From: Shinisaurus crocodilurus
Taxonomy: Eukaryota; Chordata; Lepidosauria; Squamata; Shinisauridae
Direction: 5' to 3'
Assembly (NCBI GenBank): GCA_021292165.1
Contig: CM037878.1
Span: forward strand, 10,904,857 to 10,968,856
DNA: 64,000 bases
Made by a program: the position numbers and the translations under genes. Position 1 is the stretch's first letter. Each line of letters begins with the position of its first letter. Below, piece after piece: positions 1 through 64,000 of this stretch. The notes under the pieces were generated by a model, which saw only the letters and a program-made list of their open reading frames with translations, was not told the DNA's origin and made no database searches.

Positions 1-101
1 TGGCAGAGTCCGACCTCGGCTGGACGGCCGCACAGGCTCCGCCGTGGGCAATTCCTCCTTGCTTTGCGGCCGTTGTCTCCAGAGGCCCACGTCTCCTCGA
101 G

Positions 102-546
102 ATGTCCGTGATAAAGTCCCAGCCGTCCCCCTTCGGACACCTGGTGCGGGAGAGACACATCGAATCCGTGCCCGGGCCGTCGAGGATGAAGCAAGGCTGC
201 CTGGACCTCTTGGACGGGGAAGCAGCTCGCGGGCCTACGGTGGAACTCTCGGCTATCGAGTCGAGCTCAGCAGGCATCCAGGGGAGCGGGCCACGGGTGG
301 CCAATGCGCATGGTGCCAGGCGCCACAGCTGCGGCACAGAGGCGTGGGCATGTTCTGAAACGGCGCCGACTGGAAGGAGGTGTCGGGCAGTGCTGTCCTT
401 GCCTCCGGCGCCGGCGCCGGCCTGCAGAGGGAGGCCAGAAGGAGAGCTGAGGCCCACACAGCAGCAAGAGGGTGGCGCCCATCCTGGGCTGAACTCACTG
501 ACCGGTGCCCGCCAGCTGTGCATCACCTCCAAGGCGGAGCGCCACG
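102..546 (+). CDS. PLSCR-family gene, first coding exon(s)
   Basis: The open frame from ATG 102 runs to a donor (CACG|GTAAGG) at 546/547 and leaves phase 1. Its last ~24 codons (PGLNSLTGARQLCI...) align with the start of the scramblase domain (PGLEYLSQIDQLLVHQ in the family). The phase matches the next exon at 2057. The 120 residues before that are low-complexity and not recognisable, whereas family members usually have a proline-rich N-terminus. An acceptor-like CCTGCAG at 421-427 means the true exon could begin at 428, with an earlier exon further upstream or outside the window. The 3' part is well supported; the start codon is not. Confidence 0.55.
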
Positions 547-584
547 GTAAGGCCCCGTTTGAACGGCCCAGAGAGCAGCTTCCC

Positions 585-710
585 CTGACCTGGTGCCCTC
601 CAGACGTGTCGGACTGCAACTCCCGCCGTCCCCCAAGCCAGCACGGCTGGAGATGATGTGAAGTGTAGTCCAACACATCTGGAAGATGCCAGGCCGGGGA
701 AGGTTGCCCT
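585..710. mobile_element. old palindromic element (CCAGATGTGTTGGACTACAAC type)
   Basis: The left arm TGGTGCCCTCCAGACGTGTC...GACTGCAACTCCCGCC is answered by a right arm GTGTAGTCCAACACATCTGG...CCAGGCCGGGGAAGG. This is an older relative of the 135-bp palindrome family, with outer arms derived from CTTCCCCAACCTGGTGCCCTCC. Confidence 0.6.
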
Positions 711-1213
711 AGGCTCCCGTTAACAATTGCTTCGTGCTCTTTTCCCAGTGAGACGTTTCCCCTGCCAAATCGCTTCTTCTTGGCCCTGAAAAAGATGGAA
801 TGGTGTGTGTGGGTGACAGGGGCGGTGTTGGGAACCACAAAAACTCTGAGAAGGTGCCAGGGCCTGCAGTCTGACAATCTGGATTAATGGTATCTTTTTG
901 CAGTATGCCTTCAGGTTAAGGGTACACCCAGGTTTCCGGGTTTGACTCGAAGTGTCAGAGGGTTGGGTGTTTTGGGGTTTTTTTTGGCCTCCTTCTCAGG
1001 TTATCTAGGGGAAGGAGTAAACTCTTGGAGCCAGGGGCCAGAATCAAGGGGGCAAGCTATTTTGTGCTTGTTTGGCTCAAAAGTGTCTCGATTGGCTCTG
1101 ATGAATGCCAATATCCCCGAACTGCATCCGGAGTCATTACTATTTAGGCATAGCCGCACCGCTCTCCTGACTTGCCGGCCGCCACTCTTTGTCCCCAATG
1201 GGGACACACAGGA

Positions 1214-1605
1214 ATTATAGGGATGGAGAAAATTGGTCAATTTCCATATTTTCTCGGTTTCTAATTTTTCCATTCTTAAATTCAGCTCATCCTGAGATTC
1301 CATACCCGCCCCCCCCCCAAAGTATGCATGGAAGTGCATATACATTTTTGCGCGCATTTCTCCAAATAAGTGCACTTTTCGATGCAATTTTGCTTAGTAC
1401 AGACAGTTTTTGCAAGCCCTTTCCCTAACATAATCCATTTTTTAATATTGCTTCCACAAATAGCTGCATTTTTGTGTGCACATCTTCTCAATGTACACAT
1501 TCCCGCGTACATTTTTCAACTGGCGAACTCCACTGTAAAAAATTTGGAGATGCGCAAATTTTGAGGGATGCGTGAGTTTCAGAAACAAGTTTCTCCCCCG
1601 TCCCT
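1214..1605. mobile_element. probable old hAT-like non-autonomous element
   Basis: The left end GGGATGGAGAAAATTGGTCA and the inverted right end (read on -) CAGGGACGGGGGAGAAACTT share an AGGGAYGG...GAGAAA terminus. The interior is AT-rich with no coding. The duplication is not clear. It lies in scramblase intron 1. The rest of 547-2056 holds nothing else I can name, apart from the palindrome remnant at its start. Confidence 0.4.
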
Positions 1606-2056
1606 GAATAGGGATGCCGCCTTCTACCAGCTCACCTGTGGACAGCCAATGAGTTCGCCCTCGCACGCCGGTCCTGTGGGGTCGTTTTGACCGACTGCCG
1701 TCCTGTAACATCGCATTTGTGTGTGTGTGGAGAATATTCAGAGGAGTGCTATCTGACCGATAAGAGATGTTCCAATCAGCACGTTAGTCTGGGAGGTGAA
1801 GGCCAGATGAGTTTGCATCGGAATCCCTCAAGCATCTTTAGCTGCGGGATAAGAGCACTGTCGTAATGGGGCACAAACTAGAGACCAGGTTTCTTTTTCC
1901 AGAGGTGGGGGGGGGGAGCAGGGCCACTGTGTTAGTCCGTTGCAGGAAAAGCAACCAAGAGTCTTGTTAAAGGCCAAGAAATTTGTGATGGCATAAGCCA
2001 GTCGTGGGCAACTGTCCATTTGTGAGATTCCTTTTTGTACCCCCTTCTGGCTACAG

Positions 2057-2137
2057 GACTTTTCAGCAGCTCGCAAAGGAGGGGGTACGTGATCAGCGGT
2101 GCCACCAATGCGAGGGGTCTGCTGGTGGCGACAGAAG
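2057..2137 (+). CDS. PLSCR-family gene, exon 2
   Basis: This 81-nt exon lies between a CTACAG acceptor (2051-2056) and a GAAG|GTAAGC donor. It enters and leaves in phase 1. It encodes a stretch containing RRGYVISGATNARGLLVATE, which corresponds to the family segment NNKYEIKNSFGQRVYFAAE, a first strand pair of the tubby-like beta barrel. The phase joins cleanly to the GAT codon that opens the exon at 3526. An alternative acceptor 9 bases downstream (TTTTCAG) cannot be excluded. Confidence 0.75.
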
Positions 2138-2232
2138 GTAAGCTACCACCCTCGGTCTTATCGCCGCTCCCACGGCTGAAAAAGGCTTTCCCATGGCGTC
2201 ATCGGCGGAGGGAACGAAGGCTCAGACTGGGA

Positions 2233-2316
2233 GGAATTCTCCAGTCTTGGGACATTTTGCAAGAACAAACAGATCTGCGTCATTTGTGCAAATGTCCCGA
2301 GACTGGAGAGTTCTTC
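2233..2316. repeat. imperfect inverted repeat (hairpin)
   Basis: GGAATTCTCCAGTCTTGGGA...CATTTTGCA at 2233-2262 is answered by TGCAAATGTCCCGAGACTGG...AGAG at 2286-2312. The spacer is ~25 bases. It lies ~100 bases downstream of scramblase exon 2. It may be a small DNA transposon or a structural element. Confidence 0.55.
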
Positions 2317-2859
2317 CCCACACAAAATGTGGCTTCCAGATTTATAAAAGGAAGACTGGCTTTCTTGTACCCGTTCAGCTGACAAGGAGCTAGTTTACAA
2401 TTGGCTTCAAGCAATCTTGTTTTGCGGTGTGCCTTTCAGATAACTATCATTGCAAAGCTAACTCGGTAGGGCTGTGTGTATTCTGCAATTCTTTTGCATA
2501 CGTGCTGGGGGGGGGGGGAATTTAGGTGCAGAATTCAACGTCCTGAGAATTTCAGCTTTCACTTCTTACGAGAGCAAGTTTCTAGGCCTCGCTGCTGTGC
2601 TGCCAAAATGGGCTTGGAGTATATGGGTAATGTCTGGCGAGAGCTCTAGAAAGCAGGGGAGGGGGAGAGGGTGCCTTTAGTGCCATCTGGGGTTCTGCAG
2701 AAGGCCATGTTCCTTTCCCCCAACCACTAACCATTTAGTGATTTCCCAGCTTTTGTGCAATTTCCCCTCATTCTAAAAGACTGACATGCCTCTTCTCAGG
2801 CTTTGTTGGCTGTAAGTTAAAATATGTTGGTGTTTTTTGGTTCTGTCTCTTTTGCCTAT

Positions 2860-2956
2860 GGCCCTGCCCACCACCGCGGTGCGGCCCCCGAGAGTTTGTC
2901 CGAAATGGAATTCAGCCCTCGGGCTGAAAGAGGTTCTGCACCCCTGGTCTACAGAA
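2860..2956. mobile_element. fragment of an old DNA transposon
   Basis: GCCCTGCCCACC... to GGGCTGAAAGAGGTTCTGCA CCCCTGGTCTA resembles the end of a hAT-type element with terminus (read on -) TAGACCAGGGGTG. A similar end, GGTTGGGGACCCCTGATTTA, occurs at 11058-11077. Confidence 0.35.
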
Positions 2957-3352
2957 TGCTAAGCCCAGATCAGGCACAGCCTTGCGTGAGCAGTGGTGCC
3001 CGGAGACTGGTTGGCTCTGCGAAATCATTCACCATCCACAACAGCAGCACGCTGGCTGTGTAAGTGGATGCCGTCCACTAGCAAGTGTGAAGCTTGTGAC
3101 CGCCATGCCCTGAGACAGCAGGCCTTGTAATAACGATAGGGGGGAAAAGTCAACTGTGCGAGGAGCCCTACATTACAACCACATCATTTGCACAGTGCCG
3201 GTAGTAGTAGGAGATTCAGGTGCTGAAAGAGCAACCAACGGTGCCTGCCCAACACAAGAAAAGGGATGGTCTAGGATTCGCAGAGCCACCTCTGCAGAGT
3301 GGCGCCCCCTCCTGGGCAGGAGGGGAAGAGGCTCTGCAGCTGCTGAACAGAA

Positions 3353-3485
3353 GCACATAAGAACATAAGGAGAGCCCTGCTGGATCAGACCAAGGGTCCA
3401 TCTAGTCCAGCATTCTGCTCACAAAGTGGCCAACCAGCTGCCCACGGGGATCCCACAAGCAGGACAGGAGTGCCACAGCGCCCTC
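3353..3485 (-). mobile_element. CR1-like LINE 3' end (GGATCAGACCAAGGGTCCAT type)
   Basis: ACATAAGAACATAAGGAGAG...CCAACCAGCTGCCC is the reverse of a LINE 3' end that also occurs in + orientation at 5520-5975. Its inner end lies ~40 bases from the acceptor of scramblase exon 3. Confidence 0.7.
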
Positions 3486-3525
3486 CTGCTTCCTGGCCGA
3501 CAGCTCTGTCTCTTCTCCCTCCCAG

Positions 3526-3718
3526 ATTACAATGACTGCTGCTTCCACCTGTGTGGCCCTGCCCGCTCCTGCCACCTCTGCCTCCAGGATCAGGAAGGCC
3601 ACATCATACTCTGGTTCTCCAGGCCTTTCCGCACGGGCCTGGGCTGCCTCCCTTGCTGCCAAATGGAGATGAAGGTTTTCACCAGCGATAACCGGCTTGT
3701 CGGCACCGTGCGCCAGAG
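3526..3718 (+). CDS. PLSCR-family gene, exon 3 (Cys-rich scramblase core)
   Basis: This is the most diagnostic exon of the gene. It encodes DYNDCCFHLCGPARSC, then an E/G/I strand segment, then RPFRTGLGCLPCCQMEM. In known scramblases the same order is seen: DCCTRNCCGPSRPF, then [21 protein letters not shown]. The palmitoylated Cys cluster is reduced (GCLPCC instead of CSSCCCPCC). The acceptor is an excellent pyrimidine tract (TCTCTTCTCCCTCCCAG), and the exon ends CGCCAGAG|GTGGGG in phase 2, matching exon 4. Family role: a lipid- or nucleus-associated membrane protein linked to Ca2+-dependent phospholipid scrambling; the function of this paralogue is inferred only. Confidence 0.88.
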
Positions 3719-4261
3719 GTGGGGGGGGGTGCTGCCAGTTCAGGAAAGTTAGATTCATAGATCGTAGAGTTGGGCTGCGGGGAGGGTCCAGAGGGTGGGT
3801 TGAGGCCAGGAGCAGGCAGAGAATGGCTGAGGGTAGCTTGAATAACCTAGGCTGCTGACCTGAGAATAATAGAACCATGGAGTTAGAAGCAACCTTGGGG
3901 GTCATGTCGCCCAACCACCTTCTTTTAAGGTAGCCATGGTGGCCGCTTTGCAGTGGGACCCACCATTGTTTTTAGCTTCTACAGTTTTCGAGGTCAGGTA
4001 GAGTGAGACAGAAGCACTCTCGATCTATCATCTAGCGTTCTTTCTATCACCTTCTACCTATCTATCATCATCTATCCATAGTTCCATCCAGCTCCTGGGT
4101 TCTTGGTCACACTCTGATCTGAACATGGTGTCCTGGGGTGTGGCTATGCAAATGAAGGGGTGTGGCCAGGTGGATACGGCTGAGCTCAGTTCTCAGCTAC
4201 CCCCCACTATGTTCTGTGGGACGAAGTAAATAGGCCTGATTCAGACCAGCCTTTGGCCTGA

Positions 4262-4475
4262 TAAGCTGACTTGTAAGTAAATATAGTGCAATGTGTCCAA
4301 CTAGCTGCTGTGTTCCTGTCGGTCTTATTGGTGTGTTTTATCAGCCTTGGGTTGTGTTTTTTTTTTATGGTTTTGATTGCTTTGTACTTTCACTTCTTAA
4401 AAGAAGTTCACTTATCACTGCCAGCTGCCTTGAACGCCATTTGGTGTAAAGGCAGGATACCAATTTAACAGGCAA
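4262..4475 (+). mobile_element. L2-type LINE 3' tail
   Basis: The T-rich UTR followed by GCTGCCTTGAACGCCATTTG...AAAGGCAGGATACCAATTTAA has the usual layout of a squamate L2 tail. Only the untranslated 3' end remains. Confidence 0.5.
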
Positions 4476-4827
4476 GCACGCAAGCGAAGAGACATACAGG
4501 CTGGAGATATCTATTTTGGGGAGAGGGAGGGGGCAGGAGGAACAGGGTGGGGGTACTGAACGCAGCCCCCTGCTTTGCCCTCCCAAACCATGTCCTCACA
4601 TTTCAGCAAACTCTTTCTCCGTTCCTTGTCACAAATTGGCAGCCTCAACTTCAACCCCTTGTAAGTAAGGATGACAACAGCAGGATATCAGCCGAGAGAA
4701 TGGCCAGTGTCATATGAACAATGTAGCATGGATTTTTATCCCCAGTGTCAGGGCTTCCTGTACGCTCATGGCGGTGGAGATTTGTCCTATTCCCTCCGCC
4801 CCATCCCCAAATCTCTGTGCCTTGATT

Positions 4828-4950
4828 TCATAGATCATAGAGTTGGGAGGGGCCTACAAGGCCATCGAGTCCAACCCCCTGCTCAATGCAGGAAACTAGA
4901 GGAGGGGTCTCCCATCCAAGTAACAACCAGGCTTGATATGTCCCATGTGA
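4828..4950 (-). mobile_element. 5S rRNA/CR1 hybrid SINE, copy 1 (5' truncated)
   Basis: Read on -, the 5S internal control region (CCTGGTTGTTACTTGGATGG, GAGACC) runs directly into a CR1 3' tail (TTTCCTGCATTGAGCAGGGG, GTTGGACTCGATGGCC). It is truncated before the 5S box A. The junction is the same as in the copies at 15020 and 44500. Confidence 0.8.
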
Positions 4951-4959
4951 TCTGCGTAG

Positions 4960-5071
4960 GTGCCGAATCTTCTCCCATCTTCTGGAAGTATGTGATGCCC
5001 ACGGGTTGGCTGCCATGAGGATCCACGGCTCTTTGGTCCCCACCCGCTGCTTCTCTGAACAAGAGTTCCAG
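4960..5071 (+). CDS. PLSCR-family gene, exon 4
   Basis: The exon starts at the third base of a codon and runs 37 codons to a CAG|GTACGA donor. It encodes RIFSHLLEVCDAHG then MRIHGSLVPTRCFSEQEFQ, which correspond to the family's TWHPCLPKFTIQNEKRED and VLKISGPCVVCSCCGDVDFE. The acceptor (TGCGTAG) has a poor pyrimidine tract and lies directly beside a 5S/CR1 SINE that ends at ~4950. The phase agreement with both neighbours (phase 2 in, phase 0 out) supports the boundary. Confidence 0.75.
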
Positions 5072-5225
5072 GTACGAAAAAAAAACGCAAGAGGAGCTAC
5101 AACAACTAACGTGAAGCTGCCCTCTTGGAAGATGAAAGAAGCCTTGCTTAGCCTGAGCGGGCTCTCCGGAAGGAGATCAAGCAACAGCTGGAATGAAAAT
5201 TTCTCACAAATTCAGAATTGCCAGG

Positions 5226-5443
5226 ATTTATTTATTCATCACATTTTTATCCCGTCCTTCTGCCATGGAAGGGATGGCGTAGTTGGTCCCGTCCCCTGCC
5301 CATTTATCCTCACAAGAAGCCTCACAAGGTCAGGCTGAGAGTCAGTGACTGGCTCAGGGTCACCCATGGCTGAGTGGGGGTTTGAACCCAGGGTTTCCCC
5401 AGTCAAAAGTCCAACGCTTTAACCGCTATGCCACACTGACTCC
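5226..5443 (-). mobile_element. Sauria-type tRNA SINE
   Basis: Read on -, the element starts GGAGTCAGTGTGGCATAGCG (tRNA A-box region), has a B box, then the conserved body (TGACCCTGAGCCAGTCACTG), and ends in an ATAAATAAAT tail. It is diverged, so an older copy. It is in scramblase intron 4. Confidence 0.8.
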
Positions 5444-5519
5444 GAATCTGAAACATTTTCAAATTTTTGCTTCGGCACTTGGACTTGGAGGAGCGGTGCT
5501 TCACTTGGAGAGGTTCGTC

Positions 5520-5975
5520 ACACTAACTTTTAAATAGTAGTCATCTTGTGGATGAATTTTGAGGGCCATCTCGCTGAACGCAAGGCGTTTGCACCTTGAT
5601 TGGTTTCTTAAAACCCCTGAACCCAACATAATTCCAAATTGGGAAGGTTGAAGAAAGGTGTGGTATAGGTTTACCACAAGATGTGGTGATGGCCCACCAA
5701 TTTGGATGGCTTTTAAAGTGGATTGGACAAATTCCTGGAGGATATCAATGGCTACTACTAGTCCCAATGGCTCAATGCTACCGCCAGTATCAGGGGTAGG
5801 ATGCCTATGTACACCAGGCGCTGGGGAACATGGGCGGGAGGGTGCTGTGGCACTCATGTCCTGCTTGTTGGTTTCCAGTGGGCAGCTGGTTGGCCGCTGT
5901 GGGAACAGAATGCTGGACTAGAGGGACCCTTGGTCTGATCCAGCAGGGCTCTTCTCGTGTTCTTATAACTCACCC
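5520..5975 (+). mobile_element. CR1-like LINE 3' end
   Basis: This is a long 3' fragment: ...TTGGATGGCTTTTAAAGTGG...GAACATGGGCGGGAGGGTGC...GGTCTGATCCAGCAGGGCTC TTCTCGTGTTCTTATA. All reading frames are broken. Confidence 0.75.
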
Positions 5976-6290
5976 ACCTCCCACATGCCCAAGCTGGCAA
6001 TTCTGGAGATAGGAGAGAACACAACTGACCCCGAAGGACAGAGTTGAGCCCTTCTCCCCACCTCCTTGGCTGGGGTGTGCAGCCTTCAATGGGAGGGCCA
6101 CCTGAGCCTCTCAGAGAGAGATCCAGCACCTCACCCCTTTCCAGGTCTCCAGCAGGCCCGGAGCCTGAGTGGCCTGTGCGTGGAGCTCTGCAAATGAGCG
6201 GGGTCTCTGGTTCTCGAAAGGAGACAATAAAAAATTATTTGAAACCCTCCCAAACATCTAGGGCAAGCAGGTTGGGGAAGTGCTCTAGTA

Positions 6291-6425
6291 CAGCGTTCTC
6301 CAACCTTGGGTCCCCAGATGTTTTTGGCCTACAACTCCCAGCATGCCCCAGCCAGCGTAGCTGGCTGGGGCATGCTGGGAGTTGTAGGCCAAAAACATCT
6401 GGGGACCCAAGGTTGGAGAACGCTG
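6291..6425. mobile_element. 135-bp palindromic hAT-like MITE, copy 1
   Basis: The two arms of CAGYGTTCTCCAACCTTGGG...TACAACTCCCAGCATGCCCC are near-perfect inverses. The 8-bp duplication CTCTAGTA occurs at 6283-6290 and 6426-6433. It has no coding capacity, so it must have been moved by another element's transposase. Confidence 0.95.
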
Positions 6426-6450
6426 CTCTAGTAGGAGGCCAGGAAACATT

Positions 6451-6451
<1 letters not shown>

Positions 6452-6487
<36 letters not shown>
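6452..6487. repeat. (CA)n microsatellite
   Basis: A perfect run of ~18 CA units lies 19 bases beyond the MITE duplication. Confidence 0.98.
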
Positions 6488-6490
<3 letters not shown>

Positions 6491-6871
6491 CTTCACCATG
6501 ATGCTATGTCATCCTCGCTTTCTTTGATTACTCATCCCCAGATAAAAGGGAATCACCTCAATTCAACAAGAGCCCCCGTGACTCTTGACACCTTTTCAAA
6601 TTTGCCTCAAGCTCTGATTTTGCTCCTTGATTGAAATGTCCATCCATGGAGAAATGTTTCAATTGAAATGTCCATGGGGAAATGTTTGAAATGTCCATGG
6701 AGAAATGTCTCAAGCACTGTAAGCTCAGGAGGGACGAGTGCTCGTCCAAAGAGGCCCTCTTAAAGCACACGTGGCATCGGGGTAATAGGGGTGCACGGGG
6801 TCCCAGAAACCCAGCGAAATCTGATCCTCCATGGAAAGCTAACGGCGCGGCTTGTCTGCTTCTCCTTCCAG

Positions 6872-6974
6872 GTGATCTCCTCCGCGGACTGTGTGGTGGC
6901 CACTATCTGGAAGAAGTGGCCAGGTTTCAATGAAGCATGCAACATGGACCACGAGACCTTTGGAGTGGACTTGG
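6872..6974 (+). CDS. PLSCR-family gene, exon 5
   Basis: The exon has a strong acceptor (TCTGCTTCTCCTTCCAG) and leaves in phase 1 at GACTTGG|GTAGGA. It encodes VISSADCVVATIWKKWPGF, then NEACNMDHETFGVDL. The family equivalent is IKSLDEQCVVGKISKHWTG, then the Ca2+-binding loop DADNFGIQFPLD. The loop here keeps MDHETFG but lacks the first acidic position, so Ca2+ affinity may differ (inference). Confidence 0.88.
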
Positions 6975-7567
6975 GTAGGAACGTTCCCATACTCTTTCAG
7001 GCAGAGCTTAAAGCGGAGGCGCTGAACCTCTTTCAGCCTGAAGGCCAAAGTAAATTTCAGAGAAGCTCTCTTGGGGGCCGTATTCCAGTGGCGGGGGGGG
7101 GGGCAAAGGCAAAGAGTGTGGGGGCAACCCCCCCCCCAAAAAAAAACGCCAGCTGGAAGCTCTTGCTGCCAGTAACGAAGCCCTAGGAGAGGCATTTCAA
7201 CTTTCTGGGATGGGGGTGGGGTGGACTGCACAAAAGCCGGGAAACCACCAAGCTCCAGGTGTCTGGATTGGGCCCCAAGGCAGGCCGCCCGGAGAGCTTT
7301 GGCTCTTGGGTGGTATTGAAATGCAACAAATAAATATTTGGCCTGCGGGCCTAAAAATTCAACACTTGTGGCTTAAAGCATCCGGGGGTCCCTTGCGACT
7401 TGTACTTCCTGTTTGCTGTTATTGTCCTGATATCCTAAAATCAGCCTCTGGTAATTCACAAGTGCTGTTAGTGGGCAGATGTTGTGTATGCTACAATTGC
7501 CAGAGTCAGCCCTGTTCTAGTCCAATCGCCTCCGGCCCCCCATGCAGGATGCACCCACCACCTACAG

Positions 7568-7702
7568 CAGTGTTCTCCAACCTTGGGTCCCCAGATGTTT
7601 TTGGCCTACAACTCCCAGCATGCCCCAGCCAGCTATGCTGGCTGGGGCATGCTGGGAGTTGTAGGCCAAAAACATCTGGGGACCCAAGGTTGGAGAACAC
7701 TG
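7568..7702. mobile_element. 135-bp palindromic MITE, copy 2
   Basis: Near-perfect palindrome with 8-bp duplication ACCTACAG at 7560-7567 and 7703-7710. Confidence 0.95.
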
Positions 7703-7732
7703 ACCTACAGCATCGCTGGCAGAGAGCCGCCA

Positions 7733-8018
7733 CAGATCAGGACTAGAACAAATGGGTGGAAATGGCAGGAAAGTAGATCTCAGCTGAACTTTAGGTCAAA
7801 CTTCCTACCGGTAAGAGCGGCTCCACAGCGGAAGGGATGGTGCACACACACCCTCAGGAGGTGGTGGGTTTTTGTCACTGCAGGCATTTAAACGAAGGCT
7901 GGATAACCATCTCTCGGGGATGTTGCCATTGTAAGATTCCTGCGCTGAGCAGAGGGGCGAGACTAGATGTCCTCTAAAGTCCCTTCGAGCTCTCAAATTC
8001 TGTGATTCTGTCTCTGGC
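7733..8018 (+). mobile_element. CR1 LINE 3' end (old)
   Basis: A diverged CR1 C-terminal coding and 3' tail is visible: CAGGCATTTAAACGAAGGCT, CCTGCGCTGAGCAGAGGGGC, then TTCTGTGATTCTGT. Confidence 0.7.
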
Positions 8019-8019
8019 C

Positions 8020-9060
8020 ACTGAACGGCCGGGCACTCTAGCGCCCAAACTTGTGAATGCATATGCAGAGGGAGACACAAAATCTTCCAATACTTCCTTC
8101 TTATAGTCACCTAACCAGATTTTAGTTAACATTCCTGTATGTGTCTGAGCTCCAGCAATTTGTATAAGTACAGCCAGATCTATTGCGAGAGAAACAGCGG
8201 GGAAGAGCCTGGCAGCACATGAACAGATTTATTGCGTCGCAATGAGCGTTTGTGGAGGAGAGCCCACTTTATCAGCTGCATCAAATGCTACCCTTGGTGA
8301 AAACACTTCATGCATCTGACAAAGAGGACTCTCTTATCTATGGAGGCTTGTACCACAACCGGTCTGTTTGTCTTTGGGCTGCTCTACACGAGGCATTCAC
8401 TGTGCGCACGCGATTTCTCGCTCGTGGTAGTTTGAGGGTGCTTTACATGACGTCGTCATCCTCCAGGGCCTCTCCAGTGCTTTCCAAGGGTTTCTGCAGC
8501 TTTTTGCTTTTTTTTTTTTTTTTAGAGTGAGGAAAGTGTAGTATTATCTGGAAATGGCGGAATGAACTGGAATGAGAAGCTCGTGTATTTGCGCAATTGT
8601 GCTATACCGCAGCGCCACCTTGTGGTTGTGTAATGGAATGCATAGAAAGGCAGAGAAAGAAGAAAAAAGCTGGGGGCGGGGAAGCACATGTCAAGGAGCC
8701 AATCTTAATGTCGCGAAGAATCTGGACGCAGGAGCCTCGGTGAAGCGGTCCGGTTAAAAGCCTCATGCAAAGAAGCCCTCTAAGGTTCCGCCACCAGATG
8801 CATCGCCATTTTTGCTGTAACAGGCAGATTAACTGAGCTGCCCTCCTGGAATTGTGGAGATTAAACATTCTGTTGTTAAGTCTTCCTCAACAATCCCTGA
8901 GCAGTGAGACGTTCCAAAGGCAATGCTAGCTGTTTAGTTTCCTTGGGGGTGAGAGAGAACCTATCTGTGTCTTTGTACGGGTTGCTTTATTTACAAAGAT
9001 ACAAGCAGAGCACACTGGAAGCAAAAAGATACTTGGCCAGTGGGAGAAAGTCCACCGGCT
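8020..9060. other. unassigned scramblase intron DNA
   Basis: No exon, RNA gene or named repeat was seen here, apart from a T16 run near 8505-8524. Confidence 0.5.
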
Positions 9061-9061
9061 G

Positions 9062-9115
9062 TGCAATCCTATTCATGCCTATTCCAAAGTAAGCCTCGTT
9101 GAGTCCAGTGGGGCT
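9062..9115. mobile_element. fragment of GCAATCCTATGCATGTTTACTC element
   Basis: TGCAATCCTATTCATGCCTA, then AGTAAGCCTCGTTGAGTCCA, matches one arm of the PIF-like family seen more fully at 43146-43240. Confidence 0.5.
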
Positions 9116-9632
9116 CGCTTCCGCCTGAATGGGTATCGGATCAGATCCCCAGAGAGGATTCAAAGGCACTGTGCAGCTCCCTCTTTTCCTCCTGAACAGA
9201 TTTTTTTCCCCTTCTTCCTGGTAAGAGAAAAGATGGAAGCAGCAGCGGGGGATATATGGGAGGGTCACAGATGGAAAGTGTCATCATCTACAACCCCTGT
9301 GAAATTCTGTTTTTGAGTCAGGGCGGCTGCAGAATGAAAGCCCCAGCCCCGCCTGGAAGCGCCCTGCATCTAACTCTCCTGTCAGTTAAGCAGCAAAACT
9401 GGCTCCAGCCGTGTTTCTCTGCCCTGGCAGCTCTGTGAGGAATGTCACCTCTCCCAGACTCTGATGGGTCTTCTGTTCCAGAGACTAGACATATACCCAG
9501 CTCTTAAACTGTCAATCCGTCTCCGCTAAGATTTCTATGCTTAATCCTTTGATGTGTGGCTTGCTCCTTATCCATCCAACTCCTTTTGTTATGCTTTCCC
9601 CCCCCTTTCCTTTTTTTTTATTTTGGCCGCTA

Positions 9633-9716
9633 TCCTAAGCACACCTACTAGGGAGTGAGTCTCATTGGACACAGTGGGCCTTACTTCAGAGTAAACTTGC
9701 ATAGGATCATGCTGTT
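9633..9716. mobile_element. GCAATCCTATGCATGTTTACTC element
   Basis: CTATCCTAAGCACACCTACT...CAGTGGGCCTTACTTCAGAG TAAACTTGCATAGGATCATG matches the same short inverted-repeat family as 43146-43240. Confidence 0.5.
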
Positions 9717-9739
9717 AGTTCCTGTTCATGTTGTTCATG

Positions 9740-10231
9740 GTAGTTCCAGTCATGTTGTTCGAATGCCTGACTGCCGTCTCCCAAAGCAGTTACTTTATTC
9801 CCAACTCAAGGCTGGAAAGCGGAATATCGGTGGTCAGTATAAACGGTTTAAAGATGTTCATAAGGCTAATCTAAAAAAATGCAATATAAACATCGAGAAC
9901 TGGGAAGCTCTGGCCCATGAACGATCTAACTGGAGGTTGGCCTTTCACAAAGGCTCTATGGACTTTGAAGAAGCCCGAGAGCAAGGTGAAAGGGAGAAAC
10001 GTGCTAGGCGAAAAGCACCTCAAACGAATCCTTTACAGGACCATCTTCCATCTGGTAACCTGTGTCCTCACTGTGGGAAGCTGTGTGGATCTAGAATTGG
10101 TCTCCACAGTCACTTACGGACCCATCGCTGGAGTCTACACAATTTTCTTTAGAATTTCCTCCTTTTAAAATTTCCTTTTTGTAAATTTTTTTATCCTGGA
10201 AGACAATCTTACTCGGTCACGAGTGATCGCC

Positions 10232-10282
<51 letters not shown>
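9740..10282 (+). mobile_element. zinc-finger-ended non-LTR retrotransposon, 3' end (copy 1)
   Basis: The frame encodes HVVRMPDCRLPKQLLYSQLK, GGQYKRFKDVHKANLKKC and a C-terminal C2H2 finger (CPHCGKLCGSRIGLHSHLRT H), the C-terminus of a non-LTR retrotransposon ORF2. It ends with ACTCGGTCACGAGTGATCGC and a (TGA)n tail at 10231-10282. It is 5' truncated. The clade is uncertain. Confidence 0.8.
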
Positions 10283-10285
10283 GTT

Positions 10286-10362
10286 CCTGCACTGAGCAGG
10301 GGGTTGGACTCGTGACCTTATAGGCCCCTTCAAACTCTACTATTCTATGATTCTCATTCATT
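10286..10362 (+). mobile_element. CR1 LINE 3' tail
   Basis: CCTGCACTGAGCAGGGGGTT...CTATTCTATGATTCT is the CR1 terminus, here directly after the (TGA)n tail of the preceding LINE. Confidence 0.75.
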
Positions 10363-11121
10363 CTACTACATGAAAAAGTGCCCCTTTTGTTCATCATGGG
10401 ATGTTGTATTTGTACTGCATCATTATCGTGTAAATGATAATGAGGATTAACACAAAAAAGAATGGCAGGCTCAGAAGAATTTTATTAACCATTTAAAGTG
10501 GGGGGTTCTTTCTTAGATTTTGTTTTTCTAAAGGAAGCTGTTATGATTCGTTCACGCCCGCTGCTCCAGAAGCCAGTACAGGAGAGGGGGGATTTCTGGT
10601 TAAACCAATACAGAGCACAGCTGGGCTCTCTAACGTGGTGCCCATCCTGGACGCCTCTCTTCAGGCCTGCCAGGCTCCCCGCCCCTCCTTAGTTTTATTT
10701 TTTATTTCTTAAGAGTTTTAATTAATCGTTGTTTTGAACTGGGAGGCTGGCATGCTGCAAAGCCAAGTGCTGCCGCCCTCAGGTGTCATCTTTATTCGGG
10801 TTCAGAAGTGTGGTTTTGAGTTGTGGAGCCCAGATGCCCCACGTCTGCCTTCTCCCCTTGGGTTCTTGGGCAAGTTCTTTTTTCTTTTAGTCCCATCCGT
10901 TTGCCTCCTGGGAAATGGGTGTTTTGTGACCAGCCATGCCCACCATGGCAGTCATTTTATAAATGGCCAAGGCCCCCCCTGCCCCGTGGCAGCCATTTTG
11001 TGAGAGCACCCACGGCATACTCTCAACATTCCAAATTTGCCCCACTGATCCCAAAAGGTTGGGGACCCCTGATTTACAGCATCCCAGAGGTTAAGATGGA
11101 GATGCTCGGAATGAGAGAATA

Positions 11122-11500
11122 GAATTGTGGAATCATAGAACAGTAGAATTGGAAGGGGCCTACAAGGCCATCGAGTCCAACCCCCTGCTCAATGCAGGAA
11201 TCCAAGTTAAAGCATCCCTGACAGATGGCTCTCCAGCTGCACCTTCAATGCCTCCAGTGTGGGAGAGCCCACCACCTCCCTAGGTCACTGGTTCCATTGT
11301 CGTATTGCTCTAACAGTCAGGAGGTTTTTCCTGAAGTTCCAGCAGAAACTGGCTTCCTGTAACTTGCGCCCATTATTCTGTGTCCTGCACTCTGGGACGG
11401 TCAAGAAGAGATCCTGGCTGGCCCTCCTCTGTATGACGACCTTTCATAGTACTTGAAGAGTGCTATCCTACCTCCCCTCAGTCTTCACAATAAAGTGAAT
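11122..11500 (-). mobile_element. CR1 LINE 3' end
   Basis: Read on -, this is the C-terminal coding region and the 3' tail (CCTGCATTGAGCAGGGGGTT, ...CTATGATTCCAC). Stops and frame changes show it is dead. Confidence 0.85.
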
Positions 11501-11889
11501 AGATGTTACAACAAACACACAAGTATCCCTATTTCCAACAGGAGGGTGTGTCTTTGGGCCTGGCTGACAGGGATGGGGACTCGGACTCGAGGACTCGACT
11601 CGTGAGTCGGACTGAGTCCCCCCTCTGACTCGACTCGGACTCGAGTCCCAATATTTTTAATGGGACTCGAGACTCGACTCGGGACTCGAGACCAAGGACT
11701 CTTCAACATCCCTGGGCTGTGCCAGAAGGAGTGGAGAGGAGCGTGGTTGCCGGCGAAGAGCACATGGAAGCGAGGTGTGCCGCTGCTCGGCCACTATGGA
11801 CGGCTACCAGGAGTGCAGCCCCAACAGTGTGTCAAGATTTATTTTGATTGATGTGTGCGTACTTGGGAGAGGCAGAAGAAGGACCTGAG

Positions 11890-12055
11890 CAGGGCCGGTG
11901 CTACCATTAGGCCAACTAGGCAGCTGCCTAGGGCGCAGGGCTAAAGGGGGCACCAGAAATGCCTTGGAAAAAAAATACAGCACTCTCAAGTGGGAAGGGG
12001 GGGCGCTAAATATCTGATCTTGCCTAGGGCACCAAACTGCCTTGCACCGACCCTG
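11890..12055. mobile_element. 166-bp hAT-like MITE nested in the hAT element
   Basis: Ends CAGGGCCGGTGC and GCACCGACCCTG; perfect 8-bp duplication GACCTGAG at 11882-11889 and 12056-12063. The second motif GCCTAGGGC occurs in both arms. It sits directly upstream of the hAT dimerisation-domain fragment, so it interrupts the host's transposase region. Confidence 0.92.
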
Positions 12056-12077
12056 GACCTGAGATTACTCTGTGTGG

Positions 12078-12232
12078 CTGCTCTGAGTGTGTTTCTGGTT
12101 CCAGCAAGTTCATCACCAGTGGAGCGGGTGTTCAGTGAGGGTGGAATTGTGATGAGATCTCACCGTTCCAGAATGGGGGCCAAACATTTAGAAAAAATCG
12201 TGTTCCTCAAATGCAACATGGATAAGTTTTAG
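12078..12232 (+). pseudogene. hAT transposase C-terminal dimerisation domain fragment
   Basis: The frame ends with FLVPASSSPVERVFSEGGIV then MRSHRSRMGAKHLEKIVFLK and TAA. This is the hATC signature (P-A-S-S-x-x-x-E-R-x-F-S). Only ~50 residues remain. A short upstream part lies beyond the nested MITE. Confidence 0.85.
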
Positions 12233-12745
12233 GAAGTACAGCAAGTTTATTTTTTAAAATCATTTTTCTAAAATGCAACCTTTCAGACATTTTGGGTTTG
12301 GCTGCCTCTGCCTGCCTGTCTGGGGTTCCCAGCCTCCTCTGCCTGCCTGGTCTCTTCTTGACCAGTTCAACAGTTGAATTGTCCAAGACAAAGGCCTCTG
12401 CCTGCCTGCTTTGGGGTTCCCTGCCTCCTCTGCCTGCCTGGTTATTTTGGGTTTTTCTGCCTGGTCTGTTCTTGCCAAAATCAGTGGCAGAGTTTTGAAA
12501 TAAAAAGGCACACTTGTGCCTAGAATTTATTTAAACCACACATCTGAAGTAGCCTTATTTTGTTGGGAAAAACCCCCATTGATTTTAATAGGGACTCGTG
12601 GAGTCAGCTTTGGGAGTGACTTGTGACTCGTGACTCGTGAGTCACCATTTTGGACCAAGGACTCGGACTCGGGACTCGGGTCCAAAGACTCGTGACTCGA
12701 CTCGGGACTCGAGACCAAGGACTCTTCAACATCCCTGCTGGCTGA

Positions 12746-13560
12746 TACAGCATGGGAAGGAACTGCATCGTTTTGGTGACCCACATCCTCATAGACAGGG
12801 GCCAAGCATTTGGGGCTGCCCTTGCTGACGAAGCCAAAAATTGTGGTTGCCAGCAGGGGGAAGGATCGCTTGTTTGGCCCCTGGCCTGCATGGCTAAAGC
12901 CCTCTTGAGCGCCGTGGCCACACAGCTGCCAAACACTCCCTAGCCTTCCTCCCAACTTTCGGGTTTGGGTGACCCTGCCGTCTTCCGCAGCTTCAGTGTT
13001 GAAGTTAGTACAGGTTGGCTGCTTTGCCGGCTCGCCGGAGGATGGTGCCACGCTCGCCTTGGCGAGCTTATTTGCTGAAGCCTTTTTGTGGACATTACCA
13101 AAGTGTAGTGGAATCAGAGCGCGAGGACACAGATCTCATGCCACTCTGGCAACGTATGAATCAGATCAGAAATATTGATCTGCTGTAGATGTAAGGTGAA
13201 GGGCGGGCCCCCACAAAATGTTTCTGATGGAGAAACCTGGAGACGGCCAGAATTCCGGAAGAATACAGCCTCTTCCTTGGCATTGTGGATCAGTATGGAA
13301 ATGGTAGTACATAGTGGGTGAGCATCTAACCCCTTGGACCCATCAAAGTGCAAATATTGGAGTGGGGGAGGGGCAGGGAGGTTTGCATCCCCAGCCGCAA
13401 TAATTGGCCCATTCCTCCATAGGGAAGCCAATCTTATCCTCTGCAAACCTCTGGTCTTGCTTGATGATGCTGGCTCCCTTCACAAAGGAAAAAGGCACTT
13501 TGTGCATGCACAGAGATTTCTGCATCCCCCCCCCTCAGGGGTTGGACATTCTGCGCATGT
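12746..13560. other. unassigned scramblase intron DNA
   Basis: No gene, RNA or repeat is identified here. The frames present show no family signature. Confidence 0.5.
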
Positions 13561-13564
13561 TCAA

Positions 13565-13900
13565 GGGGTATTTATTTATTTATTTGTTGTATTTCTGAAT
13601 TGCCCATCTGGCCGGCAAACCAGCCACTCTGGGCGATGTACAACATGATAAAATACATTTAAAATACATGATATAAAATACATTTACAACAGTATAAAAC
13701 AGTATAACTTTTAAAATCTTAACCCACCCCATATTCCCGCCTGAATAACCATGTTTTTAGTGAGCGGCGGAAGCTCAACAGAGAGGGGGCATGGCGGAGG
13801 TCACTAGGAAGGGAGTTCCACAGTATGGGGGCCGCCACAGAAAAGGTTGAGGTTTAGCTTGAGGTGCCAAAACAAACGTTGGGGGTCAACCCTATCCAAA
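13565..13900 (-). mobile_element. L2 LINE 3' end
   Basis: Read on -, TFSVAAPILWNSLPSDLRHA resembles the conserved L2 APRLWNSLP motif, and the tail GCCAGATGGGCAATTCAGAA...AAATAAATAAATA follows. It is broken and 5' truncated. It lies upstream of scramblase exon 6. Confidence 0.75.
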
Positions 13901-13990
13901 GGCTGAGTAGGATAAGCAGGGAATAGTGTTTCCTTTTTCTGGTAGCATTATACAGATCCGTTGTGCATCACGCACCCTTCTCTCTGTCAG

Positions 13991-14049
13991 TTGCAGCAGA
14001 CCTGAGCAACGCAGAGCGAGCGCGCCTCCTGGCTGCAGCATTCCTCCTG
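13991..14049 (+). CDS. PLSCR-family gene, exon 6 (membrane helix)
   Basis: This 59-nt exon follows TCTCTCTGTCAG and ends at CTCCTG|GTAAGT. With the G carried from exon 5 it reads VAADLSNAERARLLAAAFLL. That is the family segment LDLDVKMKAVMIGACFLI just before the DFMFFE motif. The phase (1 in, 0 out) fits both neighbours. The intron before it is ~7 kb and filled with repeats. Confidence 0.85.
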
Positions 14050-14274
14050 GTAAGTAGACCCAGTGCGGATCCAAGTTGCCAAGTAAGCCCCTTGGCCAGC
14101 CCAGAAGGTAGCAAGATGTCGCCGCCCTTCGCTCCCCTGGAACCTTTGCCCACGGCTGCCTCCGGTGCCCTCAGCAGGCAGCACAGAGGCCAGTAATCCT
14201 GTGTGAACGTTTGGCTCCTCATGCGGCAGGCTGGGCCAAGTCAGAGTTTGTGCCACTCGAACACCAGGGCTGAA

Positions 14275-14375
14275 TAAACATAAGAACCAGCACTCTGCTG
14301 GGTCAACACCAAAGGTCCACCTAGTCCAGCGACGGGTTTCCGACAGTGGCCAGCCAGGGAAGCTTATAGGTAAGG
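14275..14375 (-). mobile_element. CR1-like LINE 3' tail fragment
   Basis: AACATAAGAACCAGCACTCT...AAGGTCCACCTAGTCCAGCG resembles the tails at 3353 and 5900. Confidence 0.55.
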
Positions 14376-14488
14376 CAGGAAGAAAATGGCCTTCCCTTGT
14401 TGATGGCTGCAAGTCAGAGATACACTGCATCTGAATGTGGAGGCTCCATGGAGTGGGAGAGGAAGACTCCAAGGTGGCAGGGCAGAAG

Positions 14489-14489
<1 letters not shown>

Positions 14490-14531
<42 letters not shown>
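14490..14531. repeat. (GT)n microsatellite
   Basis: About 21 perfect GT units. Confidence 0.98.
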
Positions 14532-14532
<1 letters not shown>

Positions 14533-15019
14533 TTTTTTCCACCCCACCCCCCAGTGATACCTCTCCCCGCCCCCAGATTTCCCTTCCCATTGGGAGGGAA
14601 ACCTCCCCGGCTGACATGCATTTCCCCCTGATCCGGGAACATGTTGGGAGCTGTGACTGATGGCGGTGCAGCAAGGGCTGGGTGCTTCCGAGGCCCGCAA
14701 CGGGGAGGTCTGTGAGTGTGGCCCTCTGATCTGCCTTATCCTATGAACACCTTCCCGGGGGCCTTAGCGAGCAAGCTGACAGCTCTTGCTTGGGGGGATC
14801 CTCCCTGAGCATGTCTAGTCCAGGGCTAGGCAGCCATCTGTGGACTATGGGCACATTTCTTTGGCAATCTGAGAAACTGTCCTGGGCACCGCCACAAAAT
14901 GGGCGCACTGAAGCTGAAACCCTTTGCTTTGAAGCGATCCCAGCTGCCAGTAAGAAACTGGCAGGTAAAGTGGTAAAGTGGGAGGGCCGGGGCACCTCGG
15001 CAGGCACCAAGAAAGGGGT

Positions 15020-15165
15020 AATAGATCATAGAGTTGGAAGGGGCCTACAAGGCCATCGAGTCCAACCCCCTGCTCAATGCAGGAAACTAGAGGAGGGGTC
15101 TCCCATCCAAGTAATCACCAGGCTTGACCCTGCTTAGCTTTCCACGCTCAGACAAGCTGAGCCAG
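15020..15165 (-). mobile_element. 5S rRNA/CR1 hybrid SINE, copy 2
   Basis: Read on -, the sequence gives AAAGCTAAGCAGGGTCAAGC (5S box A), then CCTGGTGATTACTTGGATGG GAGACC (box C), then the CR1 tail TTTCCTGCATTGAGCAGGGG. The sequence upstream of box A (AGCTTGTCTGAGCGTGG) replaces the normal 5S 5' part. Confidence 0.85.
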
Positions 15166-15585
15166 CGTGAGCCCCACAGGCCTTTATGCATGAGGGTGCC
15201 ATGTTGCCTCCCGTGATCTAATCCTTCTTGGAGCAGTGAGTGCCTTTATGTGTTGTGCGAAACGTGAAGAAGGCTGCTCTGTCTGTCCTGACCCTACTGC
15301 CAATTTGCTTCATTGGATCATGGCAGGAACGCTGGAAGAAGAAAATCTTTCTCCACTCTCAGTCTCTTGACAGTCCATAAGCATCGTAAACCCCCCCATC
15401 AGGTCCCCGCTCAGTTATCTTCTTCCAAAACATAGAAAACTCAAAAAACTTCAGCCTTTCCTTGCCGGAAAGATACTCTTCCGGCTCCGTGATCTTTCCC
15501 GTTTCCCCTTTCTGTACCTTTTGTGATATCCGTTTTATGATGGGGCACTGTTCCAAAAGTGACTGTGCCAAGGAACAGTCTAATG

Positions 15586-16028
15586 CGGTGTTCTCCAACC
15601 TTGGGTCCCCAGATGTTTTTGGCCTACAACTCCCAGCATGCCCCAGCCAGCTACGCTGGCTGGGGCATGCTGGGAGTTGTAGGCCAAAAACATCTGGAGA
15701 CCCAAGGTTGGAGAACACTGTACTAGATGTTTACAATCCTGGTACAGAGAGTGATTCCTTCTTATCTGGGAACACAGACATACTGTCTTCTGCATGTTAG
15801 GATATTTTCACTAGCTCCACAAACTTTCAGCCTTCTGGAAGAACAGGCCGAGCTGACTGCGATTCAACCCCTGACACAGTTTATACATACATTCCTTCAC
15901 CCCAGCCAAGGTGAAAGATTGCTTCTTCGCAAGATTGCAGCGTCAACCATCTAGCTCAGGCTTCTGGCTGGGGCATGCTGGGAGTTGTAGGCCAAAAACA
16001 TCTGGGGACCCAAGGTTGGAGTACACTG
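15586..16028. mobile_element. composite palindromic MITE (1.5 palindromes)
   Basis: A full 135-bp palindrome (15586-15720) is followed by 243 bp of other sequence and then by a right half-palindrome (15964-16028). The outermost 8-bp flanks are identical: GTCTAATG at 15578-15585 and 16029-16036. The sequence right after the full palindrome (TACTAGAT) does not match. The whole 443 bp therefore behaves as one inserted unit. Confidence 0.75.
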
Positions 16029-16039
16029 GTCTAATGTGT

Positions 16040-16182
16040 TTCCCCCCAACTTGGTTGCCCTCTAGGCGAGTTGGACTGCAACCCCCATCATTCCCAGCCA
16101 CCATGGCCAATGGCTGGCTGGGTGTGATGGGAGTTGTAGTTCAACACCCCTGGAGGGTACCAGGTGGAGGAAGGCTGCTCTA
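16040..16182. mobile_element. old palindromic element
   Basis: GTTGCCCTCTAGGCGAGTTG GACTGCAACCCCCATCATTC and its inverse GATGGGAGTTGTAGTTCAAC are the arms; it is directly next to the composite MITE. Confidence 0.6.
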
Positions 16183-16189
16183 ACGTCTT

Positions 16190-18100
16190 GAGGATACACA
16201 GGCTGTTTTCCTGCTCCCGTCCAATCCCTTTCCAAATACGTAATTCCTAAGGTCCCCACCGAAGGAAGAAACGGTTGGCGATCGATGCTTTTTTCGCTGA
16301 CGACGGTGCCGTGTTGCTCTCTGCTGGCTCAATTTTGTAGCCACAGGTCACAGACTGGGGATTTAGGGTGTCGAAGCTCGCTCGCAAGTACTGGGAGGCA
16401 CGAGTCCAGAAAGGCTCCTGACTGTGCTTCCCCTGCTTCCCGGCTAAACTCTTCCGACACCAACAGGGCAGTCGCCTTCCACGATGCCTCCCACAGCCCT
16501 TTTCCTGGGGTCAAGCCAGCATTGCTAGAGCACCTGAGGCTCAGACACAGAGATTTGGGGGCGGAGTCCCAGCACATAAGGGGCGTGGCCTGTTAAAGAA
16601 GGGGTGGGGCCTGGTGACATGAGGGGACGAAAGCCAATGGCAGGGCATTGCATAGATGGTCTGCTTGCGGTGGCCGTGGACAGAACCGAGTCAGGCTCAT
16701 TACCCAAGGCAAGGCCAGCGGGCAGCCCAAACGTAGGAGGCTTCAGAGAAGAGGCAGGTTATCAGGGAAATACAAGGCAGGAGCTGGTACACACATGTGG
16801 TTCTTCCAGCTCTCTGTGCCAAGAGCTGCAGGCTTTTAAGCTTGAACCATCAAAGCCCTACCCAGAGCATGGCTACGGGGCATTTGTGCCCCCTACTCAC
16901 TAAAAGCCATGCTCATGAGTATATGTTTACTCACGAGGAGGAATCCTGATTCCTCAGGTGGGCACTCCTATGTCTGGCAGCTGGCCGAGCCTGAACCTTT
17001 AGATCAGGGCAGGGCAACCTCTAGCTCGTGTGGGCCTAATCCGGCCGGCCGGCCTGCAAAAGTGCCAGAGCTGGTCCCTGATGGGTGGGCAGGGGAGAGG
17101 GATATGCTCATGTCCTCCCCAACAGGGGGGTGGCTCTGCGTGGCACTCGCCCAATGGGAGACAGTGCACATTCTCCTGCAACCCCGAAACCAGGGGCAGG
17201 CAACCAGAATGGGTTGGGGGGGGTAAGGACTGGTGATCCCCCTCAGAATCATTTGGCCCCCAGCGGGTGTGTTGGGAGAACGCTCCTCCCAGCACTTCCG
17301 CCAGGAACCAGCTTTGCTGCTGCCTGCGGGTCTTCTCTCACTGGAGGAGGGCAGTGAGCAGCAAAGCCGCTTCACCTGCCCCACACGTTCTCCCATTGGG
17401 CAGGTGAAGCCACCACTCCCCCAGCCCCCTTGCTGTTTCCAATCTCTGGTCAGAGACAGCAAGGGGGTTCCCCATGTGCCACTCATCCTCTGTTGGAAAG
17501 GGGGGCAGTGCACAGGGGAATCCCCTCGTTATCTCCCATCACAGATTGGAGATAACAACAGGGAGATTCCTTTCCCCACCTCCTCAGCAAGCCGCCCCAG
17601 TAGCCTCCAGGCCAGGGGGTGGAGTTTGGAGAGGGGGCAGGGATTGGGGCCGTCCCGTATTTGGCTGAATGCTTGAATAGGGCTACAGTTTAGTCAGGAC
17701 TGAGCTTCAATTTGCTCACCGTTTAGCTTTTATGGATGTCTTTCTCTCAGTCCCTCTTAGAGAGAGAAAGTATTGAAACTGGAAATACATATTGGGAAAT
17801 GTGGGTGGTTTACCTTTAGGGTGGCAGAGAAGGCTGACAGGCCAGGCCCTGTGAAAGCATCTCATTTCCGGATGCTGACCCTGGGACTTGGCTCCTTTCC
17901 CTGGATGTGTGGGAGTGGGAGAGGCAAAATCCCGGAACTGTCAGGTCAAACCTGGACTCAAGGTCTTCTTCTTCTCCACTCTCCACTTTCTTGCTGGATG
18001 ACTGTAGGTCTCAGTCCACCCATCTGTAAAATGGGAGAGCACACCCTTGACTTCCCCCCCCCCCTTAGGCATTTGTGAAGACAACAGTTCAGCGGCACTG
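16190..18100. other. unassigned scramblase intron 6 DNA
   Basis: GC-rich and full of C/G runs, with internal similarity such as CACCTGCCC...GGGCAGGTG around 17370-17410. No exon or known repeat was recognised. Confidence 0.4.
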
Positions 18101-18104
18101 CAGG

Positions 18105-18300
18105 TTGGAAGTGAAGTAAGCTGGAGAATTTGGACAGAGGAGAAGAAAGCTTAGGAGAGGACAGGCAGATGGAAGTACTACTTTCTTCACACGAGGCACG
18201 TTTATGGAATTTGCTGCCGCAAGAGGTGCAAGTGGCCACTGGCTTAGGAGGCTTTAAAAGAGGATTTGACAGATACACGGAGGAGGAGGTCTAGCGGCAC
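18105..18300 (+). mobile_element. CR1-like LINE 3' fragment
   Basis: GGAATTTGCTGCCGCAAGAG then GGAGGCTTTAAAAGAGGATT TGACAGATACACGGAGGAG resembles the 3' coding end of the LINE at 5520-5975. Confidence 0.5.
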
Positions 18301-18471
18301 AACTGTTAAATGGAAGCGCAAGGAAAGGCCATCAGGCTACGGCCCATATTTATGGCCGTGTTTTTCAGCCACATTCCCACCATTTGGAGAGTGCCTAGTC
18401 GCAAGCCATGAGCAGTGCTGCTGAATCTTGCAATCCATCTTGCCCAAACGAAGGTCTAGATCTAGAAGGTC

Positions 18472-18607
18472 TAGTGCTCTCCAACCTTGGGTCCCCAGAG
18501 TTTTTTGGCCTACAACTCCCAGCATGCCCCAGCCAGCGTAGCTGGCTGGGGCATGCTGGGAGTTGTAGGCCAAAAACCTCTAGGGACCCCAAGGTTGGAG
18601 AGCACTG
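18472..18607. mobile_element. 135-bp palindromic MITE, variant copy
   Basis: Near-perfect palindrome with GTGCTCTCCAACC ends instead of GTGTTCTCCAACC. GTCTAG flanks both sides, but the exact duplication is ambiguous. It lies ~320 bases upstream of the scramblase last exon. Confidence 0.85.
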
Positions 18608-18923
18608 GTCTAGATGTCAGGGAGAAAGCTGGTTCTAGCCTAACCATCTCGGTGACATGCTAGTCTCGTCCGTGCAGGGTTTTTAATTTTTGTGCGTGGG
18701 GGGGGGGGAGCCCATCAGGCAAGCTCCCACCTGAAGCAGCGAGACAACTCAAGCACAACTCAAGCATGATGTCCACCCACTTCACTGAGAACTGGGCCCA
18801 ACCAAGTTCGCCATCCCTCCTAGAGAATTACGCTAATTTATGTTCATCTAGCTCGTGCCTGCCCATTCCCAGGGAGAGAAAGTTGGGATCGTGTGATCTC
18901 TTGTTTCTTTGTTGTTTCCCCAG

Positions 18924-18950
18924 AACTTCATGTTTTTTGAAGTGAGCTGA
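18924..18950 (+). CDS. PLSCR-family gene, last coding exon
   Basis: A very strong acceptor (TTGTTTCTTTGTTGTTTCCCCAG) precedes NFMFFEVS and a TGA at 18948-18950. DFMFFE is the conserved ending of the scramblase C-terminal helix, with D replaced by N here. In the family the helix is also split at this position, between FLI and DFMFFE. The recognisable domain totals about 215 residues, close to the usual ~230. The 3' UTR presumably continues downstream; no confident poly(A) signal was identified. Confidence 0.85.
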   Translation, partial: NFMFFEVS

Positions 18951-19612
18951 AGAAGGGAGGCTCCCAGAGAGAGAGAGAGAGAAGACCGGAAGGGAATCCT
19001 TGCAGCCACGCACGCCCAGAGAATCCCCACTGGAAAGGACAATGTACCATGCCAGAGAGAATCCTCTCCATCGCGGCATGGCTGGTTGGCATCACCCACT
19101 GTACTTTTGACTAGGAAGGGGCTACCGACTTTGTACTGGCCTGTGTGCCTTTAACAACAACCCGCAGACATTCAAGTTAAAAGATGAGGCTTTCCCGGCC
19201 ATGGAGATCAAGTGGGGTGCGTGTAGGGTGGGGGTGGCTTCGCCTGCTTAATGTCTGCATCCCCTGCTGCTGTTAAAGGCACACCAGCCAGGCCAGGGGA
19301 GCAGTTGGCAGCCCTCCCACAGAGGTAGCCAGTCAGTCCCCCTTCAGAGCGAGGGTGTGTGAACTCCTGCGTGTGCCATGTTTCTACCACGGGAGGAGGC
19401 AAGGATTCCTCAGAGAGCCCAGCCAGAGGAGGGGAAAGAGCCACGCCCTCCCTGCTGCAGGCGCTAAGATGCAGGAGAACTGAACCCAGCACCCTGCAGG
19501 CCCGGCTTCAGCCTTCCAGAAGAACCAAGGCGGGGCTCCTTCTCCTGCTGCTGGATGCTCCCACACCCGCCTCTCTATTCCCCAGTCCCTCCCTCCATTT
19601 CGGCCTTCCCCC
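18951..19612. other. scramblase 3' UTR and downstream DNA
   Basis: This follows the TGA at 18948-18950. The UTR extent is unknown, and no confident poly(A) signal or further exon was seen. Confidence 0.5.
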
Positions 19613-19685
19613 ACTCTGGTGCCCCCCCCCAGATGTGTTGGATTACAACGCCCATTGTTCCCAGCCAGCAGGGCTGTTTGGTGGG
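19613..19685. mobile_element. half of an old palindromic element
   Basis: CCAGATGTGTTGGATTACAA CGCCCATTGTTCCCAGCCAG is one arm only. Confidence 0.5.
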
Positions 19686-19760
19686 ATCGTTATTCGCAGT
19701 TATTCGGTGTGTGTGTGTCAAGATCACAGCAGGGGAGGGTTGAACCCCTTCCAGCTGGAG

Positions 19761-19869
19761 CAGTGTTCTCCAACCTTGGGCCCCCAGATGTTTTTGGCCT
19801 ACAACTGGCTGGGGCATGCTGGGAGTTGTAGGCCAAAAACAGCTGGGGACCCAAGGTTGGAGAACGCTG
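19761..19869. mobile_element. palindromic MITE, centre-deleted copy
   Basis: The ends and arms are as in the 135-bp family, but 26 bp around the centre are missing. No matching duplication is present, so a flank was probably altered. Confidence 0.85.
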
Positions 19870-19984
19870 CACTGCAGTATATTGTCATTTCTACTCAGCC
19901 GCAACGATGAAGAAAAACGCCGCCGAACATACTTCAGTTCTCCTGGGGGGGGAAATCAAAACAACACGGGGCCAAAAGTCCCTT

Positions 19985-20260
19985 CTGAATCGAAACGCAA
20001 ACCGGAGGGTGAGCACAGAGAGAGAAAGAGAGACGAGGAGGCACCTCTGAGCCGCGCATCTCGTCAAGGTAGACGCTGCGGGGCGGCGGCGGCGCTTCCA
20101 GTCCGAACAGCGGGCCTCTCTCCCTCCGCTGCGGGCAGATTAAACGAGCGCGACTTGCTCGGCGCGCAGCTGGGACCCGGCAGCGCGACTAAAACCCTTA
20201 AGTGCCGTCATTTGCAAAACAATTAACGCAACGTGGCGGGTAGGAGGACTGCAGCTGGCG
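19985..20260. promoter_or_regulatory. CpG-rich patch, possible promoter
   Basis: Dense CG dinucleotides occur between 20040 and 20240 (GGGGCGGCGGCGGCG, GCGCGACTTGCTCGGCGCGC) in otherwise ordinary DNA. No adjoining exon was recognised. Confidence 0.35.
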
Positions 20261-21050
20261 GCAGTTTAAGCTCCCACCCCACCCCACCCCTTACATGGGT
20301 ATTTTGTTGGCTTATCGCGCCGAAGTGCTATTATAACAGAAGAAAGCAAATCCCTCCCCGTCACCAATATTGGAAAACGGTAGGGGTCGTGTCGTGTCGT
20401 GTGTGTTTATCTGAATATAATGAATGTCAAAGCGCTGGCAGTTGCGGCGACTCACGATCCCGTAAGTAGCAGAAGAGTCGCGGACCGCATCGAGATGGGG
20501 GCAGAGTGTGCACCTGGGGAGATGAAATTAGAAGCGAGAGAGAAAAGGGGAGGCCCGGGTCCGAGGAGAGAGGGAAAGAAGGCCCGCAGCGCACAGAGGC
20601 GACAGCTGCTGATCAAATGATCCCCCCCCCCCCGCACATCTAGTGGAAGGTATTAGTGGACGATGGGCTTGAGGTGGCAGTGGCCATGTTGCCGACACCG
20701 TACCTGTAGGGACTCAACAGTCACAGCAGCCATTCTGCAAGATGTTAACAGCCGGACCTACTGGGTGATTAATTAAACCTCCTATTAAGTATTCTTACGC
20801 TTATGGTTACGGTCAGTTTACTAGTAGTGCAGATTAAATAAAACAGGGCCTTCTGTGGTCTATCTGATTTCATTTGTGGCTTACCCAGTGGTGTAGTGGA
20901 ACCAGGGCTCGCAGGGCCGAAGCACCGGGACTTCTTGAGTAGCAGGGTCAAGGACGACGCCACCCACACCCACCCTGAAATTCCCTCTTCTGTCTGAGCT
21001 TCGCTGCAATCTTCACAGTCGTGGAGGTGAGGAATAGATTTCACCAGCAA
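20261..21050. other. unassigned intergenic DNA
   Basis: Includes a C10 run at ~20625 and no recognised gene or repeat. Confidence 0.45.
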
Positions 21051-21057
21051 CATACAT

Positions 21058-21125
21058 ACATTGAGCAGGGGGCTGGACTCAATGGCCTTACAGGCTCCTT
21101 CCAACTCTACTATTCTATGATTCTA
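21058..21125 (+). mobile_element. CR1 LINE 3' tail
   Basis: CATTGAGCAGGGGGCTGGAC ... CTATTCTATGATTCTAA. Nothing else is recognised between here and 21980. Confidence 0.75.
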
Positions 21126-21982
21126 ACTGCCTGCATTTTTGGACTCTCGTTGAGTCCATGTGGCGATGGGGACTGCCATTAAGAGTGCCTGCACTTCAAA
21201 ATGTACCACTAGACCACTGGGCGTATCGGAGGGCTGTGTGTACTTGAGAGAGGGCTAACGGACTGAGGTGTGACCCAGGAAATCTCTGCTTCGAACCTCA
21301 CCTTGGTTACAAACTCAATAGCTGGCAAGCCACTTCTTCTCAGCCTCAGCTCTTCTCCCTCCGCTCCCCCATTAAATATAGAAATAATAAAACTGCTCGA
21401 CCTTGCAAGGTTCTTGTAAGGACTGCTGGGATGTTTGAGAAGTGCTTGCAACGTCCTAAAGCATGCCACAAAAGCGAAGAATTATTATTCCACAGAAGAT
21501 GAGGCACAGGCGTAATATCTGTAGCAGAATCCACAGCCATGAGAATTTCTGCTTTCGTTACAAACAAACCAAAAAAAGCAAACTTTCCAGCCATTATGGA
21601 TGTACAAGGAGGTATGTACATGAGCAACAACTGGTGAATTTGCTGGTGCCGGGAGAAGCAGAGGAATAGGACTTCCGATAGTACTGATGTGAGCGTGTCT
21701 TCAGTGACCTGTAGAGTACCCGGCCCCTCCCCACGATGTGCAGAGTCAATAATTAACTGTGCAAAATTAGCAAATACAATTTCACAGAATTTACTCAGAT
21801 CTTAGAACGCACTTTTCTTGCGGATGCAGGTTTATTTTCTTCTCAAAATCACACACACCCAGGATGCGCAAGCCTCTCCACCACCACCACCCCGACTCCC
21901 GCTACCTTTCCAATCTTCAGTGCTTCAACACATCCGTTACTATATTTGCATTCTTCACTGCAGATCATGCATTAAGCAAGCA

Positions 21983-22235
21983 TTACATTAGGAACTTAGG
22001 AAGCAGCCTTATACTGAGTCAGACCACTGGTCTCTTTATCCCAGTATTGTCGACACTGACTGGCAGCAGCAATGGCCCTCCAGGGTTTCAGGCAGGGGTT
22101 TTTCCAGCCCTACCTGGAAATGCCGGGGATTGAACCTGGGACCTTCTGCGCGCAAAGCAGGGGCTCTGCCACTGGGCTCCGGGCCCTCCTACAGTTGGAC
22201 TAGCTGACCTGTAAGGCTCCTTCTGATTCTATGAA
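21983..22235 (-). mobile_element. tRNA-derived SINE (GCAGAGCCCCTGCTTTGCGC type)
   Basis: Read on -, GCCCAGTGGCAGAGCCCCTG CTTTGCGCGCAGAAGGTCCC AGGTTCAATCCCC carries tRNA A and B boxes. The body ends ...GACTCAGTATAAGGCTGCTT CCTAAGTTCCTAA. Diverged copies occur at 29210-29385, 29895-30030, 30770-30870 and 47725-47890. Confidence 0.75.
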
Positions 22236-22429
22236 CCCGACTGGGAAATTAGCTCAGCTTCTGCCGCCTTTCCTGTGGATCCACCGCCGCCAGATTGGCT
22301 GGTGCAAACAGTTGATGGGACCTTTTTGCGCGTGGTGCTGATAAAGGAACGAGGTCCCCGGAGAGATACATTTGGCCTCCCCAGTGCCCACTTCTAGGTG
22401 AGCACTTGACAGTTTGGTCTCAACAGGCA

Positions 22430-22605
22430 TTTTTTTCCCCCTTCAGGTCTTTAAAGGATTTGTTGCTTTCATTCCTTTTAGCCTGCTGTGTATTGCTTTA
22501 ATCACCTGCTCTTTTACTGCATTTTAAGTTTTCTTTTGTTACTGAAGTTATGCATGGTTTTATTTTATTGTGAGCCGCCGTGTGCCTGCACTGAAGAGAA
22601 AGGCA
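22430..22605 (+). mobile_element. L2-type LINE 3' tail
   Basis: The T-rich UTR and GTGAGCCGCCGTGTGCCTGC show an L2-type tail. Confidence 0.45.
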
Positions 22606-22710
22606 GGACAGACACCGTATCTGTCAAGGGTTCCTCAGGGAGCAGCTCCCTAGTGGCAGATTCGGGTGTTCATTTCTATCTTGTAATTTTGCACACACGT
22701 GTGTCTATCT

Positions 22711-22845
22711 CAGCGTTCTCCAACCTTGGGTCCCCAGATGTTTTTGGCCTACAACTCCCAGCAGGCCCCAGCCAGCTACGCTGGCTGGGGCATGCTGGGA
22801 GTTGTAGGCCAAAAACATCTGGGGACCCAAGGTTGGAGAACACTG
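22711..22845. mobile_element. 135-bp palindromic MITE
   Basis: Near-perfect arms. The flanks GTCTATCT and GAATAGAA both have TA in the centre but do not match, so one side was altered after insertion. Confidence 0.9.
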
Positions 22846-22849
22846 GAAT

Positions 22850-24420
22850 AGAAAAGGAATTTAAAAATAGGTAAAACAATGTTAGTTTGTACTGCTCTCT
22901 GCCTCGAGTCCCTTTGGGAATTAAGCAGCTACGCATCTAAGCAACAAAAGAATCACGGGAGTCGGGACCTTTGCGAGCGCCCACCTCACTTCACCAGCCC
23001 ACCCACAGGAAGCTTTCCCAATTGATGGTGCCACATGTTTTTAATAAAAGAGCCCCTGTGAATGTAGACCCAGAAGTATGAATGTTAATGTTTCGTCTCA
23101 AGCTCTCCAGTCCCCGATTACAAGGAAGAGATCTCAATACACTCGAGAGAGCAATTCTACGGTCCCTGGGAGAGCCCTCCAAGGGACAATAGGATATTTC
23201 GGAGTACTCTTCCCAAGGCTGCAGACACTCCTATGGCCTTGGGGAGGAGGGCTCCTGAGATTCGATCCCTCCACCCACCCCACCTCCTCGCAGCCGCCAC
23301 GGAAAGAACCACGGCACCTGCTCCTGACGTCACAAAAACGTGACCTTGGAAGGCTTTGCGGAGGGTGGAAAGAGGGCACGGCGCTGGGTGGGTAGAGAGC
23401 GGGATCCGAAGTAACCTGTGGACTCTCCATCGCATGGCTTGGCCCACCACTGGCAAGTGAGTCTGTCTAGCTGAGATTTTAAAAAAAAAATTTTTTTGGA
23501 AGAACGATGAAGCGAAATCGCCTCTCTTACCTGCCTGCCCTGCCGTCAACAGCCCGACAGGGCGTAGGATTTTTAGAAGCCTTCGAGCTCGGAGCCTTCC
23601 ATCTCGTAGGATTGTGCCCTTCGTTGGCAAACATACACACGCACACACAAAAAGCAGCAGTTACCGTCTCTTTTGTTCCCAGATTGTGTTCACAGTCCCA
23701 TATTTGGGCACTGCGGCTGCCGAGCCTCCCGCTTTCTGGGCAGCCATATTAGCCCTTTTAAACACCAGCGGCACGATCCCAGACATGCCTACCCAGAAGT
23801 AATCCCCAGTGAGTTCAATGCGAGCGGCGCGTTTAAGGCTGTCTAATCGTGCTGCGAACTGGCCTTTCCCAGCCAATGGCATGGAAGCATACATGATGAT
23901 GATCTGTCGGCCTGATGAGTACCCCTAAACATACAGTGGGGCACTTGGGAACTCACCGTGGGGGATGCGGTTTCCGGCAGCATCTCTGGGACAGAAGCAG
24001 CTTTCAGGCTGCAAGGGAAATGGAAGAGGCTCTGCCAAGAGTGAAACACAGATGCTGCCTCCAATTGCCCCTAGACTTAATTTTCTTAATATTCCACAGA
24101 TTCCTCTTCCTGTTCTATTGTAGCGCCACAGCTAAGAGATGTCGGACATCCATCACGTTTGACCCGTTTATTAGCTCAAATAACGTACGCATCACTGGCG
24201 TGATTTGCGCAGCCTGTAGAGAACTTGCCCAGATCACGTGCATGCATGCATGCGCGTGTGCGCGCAACCTGCGGAAAACCACCACCGCCTGTGACTGCAG
24301 CCCAGCCCAAAAGTCCAGAAAGGATCTCGAGTCCCCTCTTTAAAGGTCTTCCAAGCAGGTCACCTTCCCAAATACTGATAAACAGACACAGTTAACACGG
24401 AAGGAGGGAATAGAGGCCTA
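22850..24420. other. unassigned intergenic DNA
   Basis: CCGCCACGGAAAGAACCACG GCACCTGCTC (23295-23325) weakly resembles the GC-rich element at 49021. An arm of the GCAATCCTATGC family may lie at ~23780-23830. Otherwise nothing. Confidence 0.4.
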
Positions 24421-24424
24421 GTCA

Positions 24425-24430
24425 TTTATT
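24425..24430 (-). terminator. candidate poly(A) signal AATAAA (- strand)
   Basis: The signal reads CCAATAAATGAC on the - strand and lies ~200 bases downstream of the possible terminal exon at 24630-24694. Many AATAAA strings occur by chance in this AT-rich repeat-laden DNA. Confidence 0.25.
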
Positions 24431-24629
24431 GGCAGAGGTGAAAGGGGGGCACTTGCCAATCATCAGGCTGCCTCTGCAGTAGAGACGTTCGTAATACTGG
24501 AGACCCCTTGTCGGACAGCGGCCCTCGGCAGCAGGACCCCCTATGTTGGGCAGAAGCACCTGAGCTCTGCTGAGGAACGCAAAGTACAGCCACCTGCTCG
24601 GCCAGCCAAGATGTTTGGGTGCCAGGAGG

Positions 24630-24694
24630 TCAGTCCTTGACGCAAATGTAAAAGTCATCCTCAGGGGGCCACGAGCCCAGGCAATCCCGCACGC
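24630..24694 (-). CDS. possible terminal exon of an unknown gene
   Basis: On the - strand, an acceptor-like CTGCTTGCTGCAAAG is followed by 21 codons ending LGSWPPEDDFYICVKD and TGA. An AATAAA lies ~200 bases further on (24425-24430). The pairing of a short C-terminal frame with a poly(A) signal at a sensible distance is suggestive only. No upstream exon or family was recognised. Confidence 0.22.
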
Positions 24695-24799
24695 CTTTGC
24701 AGCAAGCAGAGACGGGAGGGTGCACGGGGAGGCCCTTCCCCCCCCCCCCTTTGCTGGACCAGATTGAGGAAGAGGAGCTGAGTGCTGATCTCCCACCTC

Positions 24800-26390
24800 C
24801 TCCTCATAATGTGATCTTGGTATTTCGGAAGCTTGAGTTATCCCTGAAAGATAGAGGAGGAAAGGTGGTTAGCAAGCACATCCACTAAGAGAAAGCATCT
24901 GCGTTCGATCTATGAAGCACAGGCACAATGCATGAGTCAAACTTGATCGGGGTTTTTTTTGCAGATGAAACAAACACTGCTGAAATCTGGAATTCCAGAA
25001 ATGACTTCGAGACCCAGACAGGTGGTGGGTGACATGCTGCTGAGCCCACGTTTTCCCCACGTATGCTGATGAGGGAGCAACTCCCACGAGTGCAAAAATC
25101 TGACCAAAAGAATGAATGGTGCAGCTAGTGATCTATAATACTGCAGAACTGCAGGTCGGCAGATCATCTACCAGACTGGCCTTTAAGTCTCAGTATTCAT
25201 TTGCAAGCCTCTAATGAGTTCCACTGCAGAATGGAAAGCAAAAAAAAAATATTAAATGGGATTCTGTTCAGCCCTTTCCCTGTGATCTAATCTAACGGTT
25301 CATACCACTGGCCGGCATTATACGTCTGCTGTGATTTGATCCCCTAATGAAATGTGCCACATCTTCCCAGCTGTAATCTCCTCCTCCCTCTCTCTCTCTC
25401 TCACACACACACACAGGCCCTTCCTGGGTAGTGGTTGTGCGCAGAACATCGCCCACTGAACCAGCCTGATGCACTCAGATTGTAGCTCCCCCCTCACAGC
25501 GACAAGGTTGTGTGTGTCTTTGGAAAGGGCAAGCCTAACCACCTGCCCTGCAAAGTGGCCTTTTCCTCTGCAGCTTTGCTAACTGGGGGGGGGGGGGGGA
25601 GACCCAGGACCCAGAACAAAGGGTACCAAAAAGATTTACCAATTGGCAGCCAAGCATAATGCTGCAAGAAGCCCAGAATGGACTCGATCGATGCCCAGGG
25701 GAGCAATCCCCAATGAGCAAGCCTACCCAACTTTGGGCCAGCATAGCTATTGGGAGAACCCCGCTGGAAAAAAAAACACCCAGAATCGGCCTGGATTGGA
25801 GTGCAAAAGTAAATCAGTGCCATCAAGGCCAACACAGCCTGAGAACACTGAACATTTGGGGGGGACCTGAAACAAGACACAAGTGTAAATTGACCAGGCT
25901 GGGCCCTTCATGCCCAAGCCTGCATCGCGGAGGTGGCGAACATTTCACTCTGGGCTGTCCTGAGAAACGGGAAGGAATTCACATCGCCTCCCCAGGAACC
26001 ACAGTAGCTTGGCCACTGCGCAGTTGTTTCTGAATGCCAGTGCAGCAAGCTCACATCTCTGAAGGGCGATAAAGCCTCCACCTCCATATTGCTTTGGCAC
26101 CTACAGAGCAGGGCTCCTCCCGGCCTTGCTGGGGCTTGATGCTTCGTTGTCTTTACTCTTTGTTGCCCCTGTTAATGGGTTTGGTGTTTCAATAGCACGC
26201 AGTTGCTTGCTCTTTGGGTAAAAGTAACCTAACGTTTCTGCAGCAGTCCGAGGGGGACTTGGCTACCTTTTGGAGGGAGGAATTTGGCAAACAGTGATGG
26301 CTTTGCATTCAGGAAGGTCACTGGAAAGCCTTTCTAATAATAAACACAACTCACGGGCAGCGCTTCAGTCATCTTCATCCTATTTTCTGT
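24800..26390. other. unassigned intergenic DNA
   Basis: Contains a (TC)n(AC)n microsatellite at 25386-25416 and a G12 run at ~25587. No gene or named repeat is visible. Confidence 0.45.
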
Positions 26391-26391
26391 A

Positions 26392-26465
26392 CATCGCCCA
26401 GGGTGGCCGGTTTGCCGGCCAGATGGGCGATAAATAAATGCAAATAATAATAATAATAAATAATA
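26392..26465 (+). mobile_element. L2 LINE 3' tail
   Basis: CATCGCCCAGGGTGGCCGGT TTGCCGGCCAGATGGGCGAT AAATAAATGCAAATAATAAT is the L2 tail with its AT-rich repeat end. Confidence 0.65.
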
Positions 26466-26837
26466 TTAAAATTGGCCCAGCATTTAAAAAACAAACAAAC
26501 ACACACCAGCCTCGGAGAAGGAAGGGCCAGTAAACTGTCTCAGCCTTTGCCCTGGAGGTAGACTTGAGGATATCAAACAATATTAGTTCAAGGCCACGAT
26601 GTGCAAATGCTGGAAGTGACCATGGCAGCCACAGATGTAGACCTGGGGGTGGGCAGGCTTGGGAAGCTGCAAGAGTGCCCCCTCGGGGCCAGCAGTCTGC
26701 CTCACAAGATCCCGCCCTGCGACACAAGCGCCTTGCAAACGGGCAGCGCATTAGCAAAAAATGAGGGGGGGGGACACCCCTGCAGCAGCCAAGGGACTTG
26801 CCACCAAGCTCTTCTATTATGGAACAACCCTCTAGCC

Positions 26838-26972
26838 CAGTGTTCTCCAACCTTGGGTCCCCAGAGGTTTTTGGCCTACAACTCCCAGCATGCCCCAGCC
26901 AGCTACGCTGGCTGGGGCATGCTGGGAGTTGTAGGCCAAAAACCTCTGGGGACCCAAGGTTGGAGAACACTG
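26838..26972. mobile_element. 135-bp palindromic MITE
   Basis: The duplication CTCTAGCC (26830-26837) / CTTTAGCC (26973-26980) matches at 7 of 8 bases. Both arms carry the same CCAGAGG variant (instead of CCAGATG). Confidence 0.93.
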
Positions 26973-26980
26973 CTTTAGCC

Positions 26981-27852
26981 ACTATCTCCCCCAACATCAC
27001 AAGTGGTGAGGACTATAAACGCAAGACTCACAACCATGCCATCTCTACTTCTCCTGCGGGTGGTTCCGCCAAGCCGACCACCGGAGGACCTGACGCCCCC
27101 GTGTGTGCTAGAGGAGTATCTCCTCTTCAAGCCTTTGGCACAACCAAACACCTTCTCTCCCACAGCTTTTACTGAGCCCCCGTTTTGCAGACGGGGGGCC
27201 AGTTTCAAGTGACCAAGTCTGGACTGTGCAGTTGTGGCCCACCCAAGCAGAGTACAGGCCACCAGCCATGTATTGCGCCTGCCAGGCGCTTGGCAAAAAA
27301 ACCCTGCGCACAGACACCCAAACATGCACACTGTTTTTGCCATCTTAGGCAGGCAACAAAAACAGATACACAGCACACAGGCTGCACTTGGATTACTGGG
27401 TCACAAGTTGTGCCGGCTTAGAGCATGTGATGAGTTTTGTAGGCTTTGGGGTGGGGTGGCTTGCTACATTTCCACTCTAACGGCCAACATCCACTCCACA
27501 CAACACAAGCAAGCTGAAGACAGACCTCTCAGCCTCGCAAGACCTCCCCTTGAGATGCGGTGGCCTTGCAAACAGGCAGTGCATGGTCACAAACGGGGCA
27601 ACGCCTCCCGAGGAACTGATTTCCACAGAAAACCTAATGCCAACTCACAAAACCCCCCTCTCGCCTGGGGGAAGTTGTGGATCATCTACTGGCAAGTTTA
27701 CAAAAGCCGATTTTGTTTTTTCTTCCTTTAGACCTGCGGCTGACCAACATAGGATAGTCAAGGCTGGTGGGGACGGGACTTTTGTGGCCTTATTTGCAAG
27801 GCTGCTTTAGAGCAGCGTTGAGGAATCCAGTGTAAGTTTGATAACAGCAGAT
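26981..27852. other. unassigned intergenic DNA
   Basis: No gene or repeat recognised. Confidence 0.45.
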
Positions 27853-27854
27853 TA

Positions 27855-27988
27855 CAGTTGTCTTCCCCAACCTTGGGTCCTTCAGGTCTGTTGGACTGCA
27901 GCTCCCAACAAGCCCGGTCAGCGGGGCTGGGAATGCTGGGAGTTGTAGTCCAACACATCTGGAACGCATCAGGATGGGGAAGGCCGGG
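27855..27988. mobile_element. old palindromic element
   Basis: CTTCCCCAACCTTGGGTCCT TCAGGTCTGTTGGACTGCAG and GGGAGTTGTAGTCCAACACA TCTGGAACG...GATGGGGAAGG are inverse arms. The ends resemble both the young and the old palindromic families, so it may be a link between them. Confidence 0.65.
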
Positions 27989-28499
27989 TTGTGCGGAGTA
28001 TCTTATTTTGTTCATACTCACTGTATAGTGCCCTGGTATCAGGGAAGAGGAAGATTAAAAATATTTTTAGTTTTTTTAAAAAATGAAGAATTTAGTCAAG
28101 AGAGAGGCAGGATGGGTATCAAAGCTTAACAAGCCGACCTCCAGACTAAGCAGAACCGTGTGTGCGTGTCTGTGCTGGGGGCGGGGGAGGCTTTGGCTGA
28201 GAGGTGCGTCGCACAATCATGTAAGAAGAAAGATGAGGCCCTACCCTGGGTGTGTGAGAGAGGGAGGGACAGCGTTCATTCAGCGACCGCCGCTGTTCAC
28301 CAGGCCATGAAACTCCTCCCAGGCCCTGGCAAGCCAGAGGGGAAAAAAACAAAACAGGGTTTGGGGGGGGGGATGGGGAGGGAGAGGGAGGAGGAGGAGG
28401 AGAAAAAAAACACACACACAAAGAAAACAAAAACAAAAAAACGAGCACTTCAAACCAAAGGCTTCAGTCTGAACAAGAGCAAAGACAATCACATGCAGT

Positions 28500-28760
28500 T
28501 TTAAAGCGTTTCTCTGGAGGGGTCAAAGCGGGACTTGCGAGATGGCTCCGGCGGGGGCAGAAGCAGCCTCGGAAACGCAGCAGCCCCGACGTTCCCCGGC
28601 GGCAAAAGGCAGCTTGGAAGCGCTTCAGTCCCAACCCAAAAACGAGGCCCGCGTAGGTGCAACAGCATTTGCTCGCATTCGTCCCTCGCCGCCGTGGTTC
28701 ACCCTCTCTTCCCCCTTCCGCGGTTGACCGCTGCCCTCTGCCCCCTGCCCTGGTGGCCTC
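28500..28760. promoter_or_regulatory. CpG-rich patch with a short open frame
   Basis: The interval is CpG-rich and contains ATG 28542 with 61 codons (MAPAGAEAASETQQPRRSPA...). It could be a first exon or promoter, but no splice partner or family is visible. Positions 28000-28500 hold only purine-rich low-complexity DNA. Confidence 0.3.
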
Positions 28761-28930
28761 CCCTACTGGAGGTGAGAGAGGAAGGCCCGTAGGACAACGA
28801 CCCGCCCTCTTTTTGCTTCTGTTCCTCTGTAAAGTTCCATGTACGTTGATGGCACTGTATAAACATTAATCATACGGACAGACACAGAGAAATGTGGCTG
28901 GCTGCTAGGGCCACTGTGATTGTATTAAAG

Positions 28931-29065
28931 CAGTGTTCTCCAACCTTGGGTCCCCAGATGTTTTTGGCCTACAACTCCCAGCATGCCCCAGCCAGCGTAG
29001 CTGGCTGGGGCATGCTGGGAGTTGTAGGCCAAAAACATCTGGGGACCTAAGGTTGGAGAACACTG
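28931..29065. mobile_element. 135-bp palindromic MITE
   Basis: Perfect 8-bp duplication TATTAAAG at 28923-28930 and 29066-29073. The right duplication overlaps the end of the neighbouring PIF-like element. Confidence 0.96.
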
Positions 29066-29067
29066 TA

Positions 29068-29198
29068 TTAAAGGCACAATCCTACGCATGTTTAGATGGG
29101 GGGGGGGGAAGTCCTCCAACTCCCAGCATTCCCCAGCCAGCTGCTGGAAATTGGAGGACTCTTTCTCCATCTAAACATGCATAGGATTGCACCCTAAG
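29068..29198. mobile_element. PIF/Harbinger-like MITE with palindromic core
   Basis: Ends AGGCACAATCCTACGCATGT TTAGA and TCTAAACATGCATAGGATTG CACCCTAAG; the core contains CCAACTCCCAGCATTCCCCA GCCAGC. The left end was invaded by the palindromic MITE. Confidence 0.8.
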
Positions 29199-29539
29199 AC
29201 ACACATGAAGCTACCTTCTACTCATCTAGTTCAGTACTGCCTACTCTGCCTGGAAGTGGCTCCCCAAAGCTCCTCGAAGGAGGACTTCCTTAGCCTTGCT
29301 AGGGGAGACCATTTTACTGAAAGTACCAGGCACTGGAACCGTCAGCATGAGAACGCTGCGCTCTGCCCCCGAGCTATGACTGATCTCCGCAACTGAGACA
29401 ACACACACCACCCTATACCGAGCCACACCACTGCTCCAGCTGGCCCAGTATCATAAGCTAACTGGCTCTGCTGCGATTCTTAACTGGAGATACTGCAGAC
29501 TGAACCTAAAAAAACCCCATCTGTGCAAAGCAGGCACTC

Positions 29540-29612
29540 ATAGAACCATAGAATAGTAGAGTTGGAAGGGGCCTATAAGGCCATCGAGTCCAACCCCCTG
29601 CTCAATGCAGGA
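29540..29612 (-). mobile_element. CR1 LINE 3' tail
   Basis: CATAGAATAGTAGAGTTGGA AGGGGCC...CCCCCTGCTCAATGCAGG is the CR1 terminus in reverse. Confidence 0.75.
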
Positions 29613-29749
29613 ATCACTCTTCGACCGAGCGATGGCCCCTTTCCACCAAATGCAGGCAGTCCCAGACACTCCTTATTTTTAATAGTTTCTCTACCCCACC
29701 ACCCCATATTTCTGGGATGGAGAAAGAGCCACATCGTGTTGACTTAGAA

Positions 29750-29884
29750 CAGTGTTCTCCAACCTTGGGTCCCCAGATGTTTTTGGCCTACAACTCCCAG
29801 CATGCCCCAGCCAGCTACGCTGGCTGGGGCATGCTGGGAGTTGTAGGCCAAAAACATCTGGGGACCCAAGGTTGGAGAACACTG
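29750..29884. mobile_element. 135-bp palindromic MITE
   Basis: Perfect 8-bp duplication ACTTAGAA at 29742-29749 and 29885-29892, and almost no differences between the arms, so a recent insertion. Confidence 0.97.
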
Positions 29885-30039
29885 ACTTAGAACAATGGAA
29901 CATCTAGTCCGGTGCTGTCCATGCCGACTGGCAGCAGATCCCACATCCAGCTGTCCAGATTCTTGGGCAGAGATGTTTCCCACCCCGCTACTGGAGACCG
30001 AGATTCCCAGAATTTCAACACCTTGCTTCATCGCTTAAA

Positions 30040-30041
<2 letters not shown>

Positions 30042-30070
<29 letters not shown>
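30042..30070. repeat. (CA)n microsatellite
   Basis: About 14 CA units. Confidence 0.97.
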
Positions 30071-30073
<3 letters not shown>

Positions 30074-31148
30074 GAGTTTACAAGCCATCGACTCCTGCAC
30101 CTCACTCCAGGCTTAGAAGAACTCTGGGCGATGCATCACTCTGCAGGCCGTACACGAGTTCGTTAATAGAGCCATTTTTTGATTGGAAAAGGGGAAGCCG
30201 GTTGTTGCCAGTCACATCCCACCTTAAATCTGCTTTGCTAATGACACGCACAATAAACATAAAAACGCTATCACTATCTGCAGCAAAAGTGCTTTCAGAT
30301 AAATCTCAGGGAACAGGCTTAATGTGGCTTCCATTGGTGCTATTTTTTCTCACTGATGGGGAAAGCGAGTAGCAAGGGACAAAACCGGCCTACTTTGCAG
30401 AGTCAGACAGATGGGGACGACTTAGAGAAACGATGGCTCACAAGAATCGAGCGATTATCCGCTGCGATCAGATACACACTAGGCACGGAGCTTCCTGCTG
30501 CTGCGGATGCTCGGCTCTTCAGCTCTTCCAAAGCTGTGAAGTGGGCCAGATTCAGCCTTCAGAACCTCCCCTCCCCTCCTCTGGTTTCAGACTGCCATGC
30601 AAGCTCATGCCTATAAATATACGACGCGGTCTTCGCCCAGAATTGCCTTGTGGGAGCAGTTGAACGCATTCTCAACCCGGTGGTCGGTGCACACGCGTTG
30701 CAGGCAGAAAGTGGTCTCGGGTTCAGGCGCTGTCATCTCCGGTGAAAAGGATCCTGGAGGTGGTTTCAGGCTGCCTGAGAGTCCTCAGGGAGCGGCTGCC
30801 GGCTGGGGCGGAGCACAATATCGAACGAGATGGACCGACGGTCTGACTTAGTAGAAGGCAGGCTGGCTGGGAATGGTGGGCGTTGCGGAACAACACAACT
30901 AGAGGACACCAAGTTGCGGAAGGCTGGCATCTGCACTCTTGTGGCATCTCTCCAAGTCTCACGCAGAGGTCATTTCCCAGCCCGGCTCCCCAAGACCTTT
31001 TAAACTGGGACCTTCCACATGCAAAGCACGTGACCTGTAGCTCCTACCTTGCAACATACCGGTACCTATCTGGCAGTTCTGCGCCAGCAATCCTATGGTG
31101 GTAACAGAGTACGAGAGGGGAGGCTCTGAATCCTGTCCTTATGATGTA

Positions 31149-31400
31149 CAGTCATGCCTTGGATTGAGAGCATAATTTGTTCCGGAAACGTGCTTGTAAT
31201 CCAGAACACTCTTATATCAAAACGAAATCCCCCCCAAAAAAATGTGTACAAAGATTTTTAATTTAAGCCGTACTACAGTACTTGTATTGCAAGACGTCGC
31301 TTGTATATCAAGTAAAAAAAATATTAAATCAATATTTAAACATTTGCTTGTCTTGCAAAACGCTCTCAAACCAAGTTACTTGCAATCCAAGGTATTACTG
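31149..31400. mobile_element. Tc1/mariner (Tigger-like) MITE, copy 1
   Basis: Ends CAGTCATGCCTTGGATTGAG and CTTGCAATCCAAGGTATTACTG are inverse, with TA on both outer sides (31147-31148 and 31401-31402). AT-rich interior, non-coding. Positions 30070-31140 hold only a tRNA-SINE fragment. Confidence 0.88.
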
Positions 31401-31402
31401 TA

Positions 31403-33685
31403 GTTCTGAGTAAACAGGAGGGGCCGTGGGTCAACAGCCCCCACCCATCCCGCACAACTGTAGCAAGATTTCTGAGTAACATAGAAGGCAAGAGCCCGGC
31501 TGGATCTTCTCCTTTTCAAGCCCCAACGAGAGCCGCTTGAGAGGACAGCTGTGCTCTTGCCGAGCTCCTGCTTGCTCCGACGGGGCTTGCTTTGCCAAAA
31601 TCCCCATCAAACTGTGCCGCGGAGTGTTTCCATAGCAATTCTAAGCCTCGGGAAGTTCAAAACAAAGAACGACACCTGATATTTTGATATGGGTCAACAA
31701 GTCACGGTGCTTGCACCCGGAGCCTCTCTCATGTTGGATCATGCAAGCACAGCAGGGGGTGAGGTTCACCTGAACCTCCTCACACGTTGAAAGAACAGGT
31801 TGTGGGGTTGCCCTGTGGGGTTTGCCCTGCTGACTGCACGAAGGGGAGCCATATGTGTACAAATGTACGTGCACAGAGCTCTTTGACGGGTTCCTTCTTC
31901 CTATGCTCATCAGGCACAGAAGTACTTCAAGCTCGGCACAGTTGGGGAAAGGGTCAAGCTGCTTCGACCAGCGGGAAATGCCCCACGGGTTCCATCTCTG
32001 CCGTCCTTTGAATGCTCCAGGCCTGGCACTGGAAGGGCGAGGATGGGAGCAGGGGCGCTGCAACGAAGGGGATGGAGAAAGGGAGAAGCAACGGGGCGGG
32101 GGCTCTCTGCCCATCTAACATCTTCACCTAGTCTGCAAGACTCGGTAATTAGAGCAAGAGAGGTCTGTCGATGGATATTGGCTTTTGGCTACAATAGCTA
32201 AACAGAACCTCAGGACCAGAGGCACTAGTCACTGGTGGACAGGCAACAGAGAAGGGTGCTGCCTTGCCTTGAGTGCGGATTTCCCAGAGAAATCTGGCTA
32301 GCTAAAGTTGAAAAAAAGAGGATTAACCAGAAAAGAGCTGGACTTCACTGTATAAAAATCAGGTGGTGTCCAGGCTTGTGCAGAAAACCTCCCGTGCTCA
32401 AGACAAGCAGAGAGTGCCGAGTTGGGCTTCTAGCCAAAGTATGGCTTCCCCCCCAACGCCCCAGTCCTACATCCCTGCAATGTCCCAGTGATCCCACTGC
32501 CAAAATCACCAACTTCACTCCTTTACAACAAAATCGATGGTGTTTTGCTCTTTTTTTTTTTTTTAAAGCTGTCCATATTTTGTTGCCAAAAACAAACACT
32601 CAAGTACATTTAAGCAAGATCCGTTTAACTCCGATGATTTATCTCAGTCACAAATTTTAGTTCTGTCAACTTGAGATTTAGCTGGGGAATCCTAGATATT
32701 CTGGCAAAGCGGAAAGCCCCAGAACGGCGCTCAGTGTCTTATCTTGACTTGCCACATGGCTTGGGGTGGGATTCAGCTCTACCAAAACTACCAGCCCCCT
32801 CCTCTGAAGGCCCAACCATGCAAGATGCGTGAAGGCTGAGCGGGTTCTCAGTAAGCATACCACCTGGACGCCATCAAGTGCTTTATATGAGACGGGATAA
32901 AAATATTCCCGGTGCTGGGGTGGATAAGGGCTATTCACTTTCTGTGTCCTATTTAGCCACTGGCCTCTCTGCACAGGCTGTCAAGGGGGCCCAATGAAAT
33001 CCTGCTGCGATGGGGCTTAATTAAGGAGCACATTGACTCAAGCTGGCAGCCCTTCAGTCAGTTTGCGTCTTCCCCTTCTCCGGGAGCTTGTGAGCCCCCT
33101 TTCTCTCTGCTCCTCTAAATGTGGATGGGCAAGAGATCAATCCCATCCCCCCCCGAGGGACTACTTCAGCGAAGAAGCAAAACCCTCCACCCCACCGCAC
33201 CAATCAAGAGCGGCTGAAACCAGCCCTTTGGCTTGAACCCCTGTAGACAGAGAGGGATTTGCAAGGATGGCTGACCATGAACGCAACAGATCCCAGAGCT
33301 TAAATATGTCCGATTCCTGGGTTGAGCACATCCCTACCTTCTCCAGCAAATACGACTGAAAACCTCTCCCAGGGTTGCTGGAGGAGAGAAGAGAGACGGA
33401 GGACTTGGCCGAAAGCTCTTCGCCCCAGTCCGATAAGTGCCGCGATGGCTACCAAGGGCAGGCTGGGGCTGGAGAAGCATTCCTACATGGCTCCCGTGGG
33501 GAATAAAAAGTGCAGCCGCCGAAGGCTGGCGGCAACTGGGCTGAACGGCCAACGTTGACTGGCCTGCGTGGGTGTTTTGGGAGTTCATATGCACATGGCG
33601 GTACTGTGGGATCTCACCACAGGAGAAGTGTCGCCCTCACCACAAACGGAATTACGGCACCTGGTCGTGTGACCCCCACAAAGGG
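31403..33685. other. unassigned intergenic DNA
   Basis: No exon, RNA gene or named repeat was recognised over ~2.3 kb. A T14 run lies near 32552. This is the longest apparently repeat-free stretch between the scramblase and EIF4E2 genes. Confidence 0.4.
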
Positions 33686-35926
33686 AAGGCCCAGGTGAAT
33701 CAGGCTATCCTTGACCTGATTCTAACCAACAGAGACGAGTTAGTGGATAAAGTGGCAGTTTCGGGAACTCTGGGGGAAAGTGACCATGTTATACTTGAGT
33801 TCTTGATTCTAACGGAAGCAAAAGCTGAGTGTAGCCAAACACGTACCCTGGATTTTAGGAAAGCCAATTTTAACAAACTCAGAACAATGATTAGTAAGAT
33901 CCCATGGCAAGTGACTCTCACGAGAAAGGGAGCCCAGGAGGGGTGGGAGTTTTTAAAAAAGGAAATTTTAAAGGCACAATTGCAAACAATTCCCAAAAGG
34001 AAAAAAGGCAGAGGGCAACAGAAGAAGCCAATGTGGCTTCACAATAAACTCAAAGACGACCTGAAAACAAAAAAGGACACGTATAGGAAGTGGAAGGAAG
34101 GACAGGCTACAAGTGAAGAGTACAGGCAGGTAGCACAGAACTGCAGGAATAGTGTCAGGAAGGCTAAAGCTGAGAATGAGCTAAGGTTAGCGAGGAATGC
34201 TAAAAGCAACAAAAAAGCTTTCTTCAGATACATGCACAGTAAAAGACAGAAGAAAGAACTGGTGGTTCAACTACGCAATGAGGATGGCAAATTGATAACA
34301 GAAGACAAAGAAAAGGCAGAAGTGTTCAATTCCTACTTCGGCTCGGTCTTCTCCCAAAAGAGGGTCTATGACCCCCCTGGCAAACCTGAAGTGCAGACTG
34401 AAGGGGCAGGATTGCAGCTTGAGATTAATAGGCAAATGGTCAAGGAGCACCTGATTACTCTGAACGAGTTTAAATCTCCAGGGCCTGATGAGCTGCATCC
34501 TAGAGTAATAAAGGAACTGGCAGAAGAACTCTCAGAACCACTGTCTATTATCTTTGAGAAATCATGGAGGACAGGTGAAGTGCCAGACGACTGGAGGAGG
34601 GCAAATGTTGTTCCCATCTTCAAAAAGGGCAAGAAGGAGGAACCTGGGAACTATAGGCCAGTCAGTCTGACATCAATCCCCGGGAAGATTTTTGAGCAGA
34701 TTATAAAGAAGTCAGTCTGCAAGCACCTTGAAAACAATGCAGTGATTACTAGAAGCCAGCATGGATTTGTCAAGAACAAATCCTGTCAGACTAATCTGAT
34801 CTCATTTTTTGATCGGGTAACCTCCCTTGTGGACTGTGGGAATGCTGTGGACATTATATATCTGGACTTCAGCAAAGCTTTCGACAAAGTGCCTCATGAT
34901 ATCCTGATTAGTAAGCTAGCTAAGAGTGGGCTAGATGGAACAACTATCAGGTGGATCCACAACTGGCTACAGAATCGGACTCAAAGAGTGCTTATCAATG
35001 GTTCCTTCTCAAACTGGGGAGAGGTAACGAGCGGGGTACCACAGGGCTCGGTCCTGGGCCCGGTGCTCTTCAACATTTTTATTAATGACTTGGATCAGGA
35101 GGTACGGGGAATGCTTATCAAATTTGCAGATGACACAAAGTTGGGTGGAACAGCTAATACTCTGGAAGACAGAAACAAAATTCAAAGTGACCTCGATAGG
35201 CTGGAGCGCTGGGCCGAAAACAACAGAATGAAATTTAATAGGGATAAATGCCAAGTGCTGCACCTAGGGAGAGGAAACCAAATGCAGAGTTACAGAATGG
35301 GGGACACTTGGCTCAACAATACTACAAGTGAGAAGGATCTTGGAATTGTGGTAGATCACAAACTGAATATGAGCCAGCAATGCGATGTGGCTGCAAAGAA
35401 GGCAAATGCAATTTTGGGCTGTATTAATAGAAGTATAGCTTCCAAATCGCGGGAAGTGATAATTCCCCTTTACTCGGCACTGGTTAGGCCTCATCTTGAG
35501 TACTGCGTCCAGTTCTGGGCACCACACTTTCAGAAGGATGTAGACAAACTGGAGAGGGTTCAGAGGAGGGCAACAAAGATGATAAAGGGACTGGAAACAA
35601 GGCCCTATGAGGAGAGACTGAAAGAACTGGGCATGTTTAGCCTTCAGAAGAGGAGACTGAGGGGAGATATGATCGCACTCTTCCAGTATTTGAAGGGATG
35701 TCACACAGAGGAGGGCAAAGATCTCTTCTCGATCATCCCAGTTTGCAGGACACGGAATAATGGGCTCAAGTTACAGGAACCTAGATTCCACCTAAACATC
35801 AGGAAAAATTTCCTGACTGTCAGAGCAATAAGACAATGGAATCAACTACCTAGGGAGGTTGTGGGCTCTCCCACTCTGGAGGCATTCAAGGTGCAGCTGG
35901 ACAGCCATCTGTCAGGGATGCTTTGA
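33572..35926 (+). CDS. CR1 ORF2 (endonuclease-truncated reverse transcriptase)
   Basis: The 784-codon frame has ~42 non-CR1 residues, then the endonuclease C-terminus (LDLILTNRDELVDKVAVSGT LGESDHVILE), then reverse transcriptase. Motifs in order: NYRPVSLTSIPGKIFEQIIK (~res 358), YLDFSKAFDKVPHDI (~430), GVPQGSVLGPVLFNIFINDL (~490), FADD (~518-521, catalytic), then the CR1 C-terminal domain (YSALVRPHLEYCVQFWAP, ...NQLPREVVGSPTLEAFK). The TGA is at 35924-35926. Without most of the AP-endonuclease it cannot move autonomously. The true CR1 start codon is missing, so ATG 33572 is only the frame's first ATG. Confidence 0.9.
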   Translation: MFWEFICTWRYCGISPQEKCRPHHKRNYGTWSCDPHKGKAQVNQAILDLILTNRDELVDKVAVSGTLGESDHVILEFLILTEAKAECSQTRTLDFRKANFNKLRTMISKIPWQVTLTRKGAQEGWEFLKKEILKAQLQTIPKRKKGRGQQKKPMWLHNKLKDDLKTKKDTYRKWKEGQATSEEYRQVAQNCRNSVRKAKAENELRLARNAKSNKKAFFRYMHSKRQKKELVVQLRNEDGKLITEDKEKAEVFNSYFGSVFSQKRVYDPPGKPEVQTEGAGLQLEINRQMVKEHLITLNEFKSPGPDELHPRVIKELAEELSEPLSIIFEKSWRTGEVPDDWRRANVVPIFKKGKKEEPGNYRPVSLTSIPGKIFEQIIKKSVCKHLENNAVITRSQHGFVKNKSCQTNLISFFDRVTSLVDCGNAVDIIYLDFSKAFDKVPHDILISKLAKSGLDGTTIRWIHNWLQNRTQRVLINGSFSNWGEVTSGVPQGSVLGPVLFNIFINDLDQEVRGMLIKFADDTKLGGTANTLEDRNKIQSDLDRLERWAENNRMKFNRDKCQVLHLGRGNQMQSYRMGDTWLNNTTSEKDLGIVVDHKLNMSQQCDVAAKKANAILGCINRSIASKSREVIIPLYSALVRPHLEYCVQFWAPHFQKDVDKLERVQRRATKMIKGLETRPYEERLKELGMFSLQKRRLRGDMIALFQYLKGCHTEEGKDLFSIIPVCRTRNNGLKLQEPRFHLNIRKNFLTVRAIRQWNQLPREVVGSPTLEAFKVQLDSHLSGML

Positions 35927-36018
35927 CCTAGATTCCTGCATTGAGCAGGGGGTTGGACTCGATGGCCTTGTAGGCCCCTTCCAACTCTACTTTTCTATGA
36001 TTCTATGATTCTATGACC
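33690..36018 (+). mobile_element. CR1 LINE, 5' truncated, young
   Basis: Runs from the end of the endonuclease region through a full reverse transcriptase to a classical CR1 3' end (CCTGCATTGAGCAGGGGGTT GG...) and three TTCTATGA repeats at 35990-36016. The intact frame and near-canonical tail show that it is recent. Confidence 0.95.
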
Positions 36019-36383
36019 ACCTGCTCTGGTGTAGCCATTCGCTTTTAGATCAGAATCGTTTTAATTTGTCCTTCCCGTCAAACGCCTGGGCAGCTCTTAT
36101 GACTGAAAGGCAGTCTATAAACATTGCAAGCCAATAAGCAGAACGGTCAGCCACATGTGAACATCTATGGATCCCTTTCCCTGGACTACCGTCACAATGT
36201 AAGGCAGGGATCAGTGTAGAGGTAACTGGGGCGGGGGGGCAGCTGTCACATGCGGCAGCTCAGCTGCCCAGAGAGAAAGGGCTGCGAGGCCCAGGAACTT
36301 TTTCCCCCCAAAACATGCTCAAGGAATGAATTATGAAGTGATGGAAACAGGATGGGCTCCAGCAGAGCAAAGGTACCGTAAAG

Positions 36384-36518
36384 CAGTGTTCTCCAACCTT
36401 GGGTCCCCAGATGTTTTTGGCCTACAACTCCCAGCAGGCCCCAGCCAGCGTAGCTGGCTGGGGCCTGCTGGGAGTTGTAGGCCAAAAACATCTGGGGACC
36501 CAAGGTTGGAGAACGCTG
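36384..36518. mobile_element. 135-bp palindromic MITE
   Basis: Perfect 8-bp duplication CCGTAAAG at 36376-36383 and 36519-36526. Both arms share the CAGGCCCC variant (instead of CATGCCCC). Confidence 0.97.
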
Positions 36519-36611
36519 CCGTAAAGCAGGCAGAGACGGCTCCATTAAAACGAAGACCAATAGGGCTCAATGTTGCCTTGCGCTTGATGCAGAAACGAGG
36601 TCGAGTTCAGC

Positions 36612-36742
36612 CGCGATGCCCTCCAGATGTGTTGCATTACAACCCCAATCATTTCCAGCTAGTGCAGCCATGCTGGCTAGGGATGATGGGAGTTGTAGTA
36701 GTCCAACACATCTGGAAGGTATCAGGTTGGCAAAGGCTGGTC
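36612..36742. mobile_element. old palindromic element
   Basis: GCCCTCCAGATGTGTTGCAT TACAACCCCAATC and GATGGGAGTTGTAGTAGTCC AACACATCTGGAAGGTATCA are inverse arms. Confidence 0.65.
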
Positions 36743-37281
36743 TAGTTCGTGTTGGAGTTCCAGTAAACAGTGAAGGCTGTTAAAGTGCAGGAGATATTGG
36801 AGGATTTACCTCACCTGTTCAACTGCTCTCTTTACTCAACTGTCTTCTATTTTCGGCCAAATTGGTCCCATGTCTACCCTAGCCAAAATTGTATCACTTT
36901 TAAAAAAAAAATTTTTACAATGACTTGGGGATTTGCAGTTGTACATCCTCATTTGTACTGGCTGGAAAGAAAAATCAAATCCAATTTTATTTTAGAGTTA
37001 TGATTTGCTGAATGTATTGTATTAGCGCTTGTTATTTATTTCATTGTATTTTGTTTAAGAACTGCATAGTTTACTGTATATATTTGTGTGTGGTGGATTG
37101 TATTTGCTTTTTGAGTTGCCACTGCCTTGCACTTCAATAAATCCAACTTTCTGTTCCTGTAAAGCAGAGGATCTTCAGCTGTTCCCAATTCTCCCTAAAC
37201 CAGCCCCATCTTTAGCTGATTACAAGTCTGCAGCCTAGGCCTATGTTATCTGTTCATTATTATATACCATCTAGGTAGATT

Positions 37282-37422
37282 TAAGGCATAATCCTATGCA
37301 TGTTTGGACAGAAAAAAGCCCTACAACTCTCAGCATTCCCCAGCCAACAATGCTGGCTGGAGAATGCTAGGAGCTGTAGGACTTTTTTTCTGTCTAAACA
37401 TGCATAGGATTACGCCCTTAGG
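37282..37422. mobile_element. PIF/Harbinger-like MITE with palindromic core
   Basis: Ends TTAAGGCATAATCCTATGCA TGTTTGGACAG and CTGTCTAAACATGCATAGGA TTACGCCCTTA; TTA on both sides. Core: CCTACAACTCTCAGCATTCC CCAGCCA. Positions 36745-37280 and 37425-38095 hold nothing else I can name. Confidence 0.85.
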
Positions 37423-38097
37423 TACTTTACAGACAGAAGTCCACCACCACCCTTATTAACCAGTAGTGCTCTAATGCAGAGGCAAGAACCAGGGTGATTG
37501 GCAGGCAGAACATTGCCAGACACGTACCCACCCACCCACCCCCCAGCAAAGACCCATGCAATTCCCCCAAGTATGTACAGGAAGAAGCAGGGACTCTGGG
37601 TAGAAGACTGGCAACAGTAGTCTCAACATGAAGCAGGCCACCCAGGACAAGCCTCGACTACCGCAAACAAAGCTACAAATGCACATAAATGAATTTAGAA
37701 GCCACAAGCTGGCAGTGAATAGGCATTTCTACTGGTTTCACACACAGGTGAGACTGCAACAACACTCCCCCTAGAGAGCTCTGAAGGTTTACAAACCGGG
37801 TTATGATCACACTGCAAGGGACAGAGGACAGCATGTTATGTCAGCAAGACGACTGAGATCTAGGGTCACTGTGCTTCTGCTCCATGCCAAGAATCGGGCC
37901 ACCCAATGTGGTTGCCAATTTTCTGGGATTCACAACAGAAAAAGATGGGGGAAAGCAAACTAAAGAAAAACAGTATAATTTAGCAACTTATAAATAAAAC
38001 CTGCCAACTTCCTGAAGGACATATCTATTAGCAGGAGTTAACCATCAAGGCCAAAACTAGATCCCCCCTGTTTAAGCACAGCCTATCCCTGCACTCT

Positions 38098-38762
38098 ACG
38101 TGGGGCTGCCCTTGAAGACTGTTCAGAAGCTGCAGCTTGTGCAAAATGCGGCAGCCAAACTTATTACGGGGACCAGAAGGTCCGAGCATGTGACACCAGT
38201 TCTGGCCCATTTGCACTGGCTGCCAATATGCTTCTGAGCTGAATTCAAGGTGCTGGTTTTAACCTGTAAAGCCCTACACGGCTTAGGACCACAATACCTG
38301 ACGGAACGCCTCTCCCAACCGCAATCTACCCGGACACTGTGCTCAACATCTGGGGCCTTCCTCCAACTGCCACCTCCGAGGGAGTCTCGGAGGGTGGAAA
38401 CAAGGAGGAGAGCCTTCTCGGTGGTAGCCCCCCAATTCTGGAATAAGCTCCCTACTGAAGTCTGCCTGGCATCAACCTTATATTTTCGGTGCCAGGTTAA
38501 GACTTCCCTGCATGCCAAGGCATTTAATATTTAATTGTTTAAAATAGCACATGAGGGGGTAATTGTCACCTGTAGGCTTAGTTTTATTAACTATTCAGTA
38601 CTGTCATTTTAAATTGAGTTTTTAAGTTCGGTTTTAAACTTTATAAATACATTGTATGTTTTATTGTTTGTTTTTATGTGGATTTTTATTGTATGAATTG
38701 TGAACCGCCCAGAGAGCTTTGGCTATGGGGCGGTATAAAGATGAAGATGATGATAATAATAG
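38098..38762 (+). mobile_element. L2 LINE 3' end
   Basis: The C-terminal ORF remnant (frame 38250-38534: LTCKALHGLGPQYLTERL..., APQFWNKLPTEV) and the tail GTGAACCGCCCAGAGAGCTT TGGCTATGGGGCGGTATAAA are L2 hallmarks, ending in a (GATAATAAT/AGT)n stretch into which the next SINE is joined. Confidence 0.85.
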
Positions 38763-38771
38763 TAGTAGTAG

Positions 38772-39005
38772 TAGTCAGTGTGGCGTAGTGGTTGGAGTGC
38801 TGGACTGGGACTCGGGGAATCTGGGTTCTAGTCCCCACTCGGCCATGAAGCTCACTGGGTGACTCTGGGCCGGTCACTGACTCTCAGCCTAACCTACCTC
38901 ACAGGGTTGTTGTGGGGATAAAATTGAGAGGAGAACCATGTAAGCCACCTTGTGTTCCTTGCAGGAAAAATGACGGGATATTAATAGAATAAATAAATAA
39001 ATAAT
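38772..39005 (+). mobile_element. Sauria-type tRNA SINE
   Basis: Full length: A box TGGCGTAGTGG at 38781-38791, B box GGTTCTAGTCC near 38824, body CACTGGGTGACTCTGGGCCG GTCACTGACTCTCAGCC, and the tail AATAAATAAATAAATAA. Little diverged. Confidence 0.9.
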
Positions 39006-39047
39006 CAGAAACTGGGAACAAATGACAGAGGAGATGACCATCTCTAT

Positions 39048-39165
39048 CATGTCCTGGTTACGAGCTTTCCAGAGGCATCTGGTTGGCCACTGCGGGAAAC
39101 AGGGTGCTGAATTGAATGGACCTTTGGTCTGATCCAGCAGGGCCACTCTTATATTTGTTCTGTGC
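39048..39165 (+). mobile_element. CR1-like LINE 3' tail fragment
   Basis: CTGGTTGGCCACTGCGGGAA...CTTTGGTCTGATCCAGCAGGGCC is the same tail as at 5860-5965. Confidence 0.7.
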
Positions 39166-40100
39166 CCCCTTTGGAGGGTCTTGCTTTCCTCTGTAGAGAG
39201 CCACAGCAAACTGCTAGCTGGGGTGGGGGTGGAGGTGAGAAACAGGTCCACACCACATCCCACCTCACTAACCGGACAGGAACATCCTCTGCTAACAAGT
39301 TCTACTTCTCTGCTCTATCCATCTTTTTTGGTTATGTTAATCTGTCAGTGTTAACCCATGTGACCCAACCTGCGTCTTTGCTTATAGTGCACTTAAGTGA
39401 AAAGGTTTTTCACATTCTTCATCCCCAATCTGAAAGCTCTTAAATATGCAGCGATCCTTCATCACTTTGCAGGAAAATAAAAGTCATCTTGAATGGCCTG
39501 GCATGGTAAAGTATAATGGTCTTATTTAAAATACAGCTGTCCTCTCCATGTACTATAATCCTCTGTTCTAGTTAAAGAGCCTCTGTCACTGGGGGGGCTG
39601 GGAGGATTTAATATAGAGCATTTATTATGATTAGAAATCATTTGTACAGCGCAGTAAATTTACATAGCGCCTTCCTGAGAACATTTATAAATCTAATGGG
39701 TGTATAAATCCCCGTTAAGCTTCTGTATTTTATTTCTCCAGGAACGCAGTGCGCTCAGATAATGCACTCTTCTCCTGCCACCTTGGGCCTTGAATAGGAG
39801 AAAAACACAATCCCGCGCCAGTTGACCAAGCAGCCATCGGAAGATCAGGCTGGGCCAGTAGTCTGTGAAGTATGTTTCAGGGAACCTGACTGGGGAGGGT
39901 CCTCAATGAGAAGATCGGCAAGGGCAGGCAAGCTTCCCTCCATGCACCTTTCGTGCACCACCAGACATCTTCCCTTGCAGGTGAACGTTGGATGTGTTCT
40001 GAGATGAGCTCTCAGTTCTTGCGGGGTGATGACGAGTTCCAAGAGGCCCAGCAAGCAGCCCTGTGCAAAGCGAGTGTGAATCTGAGAACTTCCCCAGAAC
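39166..40100. other. unassigned DNA downstream of EIF4E2
   Basis: The AT-rich stretch 39590-39740 is simple in composition but unassigned. The expected EIF4E2 last exon was looked for here and not found. Confidence 0.4.
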
Positions 40101-40109
40101 CCTCTGGAG

Positions 40110-40229
40110 CAGCGTTCTCCAACCTTGGGTCCCCAGATGTCTTTGGCCTACAACTCCCAGCATGCCCCAGCCAGCATGCTGGGAGTTGTAGGCCAAAGAC
40201 ATCTGGGGACCCGAGGTTGGAGAACACTG
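40110..40229. mobile_element. palindromic MITE, 120-bp form
   Basis: Perfect 8-bp duplication CTCTGGAG at 40102-40109 and 40230-40237. The centre is shortened by 15 bp, and both arms carry CAGATGTCTTTGG, a shared private variant. Confidence 0.96.
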
Positions 40230-40569
40230 CTCTGGAGCATGCCAGGGCCCCGTCAGCAGATGCGCAGGGGTTCCTCAGCAAGCCAGCAGATACGGAAAGG
40301 GGCTCCTTGAAGGACTTGCAAGCCACTGAGCGTAGGCCACTAACAGCAGGCAGGAAAGGGGCTGTAGCGCTCAAAGCAAAATGGACCAGAGCAAAAGCTG
40401 GAAAGGCCCTGACGTGGTCTCTGCTAGCCACACGGAGGGTAATCAGAGCTCTACGGACTTCACCCACACATAAAGCTCCACTTCTTCTCCAAGCTGCTCA
40501 CCGCATCAACATGATAGAGACAAGCATACTACAGCCAGTCACACGCACACACCCCATCCCTATACGTAC

Positions 40570-40706
40570 TTGATGCTGTCTGTGTGCGTCTTATACTCCA
40601 TAATGGTGTTGGGGGGCAGGTTAAGCACTCGTCTCAAGGTGTCCCTTATCCGGGCAGTGGTTGCCTGGTCACTGGCTGTCTTGTTCCATATGGAGATGAT
40701 GTCTTC
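40570..40706 (-). CDS. EIF4E2: EIF4E2 exon 6 (residues 177-222)
   Basis: The exon encodes EDIISIWNKTASDQATTARI through KTHTDSIK, identical or nearly so to vertebrate 4EHP. It follows CTGCAG and ends ATCAA|GTACGT in phase 2, as expected before the final family exon encoding MPGRLGPQRLLFQNLWKP. That last exon was not found on the - strand below 40570. Reading through the donor gives only Y-V-stop. EIF4E2 binds the 5' cap without eIF4G and represses translation with GIGYF2 and ZNF598. Confidence 0.95.
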
Positions 40707-40790
40707 CTGCAGGGGGGGACCGTTGGGAGGTAAAATACATGGGGTGGTTTCCACACCTTGGCCAGCAGGCCTGCCCCCAGGATGACTCAC

Positions 40791-40943
40791 CTGGAAGCGA
40801 ACGGAGACGACGGCCCCACAGATTTCTTCCCCCACCATGAACTGTTCTCCCAGCATCGCTAGAATAAGGTTCTCCCAGCACCGAGACGCTAAGCCCTTTC
40901 GGAGGCGGATAATCCATTTGCCACCATTCTTGTTGGCGTCATC
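40791..40943 (-). CDS. EIF4E2: EIF4E2 exon 5 (residues 126-176)
   Basis: This exon of exactly 51 codons encodes DDANKNGGKWIIRLRKGLAS through GAVVSVRFQ. This is the central eIF4E fold, with basic residues that contact the cap phosphates. The splice sites are CTCTTCCCAG and CAG|GTGAGT. Intron 5 is only 84 nt. Confidence 0.97.
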
Positions 40944-41519
40944 CTGGGAAGAGGGCAAGGAAGGAAACGAGGTAGCTGTTCATCACTTTTTTCTGACTGA
41001 CACTACAGAGAATAAAGGCTGGACCAGTGGGATGCTGGGGGCAGAACCAGGCCATTTTTCTAGCAGAAGCGCCCTCATGACTATCTCCATGTTTGCAAAG
41101 TGACAACCGGAAGATGGGAGCACTTCCATCGGTTAGGTCTATCTTTGAAAACAGGCGTTAACGTATTTCCTGAATGCCAGTTCATACACATTTTTAAAAA
41201 TTTATTTTAATTATAGACATACATATAAAGGTGAGAATTCTGCACCAAGGTTAACAAAATGTTGCAAACTTGTACACGTCTCTCTGTCCCTCGCAACAGC
41301 CCTGGTTGAGGGCCATAGTTCCCATTTAACAGATAGAAAACTGATGTTGACAGTGGCTTGCACAGGGCCACCCAGTGGGACTACGCAAGCCTCAGCAATT
41401 TAAACCCAGGTCCAAATCCAACTCGATTCCATATTAGAAAACTAACCCACACCCACACAATTCAAGCAGGCATGGTAATTATGCTTTACGAGCAGCCCTT
41501 AAGCAGCTGTCAGACTCAC

Positions 41520-41624
41520 CTCCCACATGGGTTTAATTCCTTCTTTGAAAAGGTGGAAGTCGCTGTGGCCTGTCAGGTCCCCAGGACGGACCATGTGACT
41601 GTAAAACCTCCAGAATTGCTCCAC
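41520..41624 (-). CDS. EIF4E2: EIF4E2 exon 4 (residues 91-125)
   Basis: These 35 codons encode VEQFWRFYSHMVRPGDLTGH, then SDFHLFKEGIKPMWE. The Trp in PMWE is residue 124, one of the two aromatics that stack on the m7G cap in 4EHP. VEQFW also forms part of the dorsal surface used by 4E-BP/GIGYF partners. The acceptor is GTTATAG and the donor GAG|GTGAGT. The phase is 0 on both sides. Confidence 0.97.
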
Positions 41625-42124
41625 CTATAACAGACACAGCACTATTTAGTCAGACAAATCTCCCAAGGCTAAATTTCCTTTCAGAGCCTGGCTGCAGGTG
41701 GCTGTAAGACAGCTGAGCCAAAGGGCATGACAACCGCATCCCGAATACTTGAAAAGTTCAGGGGGACACCCCCTCCCCCCCAAAAAAAAACCCTTAAAAG
41801 AAAAAAAAAGAACAGGCAGGACCTTTTTCTTATTTTAGCTTCCACCCCCACAAAAGATCCCTCAGCCTTTAACATATATATATATATATTTAGGTGTTCC
41901 ACATTTCTGAAGAGCCGCGACCTTGTCCCATCTACTCCCTGGCTCACCTGAGCCACAAGCCTTTCTTTGAACTCAGATAACTCTTTAGGTATCACAAGGG
42001 CATTGGGCGGTTTGCAATCTAACCCCTGCAATGCTTTGACTGGTCAACTGGCCAGCATCCCAACAAATGTGGGGCAAATGTGGAAAGAAGGGGAGCAGTG
42101 AGGCAGCCAACATGGGTGAAGGTG

Positions 42125-42518
42125 AGCCCAAGAACTGGGCATGTTTAGCCTTCAGAAGAGGAGACTGAGGGGAGATATGATCGCACTCTTCCAGGACTTG
42201 AAGGGTTGTCACACAGAGGAGGGCCAGGATCTCTTCTCGATCATCCCAGTTTGCAGGACACGGAATAATGGGCTCAAGTGACAGGAACCCAGATTCCACC
42301 TAAACATCAGGAAAAATTTCCTGACTGTCAGAGCAATAAGACAATGGAACCAACTACCTAGGAAGGTGGTGGGCTCTCCCACTCTGGAGGCATTCAAGGT
42401 GCGGCTGGACAGACATCTGTCAGGGATGCTTTGACCTGGATTCCTGCATTGAGCAGGGGGTTGGACTCGATGGCCTTGTAGGCCCCTTCCAACTCTACTA
42501 TTCTATGATTCTATGATA
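42125..42518 (+). mobile_element. CR1 LINE 3' end
   Basis: Very similar to the young CR1 at 35620-36010 (for example CTTCAGAAGAGGAGACTGAG GGGAGATATG) and ending TTCTATGATTCTATGAT. Severely 5' truncated, in EIF4E2 intron 3. Confidence 0.9.
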
Positions 42519-42544
42519 ATCTCAGAGGTGTCACTCACTCGGCC

Positions 42545-42612
42545 AGCTTTCCCCAACCTGGTGCCCTCCAGGTGTGTTGAACTTCAACTCCCACAATCCT
42601 CAGGCGGCAGGG
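42545..42612. mobile_element. half of an old palindromic element
   Basis: TTTCCCCAACCTGGTGCCCT CCAGGTGTGTTGAACTTCAA is one arm; the other is missing. Confidence 0.5.
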
Positions 42613-42877
42613 ACAATGGCCTTCCTTTGTTCCTCCTCCCTCTCCTCACCGGCACTCAATGGTGCCCAAGAAATTGAGGAAGGGCGCAGCCTCGCCACGC
42701 TGCTCTGCAGCAGCGTCGCATCTCAGACCCGCAAAAGCACGTCTTAAGGCGCAGCAGTCGCCCCCAGCGCTGAGGTGTTCGTTCATCTCCCTTAAAATTC
42801 ATACCTACAAGCTTTTTTTGCAGTGCTATATATTGCTTCACTCGCAAAAGGGGATTCTGACTTTGGAGCGTTTAGGA

Positions 42878-43012
42878 CAGTGTTCTCCAACCTTGGGTCC
42901 CCAGATGTTTTTGGCCGACAACTCCCAGCATGCCCCAGCCAGCTACGCTGGCTGGGGCACGCTGGGAGTTGTAGGCCAAAAACATCTGGGGACCCAAGGT
43001 TGGAGAACACTG
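42878..43012. mobile_element. 135-bp palindromic MITE
   Basis: Perfect 8-bp duplication GTTTAGGA at 42870-42877 and 43013-43020. Confidence 0.97.
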
Positions 43013-43145
43013 GTTTAGGAACTAGTAGATGGAGAGCTCATCTAGTTAGCCACTGTTGTTTCTGAAGAGCACTGCTGCCCCCCAGGGGCCAAAACACAAA
43101 TAACGGGATATTTGTGCTGTTGTTCGGTAGAGCTTACTGGACTCA

Positions 43146-43240
43146 CACAGCACAATCCTCTGCATGTTTACTCAGAGGTAAGCCACAATGACTTCAGCGA
43201 GGCTTACTCCCAAGTAAGTGTGCACAGTGGATTGCTGCCT
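43146..43240. mobile_element. PIF-like element GCAATCCTCTGCATGTTTAC type
   Basis: CACAATCCTCTGCATGTTTA CTCAGAGGTAAGCC is answered by GGCTTACTCCCAAGTAAGTG TGCACAGTGGATTGCTGCC. Shares its outermost bases with the PIF-like palindromic family but has a different core. Confidence 0.7.
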
Positions 43241-43975
43241 ACAGCTCGGACTACATGCGATGGTCGACAGAACCATTGGAATAAAGCCAGGTCCACCCCA
43301 ATCAGTTATAAAAGCACTGGATAGGTGCGTCGTCGTCCCCCCCCCCCCGATTTTTAGAACAAAAGGGGTGTGTGGGGAGGGGTGCTGAGCCCTCCTCTCA
43401 CCTGTGACTTACCTATCCCATAATCTCGCTCTCCCCTCCCGTGCAGCCTGGCACTTTCCCCCCTCAGTTGAACTCCCGATACTAGAAGCAAACTCCACGG
43501 GGAGAAAGTGCTTGAAGGGAGAGGCTGTGAGGAGATGAATGACAGGAAAGGCTCTGCACAGCCCCCCTTCCTCTGAAAAGTGGACCCGATTGTGGGTGGG
43601 CTTGAGCTAAAGCAAACAGGCCTCCCTGCTGTCAAGTGTCAATTGGGTCCAACTGTATTTTGTGAGCGCCCGGCACTGCCTGTCAAGAGCAGCAGCTTTG
43701 ATAGAGGGAATTTAGAGGCAGGTGTGTGGTCCCCCTTTGCCCACTCACCCATGATGCTCTGCTTCAAATAGCTCCCACCAAAGCAGCTTTTCTCCCACCG
43801 GGTTCCCATTCCCACATGCTACTATGTTTGTAATCCCATGGTGGTGGGGGGGGAGCAAAATACACCGGGGGGGGGGGAGATTTGAAGTGGATTAACTGTA
43901 GGTGTCCAAAAGGTTAAGCATCTCTCCCCGTCCCTCCTGCTCTCTAAATTCCCCACTCCCAAAGTTATTTGTCTT

Positions 43976-44073
43976 ATAGTGCAATCATATACATGTCTGT
44001 CTACTCAAAATGAAGTCCCATTGTTTTCAACAGGGCTTATTCCCAGGTAAGTGTGCACAGATCTGCAGCCTTA
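43976..44073. mobile_element. PIF-like element, second copy
   Basis: GTGCAATCATATACATGTCT G...GGGCTTATTCCCAGGTAAGT GTGCACAGATCTGCAGCC, flanked by TTATA and TTA. Positions 43245-43975 hold G/C homopolymers only. Confidence 0.65.
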
Positions 44074-44494
44074 AAAACAGAACATGGTGCAACACACGCT
44101 CCTCGCTTCCCTGCATGCCTTGTTTGCCAGCAGAATCACTGAGGCTGCGGCTGAGCGGCTGTTTCCGTTACTGGCTGCGGTTGTGGCAGGGGAGGGGTGC
44201 GGCCCCCAGAGGGTTCTGGGGGGGTGGTCCAATGTGGTCCCCGCCAATCCTCCACAGTGGCCCACCCCTGCTTTAAGGGCTAACCACAGCTGTTTGGCAG
44301 GCAGGGGAAGGGAAGCGCAATTCTGTGAAGAAGCAGGGTGCACGCTCCTTTCCCAGAATAGTTGGGAGTCCTGCAGCGATTGGGGCGGAGCCATGGATGC
44401 AGGGGACCTGGTGGGGGCTGCACACCCCCCCCCCGTGGGCTGCATGCTGCCCATCCCGATCTACACGGTACCCCGCCTTCCTCTTTCTCTTACA

Positions 44495-44648
44495 TCAAGG
44501 CCCTCCTCAAAGCTTGTCTGAGCATGGAAAGCTAAGCAGGGTCAGGCCTGGTTATTACTTGGATGGGAGACCCCTCCTCTAGTTTCCTGCATTGAGCAGG
44601 GGGTTGGACTCGATGGCCTTGTAGGCCCCTTCCAACTCTATTATGAAA
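44495..44648 (+). mobile_element. 5S rRNA/CR1 hybrid SINE, copy 3 (best copy)
   Basis: Carries GAAAGCTAAGCAGGGTCAGG (44527-44546, 5S box A) and CCTGGTTATTACTTGGATGG GAGACC (44547-44572, box C), i.e. the internal pol III promoter of 5S rRNA, followed by CCTCCTCTAGTTTCCTGCAT TGAGCAGGGGGTTGG... of CR1. It ends TCTATTATGA, without the usual CR1 octamer repeats. Confidence 0.88.
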
Positions 44649-44711
44649 TCTACATTTTCCACTGTTGGGACTTGAGAAGCCTTTGGCTTAACCTCTTCGG
44701 TCCTACACCGC

Positions 44712-44855
44712 TGGGATGGGGAACGTGTGGCCCTCCCGATGTAGCTGGACTACAGCTCCCATCAGCCCAACCGGCAAAGTCAATGGTGGCAGATGATGGG
44801 ACTTGCAGTCCAACACCACCTGCAGGGCCACATGTTCCCATCGCTGCTCTACACA
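44712..44855. mobile_element. old palindromic element (GTGGCCCTCC ends)
   Basis: GGGGAACGTGTGGCCCTCCC GATGTAGCTGGACTACAGCT CCCATCA and GATGGGACTTGCAGTCCAAC...AGGGCCACATGTTCCCATC are inverse arms. Confidence 0.7.
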
Positions 44856-45222
44856 CACCGAGCACATATTATTACATTTGCTCATATGCATCCCCCCCGC
44901 CCCTGGCTGTCTCTTCCTCCGTAAAAATTTAGGGGGCAAGCTCCTCAGGACGGGGACCTGCTGCGTTACTTTTATCTCCGCTTTGCTCGCTGGGCTGGAA
45001 GAATAGTACACAACAGCCCTGCTGTGTAGCTCACTATTATATCCCTACTGCAACTTGGAAGGCTGGCTTACAGTAGTCCCGAATTATAGTTCACGATTAA
45101 GATTGCAGCCCAGAGTGGAGGCTGCGGCCGCTTTGGATTCCCAGTCAGAAATCCCCCATTCCTCTCAGGCTGCAGCAATGGTCAGTCCATTTGTACTACC
45201 CTCCTCAGTCTTCCTGCTAGGC

Positions 45223-45342
45223 CAGTGTTCTCCAACCTTGGGTCCCCAGATGTTTTTGGCCTACAACTCCCAGCATGCTGGCTGGGGCATGCTGGGAGTT
45301 GTAGGCCAAAAACATCTGGGGACCCAAGGTTGGAGAACACTG
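45223..45342. mobile_element. palindromic MITE, centre-shortened
   Basis: Arms as in the 135-bp family, missing 15 bp at the centre. The flanks TGCTAGGC and GGCTTTTG do not match. Confidence 0.9.
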
Positions 45343-45509
45343 GGCTTTTGGGTCTGATCTAGCAGCGATGGGTCTATGGCTCCATCACACTTAGACTTCC
45401 CAACACCTTCAAGTACACCCAACCATCCTGTGTCCCGGCCTAAAAACTGTGTCTACTTCCAGCCTCCAGCAGCGAGTGGAGCTTTTGAAAAGCCGCCTTT
45501 TCCCTGAAA

Positions 45510-45642
45510 GCAGGGCTTGGGCACCTGTGGCCTGCCAGGTGGTGTTGAACTACAACTCCCATCAGCTCCAGCCATCATGGTTGATGGTCAGGGTGATGGG
45601 AAATGTAGTCCAACAACATCTGGAGGGATGCAGGTTCCCCAC
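45510..45642. mobile_element. old palindromic element
   Basis: GGGCACCTGTGGCCTGCCAG GTGGTGTTGAACTACAACTC CC and its inverse GGAAATGTAGTCCAACAACA TCTGGAGGGATGCAGGTTCC CC. Confidence 0.7.
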
Positions 45643-45701
45643 CTCTATTTGGAAAGCATCCAGAACTACTCTGCGTCAAAGACCGGGGTGTTGGCCTAAA
45701 A

Positions 45702-45837
45702 CAGGAGTGGACAACTTGTGGCCCTCCATATGTTTTGTCCTACAATTCCCATCAGCCCTAGCCCGTGTAGCCAAAGGTGAGGGATCATGGGGGTTGTAGG
45801 CCAAAACATCTGGAGGGCCACAAGTTGCCCACCCCTG
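45702..45837. mobile_element. hAT-like palindromic element (CAGGGGTGGGCAACTTGTGG type)
   Basis: CAGGAGTGGACAACTTGTGG CCCTCCATATGTTTTGTCCT is answered by GGCCAAAACATCTGGAGGGC CACAAGTTGCCCACCCCTG. The flanks GCCTAAAA and ATCTAAAC match at 5 of 8 bases. Confidence 0.8.
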
Positions 45838-45842
45838 ATCTA

Positions 45843-46790
45843 AACGGAAGATTGGCCTGACCCAGTTGGTCTTCTCTTCTGTGTTCTTGTGCACTTCACT
45901 TCAAACTTACCCCAGGGATGTCAGGTGGGAAATCTTGGTGTTTGTGTAGCCCTGGGGAAAGCTTGCTGAACAGGTTTGGTGCACCGAAACTCCATGGAAT
46001 GGGAGCACAGGTGTCTAAATTGCAACCTAGCCAAAGAAGGTGTGGTAGGGGAGAGAATTCAGTAGTGTTACGGTTAGCCCTCTTCTCCGGCTCCCATATG
46101 TCTGTATTCGGCTTTCTTCTTTTGCCAGCCGAATGGGGCCCTTGCCCCTTTCTAGCAGCCTAGCTGAGGTTCTTAACTGAAAGCGAGTAGAAGTTGGAAT
46201 GACCGGGTTCTACTAAGAAGCGGCTAGTAAAAGTCACAAGTAGGAGCTGCAACAAGAAGTTGCAGTGTGGTGCGCTCCTATTCAGTGTCGCGCCTTCTTT
46301 CAGGGTAGTCCGTTCCATTCCACTTCCGAAATTAGGATTCTGTGGACACTGAGCATGCTTAATTCCCATTGGGCTGTTTGCAGGGGAGTGAGTGGGGTTT
46401 TTTTTTGCCCTCTTAGAGTTTTTTCCTCGAGTTTTTTTCTCCTTTTGCAAACCTTGGGGTTCCTTCAAGCTTACAGATTCCTCCCTCTTGTTTCTCAGTA
46501 GCCCCCAATTTGGCTGCATCACAACTCGGCAGTTGAGTTCACTCTTAGCATAGACAGCTGGAGCCTGTAACAAAATGTTGCAGCATATCCCGGGTGTGGC
46601 TGCGGGGGCTGGAAAGGCTAAACTTAGCATCCAAGGCAGGAGGAGACCCTGCTTTTAACTTGGGTCTTAGTTCACGTGCAAAGTATCTTTACTGAATTAG
46701 TTTGTTAACACTTAAAACTGCAACCGGTCTGCATGTAAAGCGATGGAGCCTGAGGCTTCTAGGTGCAAGTGAGTGCTTGATATGGCCTAG
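45843..46790. other. unassigned EIF4E2 intron 3 DNA
   Basis: No exon or named repeat is visible in this stretch. Confidence 0.4.
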
Positions 46791-46792
46791 CA

Positions 46793-47177
46793 CAGTGTTC
46801 TCCAACCTTGGGTCCCCAGATGTTTTTGGCCTACAACTCCCAGCATGCCCCAGCCAGCATAGCTGGCTGGGGCATGCTGGGAGTTGTAGGCCAAAAATAT
46901 TTTTTAATTTTTATTAATTTATTACATTTATACCCCACCTTTTTTCCTGCAAGGAACCCAAGGCGGCTTACATAATCCTCCTCCTCCTCTCCATTTTTAT
47001 CCTCACAACAACCCTGTGAAGTAGGCTAGGCTGAGAGCCAGTGACTGGCCCAAAGTCACCCAGTGAGTTTCATGGCTGAGCGGGGACTAGAACCCGGATC
47101 TCCCGAGTCCCAGTCCAACACTCTCACCACTACGCCACACTGACTCCCATCTGGGGACCCAAGGTTGGAGAACACTG
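46793..47177. mobile_element. 135-bp palindromic MITE split by a SINE
   Basis: The left end is at 46793 and the right end at 47177. The right arm is interrupted after GGCCAAAAA at 46897 by a SINE and resumes ATCTGGGGACCC at 47149. The outer flanks (GCCTAGCA and CAAAAGCC) do not match exactly. Confidence 0.92.
46898..47148 (-). mobile_element. Sauria-type tRNA SINE nested in a palindromic MITE
   Basis: Read on -, GGGAGTCAGTGTGGCGTAGT GGTGAG (A box), GGTTCTAGTCCCCGC (B box), body, CCTTGGGTTCCTTGCAGG and the AT-rich tail. It is full length and nearly consensus. It dates the MITE as older than this SINE insertion. Confidence 0.93.
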
Positions 47178-47384
47178 CAAAAGCCGCTCAAGTCAAGCAC
47201 CCTGTTTCCAACAGTGCCTGGCCAGCCCAACGCCTCTTTTGAGGCATGTAACTAGGGCGTGAGGGCAAAGCCCTCCCTGCTGTTGCCCCCGGGCACTGGG
47301 TATCCAGAGACATATGTGGTCTCTCTGCAGGGAGGTTCTATTTAGCTGCCGTGGCTAATGAACATGGAGAGACTTGTCCTCCGT

Positions 47385-47715
47385 TAATTGGTCTAGTCCT
47401 TTTTAACAACTATCAAAATTAATAGCCATCGCCACCTTTTGTGGCAGCGAGTTCCATAAGTGAATTATGGGCTGTGTGAGGAAGTCCTTTCTTTTGACTG
47501 TCCTGCCAATTTCACTGGGCGAGCCCGGGTTTTGGCATTGTTATGAAAGATCTACCCTCCCACCCATTGTCCTCACACCACTCATAGTTTTACGCACAAG
47601 CCAGACGGAGGCTCCCTTCCTTTCAGATGCAAGGGACCCACTGGCACGCAGAACCCCCCAAATCTGTTCATTCTATCTCTAAGCGTGATGGTACAATCCC
47701 CGCCCGCCCCAAACA
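47385..47715 (-). mobile_element. CR1-like LINE 3' coding fragment
   Basis: Read on -, matches the segment usually written ...TTTGTGGCAGCGAGTTCCAT AAGTGAATTATGGGCTGTGT GAGGAAGTCC, a common reptile LINE 3' region in reverse. Confidence 0.6.
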
Positions 47716-47724
47716 CACACACAA

Positions 47725-47890
47725 TATGAACATAACACTCGTGAATCCACCCCTGGTCCATCTACCCCAGTACTGCTGGCTTTGACCGGTGGTGGCTCTT
47801 TATGGTCCCTCGCAGGGAAGGGATGCCAAGAATCGGAACTGGGATCTTCTGCATGCAGAGAAGGTGCCCTACTGCTGAGCTATGGCCCCC
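47725..47890 (-). mobile_element. tRNA-derived SINE, diverged
   Basis: Read on -, GGCCATAGCTCAGCAGTAGG GCACCTTCTCTGCATGCAGA AGATCCCAGTTCCGATTCTT is a tRNA-like head. The same family as 21983-22235. It ends ~90 bases from EIF4E2 exon 3. Confidence 0.7.
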
Positions 47891-47982
47891 TCCCCATCTC
47901 TTTCCACGTGCAGGTAAGACACGCACATGCCCAAGTGACACTGAATCCACTTAAACAAGCGACACAACAGAAATGCACTCAC

Positions 47983-48117
47983 GGAGGCGAAGGTGCCAAT
48001 TTGCTTGATGTTCTGCTCGTAACTCTGAGAGCTGGTGGGCCTCCCGGGTGTCCGTCTGGAGTACCAGAAGGTGTAATTATACTGCAGGGGGTGCTCAGCT
48101 GGCCCTGGAACCACAGC
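47983..48117 (-). CDS. EIF4E2: EIF4E2 exon 3 (residues 46-90)
   Basis: These 45 codons encode AVVPGPAEHPLQYNYTFWYS, RRTPGRPTSSQSYEQN and IKQIGTFAS. Tyr78 in SQSYEQN is the residue that distinguishes 4EHP from eIF4E (Tyr instead of the first cap-stacking Trp), which is why EIF4E2 and not EIF4E is called. The splice sites are CACATGCAG and TCC|GTGAGT. The upstream intron (48118-56673) contains a ~5-kb hAT element. Confidence 0.97.
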
Positions 48118-49020
48118 CTGCATGTGGAATTGAAACACTCATTATGCATTTCTCTAAAGACGCGACTGAAAGAGACGTTTGCAGCATTAGAAGCCTGTCC
48201 CGTTCCTGCCATCACGGAGCGTGAAAGAACAGTTTAGCCTCATTTTCTTCGTGAAATTCCATCTCTGTTAATAGCCTGAAACAGACCATTAGTCGGCAGG
48301 AATTGACTATACTTCAAGTAAGAGATTAGCAATCCTCAGTGTGCTTGAGTTTCTCCAAGCTGGAAGAGGACGAGCCCCATGAGGGACATTTTGTATTTCT
48401 TAAAAGCAACTCATCAGACAAGGGCCAGTTCATGAACTCTGCCTACACACTTTTATATGTCTCCAACTGTAGCATAACCAGGGCTGGAATAAAACATGCT
48501 AAGGCCCTAAACCACGTCAAGATACAGAGGCCCCATACCATAAAAAATAAAGAGAAAAAGTGTATTACCGGTACATTATAATAGAAAGGGTAATGAAAAA
48601 ATAAATGGTAAACCATTATATTTGCATATATACACAGGCAAAGATGCAATAAAAAACAACTAAATAAAACATACTTCTTACAAAAAGCTTTATTTGCATT
48701 ATCAAATACCATATGATTTCTCAATTACCATACAGAAAACAGAAGGCTTCTATTTTATAGAAACATAAGAGCAATTACAGAGATTAGAACTTAGTTAATG
48801 GAAGTAGGAATATAGCTTGCAATGAAAAATTAATATTGGTATACTAAATGAAACATGTACAGGAATGCAGCAATCCCACATGCATTATTGTATACTTTTA
48901 AATTAAAATACTGTAAGATTTCTTATTTCGCATATATGAAATTGAAGACTTTAAACGTAAAGGAAGACAAGAACATTGCACAGATTAGCACTTAGTACAT
49001 GGAAGCAGCAAAGTAACTTA

Positions 49021-49463
49021 GGGAGCCATCCCGGGGGGGCCTAGATTGTGTCTGAGGGGCCACAAGATATTTCAGATTCCCCGATCCGAGCTCAGAGGCA
49101 GTACTCTGACGTCGGGGGGGGGGGACTGAGGCTCCGCCTCCTCCCCCTCGTAGCCGGTACGGAAAGAACTGCACCGGCTTCTCTCTGAGGTCAGGAATGC
49201 AAGCACGGAGAAGGGAAGTTTTGGTGGGCAAGGAGGGGAGGAGACTGGAGAGACCAGGATACGAGCTATCCTAAGGCCTCTCCAGTGGCCTTCCCTCCCG
49301 CTCCAAAGTGGCCCAGCTGGACGGGCAAAAAAAAACACACATCTAGAGCAAAATGCAGGCAGGAGGACGGGGAGGGGAAGATCACCTGCGCTGCTCCCTC
49401 CCGCCCTGCGTAGGACGCTCATAAGCCTCCGGGTTCGAGGGTGCAACCCACAAGATTGCGCCC
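49021..49463. mobile_element. PIF-like non-autonomous element, GC-rich
   Basis: TTA duplication at 49018-49020 and 49464-49466. Ends GGGAGCC and GATTGCGCCC. The interior shares TTCTCTCTGAGGTCAGGAAT GCAAGC...AGGAGACTGGAG with the element at 50958-51380. Confidence 0.7.
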
Positions 49464-50957
49464 TTACAGTCGCTTCTTTTTACACCATCAAATTTAAAAC
49501 ACCTTCTTTTGCGATTTTAAAAGCGCAAAGTCATGGGTGGTGTCGTCAAATGATAAGCTACGAAGGTAATCGTTTTCTATGCACATAATGCTTAGTGCAG
49601 ACAGCTTTTCTTGCAGTTCGTTCTTAATCCTGTTCAGCTGCAAAAATGACCTTTCTCCTCAGCAGTTTGTTACCATTAGCTTCAAGATGAGCTGCAATAT
49701 CACTTCTACATTAGGGAAAGCTAACTGAATCTTATGTCCGGATACAGATTCTGGTGGCCTAAGTGTCCTTTATCTGAATAATTTTGCTTGATATAAGCAT
49801 GGAAGTGCTTTATTTCCCCCACCAAGGTCGATATCAACATTGTCAGGCTAGTCTTTCATCAAAAGGTTCTGAGGCTTTTAAATCAACCAAAAATGTAAAT
49901 CTTTTTGCAACATTATCATATATGATTGCTCTTTTCTTCAAGTTGACTTCAAGGGCATTCATTATTAGAATAAAGGATTTTACATGAAATTTGTCTCTTG
50001 GGGAAAACCTTTCATCAGTATTAGCTGCACCACCATCACAGACTTGCTTGTTTTTCACTCTTTTTCTTTTATTCACATACTTGCTTGATTTGACATGAGG
50101 CAGGTTTCCTTTCACTTTGAGTTCAATTTCATCAAAACTCTCTGGTTTCTTTCACAAAGTGATAGAGCAATGTGTTAAGCTTGCACATGTGCTACGGACA
50201 ATCCGTGGATTCTGTAGGGCCTTGCTGATTTTGTGGAAATGATTTAACAAACAATTCCAAAGTTCTAACATGAACACAAACTCTAATTCTTCCATTTCCT
50301 CCAGAAGAATGCAAGCTTCTCTTCCTGTATAACCTTTTTCACTGTCATTAGTGAGGATATGAGTAAAAGCATCAATAATTGAATTATAACTCATAGCTAT
50401 AGCTGAAGTAGCCTTTGCATGCGCTTCCCACCTAGTGTCAGACAGATGTTTTAGTACTGTGGATTCTGGACCCAAGAGTGATTTGAGTACTGTCCAGCAT
50501 TTAATAGAGACCAAGAAGAAAGTGTATATTTGTTGCACAACAGCAACAAAATGTACTGCAGTTAGGCAGCAATCAACTGCAGCACGACCAACAAGATTCA
50601 ACAAATGTCTAGTACATGGAATATGTACAGCTTACTTCTTTTTCTCTAGGAGTTTTTGCTGCATGCCATTATATCTACCTGCCATGTTACCTGGATTATC
50701 ATATGATTGTCCTCTGCATTTAATGAAGTCAACTTTGCAGTCATTGCTCAGATAATCCAGCACTTTGTTGGCCATACTTTCACAACTATGATCTTCTAAG
50801 TCAAGGAAACTTAGAAAGCGTTCAGTAGGAAAACCATCATTAGGTGATACGTATCTTACAATAATAGTTGATCAACATGGGAAAGATCTGGGGTAGAGTC
50901 AATAGACAAACTGAAGTCTCCTGCTTTTCTCAAATCATCCAAAACAGATTCTCTCAC

Positions 50958-51380
50958 AGGGCAATCCTATGGCTGTTAGACAGTGTCTAGACAACCATAG
51001 GATTTTTCGGATTCCCAGCTATGAGGTCAGAAAATTGCTGCGATCGGACCTCATAGCTGGGAAAGAACCACACAGGCTACTTCTCTGAGGTCGCAAAAGC
51101 AAACTTGGAGAAGGGGCTTAGTGGGAAGTCTGGGGGGCAGGGAAGGGAGGAGACTGGAGCTGCCAAGATACGACGTATCCTGGTGGCACTTCAGCCTTCC
51201 TTCCCTCCCTCCCCAAAAGCACAGCACATAGACGAAATCGGCCGGCCATCTAAGTGCTTTGCAGAGTGAGAGGAGTGTGGAGGTGACCTTCACCTTCACA
51301 CACCTCCAGCCCGTCATAGGATGCCCGTAATCCTCAGAGTTTGGAAAGTTACGGCCGGGCATCCCCATAGGATTGTGCCT
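50958..51380. mobile_element. PIF-like element interrupting the hAT transposase
   Basis: Ends AGGGCAATCCTATGG and CCCATAGGATTGTGCCT. The transposase reading resumes cleanly on both sides (TQLMAAKK | ESVLDDLRKAGDFSLS). Interior includes the inverted pair TTCCCAGCTATGAGGTC / GACCTCATAGCTGGGAA. Confidence 0.8.
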
Positions 51381-51930
51381 TTACTTTTTTAGCAGCCATA
51401 AGCTGGGTGACTTCATCACATATTGTTTTGGACAAGTATGCAAGCTTTCCAGATCCACTGCTTCCATGCTTTATATGGTTGGCAAGAAATGGATCAAACT
51501 TAACAATGAATTCTATCAAGTTCCCATTATGTGGTGAACCAAACTATTCATTGCCACCGCTAAAAGCCAATCCACGTTTCGCCAGTGTGCACACAACTGC
51601 AAGTGACAAGTTCAAGTACACGCCTCTAGTACTCTTGCTCCTTTTTTATCTGTTCCTCCAAGCGTGAATCCAAGGTTAAACCACACGGCCTCGTCAAATA
51701 CATAAGCAAAGCTGTTCTGTGATCCTCAGAGTTCTCCTGCTTTTGAATTCCAATGGAGTCTTGCTAGTCATTAAACCCGTAATTAGCAAATGCTGTCATT
51801 GATGGTGTTGAAAAGAGCTTGCAGACAAAGCAGTAAACACAACTGGTTGCTGAAGAATATACTACCCACTCCTGATTGTATTTTTCACCATTAGCTTTTC
51901 CTGAATGAAATAGACCTTTTGAACAATATC

Positions 51931-52056
51931 TAAGGGCACAGTCCTATGCATGTTTAGACAGAGAAAAAGGCCTACAACTCCCAGCATGTCCCAGCTGGGG
52001 AATGCTGGGAGTTGTAGGCCTTTTTTCGGTCTAAACATGCATAGGATTGCACCTTA
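51931..52056. mobile_element. PIF-like MITE with palindromic core, inside TTF domain
   Basis: Ends TAAGGGCACAGTCCTATGCA TGTTTAGACAG and CTAAACATGCATAGGATTGC ACCTTAA, TAA both sides. Core CCTACAACTCCCAGCATGTC CCAGC. It splits the transposase zinc-finger region. Confidence 0.88.
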
Positions 52057-52259
52057 AATCAGTTTTTGAATAATGGCTTCGATTTCTCAAATGAGCTATT
52101 CCAGTGTTGACACTCTGAGGGACCTTTCTGTGTCCAGAATGAAATTTCACCCTCAGTCAAGACACCCCAGAGACTAAGGTCACTGAACCTTGTGCATCTA
52201 TTTCCTTCCGCTCCGTAACATTCTCATGTGTACTGGTCACATTCTGATTCATATCTGTA

Positions 52260-52542
52260 CAGTAATACCTTGGATTGCAAGCATAATTCCTTCCGGAAAC
52301 ATGCTTGTTATCCAAAGCACTTGCATATCAAAGCGAAATTCCCCATAAGAAGTTTGTAACACATATTTTTAATTTAAGCTGCAATAAAGAATGATAGTGT
52401 AAAGTCTTCATTTTTCTTGACCGTACTACAGTACTTGTATTGCAAGACGTCGCTTGTTTATAAAGTTAAATTTTATTTTAAAAATGTGCTTGTCTTGCCA
52501 AACACTTGCAGACCAAGTTACTTGCAATCCAAGGTTTTACTG
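52260..52542. mobile_element. Tc1/mariner (Tigger-like) MITE, copy 2
   Basis: CAGTAATACCTTGGATTGCA AGC and GCAATCCAAGGTTTTACTG, TA both sides; inserted in the N-terminal part of the transposase pseudogene. Confidence 0.9.
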
Positions 52543-53298
52543 TATAAACTATCCCAGTAGAAGTGGATGCCTGTGGTTGTTGCGGACCTGGCTGACTCCC
52601 TTAGTTTGAGGTCCCTTCTCCATAGCTGTAATGAAGTAACTGTCAAGTTTCGATTTTTTTTTTAACTGCCTTTCAAGTTGCTGCTGCTTCTTTCTCTTCT
52701 GACATCCATTTTCAAAAGTTGTCTTCATTGTTAAAGTTAAATTTTTGCTTTGCCAACAATACTATAAAAGTAGTCTTTAAAATGGTCTTCAGATTAGATA
52801 AATAGGCCCCCGCCCTCCCGTGGTGTTGTAGTGGGCGAGCTGCACGCTGGGAGTTGTAGTTAGAGGCATGGAAGGAAGCTGGGAAGAAGAGGAAGTGAGA
52901 GGGCAGAGCCAGAGTTGTTGGAGCGCGGCCAGATGGATTAGTTTTCAGTTTTGCTAAGCTCCTGAAGTAAAGAAGCTTCAAGTCCTTCTCTCCGGTAGCT
53001 TTCTGGCTACAGGCCTCTGGGGTGGTATACGGAGAAGTGGCGAGATTAGCAGAGATGATGCCTGGTGTGGAACGGGGCTTTAGAATGTGTTGGTAGGCTA
53101 GCTCCCATCGCCTTCTCTTGAGGTCTGAGGTGAGGTTGGGCAACCTGTAGATGATGCGAGTAGTCCAGCAGCCCTGGAAGGGAAGTTGATGGGACTGGGG
53201 ATGGAAGGGGAGGAGGAGCTCAGGGTTTAGAATTTTGGTGGTGGATTTTATATGAAAGCTTATTTAACCCAAAGTGATTTCAATTATAATAAATCTTC

Positions 53299-53440
53299 TT
53301 AAGGCGCAATCCCACGCAAGTTTAGAGGGGGGGGGGGGAAGGCCTACAACTCTCAGCATGCCCCAGTCAGCATAGCTGCCTGGGGCATGCTGGGAGTTGT
53401 AGGCCTTTTTCTGTCTAAACTTGCATGGGATTGCACCTTC
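53299..53440. mobile_element. PIF-like MITE with palindromic core
   Basis: Ends AAGGCGCAATCCCACGCAAG TTTAGA and TCTAAACTTGCATGGGATTG CACCTT; its core CCTACAACTCTCAGCATGCC CCAGTCAGC is closest to the 135-bp palindrome. Near the right end of the hAT element. Confidence 0.88.
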
Positions 53441-53533
53441 AGTTATCTCCAACATATTTAGAGGCGCCTCAAATATGAGGCCCCAAGCCATGGCTTACTT
53501 GGCTTGTTCCTAAATCTGGCACTGGAGGATAAC

Positions 53534-54396
53534 GGGTTTTAAAAGAAAACAACACCACAGGAAAATCTATTCCCACTCTGCGCAAGGGAAACGGATGGAA
53601 GCAAGGTGATTCAAAGATCTCTACACGGAGTTCTCAAGTGAGCCAACAAAGGAAAATGTTGGCAATTTGTACAACATTGTAATAATGGAGTTCACCTTCT
53701 GGCATTGCCAGGTCAAAATGCCAGCAAACGCAACTCCCAGTAAACCAAGGGAAAAACAGGAGAATCTGGTTTTTACCCTCTCCCTCCCCAGAAACAGCTG
53801 CCAGGAAATGACTCTAAGTCCAGAAGGAATCAGTGGGTCTCTGTGGGCAATTCTTGCGCCTCTGGTGTCCCCTCCCTCCCCGCCCAGGTGGGACCCCTCT
53901 CACTGGGGCCAGGGCACTGGTTCTCTCTTTTTGCCAGCTGTCTCCCCAGGTTCAGCACTTTGCTTGCTCTGGTGAATGGCTTCTATCACTTTACTGTAGA
54001 AAAGTAAAGGAATGCACTGGAAAGAGGCTAACCCTGGGTGATCCCAGCAACCGAGATCCAAGTTCGCTCGTATCTAGCCCCAGCCTGGGTTCAGCTTCTT
54101 GGGTACACTCGGGTGTGATGAAACCTTGGTTGCCAGCTTTTATAGACAACTAGCAGAATACCCATTACTCCGAGATGGGGAGGAAGAGCGTCCGCATGCT
54201 TCAGGGAGGCAGAGGAATGAGCCTCAGTGTGCTCTGCTTTTCTGAGTGCCCATCAACATTATTCTCCTTCTCAATTACAGCCCATCTCTTTTGCCCCACA
54301 GAACTTCACGGGATCCATGGAAACTCAAGCCTGATCCTCTCTGCGTCGCCTCGGTCCTTCATCTACATAGTCACCTTGGAATCCATTTCTTGGTCA
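53534..54396. other. unassigned EIF4E2 intron 2 DNA
   Basis: Nothing recognised beyond ordinary intron sequence. Confidence 0.45.
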
Positions 54397-54404
54397 TGCT
54401 AGAG

Positions 54405-54733
54405 CAGTGTTCTCCAACCTTGGGTCCCCAGATGTTTTTGGCCTACAACTCCCAGCATGCCCCAGCCAGTGTAGCATGCTGGGAGTTGTAGGCCAAAAAC
54501 ATCTGGGGTCCCAAGTTGGAGAACACTGAGCTATCCCATCCACAGGTTGGAGAACACTGAGTCCAAAAACATCTGGGGTCCCAAGGTTGGAGAACACTGA
54601 GCTATCCCATCCACAGGTTGGAAATCATGTTTTTGGCCTACAACTCCCAGCATGCCCCAGCCAGCATAGCTGCCTGGGGCATGCTGGGAGTTGTAGGCCA
54701 AAACATCTGGGGACCCAAGGTTGAAGAATACTG
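54405..54733. mobile_element. composite palindromic MITE (two palindromes plus tandem unit)
   Basis: One palindrome (54405-54528), a ~70-bp tandem unit (GAGCTATCCCATCCACAGGT TGGAGAACACTGAG...) and a second palindrome (54630-54733) lie between identical outer flanks TGCTAGAG at 54397-54404 and 54734-54741. The inner boundaries lack duplications. Confidence 0.85.
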
Positions 54734-54984
54734 TGCTAGAGTGTGAGGTAATTTTGAACAGCTGTTACACAGAAAGAGATTCTTTTTTAAAGGAGAAAGC
54801 TCTACTCTAGGGTCTGCATACACATTATGTTCCGAGCCCATAACGTGGTCATAGCTACATTCACCTCAGTAACTGGAAGCCTGAGGAATAGATAGTCCAT
54901 TCCCTACAAGTGTTAGCCAAGACTTCAATTGAAGCCCCTCTCCAGTGCATGTGGGAGGACAGGATGGTAACCATTCTGGGCTAA

Positions 54985-55095
54985 GTGCCACATAAACTTT
55001 GAATTGCAAGCCCCTTGAGGTAGGGACCTGTCCTTTGTAAAGTGCCGTGTACTTAGATGGCGCTATACGTATAAATAACATTAAAGAATCCACAA
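54985..55095 (+). mobile_element. LINE 3' tail (AAAGTGCCGTGTACTTAGAT type)
   Basis: GCAAGCCCCTTGAGGTAGGG ACCTG...GTAAAGTGCCGTGTACTTAG ATGGCGCTATACGTATAAAT resembles an L2/L3-type LINE tail; a shorter match lies at 28825-28870. Confidence 0.45.
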
Positions 55096-55469
55096 GTCCT
55101 TCGAAGAAGCTGCCTTTGAGTGCCAGAGACAAGGGTTTCTATTGGATTACATTTAATTAAGTGAAAGGACCTTGGGAAGTGCAGACTTTACAGAAAGCCA
55201 CAGACCAGATGCAAAAGGTCCCAGAATATCTCTTTGAAAAGATAGTCACGTTCCTTTAAAATGGAGCAGGAGCTCCACCTCTGATAGGTTTGAAACAAAC
55301 AAAGAAAGAAACAAGCATCTAAGCCTGGGATGGTAAGGTGCGACTCAAAACTAGGGAGAATCCTGGTTTCATGGTGGTGCAAAGAGAGCCACAAAATCAC
55401 AGGCAATGGGCGAGAGGGTGGACATGAGAATCCAGCAGTCCTGGGTCACAGTGCAAGGAGTTAGTTCAC

Positions 55470-55609
55470 TAAGGGCACAATCCTATGCGTGTTTAGATGG
55501 GAAAAAAGCATACAACTCCCAGCATGTCCCAGCCAGCGGGGCTGGCTAGGGAACGCTGGGAGTTGTAGGACCTTTTTTCTGTCTAAACATGCACAGGATT
55601 GTACCTTAA
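55470..55609. mobile_element. PIF-like MITE with palindromic core
   Basis: TAAGGGCACAATCCTATGCG TGTTTAGA and CTGTCTAAACATGCACAGGA TTGTACCTTAA, TAA both sides. Confidence 0.9.
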
Positions 55610-55959
55610 GAGACACTGAGAGAAGATAGGCTAAAGAGGCACCATTGGAAGCTGGTGTGCCCCAGTGCCAGGTGTGATCAAGGAGCTCACTATAGAGCAA
55701 CAGGACATTTTAGCAGGCCTAATCTCACATTTATCCGATGCTAGCAAAGTGTCTGTCATTCTGACAGACAGCATATGCCATGCAGAAAGGGGGCTTGTAT
55801 TGTGCAAGTGCCCTGGACAGGCACAAGATACAGTCCTCTGTCAGTGAGGTGTGGGACCCCTGTAGAGCCTTGTTAGTGTCAGGCATAATGGGCATGACAA
55901 GTTTCCTCAAGTGCAGAGCTTAGTTCTCCCCGTAGGAACAAATGACAGCCATTTACTTA

Positions 55960-56241
55960 CAGTAATACCTTGGATCGCAAGCATAATTTGTTGCGGAATC
56001 ATGCTTGTAATCCAAAACACTTGTATATCAAAGCGAAATTCCCCATAAGAAATTTGTACACATATTTTTAATGTAAGCTGCAATAAAGAATGATAGTATA
56101 AAGTCTTCATTTTTCTTGACCGTACTACAGTACTTGTCTTGCAAGACGTCGCTTGTTTATCAAGTCAAAAATTATTAAAAATTTTTGCTTGTCTTGCAAA
56201 ACGCTCTCAGACCAAGTTACTTGCAATCCAAGGTATTACTG
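55960..56241. mobile_element. Tc1/mariner (Tigger-like) MITE, copy 3
   Basis: CAGTAATACCTTGGATCGCA AGC and CTTGCAATCCAAGGTATTACTG; TA at 55958-55959 and 56242-56243. Very similar to copy 2 along its length. Confidence 0.92.
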
Positions 56242-56673
56242 TATATAGAACATAAAGGGGTGCCCCTTGGGAAAAAACCCATGGAGTTGGGGGACCAAAT
56301 CTGCCCCCTTTCCCTGGTGACCCCATTCTTTAGATATCACGCCTGTCCCTGGGTCCTGTTCCTTGGCCACACTGAAGTGTGATGTAATAAAGTCAGGAAC
56401 TACAATTTATAGGCTGGATCAACTCTTCATCTGCCAGTCTTGTGCAATACCATTATTTCATCTTCAAATGAAAACCTGCAGAATTGATTCTACTTTCAAA
56501 AGAATTCATACTGTATTTTTTAACAAGGGGGAGAATGGCATGGAAGGCAGGAGGGTCTTAAACAGAGTTATCCACAGATATTCTCCTGACCCTGGAACTA
56601 TAGGCAAATTCACTCTCAGAATCCTCCACTGGGCATTACAATCTGGTCTACAATAAAAGAGGCAAGAACGTAC

Positions 56674-56788
56674 CTTCCTTTTGGTGCTACTTTGGGGTTT
56701 GTCTCTGTCATTTTTTTCCTTCTCACCATCTTTCTGTGTGCTGTTCTCTTCATTCTGGTCATGGTCTCCACTGTCGTCATCCTTCAGA
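56674..56788 (-). CDS. EIF4E2: EIF4E2 exon 2 (residues 7-45)
   Basis: The exon encodes the acidic, flexible N-terminal tail LKDDDSGDHDQNEENSTQKD, then GEKEKNDRDKPQSSTKRK. A few substitutions relative to mammals (for example ND for TE) are all in the disordered tail. The acceptor is CTATGCTAG and the donor AAG|GTACGT. With exon 1 the coding length is 135 nt, exactly 45 codons. Confidence 0.96.
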
Positions 56789-57410
56789 CTAGCATAGAAG
56801 GAAAGAAACGAATCAATCTGGAAGTATGTGGCTGCTGCCGCCTTCATTTTCAAGAGATACTTAGTGTCCACACATCAGACAGGCCACAGGGGGGAAAGAA
56901 TTTTAAAAGGAACTACCGGTAACACGCACACACTGCAAGTTGCTTTGGGTACCACGCCATCATGGGAGAACAGGAAGCACAACAGACGCATGCTTCCTGT
57001 TCTCCATCCTTCTTTGTGCCACCTGAAGTGGAATTTTTGCATCACTTCCTCGCATCTGGACCTTGTGAATGCAGGGAGACAATGTGGAAGTTCAGCTTCA
57101 GAGGCATGGAGAACAGGAGCCGCACAGAGTGGGTCCAATGGTTATGCTGGTGCACAGGTTTCTTTTACAGACTTATAATATGTTGCGCCTGCCACACTTA
57201 CAATGAAGATGTTAACGAATGGGCATGTTCCTGTGGGAGAAGCTGGCCCTTCAGATATCCCAGCCTCAGGCCATTTAGGGCATTAAAGGTCAAAAACAGT
57301 GCCTTGAATTGAACCTGGAGACGAACTAGTAACAAGTATCTGAACACTACCACAAATCTGAAAGTGCTGCTTTCAGGTGGGCCCTGGATCCTTAGCAAGA
57401 AGTTAGTCAC

Positions 57411-57470
57411 TTAGGGTGCAATCCTGCGCATGCTTAGACAGAAAAAAAGTCCTACAACTCCCAGCATGTG
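57411..57470. mobile_element. PIF-like MITE, left half only
   Basis: TTAGGGTGCAATCCTGCGCA TGCTTAGACAG...CTACAACTCCCAGCATG then breaks off into unrelated sequence. Positions 57190-57320 resemble a LINE 3' fragment. Confidence 0.7.
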
Positions 57471-57899
57471 GGCTAATATGTAGCAGAATTTCAGCCAGCA
57501 CAATATCTATTTACATGGTCAAAATACTTGGCCGAATTATTAACACCCCAATCATGCAAAAACCTGCATGGCTGCACGGCAGTAACAGCTGTTGGACTGC
57601 GTCCCTTAGATTCTCACAGTCTCAAACTGGAAGTAATGATAGCTTTCAAACAGGTCTCTCCTCATAAGGTTGTTACATTCCCCCCACCATCAACTTCATA
57701 CTCTTAGATCCTCACATTTAAGGTTACTCCCGATTACACCTTTTCCTTGTTCCCTTCATCCACTCCCACTTTCCTGTGTTCCATCAGGCTACCCATCACC
57801 TCTGCTCCTCCAGCTCTACTACCCTCAGGCCCCTGAAGTTCTCCTGCGCCTTTAAGAATTGTGCGTAAGGGGGAATTTTGAAAGTCACAGCTTCTCCCC

Positions 57900-58345
57900 A
57901 CTCCCTCTAGGTGACAAGCTGCACGTGCCCAGGGCTCCAGAGCAGTTCTTAGAGGGCCCAGGAGGCGCCTCACTGTTGGGCTGGCTCCTTCTTCCCTCCT
58001 CCCTCCCTCCCTCCCTCGCCGAGGGGCTCCCATCCCCCGGCCGAACGGCAGTTGGGCGGGCGGAGCCGTTTAAAGCGAGGACCCTGCCGAGAAGGCCGCA
58101 GCGCCTCCCACTCACGCGTCGAATTTGTTGTTCATCCTCTTCGGTCACTCACTCGCTCGCAGTCGCTCTGCCTCCCCCTCAGTCCCTGCCCCGCTGCTTC
58201 CGCTCAGCCGACTCCTCCGCTTCCATCCACTGCACCCCGCCGCAACCTTTCCTCACTTCCGGCACGACGGAACCCTCCTCCCCGGTGGCGGTTTCCGACC
58301 GGCTTGACGAGGCTGATGCGCTACGCCCGGTCACGTGACAAAGGT
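57900..58345. promoter_or_regulatory. CpG-rich promoter region of EIF4E2
   Basis: This interval is strikingly rich in CG dinucleotides (GGCGCC, GCCGAACGGC, GCGAGG, CGCCGC) compared with the AT-rich flanks. It covers the EIF4E2 first exon and the upstream ~200 bases. No TATA box is evident. It could also serve the + strand gene at 61.5 kb, but nothing directly links them. Confidence 0.7.
58116..58135 (-). CDS. EIF4E2: EIF4E2 exon 1 coding part (start codon)
   Basis: The ATG at 58135 (read on -) gives MNNKFDA, the family N-terminus, and splices at GACGC|GTGAGT. The 20 coding bases leave phase 2, which matches exon 2 (GC + T = Ala). The surrounding DNA is CpG-rich, as expected for a housekeeping first exon; the 5' UTR extends towards higher coordinates. 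Confidence 0.95.
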
Positions 58346-58715
58346 TGAACGGCGCTGTTGCTAGGGGTTTCAATGGGCGCTCTATACCTTGTCATCTCTA
58401 TGGTGAAGAAGCAACTGAATTCAGAGATAGAAAAGGAGAGACAAACATCTTCATCGTCTGGATAGGTCATTTCCTGGTTCACATTGAGAAGCTATTTTTA
58501 AACGTCCCTACAGAGGGATGTGAGAGCTGCCCATAGAAATCAATGGAAAAATTCAGGATTTTAGCGTGGCGGTGATGGGAAGGGACGTCAGCATGTCCTC
58601 CTATCCCCGCCGCCACAAACGTAGCAGCAAAGAAGCAAAGATAGGAGTTCGTGCTGTTAATAAACTGGGTCTTGTTTCATGTGCTTTATATATAATATTA
58701 AATAGAGACATTGCC
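58346..58715. other. unassigned DNA upstream of EIF4E2
   Basis: Nothing recognised. Confidence 0.4.
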
Positions 58716-58723
58716 CTGTGGCA

Positions 58724-59010
58724 GGTTGGTTGAGGGTGCTGTAACAGAAGGAGAATGGTTTACGACGGCTCTGCAGCATAGTCCAACGTTAATCTTGCCG
58801 ATTAGGAGTCAGGCTGAGAGAGGTGTACAACAACCCTGCAGTGCAGCCCAGTGGTATTATACCTCTATTACAGGTTGAGAGTCAGCTGAGGCTGAGAGCA
58901 TAGCTTAAAACAACTCTGCAGTGTTGTCCAGTGCTGTTAACCTCACTTTGCCAGATGGTCAGGCAGAGTAAGCAGCATACAACAACCCTGCAATGTAGCC
59001 CTGTTATTTA
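58724..59010. repeat. degenerate ~75-bp tandem repeat
   Basis: About four units each contain GTCAGGCTGAGAG...TACAACAACCCTGCAGTG YAGYCCAG then a T/A-rich part. A related unit (ACACAACAGCCCTGCTGTGT AG) is at 45008-45030. Confidence 0.65.
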
Positions 59011-59021
59011 TTTATTATTAC

Positions 59022-59600
59022 AATCATCATCATCAGGCGATCACTTGTGACCAAGTAAGATTGTCTTCCAGGATAAAAGGAGGAAATTCTAAAGAAGATT
59101 GTGTAGACTCTGGCGATGGGTCTGTAAGTGACTGTGGAGGCCAATTCTAGATCCACACAGCTTCCCACAGTGAGGACACAGGTTACCAGATGGTCCTGTG
59201 AAGGATTCGTTTGACGTGCTCCATTTAAAGTGGGATCAGGTGTTAAACAGGGATGTGTTATCGCCCCAACATTATTTGCTATTTTCATCGCCATGATTTT
59301 ACATCTTGTCGAGGGGAAACTTCCCACTGGTGTGGGAATCATATATCGAACTGATGGAAAGCTTTTTAATCTCAGCAGGCTGAAAGCAAAAAGTAAGGTA
59401 ATTACAACCTCCGTTGTGGAACTTCAGTATGCTGATGATAATGTGGTCTCCGCACATTCAGAGGATGATCTCCAAACTATCCTAAATGCTTTTGCAGAAG
59501 CATACGGAAAAACTTGGTCTCTCACTTAACATCAAAAAAACCAAAGTGCTTCATCAGCAAGTGAAAGCTAACCCTTTGGTGATGCCATCTATCCAGCTTT
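59022..59600 (-). mobile_element. zinc-finger-ended non-LTR element, twin-primed inversion (copy 2)
   Basis: Positions 59022-59214 are the 3' end on the - strand (finger region and the TGATGA-type tail). Positions 59215-59600 are the reverse transcriptase middle on the + strand, with SGVKQGCVIAPTLFAIFIAM and LQYADDNVVSAHSEDDLQTI. This inverted-5' arrangement is what twin priming produces. Confidence 0.82.
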
Positions 59601-59768
59601 GCGAATAATGCAGAACAGAGCTGAGGCTGGTTTGGCTTCTCAGCCAAAACTCGCCCATACAAAACACCACTCGGGTTGCAGCAGCCTGATGCCTGAGCCC
59701 CTTCCTAAGGCAAATCCAGTGCTGCTCCTTTGCATGCTCAATTGGGTCACTTTTAAATGTTAAAAAAC

Positions 59769-59878
59769 TAAGGGTGCAATCCTATGCCTGTTTAGACAGA
59801 GAAAAGGCCTACAACTCCCAGCATGCTGGGAGTTGAAGGCCTTTTCTCTGTCTAAACATGTATAAGATTGCGCCTTAA
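59769..59878. mobile_element. PIF-like MITE, minimal core
   Basis: TAAGGGTGCAATCCTATGCC TGTTTAGACAGAGAAAAGGC CTACAACTCCCAGCATGCTG GGAGTTGAAGGCC...GCGCCTTAA. The CCCAGCC part is lost, leaving the two arms fused at GCATGC. Positions 59880-60170 hold nothing named. Confidence 0.88.
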
Positions 59879-60174
59879 GTGTGTTTTTAAAACATTCAAA
59901 CCAAGTAAGACCTGAGTTACAAAGAGCACAAACTCTTCCCTTTGCTTCTCCCTACCTTTTGTTTGTTGGCTGATGTGTCTTACACCACTTTTTATAGTAG
60001 CTGCTGAAGAAATCCTCAACAGACATGTACTATATCATGCTGGAACAATCATCTTAAGCAAGTGAATATTGATTTGTCATCTTTGCTGACATTTTGTATC
60101 TGCAATTGGATCTGTTATGTGTGTGTTTTGCTGACTCCTGGGTTTTAAACAAACACAGGACTGACTGATTCCCT

Positions 60175-60304
60175 TATTTATTTATTTATTTATTTATTAT
60201 ATTTATACCCCGCCTTTTTTCCTGCAAGGAACCCAAGACGGCTTACATAATCCTCCTCCTCCTCCTCCTCCTCTCCATTTTATCCTCACAACAACCCTGT
60301 GAGG
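60175..60304 (-). mobile_element. Sauria-type SINE 3' part (5' truncated)
   Basis: Read on -, CACAGGGTTGTTGTGAGGAT AAAATGGAGAGGAGG...CCTTGCAGGAAAAAAGGCGG GGTATAAATATAATAAATAA; it lacks the tRNA head and joins directly to the LINE tail at 60305. Confidence 0.85.
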
Positions 60305-61080
60305 TCATCATCAGGCGATCACTCGTGACCGAGTAAGATTGTCTTCCGGGATAAAAGGAGGAAATTCTAAAGAAGATTGTGTAGACTCTAGCGATGGGTC
60401 CGTAAGTGACTGTGGAGGCCAATTCTAGATCCACACAGCTTCCCACAGTGAGGACACAGGTTGCCAGATAGAAGATGGTCCTGTAAAGGATTCGTTTGAC
60501 GTGCTTTTCGCTTAGCACGTTTCTCCCTTTCACCTTGCACTCGGGCTTCTTCAAAGTCCATGGAACCTTTGTGAAAGGCCAACCTCCATTTAGATCGTTC
60601 ATGGGCCAGAGCTTCCCAGTTTTCGATGTTTATATTGCATTTTTTTAGATTAGCCTTATGAACATCTTTAAACCTCTTATATTGACCACCGATATTCCGC
60701 TTTCCATCCTTGAGTTGGGAGTAAAGTAACTGCTTTGGGAGACGGCAGTCAGGCATTCGAACAACATGACCGGTCCACTGAAGTTGGCGTTGAAGGATCA
60801 TTTTTTCAATGCTAGTAGTCTTTGCTTCTTCCAGTACACTGACATTTGTTCGTCTGTCTTCCCAAGTAATTCGCAGGATTTTCCGGAGGCAACGTTGATG
60901 AAACCTTTCAAGGAGGTGGAAGTGACGTTTATAGATAGTCCATGTTTCGCAGGCATACAATAAAGTTGGTAATACAATGGCTTCATAAACCAGTGTTTTG
61001 GTCTTCTTACAAATATCCCGATCCTCGAACACTCTTATGTTTCATTCGAGAACAATGCCATGCTCTGTGCATCATTCTTC
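60305..61080 (-). mobile_element. zinc-finger-ended non-LTR element 3' part (copy 3, best)
   Basis: The - strand frame 61032-60388 (214 codons) runs KTKTLVYEAIVLPTLLYACE TWTIYKRHFHLLERFHQRCL..., WTGHVVRMPDCRLPKQLLYS, ... to a C2H2 finger CPHCGKLCGSRIGLHSHLRT H. The tail ends CGAGTGATCGCCTGATGATG. It is intact over this part and closely related to copy 1. Confidence 0.88.
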
Positions 61081-61538
61081 AAAATGTTTTAAATGTTTTA
61101 AATGTGATAACAATGTAGAAAAGAATTCTGTAACAGGAATTCTAGAATAAAATCATTCTGTTCCACACTGTGAGAAAGAACAAGATCATTAGTGTTTTGC
61201 AGAAGGGGACGGTCTTTTCGCGATCTGGTGGCCAATGGCTCGAGTGCCCACAGAGAGGTCCCTGCGTGCCAGCTGTGGCAACCGTGCCATAGGTTCGCCT
61301 TCACTGCCATAGATGGTCTTTGGGGCCAGTGGGGCGGGGCTGGGTTTGGGCAAGCTTCTACATTCCTTAGGATGCACAAACTAATAGCTTTTCTCAATTG
61401 ACACATCCATAGAAAAAGCGCCAAAATCAGGTCAAAAGAAGGGAAGCGGCAGCCCGGGTGCATCGCCAGGATAATGCAAAACCACCATAATGCTGTTTCT
61501 GAGAGTACTGACTATTTGATGGCTGTTGTTGTTTATAG
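61081..61538. other. unassigned DNA upstream of the unknown gene
   Basis: Should contain an intron, and possibly an exon, of the gene starting at 61539; none could be defined. Confidence 0.4.
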
Positions 61539-61616
61539 AGGATTTCATTACATCTGACCAACCTCTGAAAGAAAAAGGGAGCCAAGGCGCTGTTCTGCCG
61601 GTGCTTGGCAGTACAG
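61539..61616 (+). CDS. unrecognised gene, internal exon a
   Basis: I do not recognise this gene. Exon a lies between GTTGTTTATAG and ACAG|GTAAAG, is 78 nt and is phase 1 on both sides. It reads DFITSDQPLKEKGSQGAVLP then VLGST. It is hydrophilic with no domain visible. An upstream exon carrying the start must lie before 61539 and was not located. Confidence 0.5.
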
Positions 61617-61712
61617 GTAAAGCAGGTTTTCTTTATTTTTATAACGGTAGTGAAATACTTTGTAAGGGCCCTGTAAAAACTGAGATGTGAGAGTGTGTTT
61701 TCTTTTTTTTAG

Positions 61713-61814
61713 AAACCTCCGCTAATGTTCAGCCTGTACCCAGCACTGATCTCCCCAAGAAAGCTGAAAGAAAAACCAAACACATAGACATGCCAGTCTC
61801 TGGTGGTGAAATAG
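61713..61814 (+). CDS. unrecognised gene, internal exon b
   Basis: This 102-nt exon lies between a T-rich acceptor (TTTTTTTTAG) and GAAATAG|GTAAAG. It is phase 1 on both sides. It encodes a hydrophilic Lys/Pro-rich stretch (TSANVQPVPSTDLPKKAERK...). The donor is nearly identical to that of exon a, which suggests exon duplication in the past (inference). Confidence 0.5.
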
Positions 61815-61904
61815 GTAAAGCAGAGTTGGGTTGAGGTTGTATAGGGGTACTGTATAAGGAAAAACAAACTCGGAGACGGATGCTGTCGTTGATACTCTCT
61901 GCAG

Positions 61905-61964
61905 GAGACAATGCCCCTGTTAAAAAACCTGAGGTCGCCAGACTGCCAGCCAACCAAAACCATG
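61905..61964 (+). CDS. unrecognised gene, internal exon c
   Basis: This 60-nt exon lies between CTCTCTGCAG and CATG|GTAAGA, phase 1 on both sides. It encodes DNAPVKKPEVARLPANQNH. Like exons a and b it could be skipped without changing frame. Confidence 0.5.
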
Positions 61965-62039
61965 GTAAGAATGGTGCGTGTATGTGTGTACACGCATAAC
62001 TAAAAAGTATTTCCATCTCCGGTCTGTCTTTGCTTTTAG

Positions 62040-62814
62040 ACAAGAAATCTGAACTACTAGGACCCAAGGGGACACGAGATGGAGACTCCTCTACGAAAGA
62101 TCAGCCTGCGCCCATGCCTCCGAAGCAAATGCCCCGTTCATCAGCTGCAATTACTTCTGAGAGACTGTTTGTGAAAGAGGCTGAAGCGGCCGCGGATAGG
62201 TTTTTAGCGGTTGAAAATGGGGTTGTATCTGTGATAAACTCTTTTCCGACTATTGAAAAACAGCAAATGTATACCACGTGCTGTAACAGCTTGTTGAAAC
62301 ACATACAAGTAGGTGGTGGCAAGCCAAACCCAGGGGTCTGGGAAAGGAGGCACACATTTAGAAGGAAGCGGCAGCACTGGTGGGTTGGTAAAATATTAAA
62401 CAGGGCTAAAAAAAACACCATCTGCCCGTAAAAAGCAAAGGTCGCCTGAGAAATGCCGCTCTCGACGTTCAGCTTCTCGGGATGTTTCGCAGACTTCTGA
62501 AGCATCACCGGATGCTTCTGAAGGTTGCCCAGATGCTGATGTGGTCCCCCAAACCCCAGATTCCTCAGATGACGATGAACCCCCACAGGTATGTGCAGAT
62601 GCTGAAGAATTTAGGTTTGTCAATTTAGCGGGCATGACGCCCTCCCAGGAGGTATCAGCATTGTACCATGTTATACAGGACATCCTCCATGATGTCAATA
62701 GAATCTCACCGCAAGCGTTTGTTCGATTAGAGCTGGACGGAGGGGAGTTTCCACTGGTTTCGGTTAAAAGGCATAGAGATCTTTTGAGTGTAGAGGACTT
62801 AGTTAATTTTTCTA
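62040..62814 (+). CDS. unrecognised gene, large exon d (one frameshift)
   Basis: The exon has acceptor TTTGCTTTTAG and donor TTTCTA|GTAAGT. Its length is 775 nt. If one A of the A8 run at 62408-62415 is surplus, it becomes 258 codons and phase 1 on both sides, like exons a-c. The encoded region has a helical part (SERLFVKEAEAAADRFLAVE, then VVSVINSFPTIEKQQMY), an Arg/Lys-rich part around the frameshift, a Ser/Asp-rich acidic part (TPDSSDDDEPPQ), and a conserved-looking C-terminal segment (LAGMTPSQEVSALYHVIQDI...). The basic-then-acidic layout suggests a nuclear or nucleic-acid-binding protein, but no family is recognised. The frameshift may be a sequencing error or real decay. Confidence 0.5.
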
Positions 62815-63590
62815 GTAAGTAAGGCAATATCCCCGACTGACGCAATTTCCATTCTTGCTGCAATCCGGAAGCATGTTAGTAAATCTTTATGCAGTAGGCA
62901 CTTGCTGTCTTCCACACAGCAGGAGAGTAGTAGTCCCAGCCCTGCTGTTTTACATACTGTATGTCCTGATCCATAACTTTTCTTGCCAAATGAAATCTCT
63001 CTCTCCAGATCTCTCTCTGGCTTTGCAGTCCCACCACATCGTGTGTTTATAAGCCCCTCTCTGAGCACAGCCACTCCAGCATTGGGGGCTGCTCCCCTGG
63101 TAGATATAACTGATTTTTACTGGTGTGAGATGCCGCCTATATATTGTCTTGATTGCATTTTCCCTCAGCTTTGATGAAATCGGTTTGTACGGGGACAGAG
63201 CCCACAATGAATTCCATCTTCAATAGTGATACCGAAATCTTTTTCCCATATCTGCCTGACGCCATTAGTGTCTCCCATTGATATGTCTATATAAACATGT
63301 TGTATATTTGCAAGACCAGACCTTTTGAGCTGGGATCAATTTCTGTCAGTGGAGTTCAAACTTGGTTAGAAGGTCATACCACCTGTGCTTTCACTTCAGG
63401 AACTCAGGTAAAATGTGTGATTTGGGCCAATTGGAACCAGTTGCTTTTAATTTCCTGCAATTGTTCTTTTAATTGAGATCCACTTTTTGGTTCTAGGTCA
63501 TTAAAACAGATCTTTCACTGTATGCAAGCACTTTGTCTCCCAGTTCTGAAACTGTGAATGTATCAGCATCAAAAAATAAGGGATGACTCA
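62815..63590. other. unassigned DNA, presumably intron of the unknown gene
   Basis: Begins with the GTAAGT donor. No following exon is identifiable before the window ends. Confidence 0.4.
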
Positions 63591-63594
63591 GGAA

Positions 63595-64000
63595 AGGCGT
63601 CAGGGGTGAAGGATATGGGATTAATTTCAACCCCCCATAAACATAAAATGTATAAACTAATTAAAAACATAGTATACATTATTAAAACATCGTAAAATCA
63701 TCCTAAAATTCCACTGGGCAGGCCTGCCGGAAGAGATCAGTCTTTATGGCTTTCTTGAATTACAAAAGACTGCTACATCTGCAGGCTATTCCACAATCTG
63801 GGGGCAGCAGAAGTGAAGGTCCTCTGTCAGCCTAGTTTTGGCTGACCAAAGTAGATTCTTCTCAGAGGACCTGAGTGTGCAGGGCGGATTGTACGGGAGA
63901 AGGCGATCCCGTAGGTAGCCTGGACCCAAACCATGTAGGGCTTTAAAGGTAATAACTAAACTTAAAATGCTTTAAAAATGTGTTTTGTTTGTAGCAATTT
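63595..64000 (-). mobile_element. L2 LINE 3' end, runs off the window
   Basis: Read on -, FKALHGLGPGYLRDRLLPYN ... TEDLHFCCPQ / TSAAPRLWNSL and KKAIKTDLFRQ-like remains are the L2 C-terminal domain, followed by the AT-rich UTR. Broken by stops. Confidence 0.82.

Follow-up and report, generated by a model that had tools for sequence, protein, structure and literature searches.

The terminal inverted repeats of hAT elements typically begin with CAG. In plants, abortive gap repair after hAT excision leaves products of the Ds type, in which the interior is rearranged, the outer target duplications are intact and the filler comes from the neighbourhood of the template. Mar, a Buster-group hAT MITE of Drosophila, is non-autonomous and is flanked by 8-bp duplications, whose nnnTAnnn consensus is taken in the main text of PMC3517528 as evidence for the Buster group. 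Galileo, also from Drosophila, is an inverted-repeat element with a highly variable structure that gives rise to inversions by ectopic recombination, and passages of PMC4168063 count among the causes of its defective copies gap repair that is aborted, slips or switches template.

We analyzed a stretch of 64,000 nt from Shinisaurus crocodilurus (GCA_021292165.1, contig CM037878.1, 10,904,857-10,968,856, forward strand), called the window here, which carries a swarm of MITEs that are non-autonomous and have 8-bp nnnTAnnn duplications, as Mar does. The unit is a palindrome of 66+3+66 bp, and its CAGTGTTCTCCAACC motif (up to 3 mismatches) matched 38 times in the window compared with 2.66 expected, the highest of 100 shuffles giving 8. 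An earlier sequence-only reading had counted about 17 palindrome copies; 17 palindromic units are indeed present, but they form only 15 insertions, because the outer 8-mers of 15586-16028 and of 54405-54733 match (GTCTAATG and TGCTAGAG, respectively), so that each is a single element. The eight target duplications listed in that reading were all found (seven at 8/8 and that of 26838 at 7/8), with TA at positions 4-5 in seven of them, where the background frequency of TA is 0.042. The insertions with a single palindrome, apart from a neighbouring pair described below, are as follows.

6291..6425, strand., 135-bp palindrome; duplication CTCTAGTA, 8/8; C at arm position 4 in both arms
7568..7702, strand., 135-bp palindrome; duplication ACCTACAG, 8/8; identical arms
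18472..18607, strand., 136-bp palindrome; left end damaged, GTCTAGAT on the right; both arms with C6 and G29
19761..19869, strand., 109-bp copy; centre deleted, without target duplication
22711..22845, strand., 135-bp palindrome; differing nnnTAnnn flanks GTCTATCT / GAATAGAA; discordant arms
26838..26972, strand., 135-bp palindrome; duplication CTCTAGCC/CTTTAGCC, 7/8; G29 (AGAGG) in both arms
28931..29065, strand., 135-bp palindrome; duplication TATTAAAG
29750..29884, strand., 135-bp palindrome; duplication ACTTAGAA; identical arms
36384..36518, strand., 135-bp palindrome; duplication CCGTAAAG; G54 in both arms
40110..40229, strand., 120-bp copy; 15-bp centre deletion; duplication CTCTGGAG; C32 in both arms
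42878..43012, strand., 135-bp palindrome; duplication GTTTAGGA

The swarm is genome-wide and extends beyond the window. Exact copies of the 15-bp MITE end numbered 110,098 (55,124 + 54,974) in the whole 2.19-Gb genome, or about 50 per Mb, compared with 2 for the reversed control; the window, with 22 exact ends, and the 264-kb region around it, with 65, are both about 5-7 times denser than the genome. When 106 palindromic copies were sampled, the 8-bp duplication at the exact ends was preserved at 7/8 bases or better in 68, at 6/8 in 8, in a shifted position in 1 and was absent in 29. These duplications are of the form nnnTAnnn, with TA at positions 4-5 in 61 of the 68 and a CTAG bias, and the consensus arm ends read CAGTG...CACTG. 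The proposed identity as a hAT-type MITE with Buster-like duplications is thus borne out by the duplications and by the CAG ends, and the duplications, whose absence across the genome would have spoken against it, are present in the sample of 106 copies. The MITE's own ends were absent from all 12 hAT 3' flanks that were read (12 of 150 scored hAT dimerisation domains), where the other ends CCCACGCTACGCCACTG and GCACCGGCCCTG were met. The 20-bp arm pieces had no exact match in viral and prokaryote collections, which may omit the genome of the window itself.

Are the two arms of a copy more alike than expected? Within copies the arms differed at 183/6309 (2.90%), compared with 4.57% between copies (n = 106), so that arm-arm and copy-copy divergence, whose equality would have spoken against homogenisation, are unequal. 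Furthermore, 57 variants shared by both arms were found in 28 of these copies, whereas 20,000 permutations gave a mean of 2.88 and a maximum of 18; 53 coincident substitutions were seen, compared with 3.51 expected if the arms were independent with the per-site frequencies. These results support the earlier claim that arms are homogenised within a copy, even though one-arm variants (204) outnumber two-arm ones. With TCT counted once, there are 19 distinct two-arm variants across 24 of 102 copies, most of them seen in a single sampled copy each. On the other side, three of the 19 are one-base gains in homopolymer runs, hot spots that are also hit in single arms.

The variants cited in the sequence-only reading are shared by both arms of a copy, as it held, but two of the three are not private to that copy. 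While TGTCTTTGG occurs in both arms only in 40110 among the 106 copies, AGAGG (G29) of 26838 is also in both arms of 18472, and 22711 carries the CAGGCCCC variant of 36384 in one of its arms. Across the genome, G29 with a TAC centre and an otherwise exact inner 87 bp was found in both arms of 62 copies, in the left arm only of 3 and in the right arm only of 8. AGAGG is thus the mark of a subfamily with 62 or more members. Two-arm states are therefore passed on by transposition as well, and homogenisation need not recur in each copy. The three left-only G29 copies have duplications of 2/8, 7/8 and 6/8, and the one at 7/8 indicates that one-arm states occur in ordinary copies too; one-arm G29 copies may be recombinants. 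In four segmentally duplicated copy pairs, 0 of 6 later differences were two-arm, indicating that in-place homogenisation is not frequent. Given the G29 subfamily and these segmental duplicates, we dropped single-copy arm variants as proof of in-place conversion.

Eight composite elements, read from the assembly, have matching outer duplications together with extra arms and captured DNA, in pieces of 15 to about 600 bp; composites account for 4 of the 32 duplication-verified elements in the 264 kb. The filler comes from another MITE locus in two of the eight and from the element's own left flank in two; further filler stands in the 790-, 279- and 212-bp elements, on the left of a 487-bp one and as the first filler of a 372-bp one. 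The features in the window are these.

15586..16028, strand., 443-bp composite; outer duplication GTCTAATG; arm L, arm R (15655-15720), filler (15721-15963), second arm R (15964-16028)
15721..15963, strand., 243 bp of captured DNA, matching in reverse complement the left flank of another MITE (L023:9153-9231) that lies 117 kb off on this contig
54405..54733, strand., 329-bp composite; outer duplication TGCTAGAG; two inner arm ends, both followed by AGCTATCCCATCCACAG

The captured DNA at 15721..15963 agrees with the L023 flank at 233 of 240 aligned bases, with one 3-bp gap. In the 329-bp composite, AGCTATCCCATCCACAG matches the right flank of the 790-bp composite, about 63 kb upstream, at 15 of 17 bases, and a third inner end is a 17-bp stub (54543-54559) followed by AGTCCAAA. 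Similarly, a 278-bp element (L110) holds, within matching AGCTATAA duplications, 74 bp of the sequence flanking the L061 copy, which lies at a distance of 237 kb; the captured piece is identical to the source throughout. An 8-mer with TA at positions 4-5 lies next to 10 of the 11 distinct inner arm ends, the exception being the stub at 54543-54559. Of the 11 copies with two different TA-type flanks, 7 turned out to be parts of composites.

Two elements contain inverted copies of their own flank. Past an inner arm end, L116 carries 65 bp that are the exact reverse complement of its own left flank, and at C3:10874692-10875178 an inner arm end joins 151 bp of inverted own left flank (144/151 identical). 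Such copies can be explained by arm-to-arm synthesis that overshoots, and they give direct support to the snap-back synthesis suggested earlier. One-arm products with intact duplications also exist (L068/L112, L091 and the tandem half-element array L082). The combination that marks Ds-like abortive gap repair, intact outer duplications with internal filler from the template's flank, was found among the eight composites. Inverted target duplications (L100, L103) were also considered as proof of snap-back and rejected, as the 8-mers, being self-complementary (CTATAG), can be read as direct duplications that have shifted.

One neighbouring pair of MITEs in the window has swapped duplications.

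45223..45342, strand., left MITE of the putative inversion; flanks TGCTAGGC / GGCTTTTG
45343..46792, strand., putative inverted segment of 1,450 bp between the two MITEs
46793..47177, strand., right MITE of the putative inversion; flanks GCCTAGCA / CAAAAGCC; right arm broken by a SINE-like insertion, about 46901-47147

When 45343..46792 is turned back, TGCTAGGC flanks one MITE on both sides and CAAAAGCC the other, and the swapped duplications imply that the 1,450-bp segment was probably inverted between them. A lone exact inverted 8-mer match between ends was discarded as a general signal of inversion: 3 were seen in 264 kb compared with about 2.1 expected for random nnnTAnnn sites, and one such match therefore carries little weight. 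The inversion call stands because both ends of one neighbouring pair match, and the captured-flank call for the 443-bp element because of its 243-bp alignment rather than 8-mer matches. The copy at 22711..22845 may be a hybrid between two copies, or may belong to a rearrangement. The composites, captured flanks, inverted own-flank copies and putative 1,450-bp inversion all go beyond the sequence-only reading.

Arm variants are shared within copies far beyond chance, flank from another locus and inverted own flank stand at arm ends, and some copies have mismatched flanks that each resemble a hAT target site. We consider it probable that the MITE is a high-copy, Buster-like palindromic hAT element and, jointly with this, that breaks in or at it are mended by synthesis templated on any available MITE arm, with a tendency to switch template near the palindrome centre. 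The breaks would come mainly from transposase excision, with sister or ectopic copies serving as repair templates (synthesis-dependent strand annealing, abortive gap repair). Where the opposite arm is copied, the two arms would become identical; synthesis running past the arm end would capture flank; synthesis halted at the centre would leave one arm; and exchange with another copy would produce hybrids and inversions. Repaired copies with two good ends could then transpose, spreading two-arm variants as subfamilies. The same repair could alternatively be set off by breakage of a cruciform or hairpin, or by slippage during replication.

Replication-linked template switching in a hairpin (quasipalindrome correction), acting on resting copies without transposase, might homogenise arms and build composites. 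It is described for inverted repeats in PMC8604942 and PMC8794818, and length changes here do cluster at the centre: of the 106 copies, 59 have a length other than 135 bp, and a centre change was scored in 58 compared with an arm indel in 19, by a rough rule that overcounts, as at least 5 of the 58 keep full length. We nevertheless regard it as unlikely. The two-arm variants are not concentrated towards the centre (16/13/3 in the outer, middle and inner thirds, compared with 61/57/48 for one-arm variants, P 0.024, nine of the 16 coming from the three TCT copies), and none of the 6 differences that arose after segmental duplication is two-arm. The ends of the one-arm products coincide exactly with the target duplication, suggesting that the break was at the end of the element, and flank taken from 117 and 237 kb away implies an ectopic template, which a local hairpin would less naturally use. 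Plain subfamily inheritance, whereby in a few old sources both arms happened to gain one and the same change, all two-arm variants are their copies and ordinary copies are nothing special, fits the 62 G29/G29 copies, which lie on many contigs, and the TCT8-10 variant, present in both arms of three copies in the C3 neighbourhood. It is quite unlikely, given how many distinct two-arm variants there are and that most were sampled once, given the extra changes in both arms of 5 of 17 G29/G29 copies examined, and given the own-flank copies joined to an arm, which indicate that arm-to-arm copying happens; it would still require some process that makes arms alike.

Intact outer duplications, like those of a single insertion, would also be expected if composites were nested insertions or macro-transposons, with the stretch between neighbouring MITEs moved as a unit. 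At both identified donor loci, however, the captured flank continues into unrelated DNA, without a MITE arm where the composite has one; the 487-bp composite, the one with an inner end on both sides, has two different inner 8-mers (GATTAAAG, GTCTATAG), unlike a nested duplication; and inverted own-flank copies cannot be produced in this way, making such an origin improbable. Assembly error between high-copy repeats is invited by about 110,000 near-identical ends, and in L110 and L116 the captured flank shows no difference from its source. On the other hand, two other captured flanks differ from their sources at 7/240 and 7/151 bases and so are old, the outer duplications match, and all captured pieces are well inside long-read length, so we hold error to be a very improbable source of the hybrids and composites.

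Could the palindrome act as its own spare copy? Under arm-templated repair, each cycle of excision and repair might rewrite one arm, with the other arm or one elsewhere as template. The family would then evolve as a population of single arms and stay near-palindromic with no selection for pairing; as a side effect it would copy thousands of pieces of host DNA and make small inversions genome-wide. We advance this tentatively. It touches two old questions, the near-identical arms of palindromic MITEs and the very high copy number, with internal change, of cut-and-paste MITEs. As copying errors are preserved, some with their sources, the repair template (own arm, other copy or other locus) can be read, and the 110,000 or so exact ends of one genome form a large natural record of how palindrome breaks are repaired in an animal, with flank capture and inversion among the outcomes. 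Were the proportion of 4/32 to hold genome-wide, an extrapolation from one dense 264-kb region, captured host fragments would number in the thousands.

Compared with known systems, the MITE shares with Ds-type products a rearranged interior, intact outer duplications and filler from the template's neighbourhood. Unlike them it is palindromic; an arm can therefore template the other arm, and inverted own-flank copies and identical arms result. Its copy number far exceeds that of Mar, no transposase with its ends was found in the 12 hAT 3' flanks, and the main text of PMC3517528 does not mention palindromes or gap repair. Galileo belongs to the P superfamily and is not a 135-bp palindrome; its 7-8 bp duplications (consensus GTATTAC in D. 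willistoni) are not those of the MITE here, and arm-to-arm copying with flank capture is not described in the relevant passages of PMC4168063. For the zebrafish MITE Angel, as portrayed in passages of PMC12628747, intrastrand pairing and a stem-loop amplification step are proposed, but that model concerns amplification of the whole element and those passages do not include arm-to-arm repair with flank capture. In Atlantic cod, according to parts of PMC12368964, hAT-derived MITEs are also substrates for inversion by ectopic recombination; there the inversions are large and the MITEs form long tandem arrays, whereas here two single copies flank a putative 1.45-kb inversion suggested by swapped target duplications. 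Finally, one arm is also copied onto the other in the template-switch homogenisation of yeast genes and RNA hairpins, but the cases described in PMC8604942 and PMC8794818 are short inverted repeats in genes, whereas here it is a mobile palindrome whose copies then spread.

The hAT MITE, a palindrome with ends like CAGTGTTCTCCAACC, consists of two 66-bp arms and a 3-bp centre (135 bp); among the 47 sampled copies of full length, 27 have TAC or GTA as that centre. In the window, 38 matches to the element's ends were found at up to three mismatches, compared with 2.66 expected. Apart from a few that are old or due to chance, these matches belong to 15 insertions. The sequence-only reading had put the number at about 17 palindrome copies in 48 kb. 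The palindromes are real, but the insertions number 15: the outer 8-mers match at 15586-16028 and again at 54405-54733, so that each of these two stretches counts as one element. The window itself spans C3:10904857-10968856. Exact ends occur 55,124 plus 54,974 times in the 2.19-Gb genome (reversed control, 2), and their density is 65 in 264 kb locally versus ~50 per Mb genome-wide.

We read the window, a 200-kb neighbourhood and 88 short loci representing 91 of the 100 listed places on contig C1, which were located through the exact left end, a procedure that biases the left arm towards the consensus. With both outer ends required, a minimum of 25 bits for each arm and at most 80 bp between the arms, a profile search yielded 110 palindromic copies in 109 sequences, with 23 sequences containing none. 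Removal of four C1 segmental duplicates gave a sample of 106 copies, the counts from which leave out copies with weaker arms or one end missing. On C1, ~0.59–0.85 Mb and 0.90–1.17 Mb form a segmental duplication (or uncollapsed haplotypes) with MITE copies in parallel (loci L003/L030, L004/L031, L005/L032 and L007/L034; also L029/L035).

An 8-bp duplication at the exact ends matched at 7/8 or better in 68 of the 106 copies and at 6/8 in 8; one more fits with a shift, and 29 copies have none. TA stands at positions 4-5 in 61 of the 68, so that both the duplications and the TA preference claimed for the window are borne out beyond it. The pattern is almost symmetric: position 3 is C or T, and position 6 is G or A. 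In the Mar study (PMC3517528), the nnnTAnnn consensus served as evidence for the Buster group. Our element is Buster-like as judged by its target site only, because no transposase with matching ends was found: 150 hAT domains were scored, and none of the 12 whose 3' flanks were read fitted. Open frames of at least 700 codons were present in 24 of the 150 scored rows, some of which may be host genes; long frames lie on many contigs, several of ~840–885 codons. In the 3' flanks of two hAT gene sets we saw CCCACGCTACGCCACTG and GCACCGGCCCTG, apparently hAT ends of a different kind.

The two arms of a copy differed at 183 of 6,309 positions (2.90%), compared with 4.57% between copies, and the proposed homogenisation of arms inside copies thus held across the 106 copies. 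The same change was present in both arms of one copy 57 times, in 28 copies, whereas random re-pairing of the arms (20,000 trials) gave a mean of 2.88 such two-arm variants and a maximum of 18. Even with hot spots allowed site by site, 53 coincident substitutions were seen versus 3.51 expected. One-arm variants numbered 204, as expected if copies go on mutating once inserted. With four divergent copies set aside, at least one two-arm variant was found in 24 of 102 copies, representing 19 different variants (TCT8-10, or TCT, counted once), three of them one-base homopolymer gains. The 29 copies without a duplication also show the excess (9 two-arm variants versus 0.82).

One site, that of the AGAGG variant (G29), was counted over the whole genome. 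Among copies with a TAC centre and an otherwise exact inner 87 bp, G29 is present genome-wide in both arms of 62, in the left arm only of 3 and in the right arm only of 8; in the 106-copy sample it occurs in 3 copies, always in both arms. The 3 left-only copies were all retrieved, together with 17 both-arm copies from the 62. Among these 17, 11 have duplications of at least 7/8 and 5 carry a further two-arm change (C21, C13, G13, C12 or A16); two of the 17 have indels and entered these counts as they stood. One left-only copy (locus L129) has G13 in both arms and G29 in one. Therefore, this lineage repeatedly converts one-arm into two-arm changes and then passes them on.

Could the arms be homogenised continuously in resting copies, at the tip of a hairpin? 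The few data available point the other way. Two-arm variants are distributed 16/13/3 over the outer, middle and inner thirds of the arm, compared with 61/57/48 for one-arm variants (P = 0.024; three TCT copies supply nine of the 16), and thus do not cluster towards the palindrome centre; moreover, none of six later differences in four segmentally duplicated copy pairs is two-arm. Both results, limited as they are in number, fit a process in which much of an arm is rewritten at once, in discrete episodes. Separately, some centres have grown in 5-bp steps (TATGC and GTAGC repeats, e.g., loci L023:7966-8120, L106 and L096), as if synthesis had slipped at a hairpin tip.

In eight composites, extra arm pieces and captured DNA lie between matching outer duplications (8/8 in seven, 7/8 in one).

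Composite elements (C3, contig of the window; L, other loci read)
window 15586-16028, 443 bp
window 54405-54733, 329 bp
C3:10874692-10875178, 487 bp
C3:10895302-10896091, 790 bp
L110:2516-2793, 278 bp, last base of the right end altered
L104:41-319, 279 bp
L114:2043-2254, 212 bp
L116:2028-2399, 372 bp

Composites make up 4 of 32 verified elements in the 264 kb; 27 are simple or shortened, and one further element (512 bp) is interrupted by an apparent retro-insertion. On C1 they are undercounted, since longer flanks were read at few loci only. The foreign DNA starts at an inner arm end. In 10 of 11 distinct cases, TA stands at positions 4-5 of its opening 8-mer, the exception being a 17-bp stub at window 54543-54559 (AGTCCAAA); judged by these bases, it nearly always resembles DNA that borders an inserted MITE. 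The 243-bp filler of 15586-16028 corresponds, in reverse, to the left flank of a copy 117 kb distant (L023:9153-9231; 233 of 240 aligned bases identical). In L110, the filler is a 74-bp stretch taken from the right flank of a copy 237 kb distant (L061), and the two copies have a rearranged centre in common. At both of these clear donor loci, the sequence continues without the MITE arm that comes next in the composite. A weaker match (15/17) links the 17-bp piece of 54405-54733 to DNA flanking the 790-bp composite on its right. In L116, the 65 bp next to an inner arm end are the exact reverse complement of the element's own left flank, and the 487-bp composite has a similar inverted copy of 151 bp (144 identical). 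Such inverted flanks would arise if the left arm templated the right and synthesis overran the arm end before returning to the element. In the 443-bp, 487-bp, L110 and L116 composites, the last arm restarts at the palindrome centre or immediately beyond it.

The elements show copying that takes the opposite arm or another copy as its template and that runs beyond arm ends. We infer that the breaks were mostly excision gaps, because long-open-frame hAT transposase genes are present and one-arm products stop exactly at the duplication. In L068/L112, perfect duplications enclose a left arm and two additional bases, the right arm being missing, and in L091 the right arm is reduced to about its last ten bases. 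At L082 (C1:2304550-2305000), a 79-bp unit made up of the duplication and half an element is repeated in tandem, possibly a satellite born from a one-arm repair product. Breakage of a hairpin or cruciform at the palindrome centre is a possible source of breaks as well: 59 of the 106 copies have a length other than 135 bp and, by a rough rule, 58 have a centre change and 19 an arm indel.

The 29 copies lacking a duplication divide into 11 in which both flanks are of TA type, 14 in which one is and 4 in which neither is. Seven of the 11 are parts of composites; the remaining four (window 22711 and copies in L022, L066 and L099) may be hybrids. Two neighbours, 45223-45342 (flanks TGCTAGGC/GGCTTTTG) and 46793-47177 (GCCTAGCA/CAAAAGCC), each gain a perfect duplication when the 1,450 bp between them are reversed, which implies that this segment was inverted. 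A single inverted 8-mer match is not unusual (3 seen versus 2.1 expected in 264 kb); here, both ends match between neighbours, and one 8-mer departs from the common TA type. The right arm of the 46793 copy contains a SINE (~46901-47147), presumably tRNA-type and Sauria-SINE-like, which points to a squamate reptile as host.

A second palindromic family with other ends (...GCAATCCTATGCATGTTTAGACAG...) has ~30 bp of inner core in common with the hAT MITE.

Second palindromic family in the window
29077-29189
37289-37412
51939-52049
53307-53433
55478-55601
59777-59870

Three more members lie in the 264 kb, and across the nine copies the arms are 14.1% apart within and 18.8% between copies (P ~0.001). 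The overlap is exact over 26 bp in one arm of the 53307 copy, as if cores had been exchanged between the families. Consensus arm positions 38-56 of the hAT MITE form the core CCTACAACTCCCAGCATGC, which we take to be closely similar to the vertebrate ZNF143/THAP11 promoter motif; a full MITE would carry two such sites, and nothing relevant was found among the literature matches listed. The window also has an open frame of 793 codons (33545-35926, + strand) that includes a reverse transcriptase domain (PF00078) and is presumably CR1-like.

Among the published matches listed, taken as titles and abstract starts and mostly outside subscription papers, none combines arm homogenisation and flank capture in a palindromic MITE. 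The nearest systems among them are Galileo (PMC4168063), Mar (PMC3517528), the MITE inversions of cod (PMC12368964), the Angel model in the account of PMC12628747, and template switching at inverted repeats (PMC8604942, PMC8794818).
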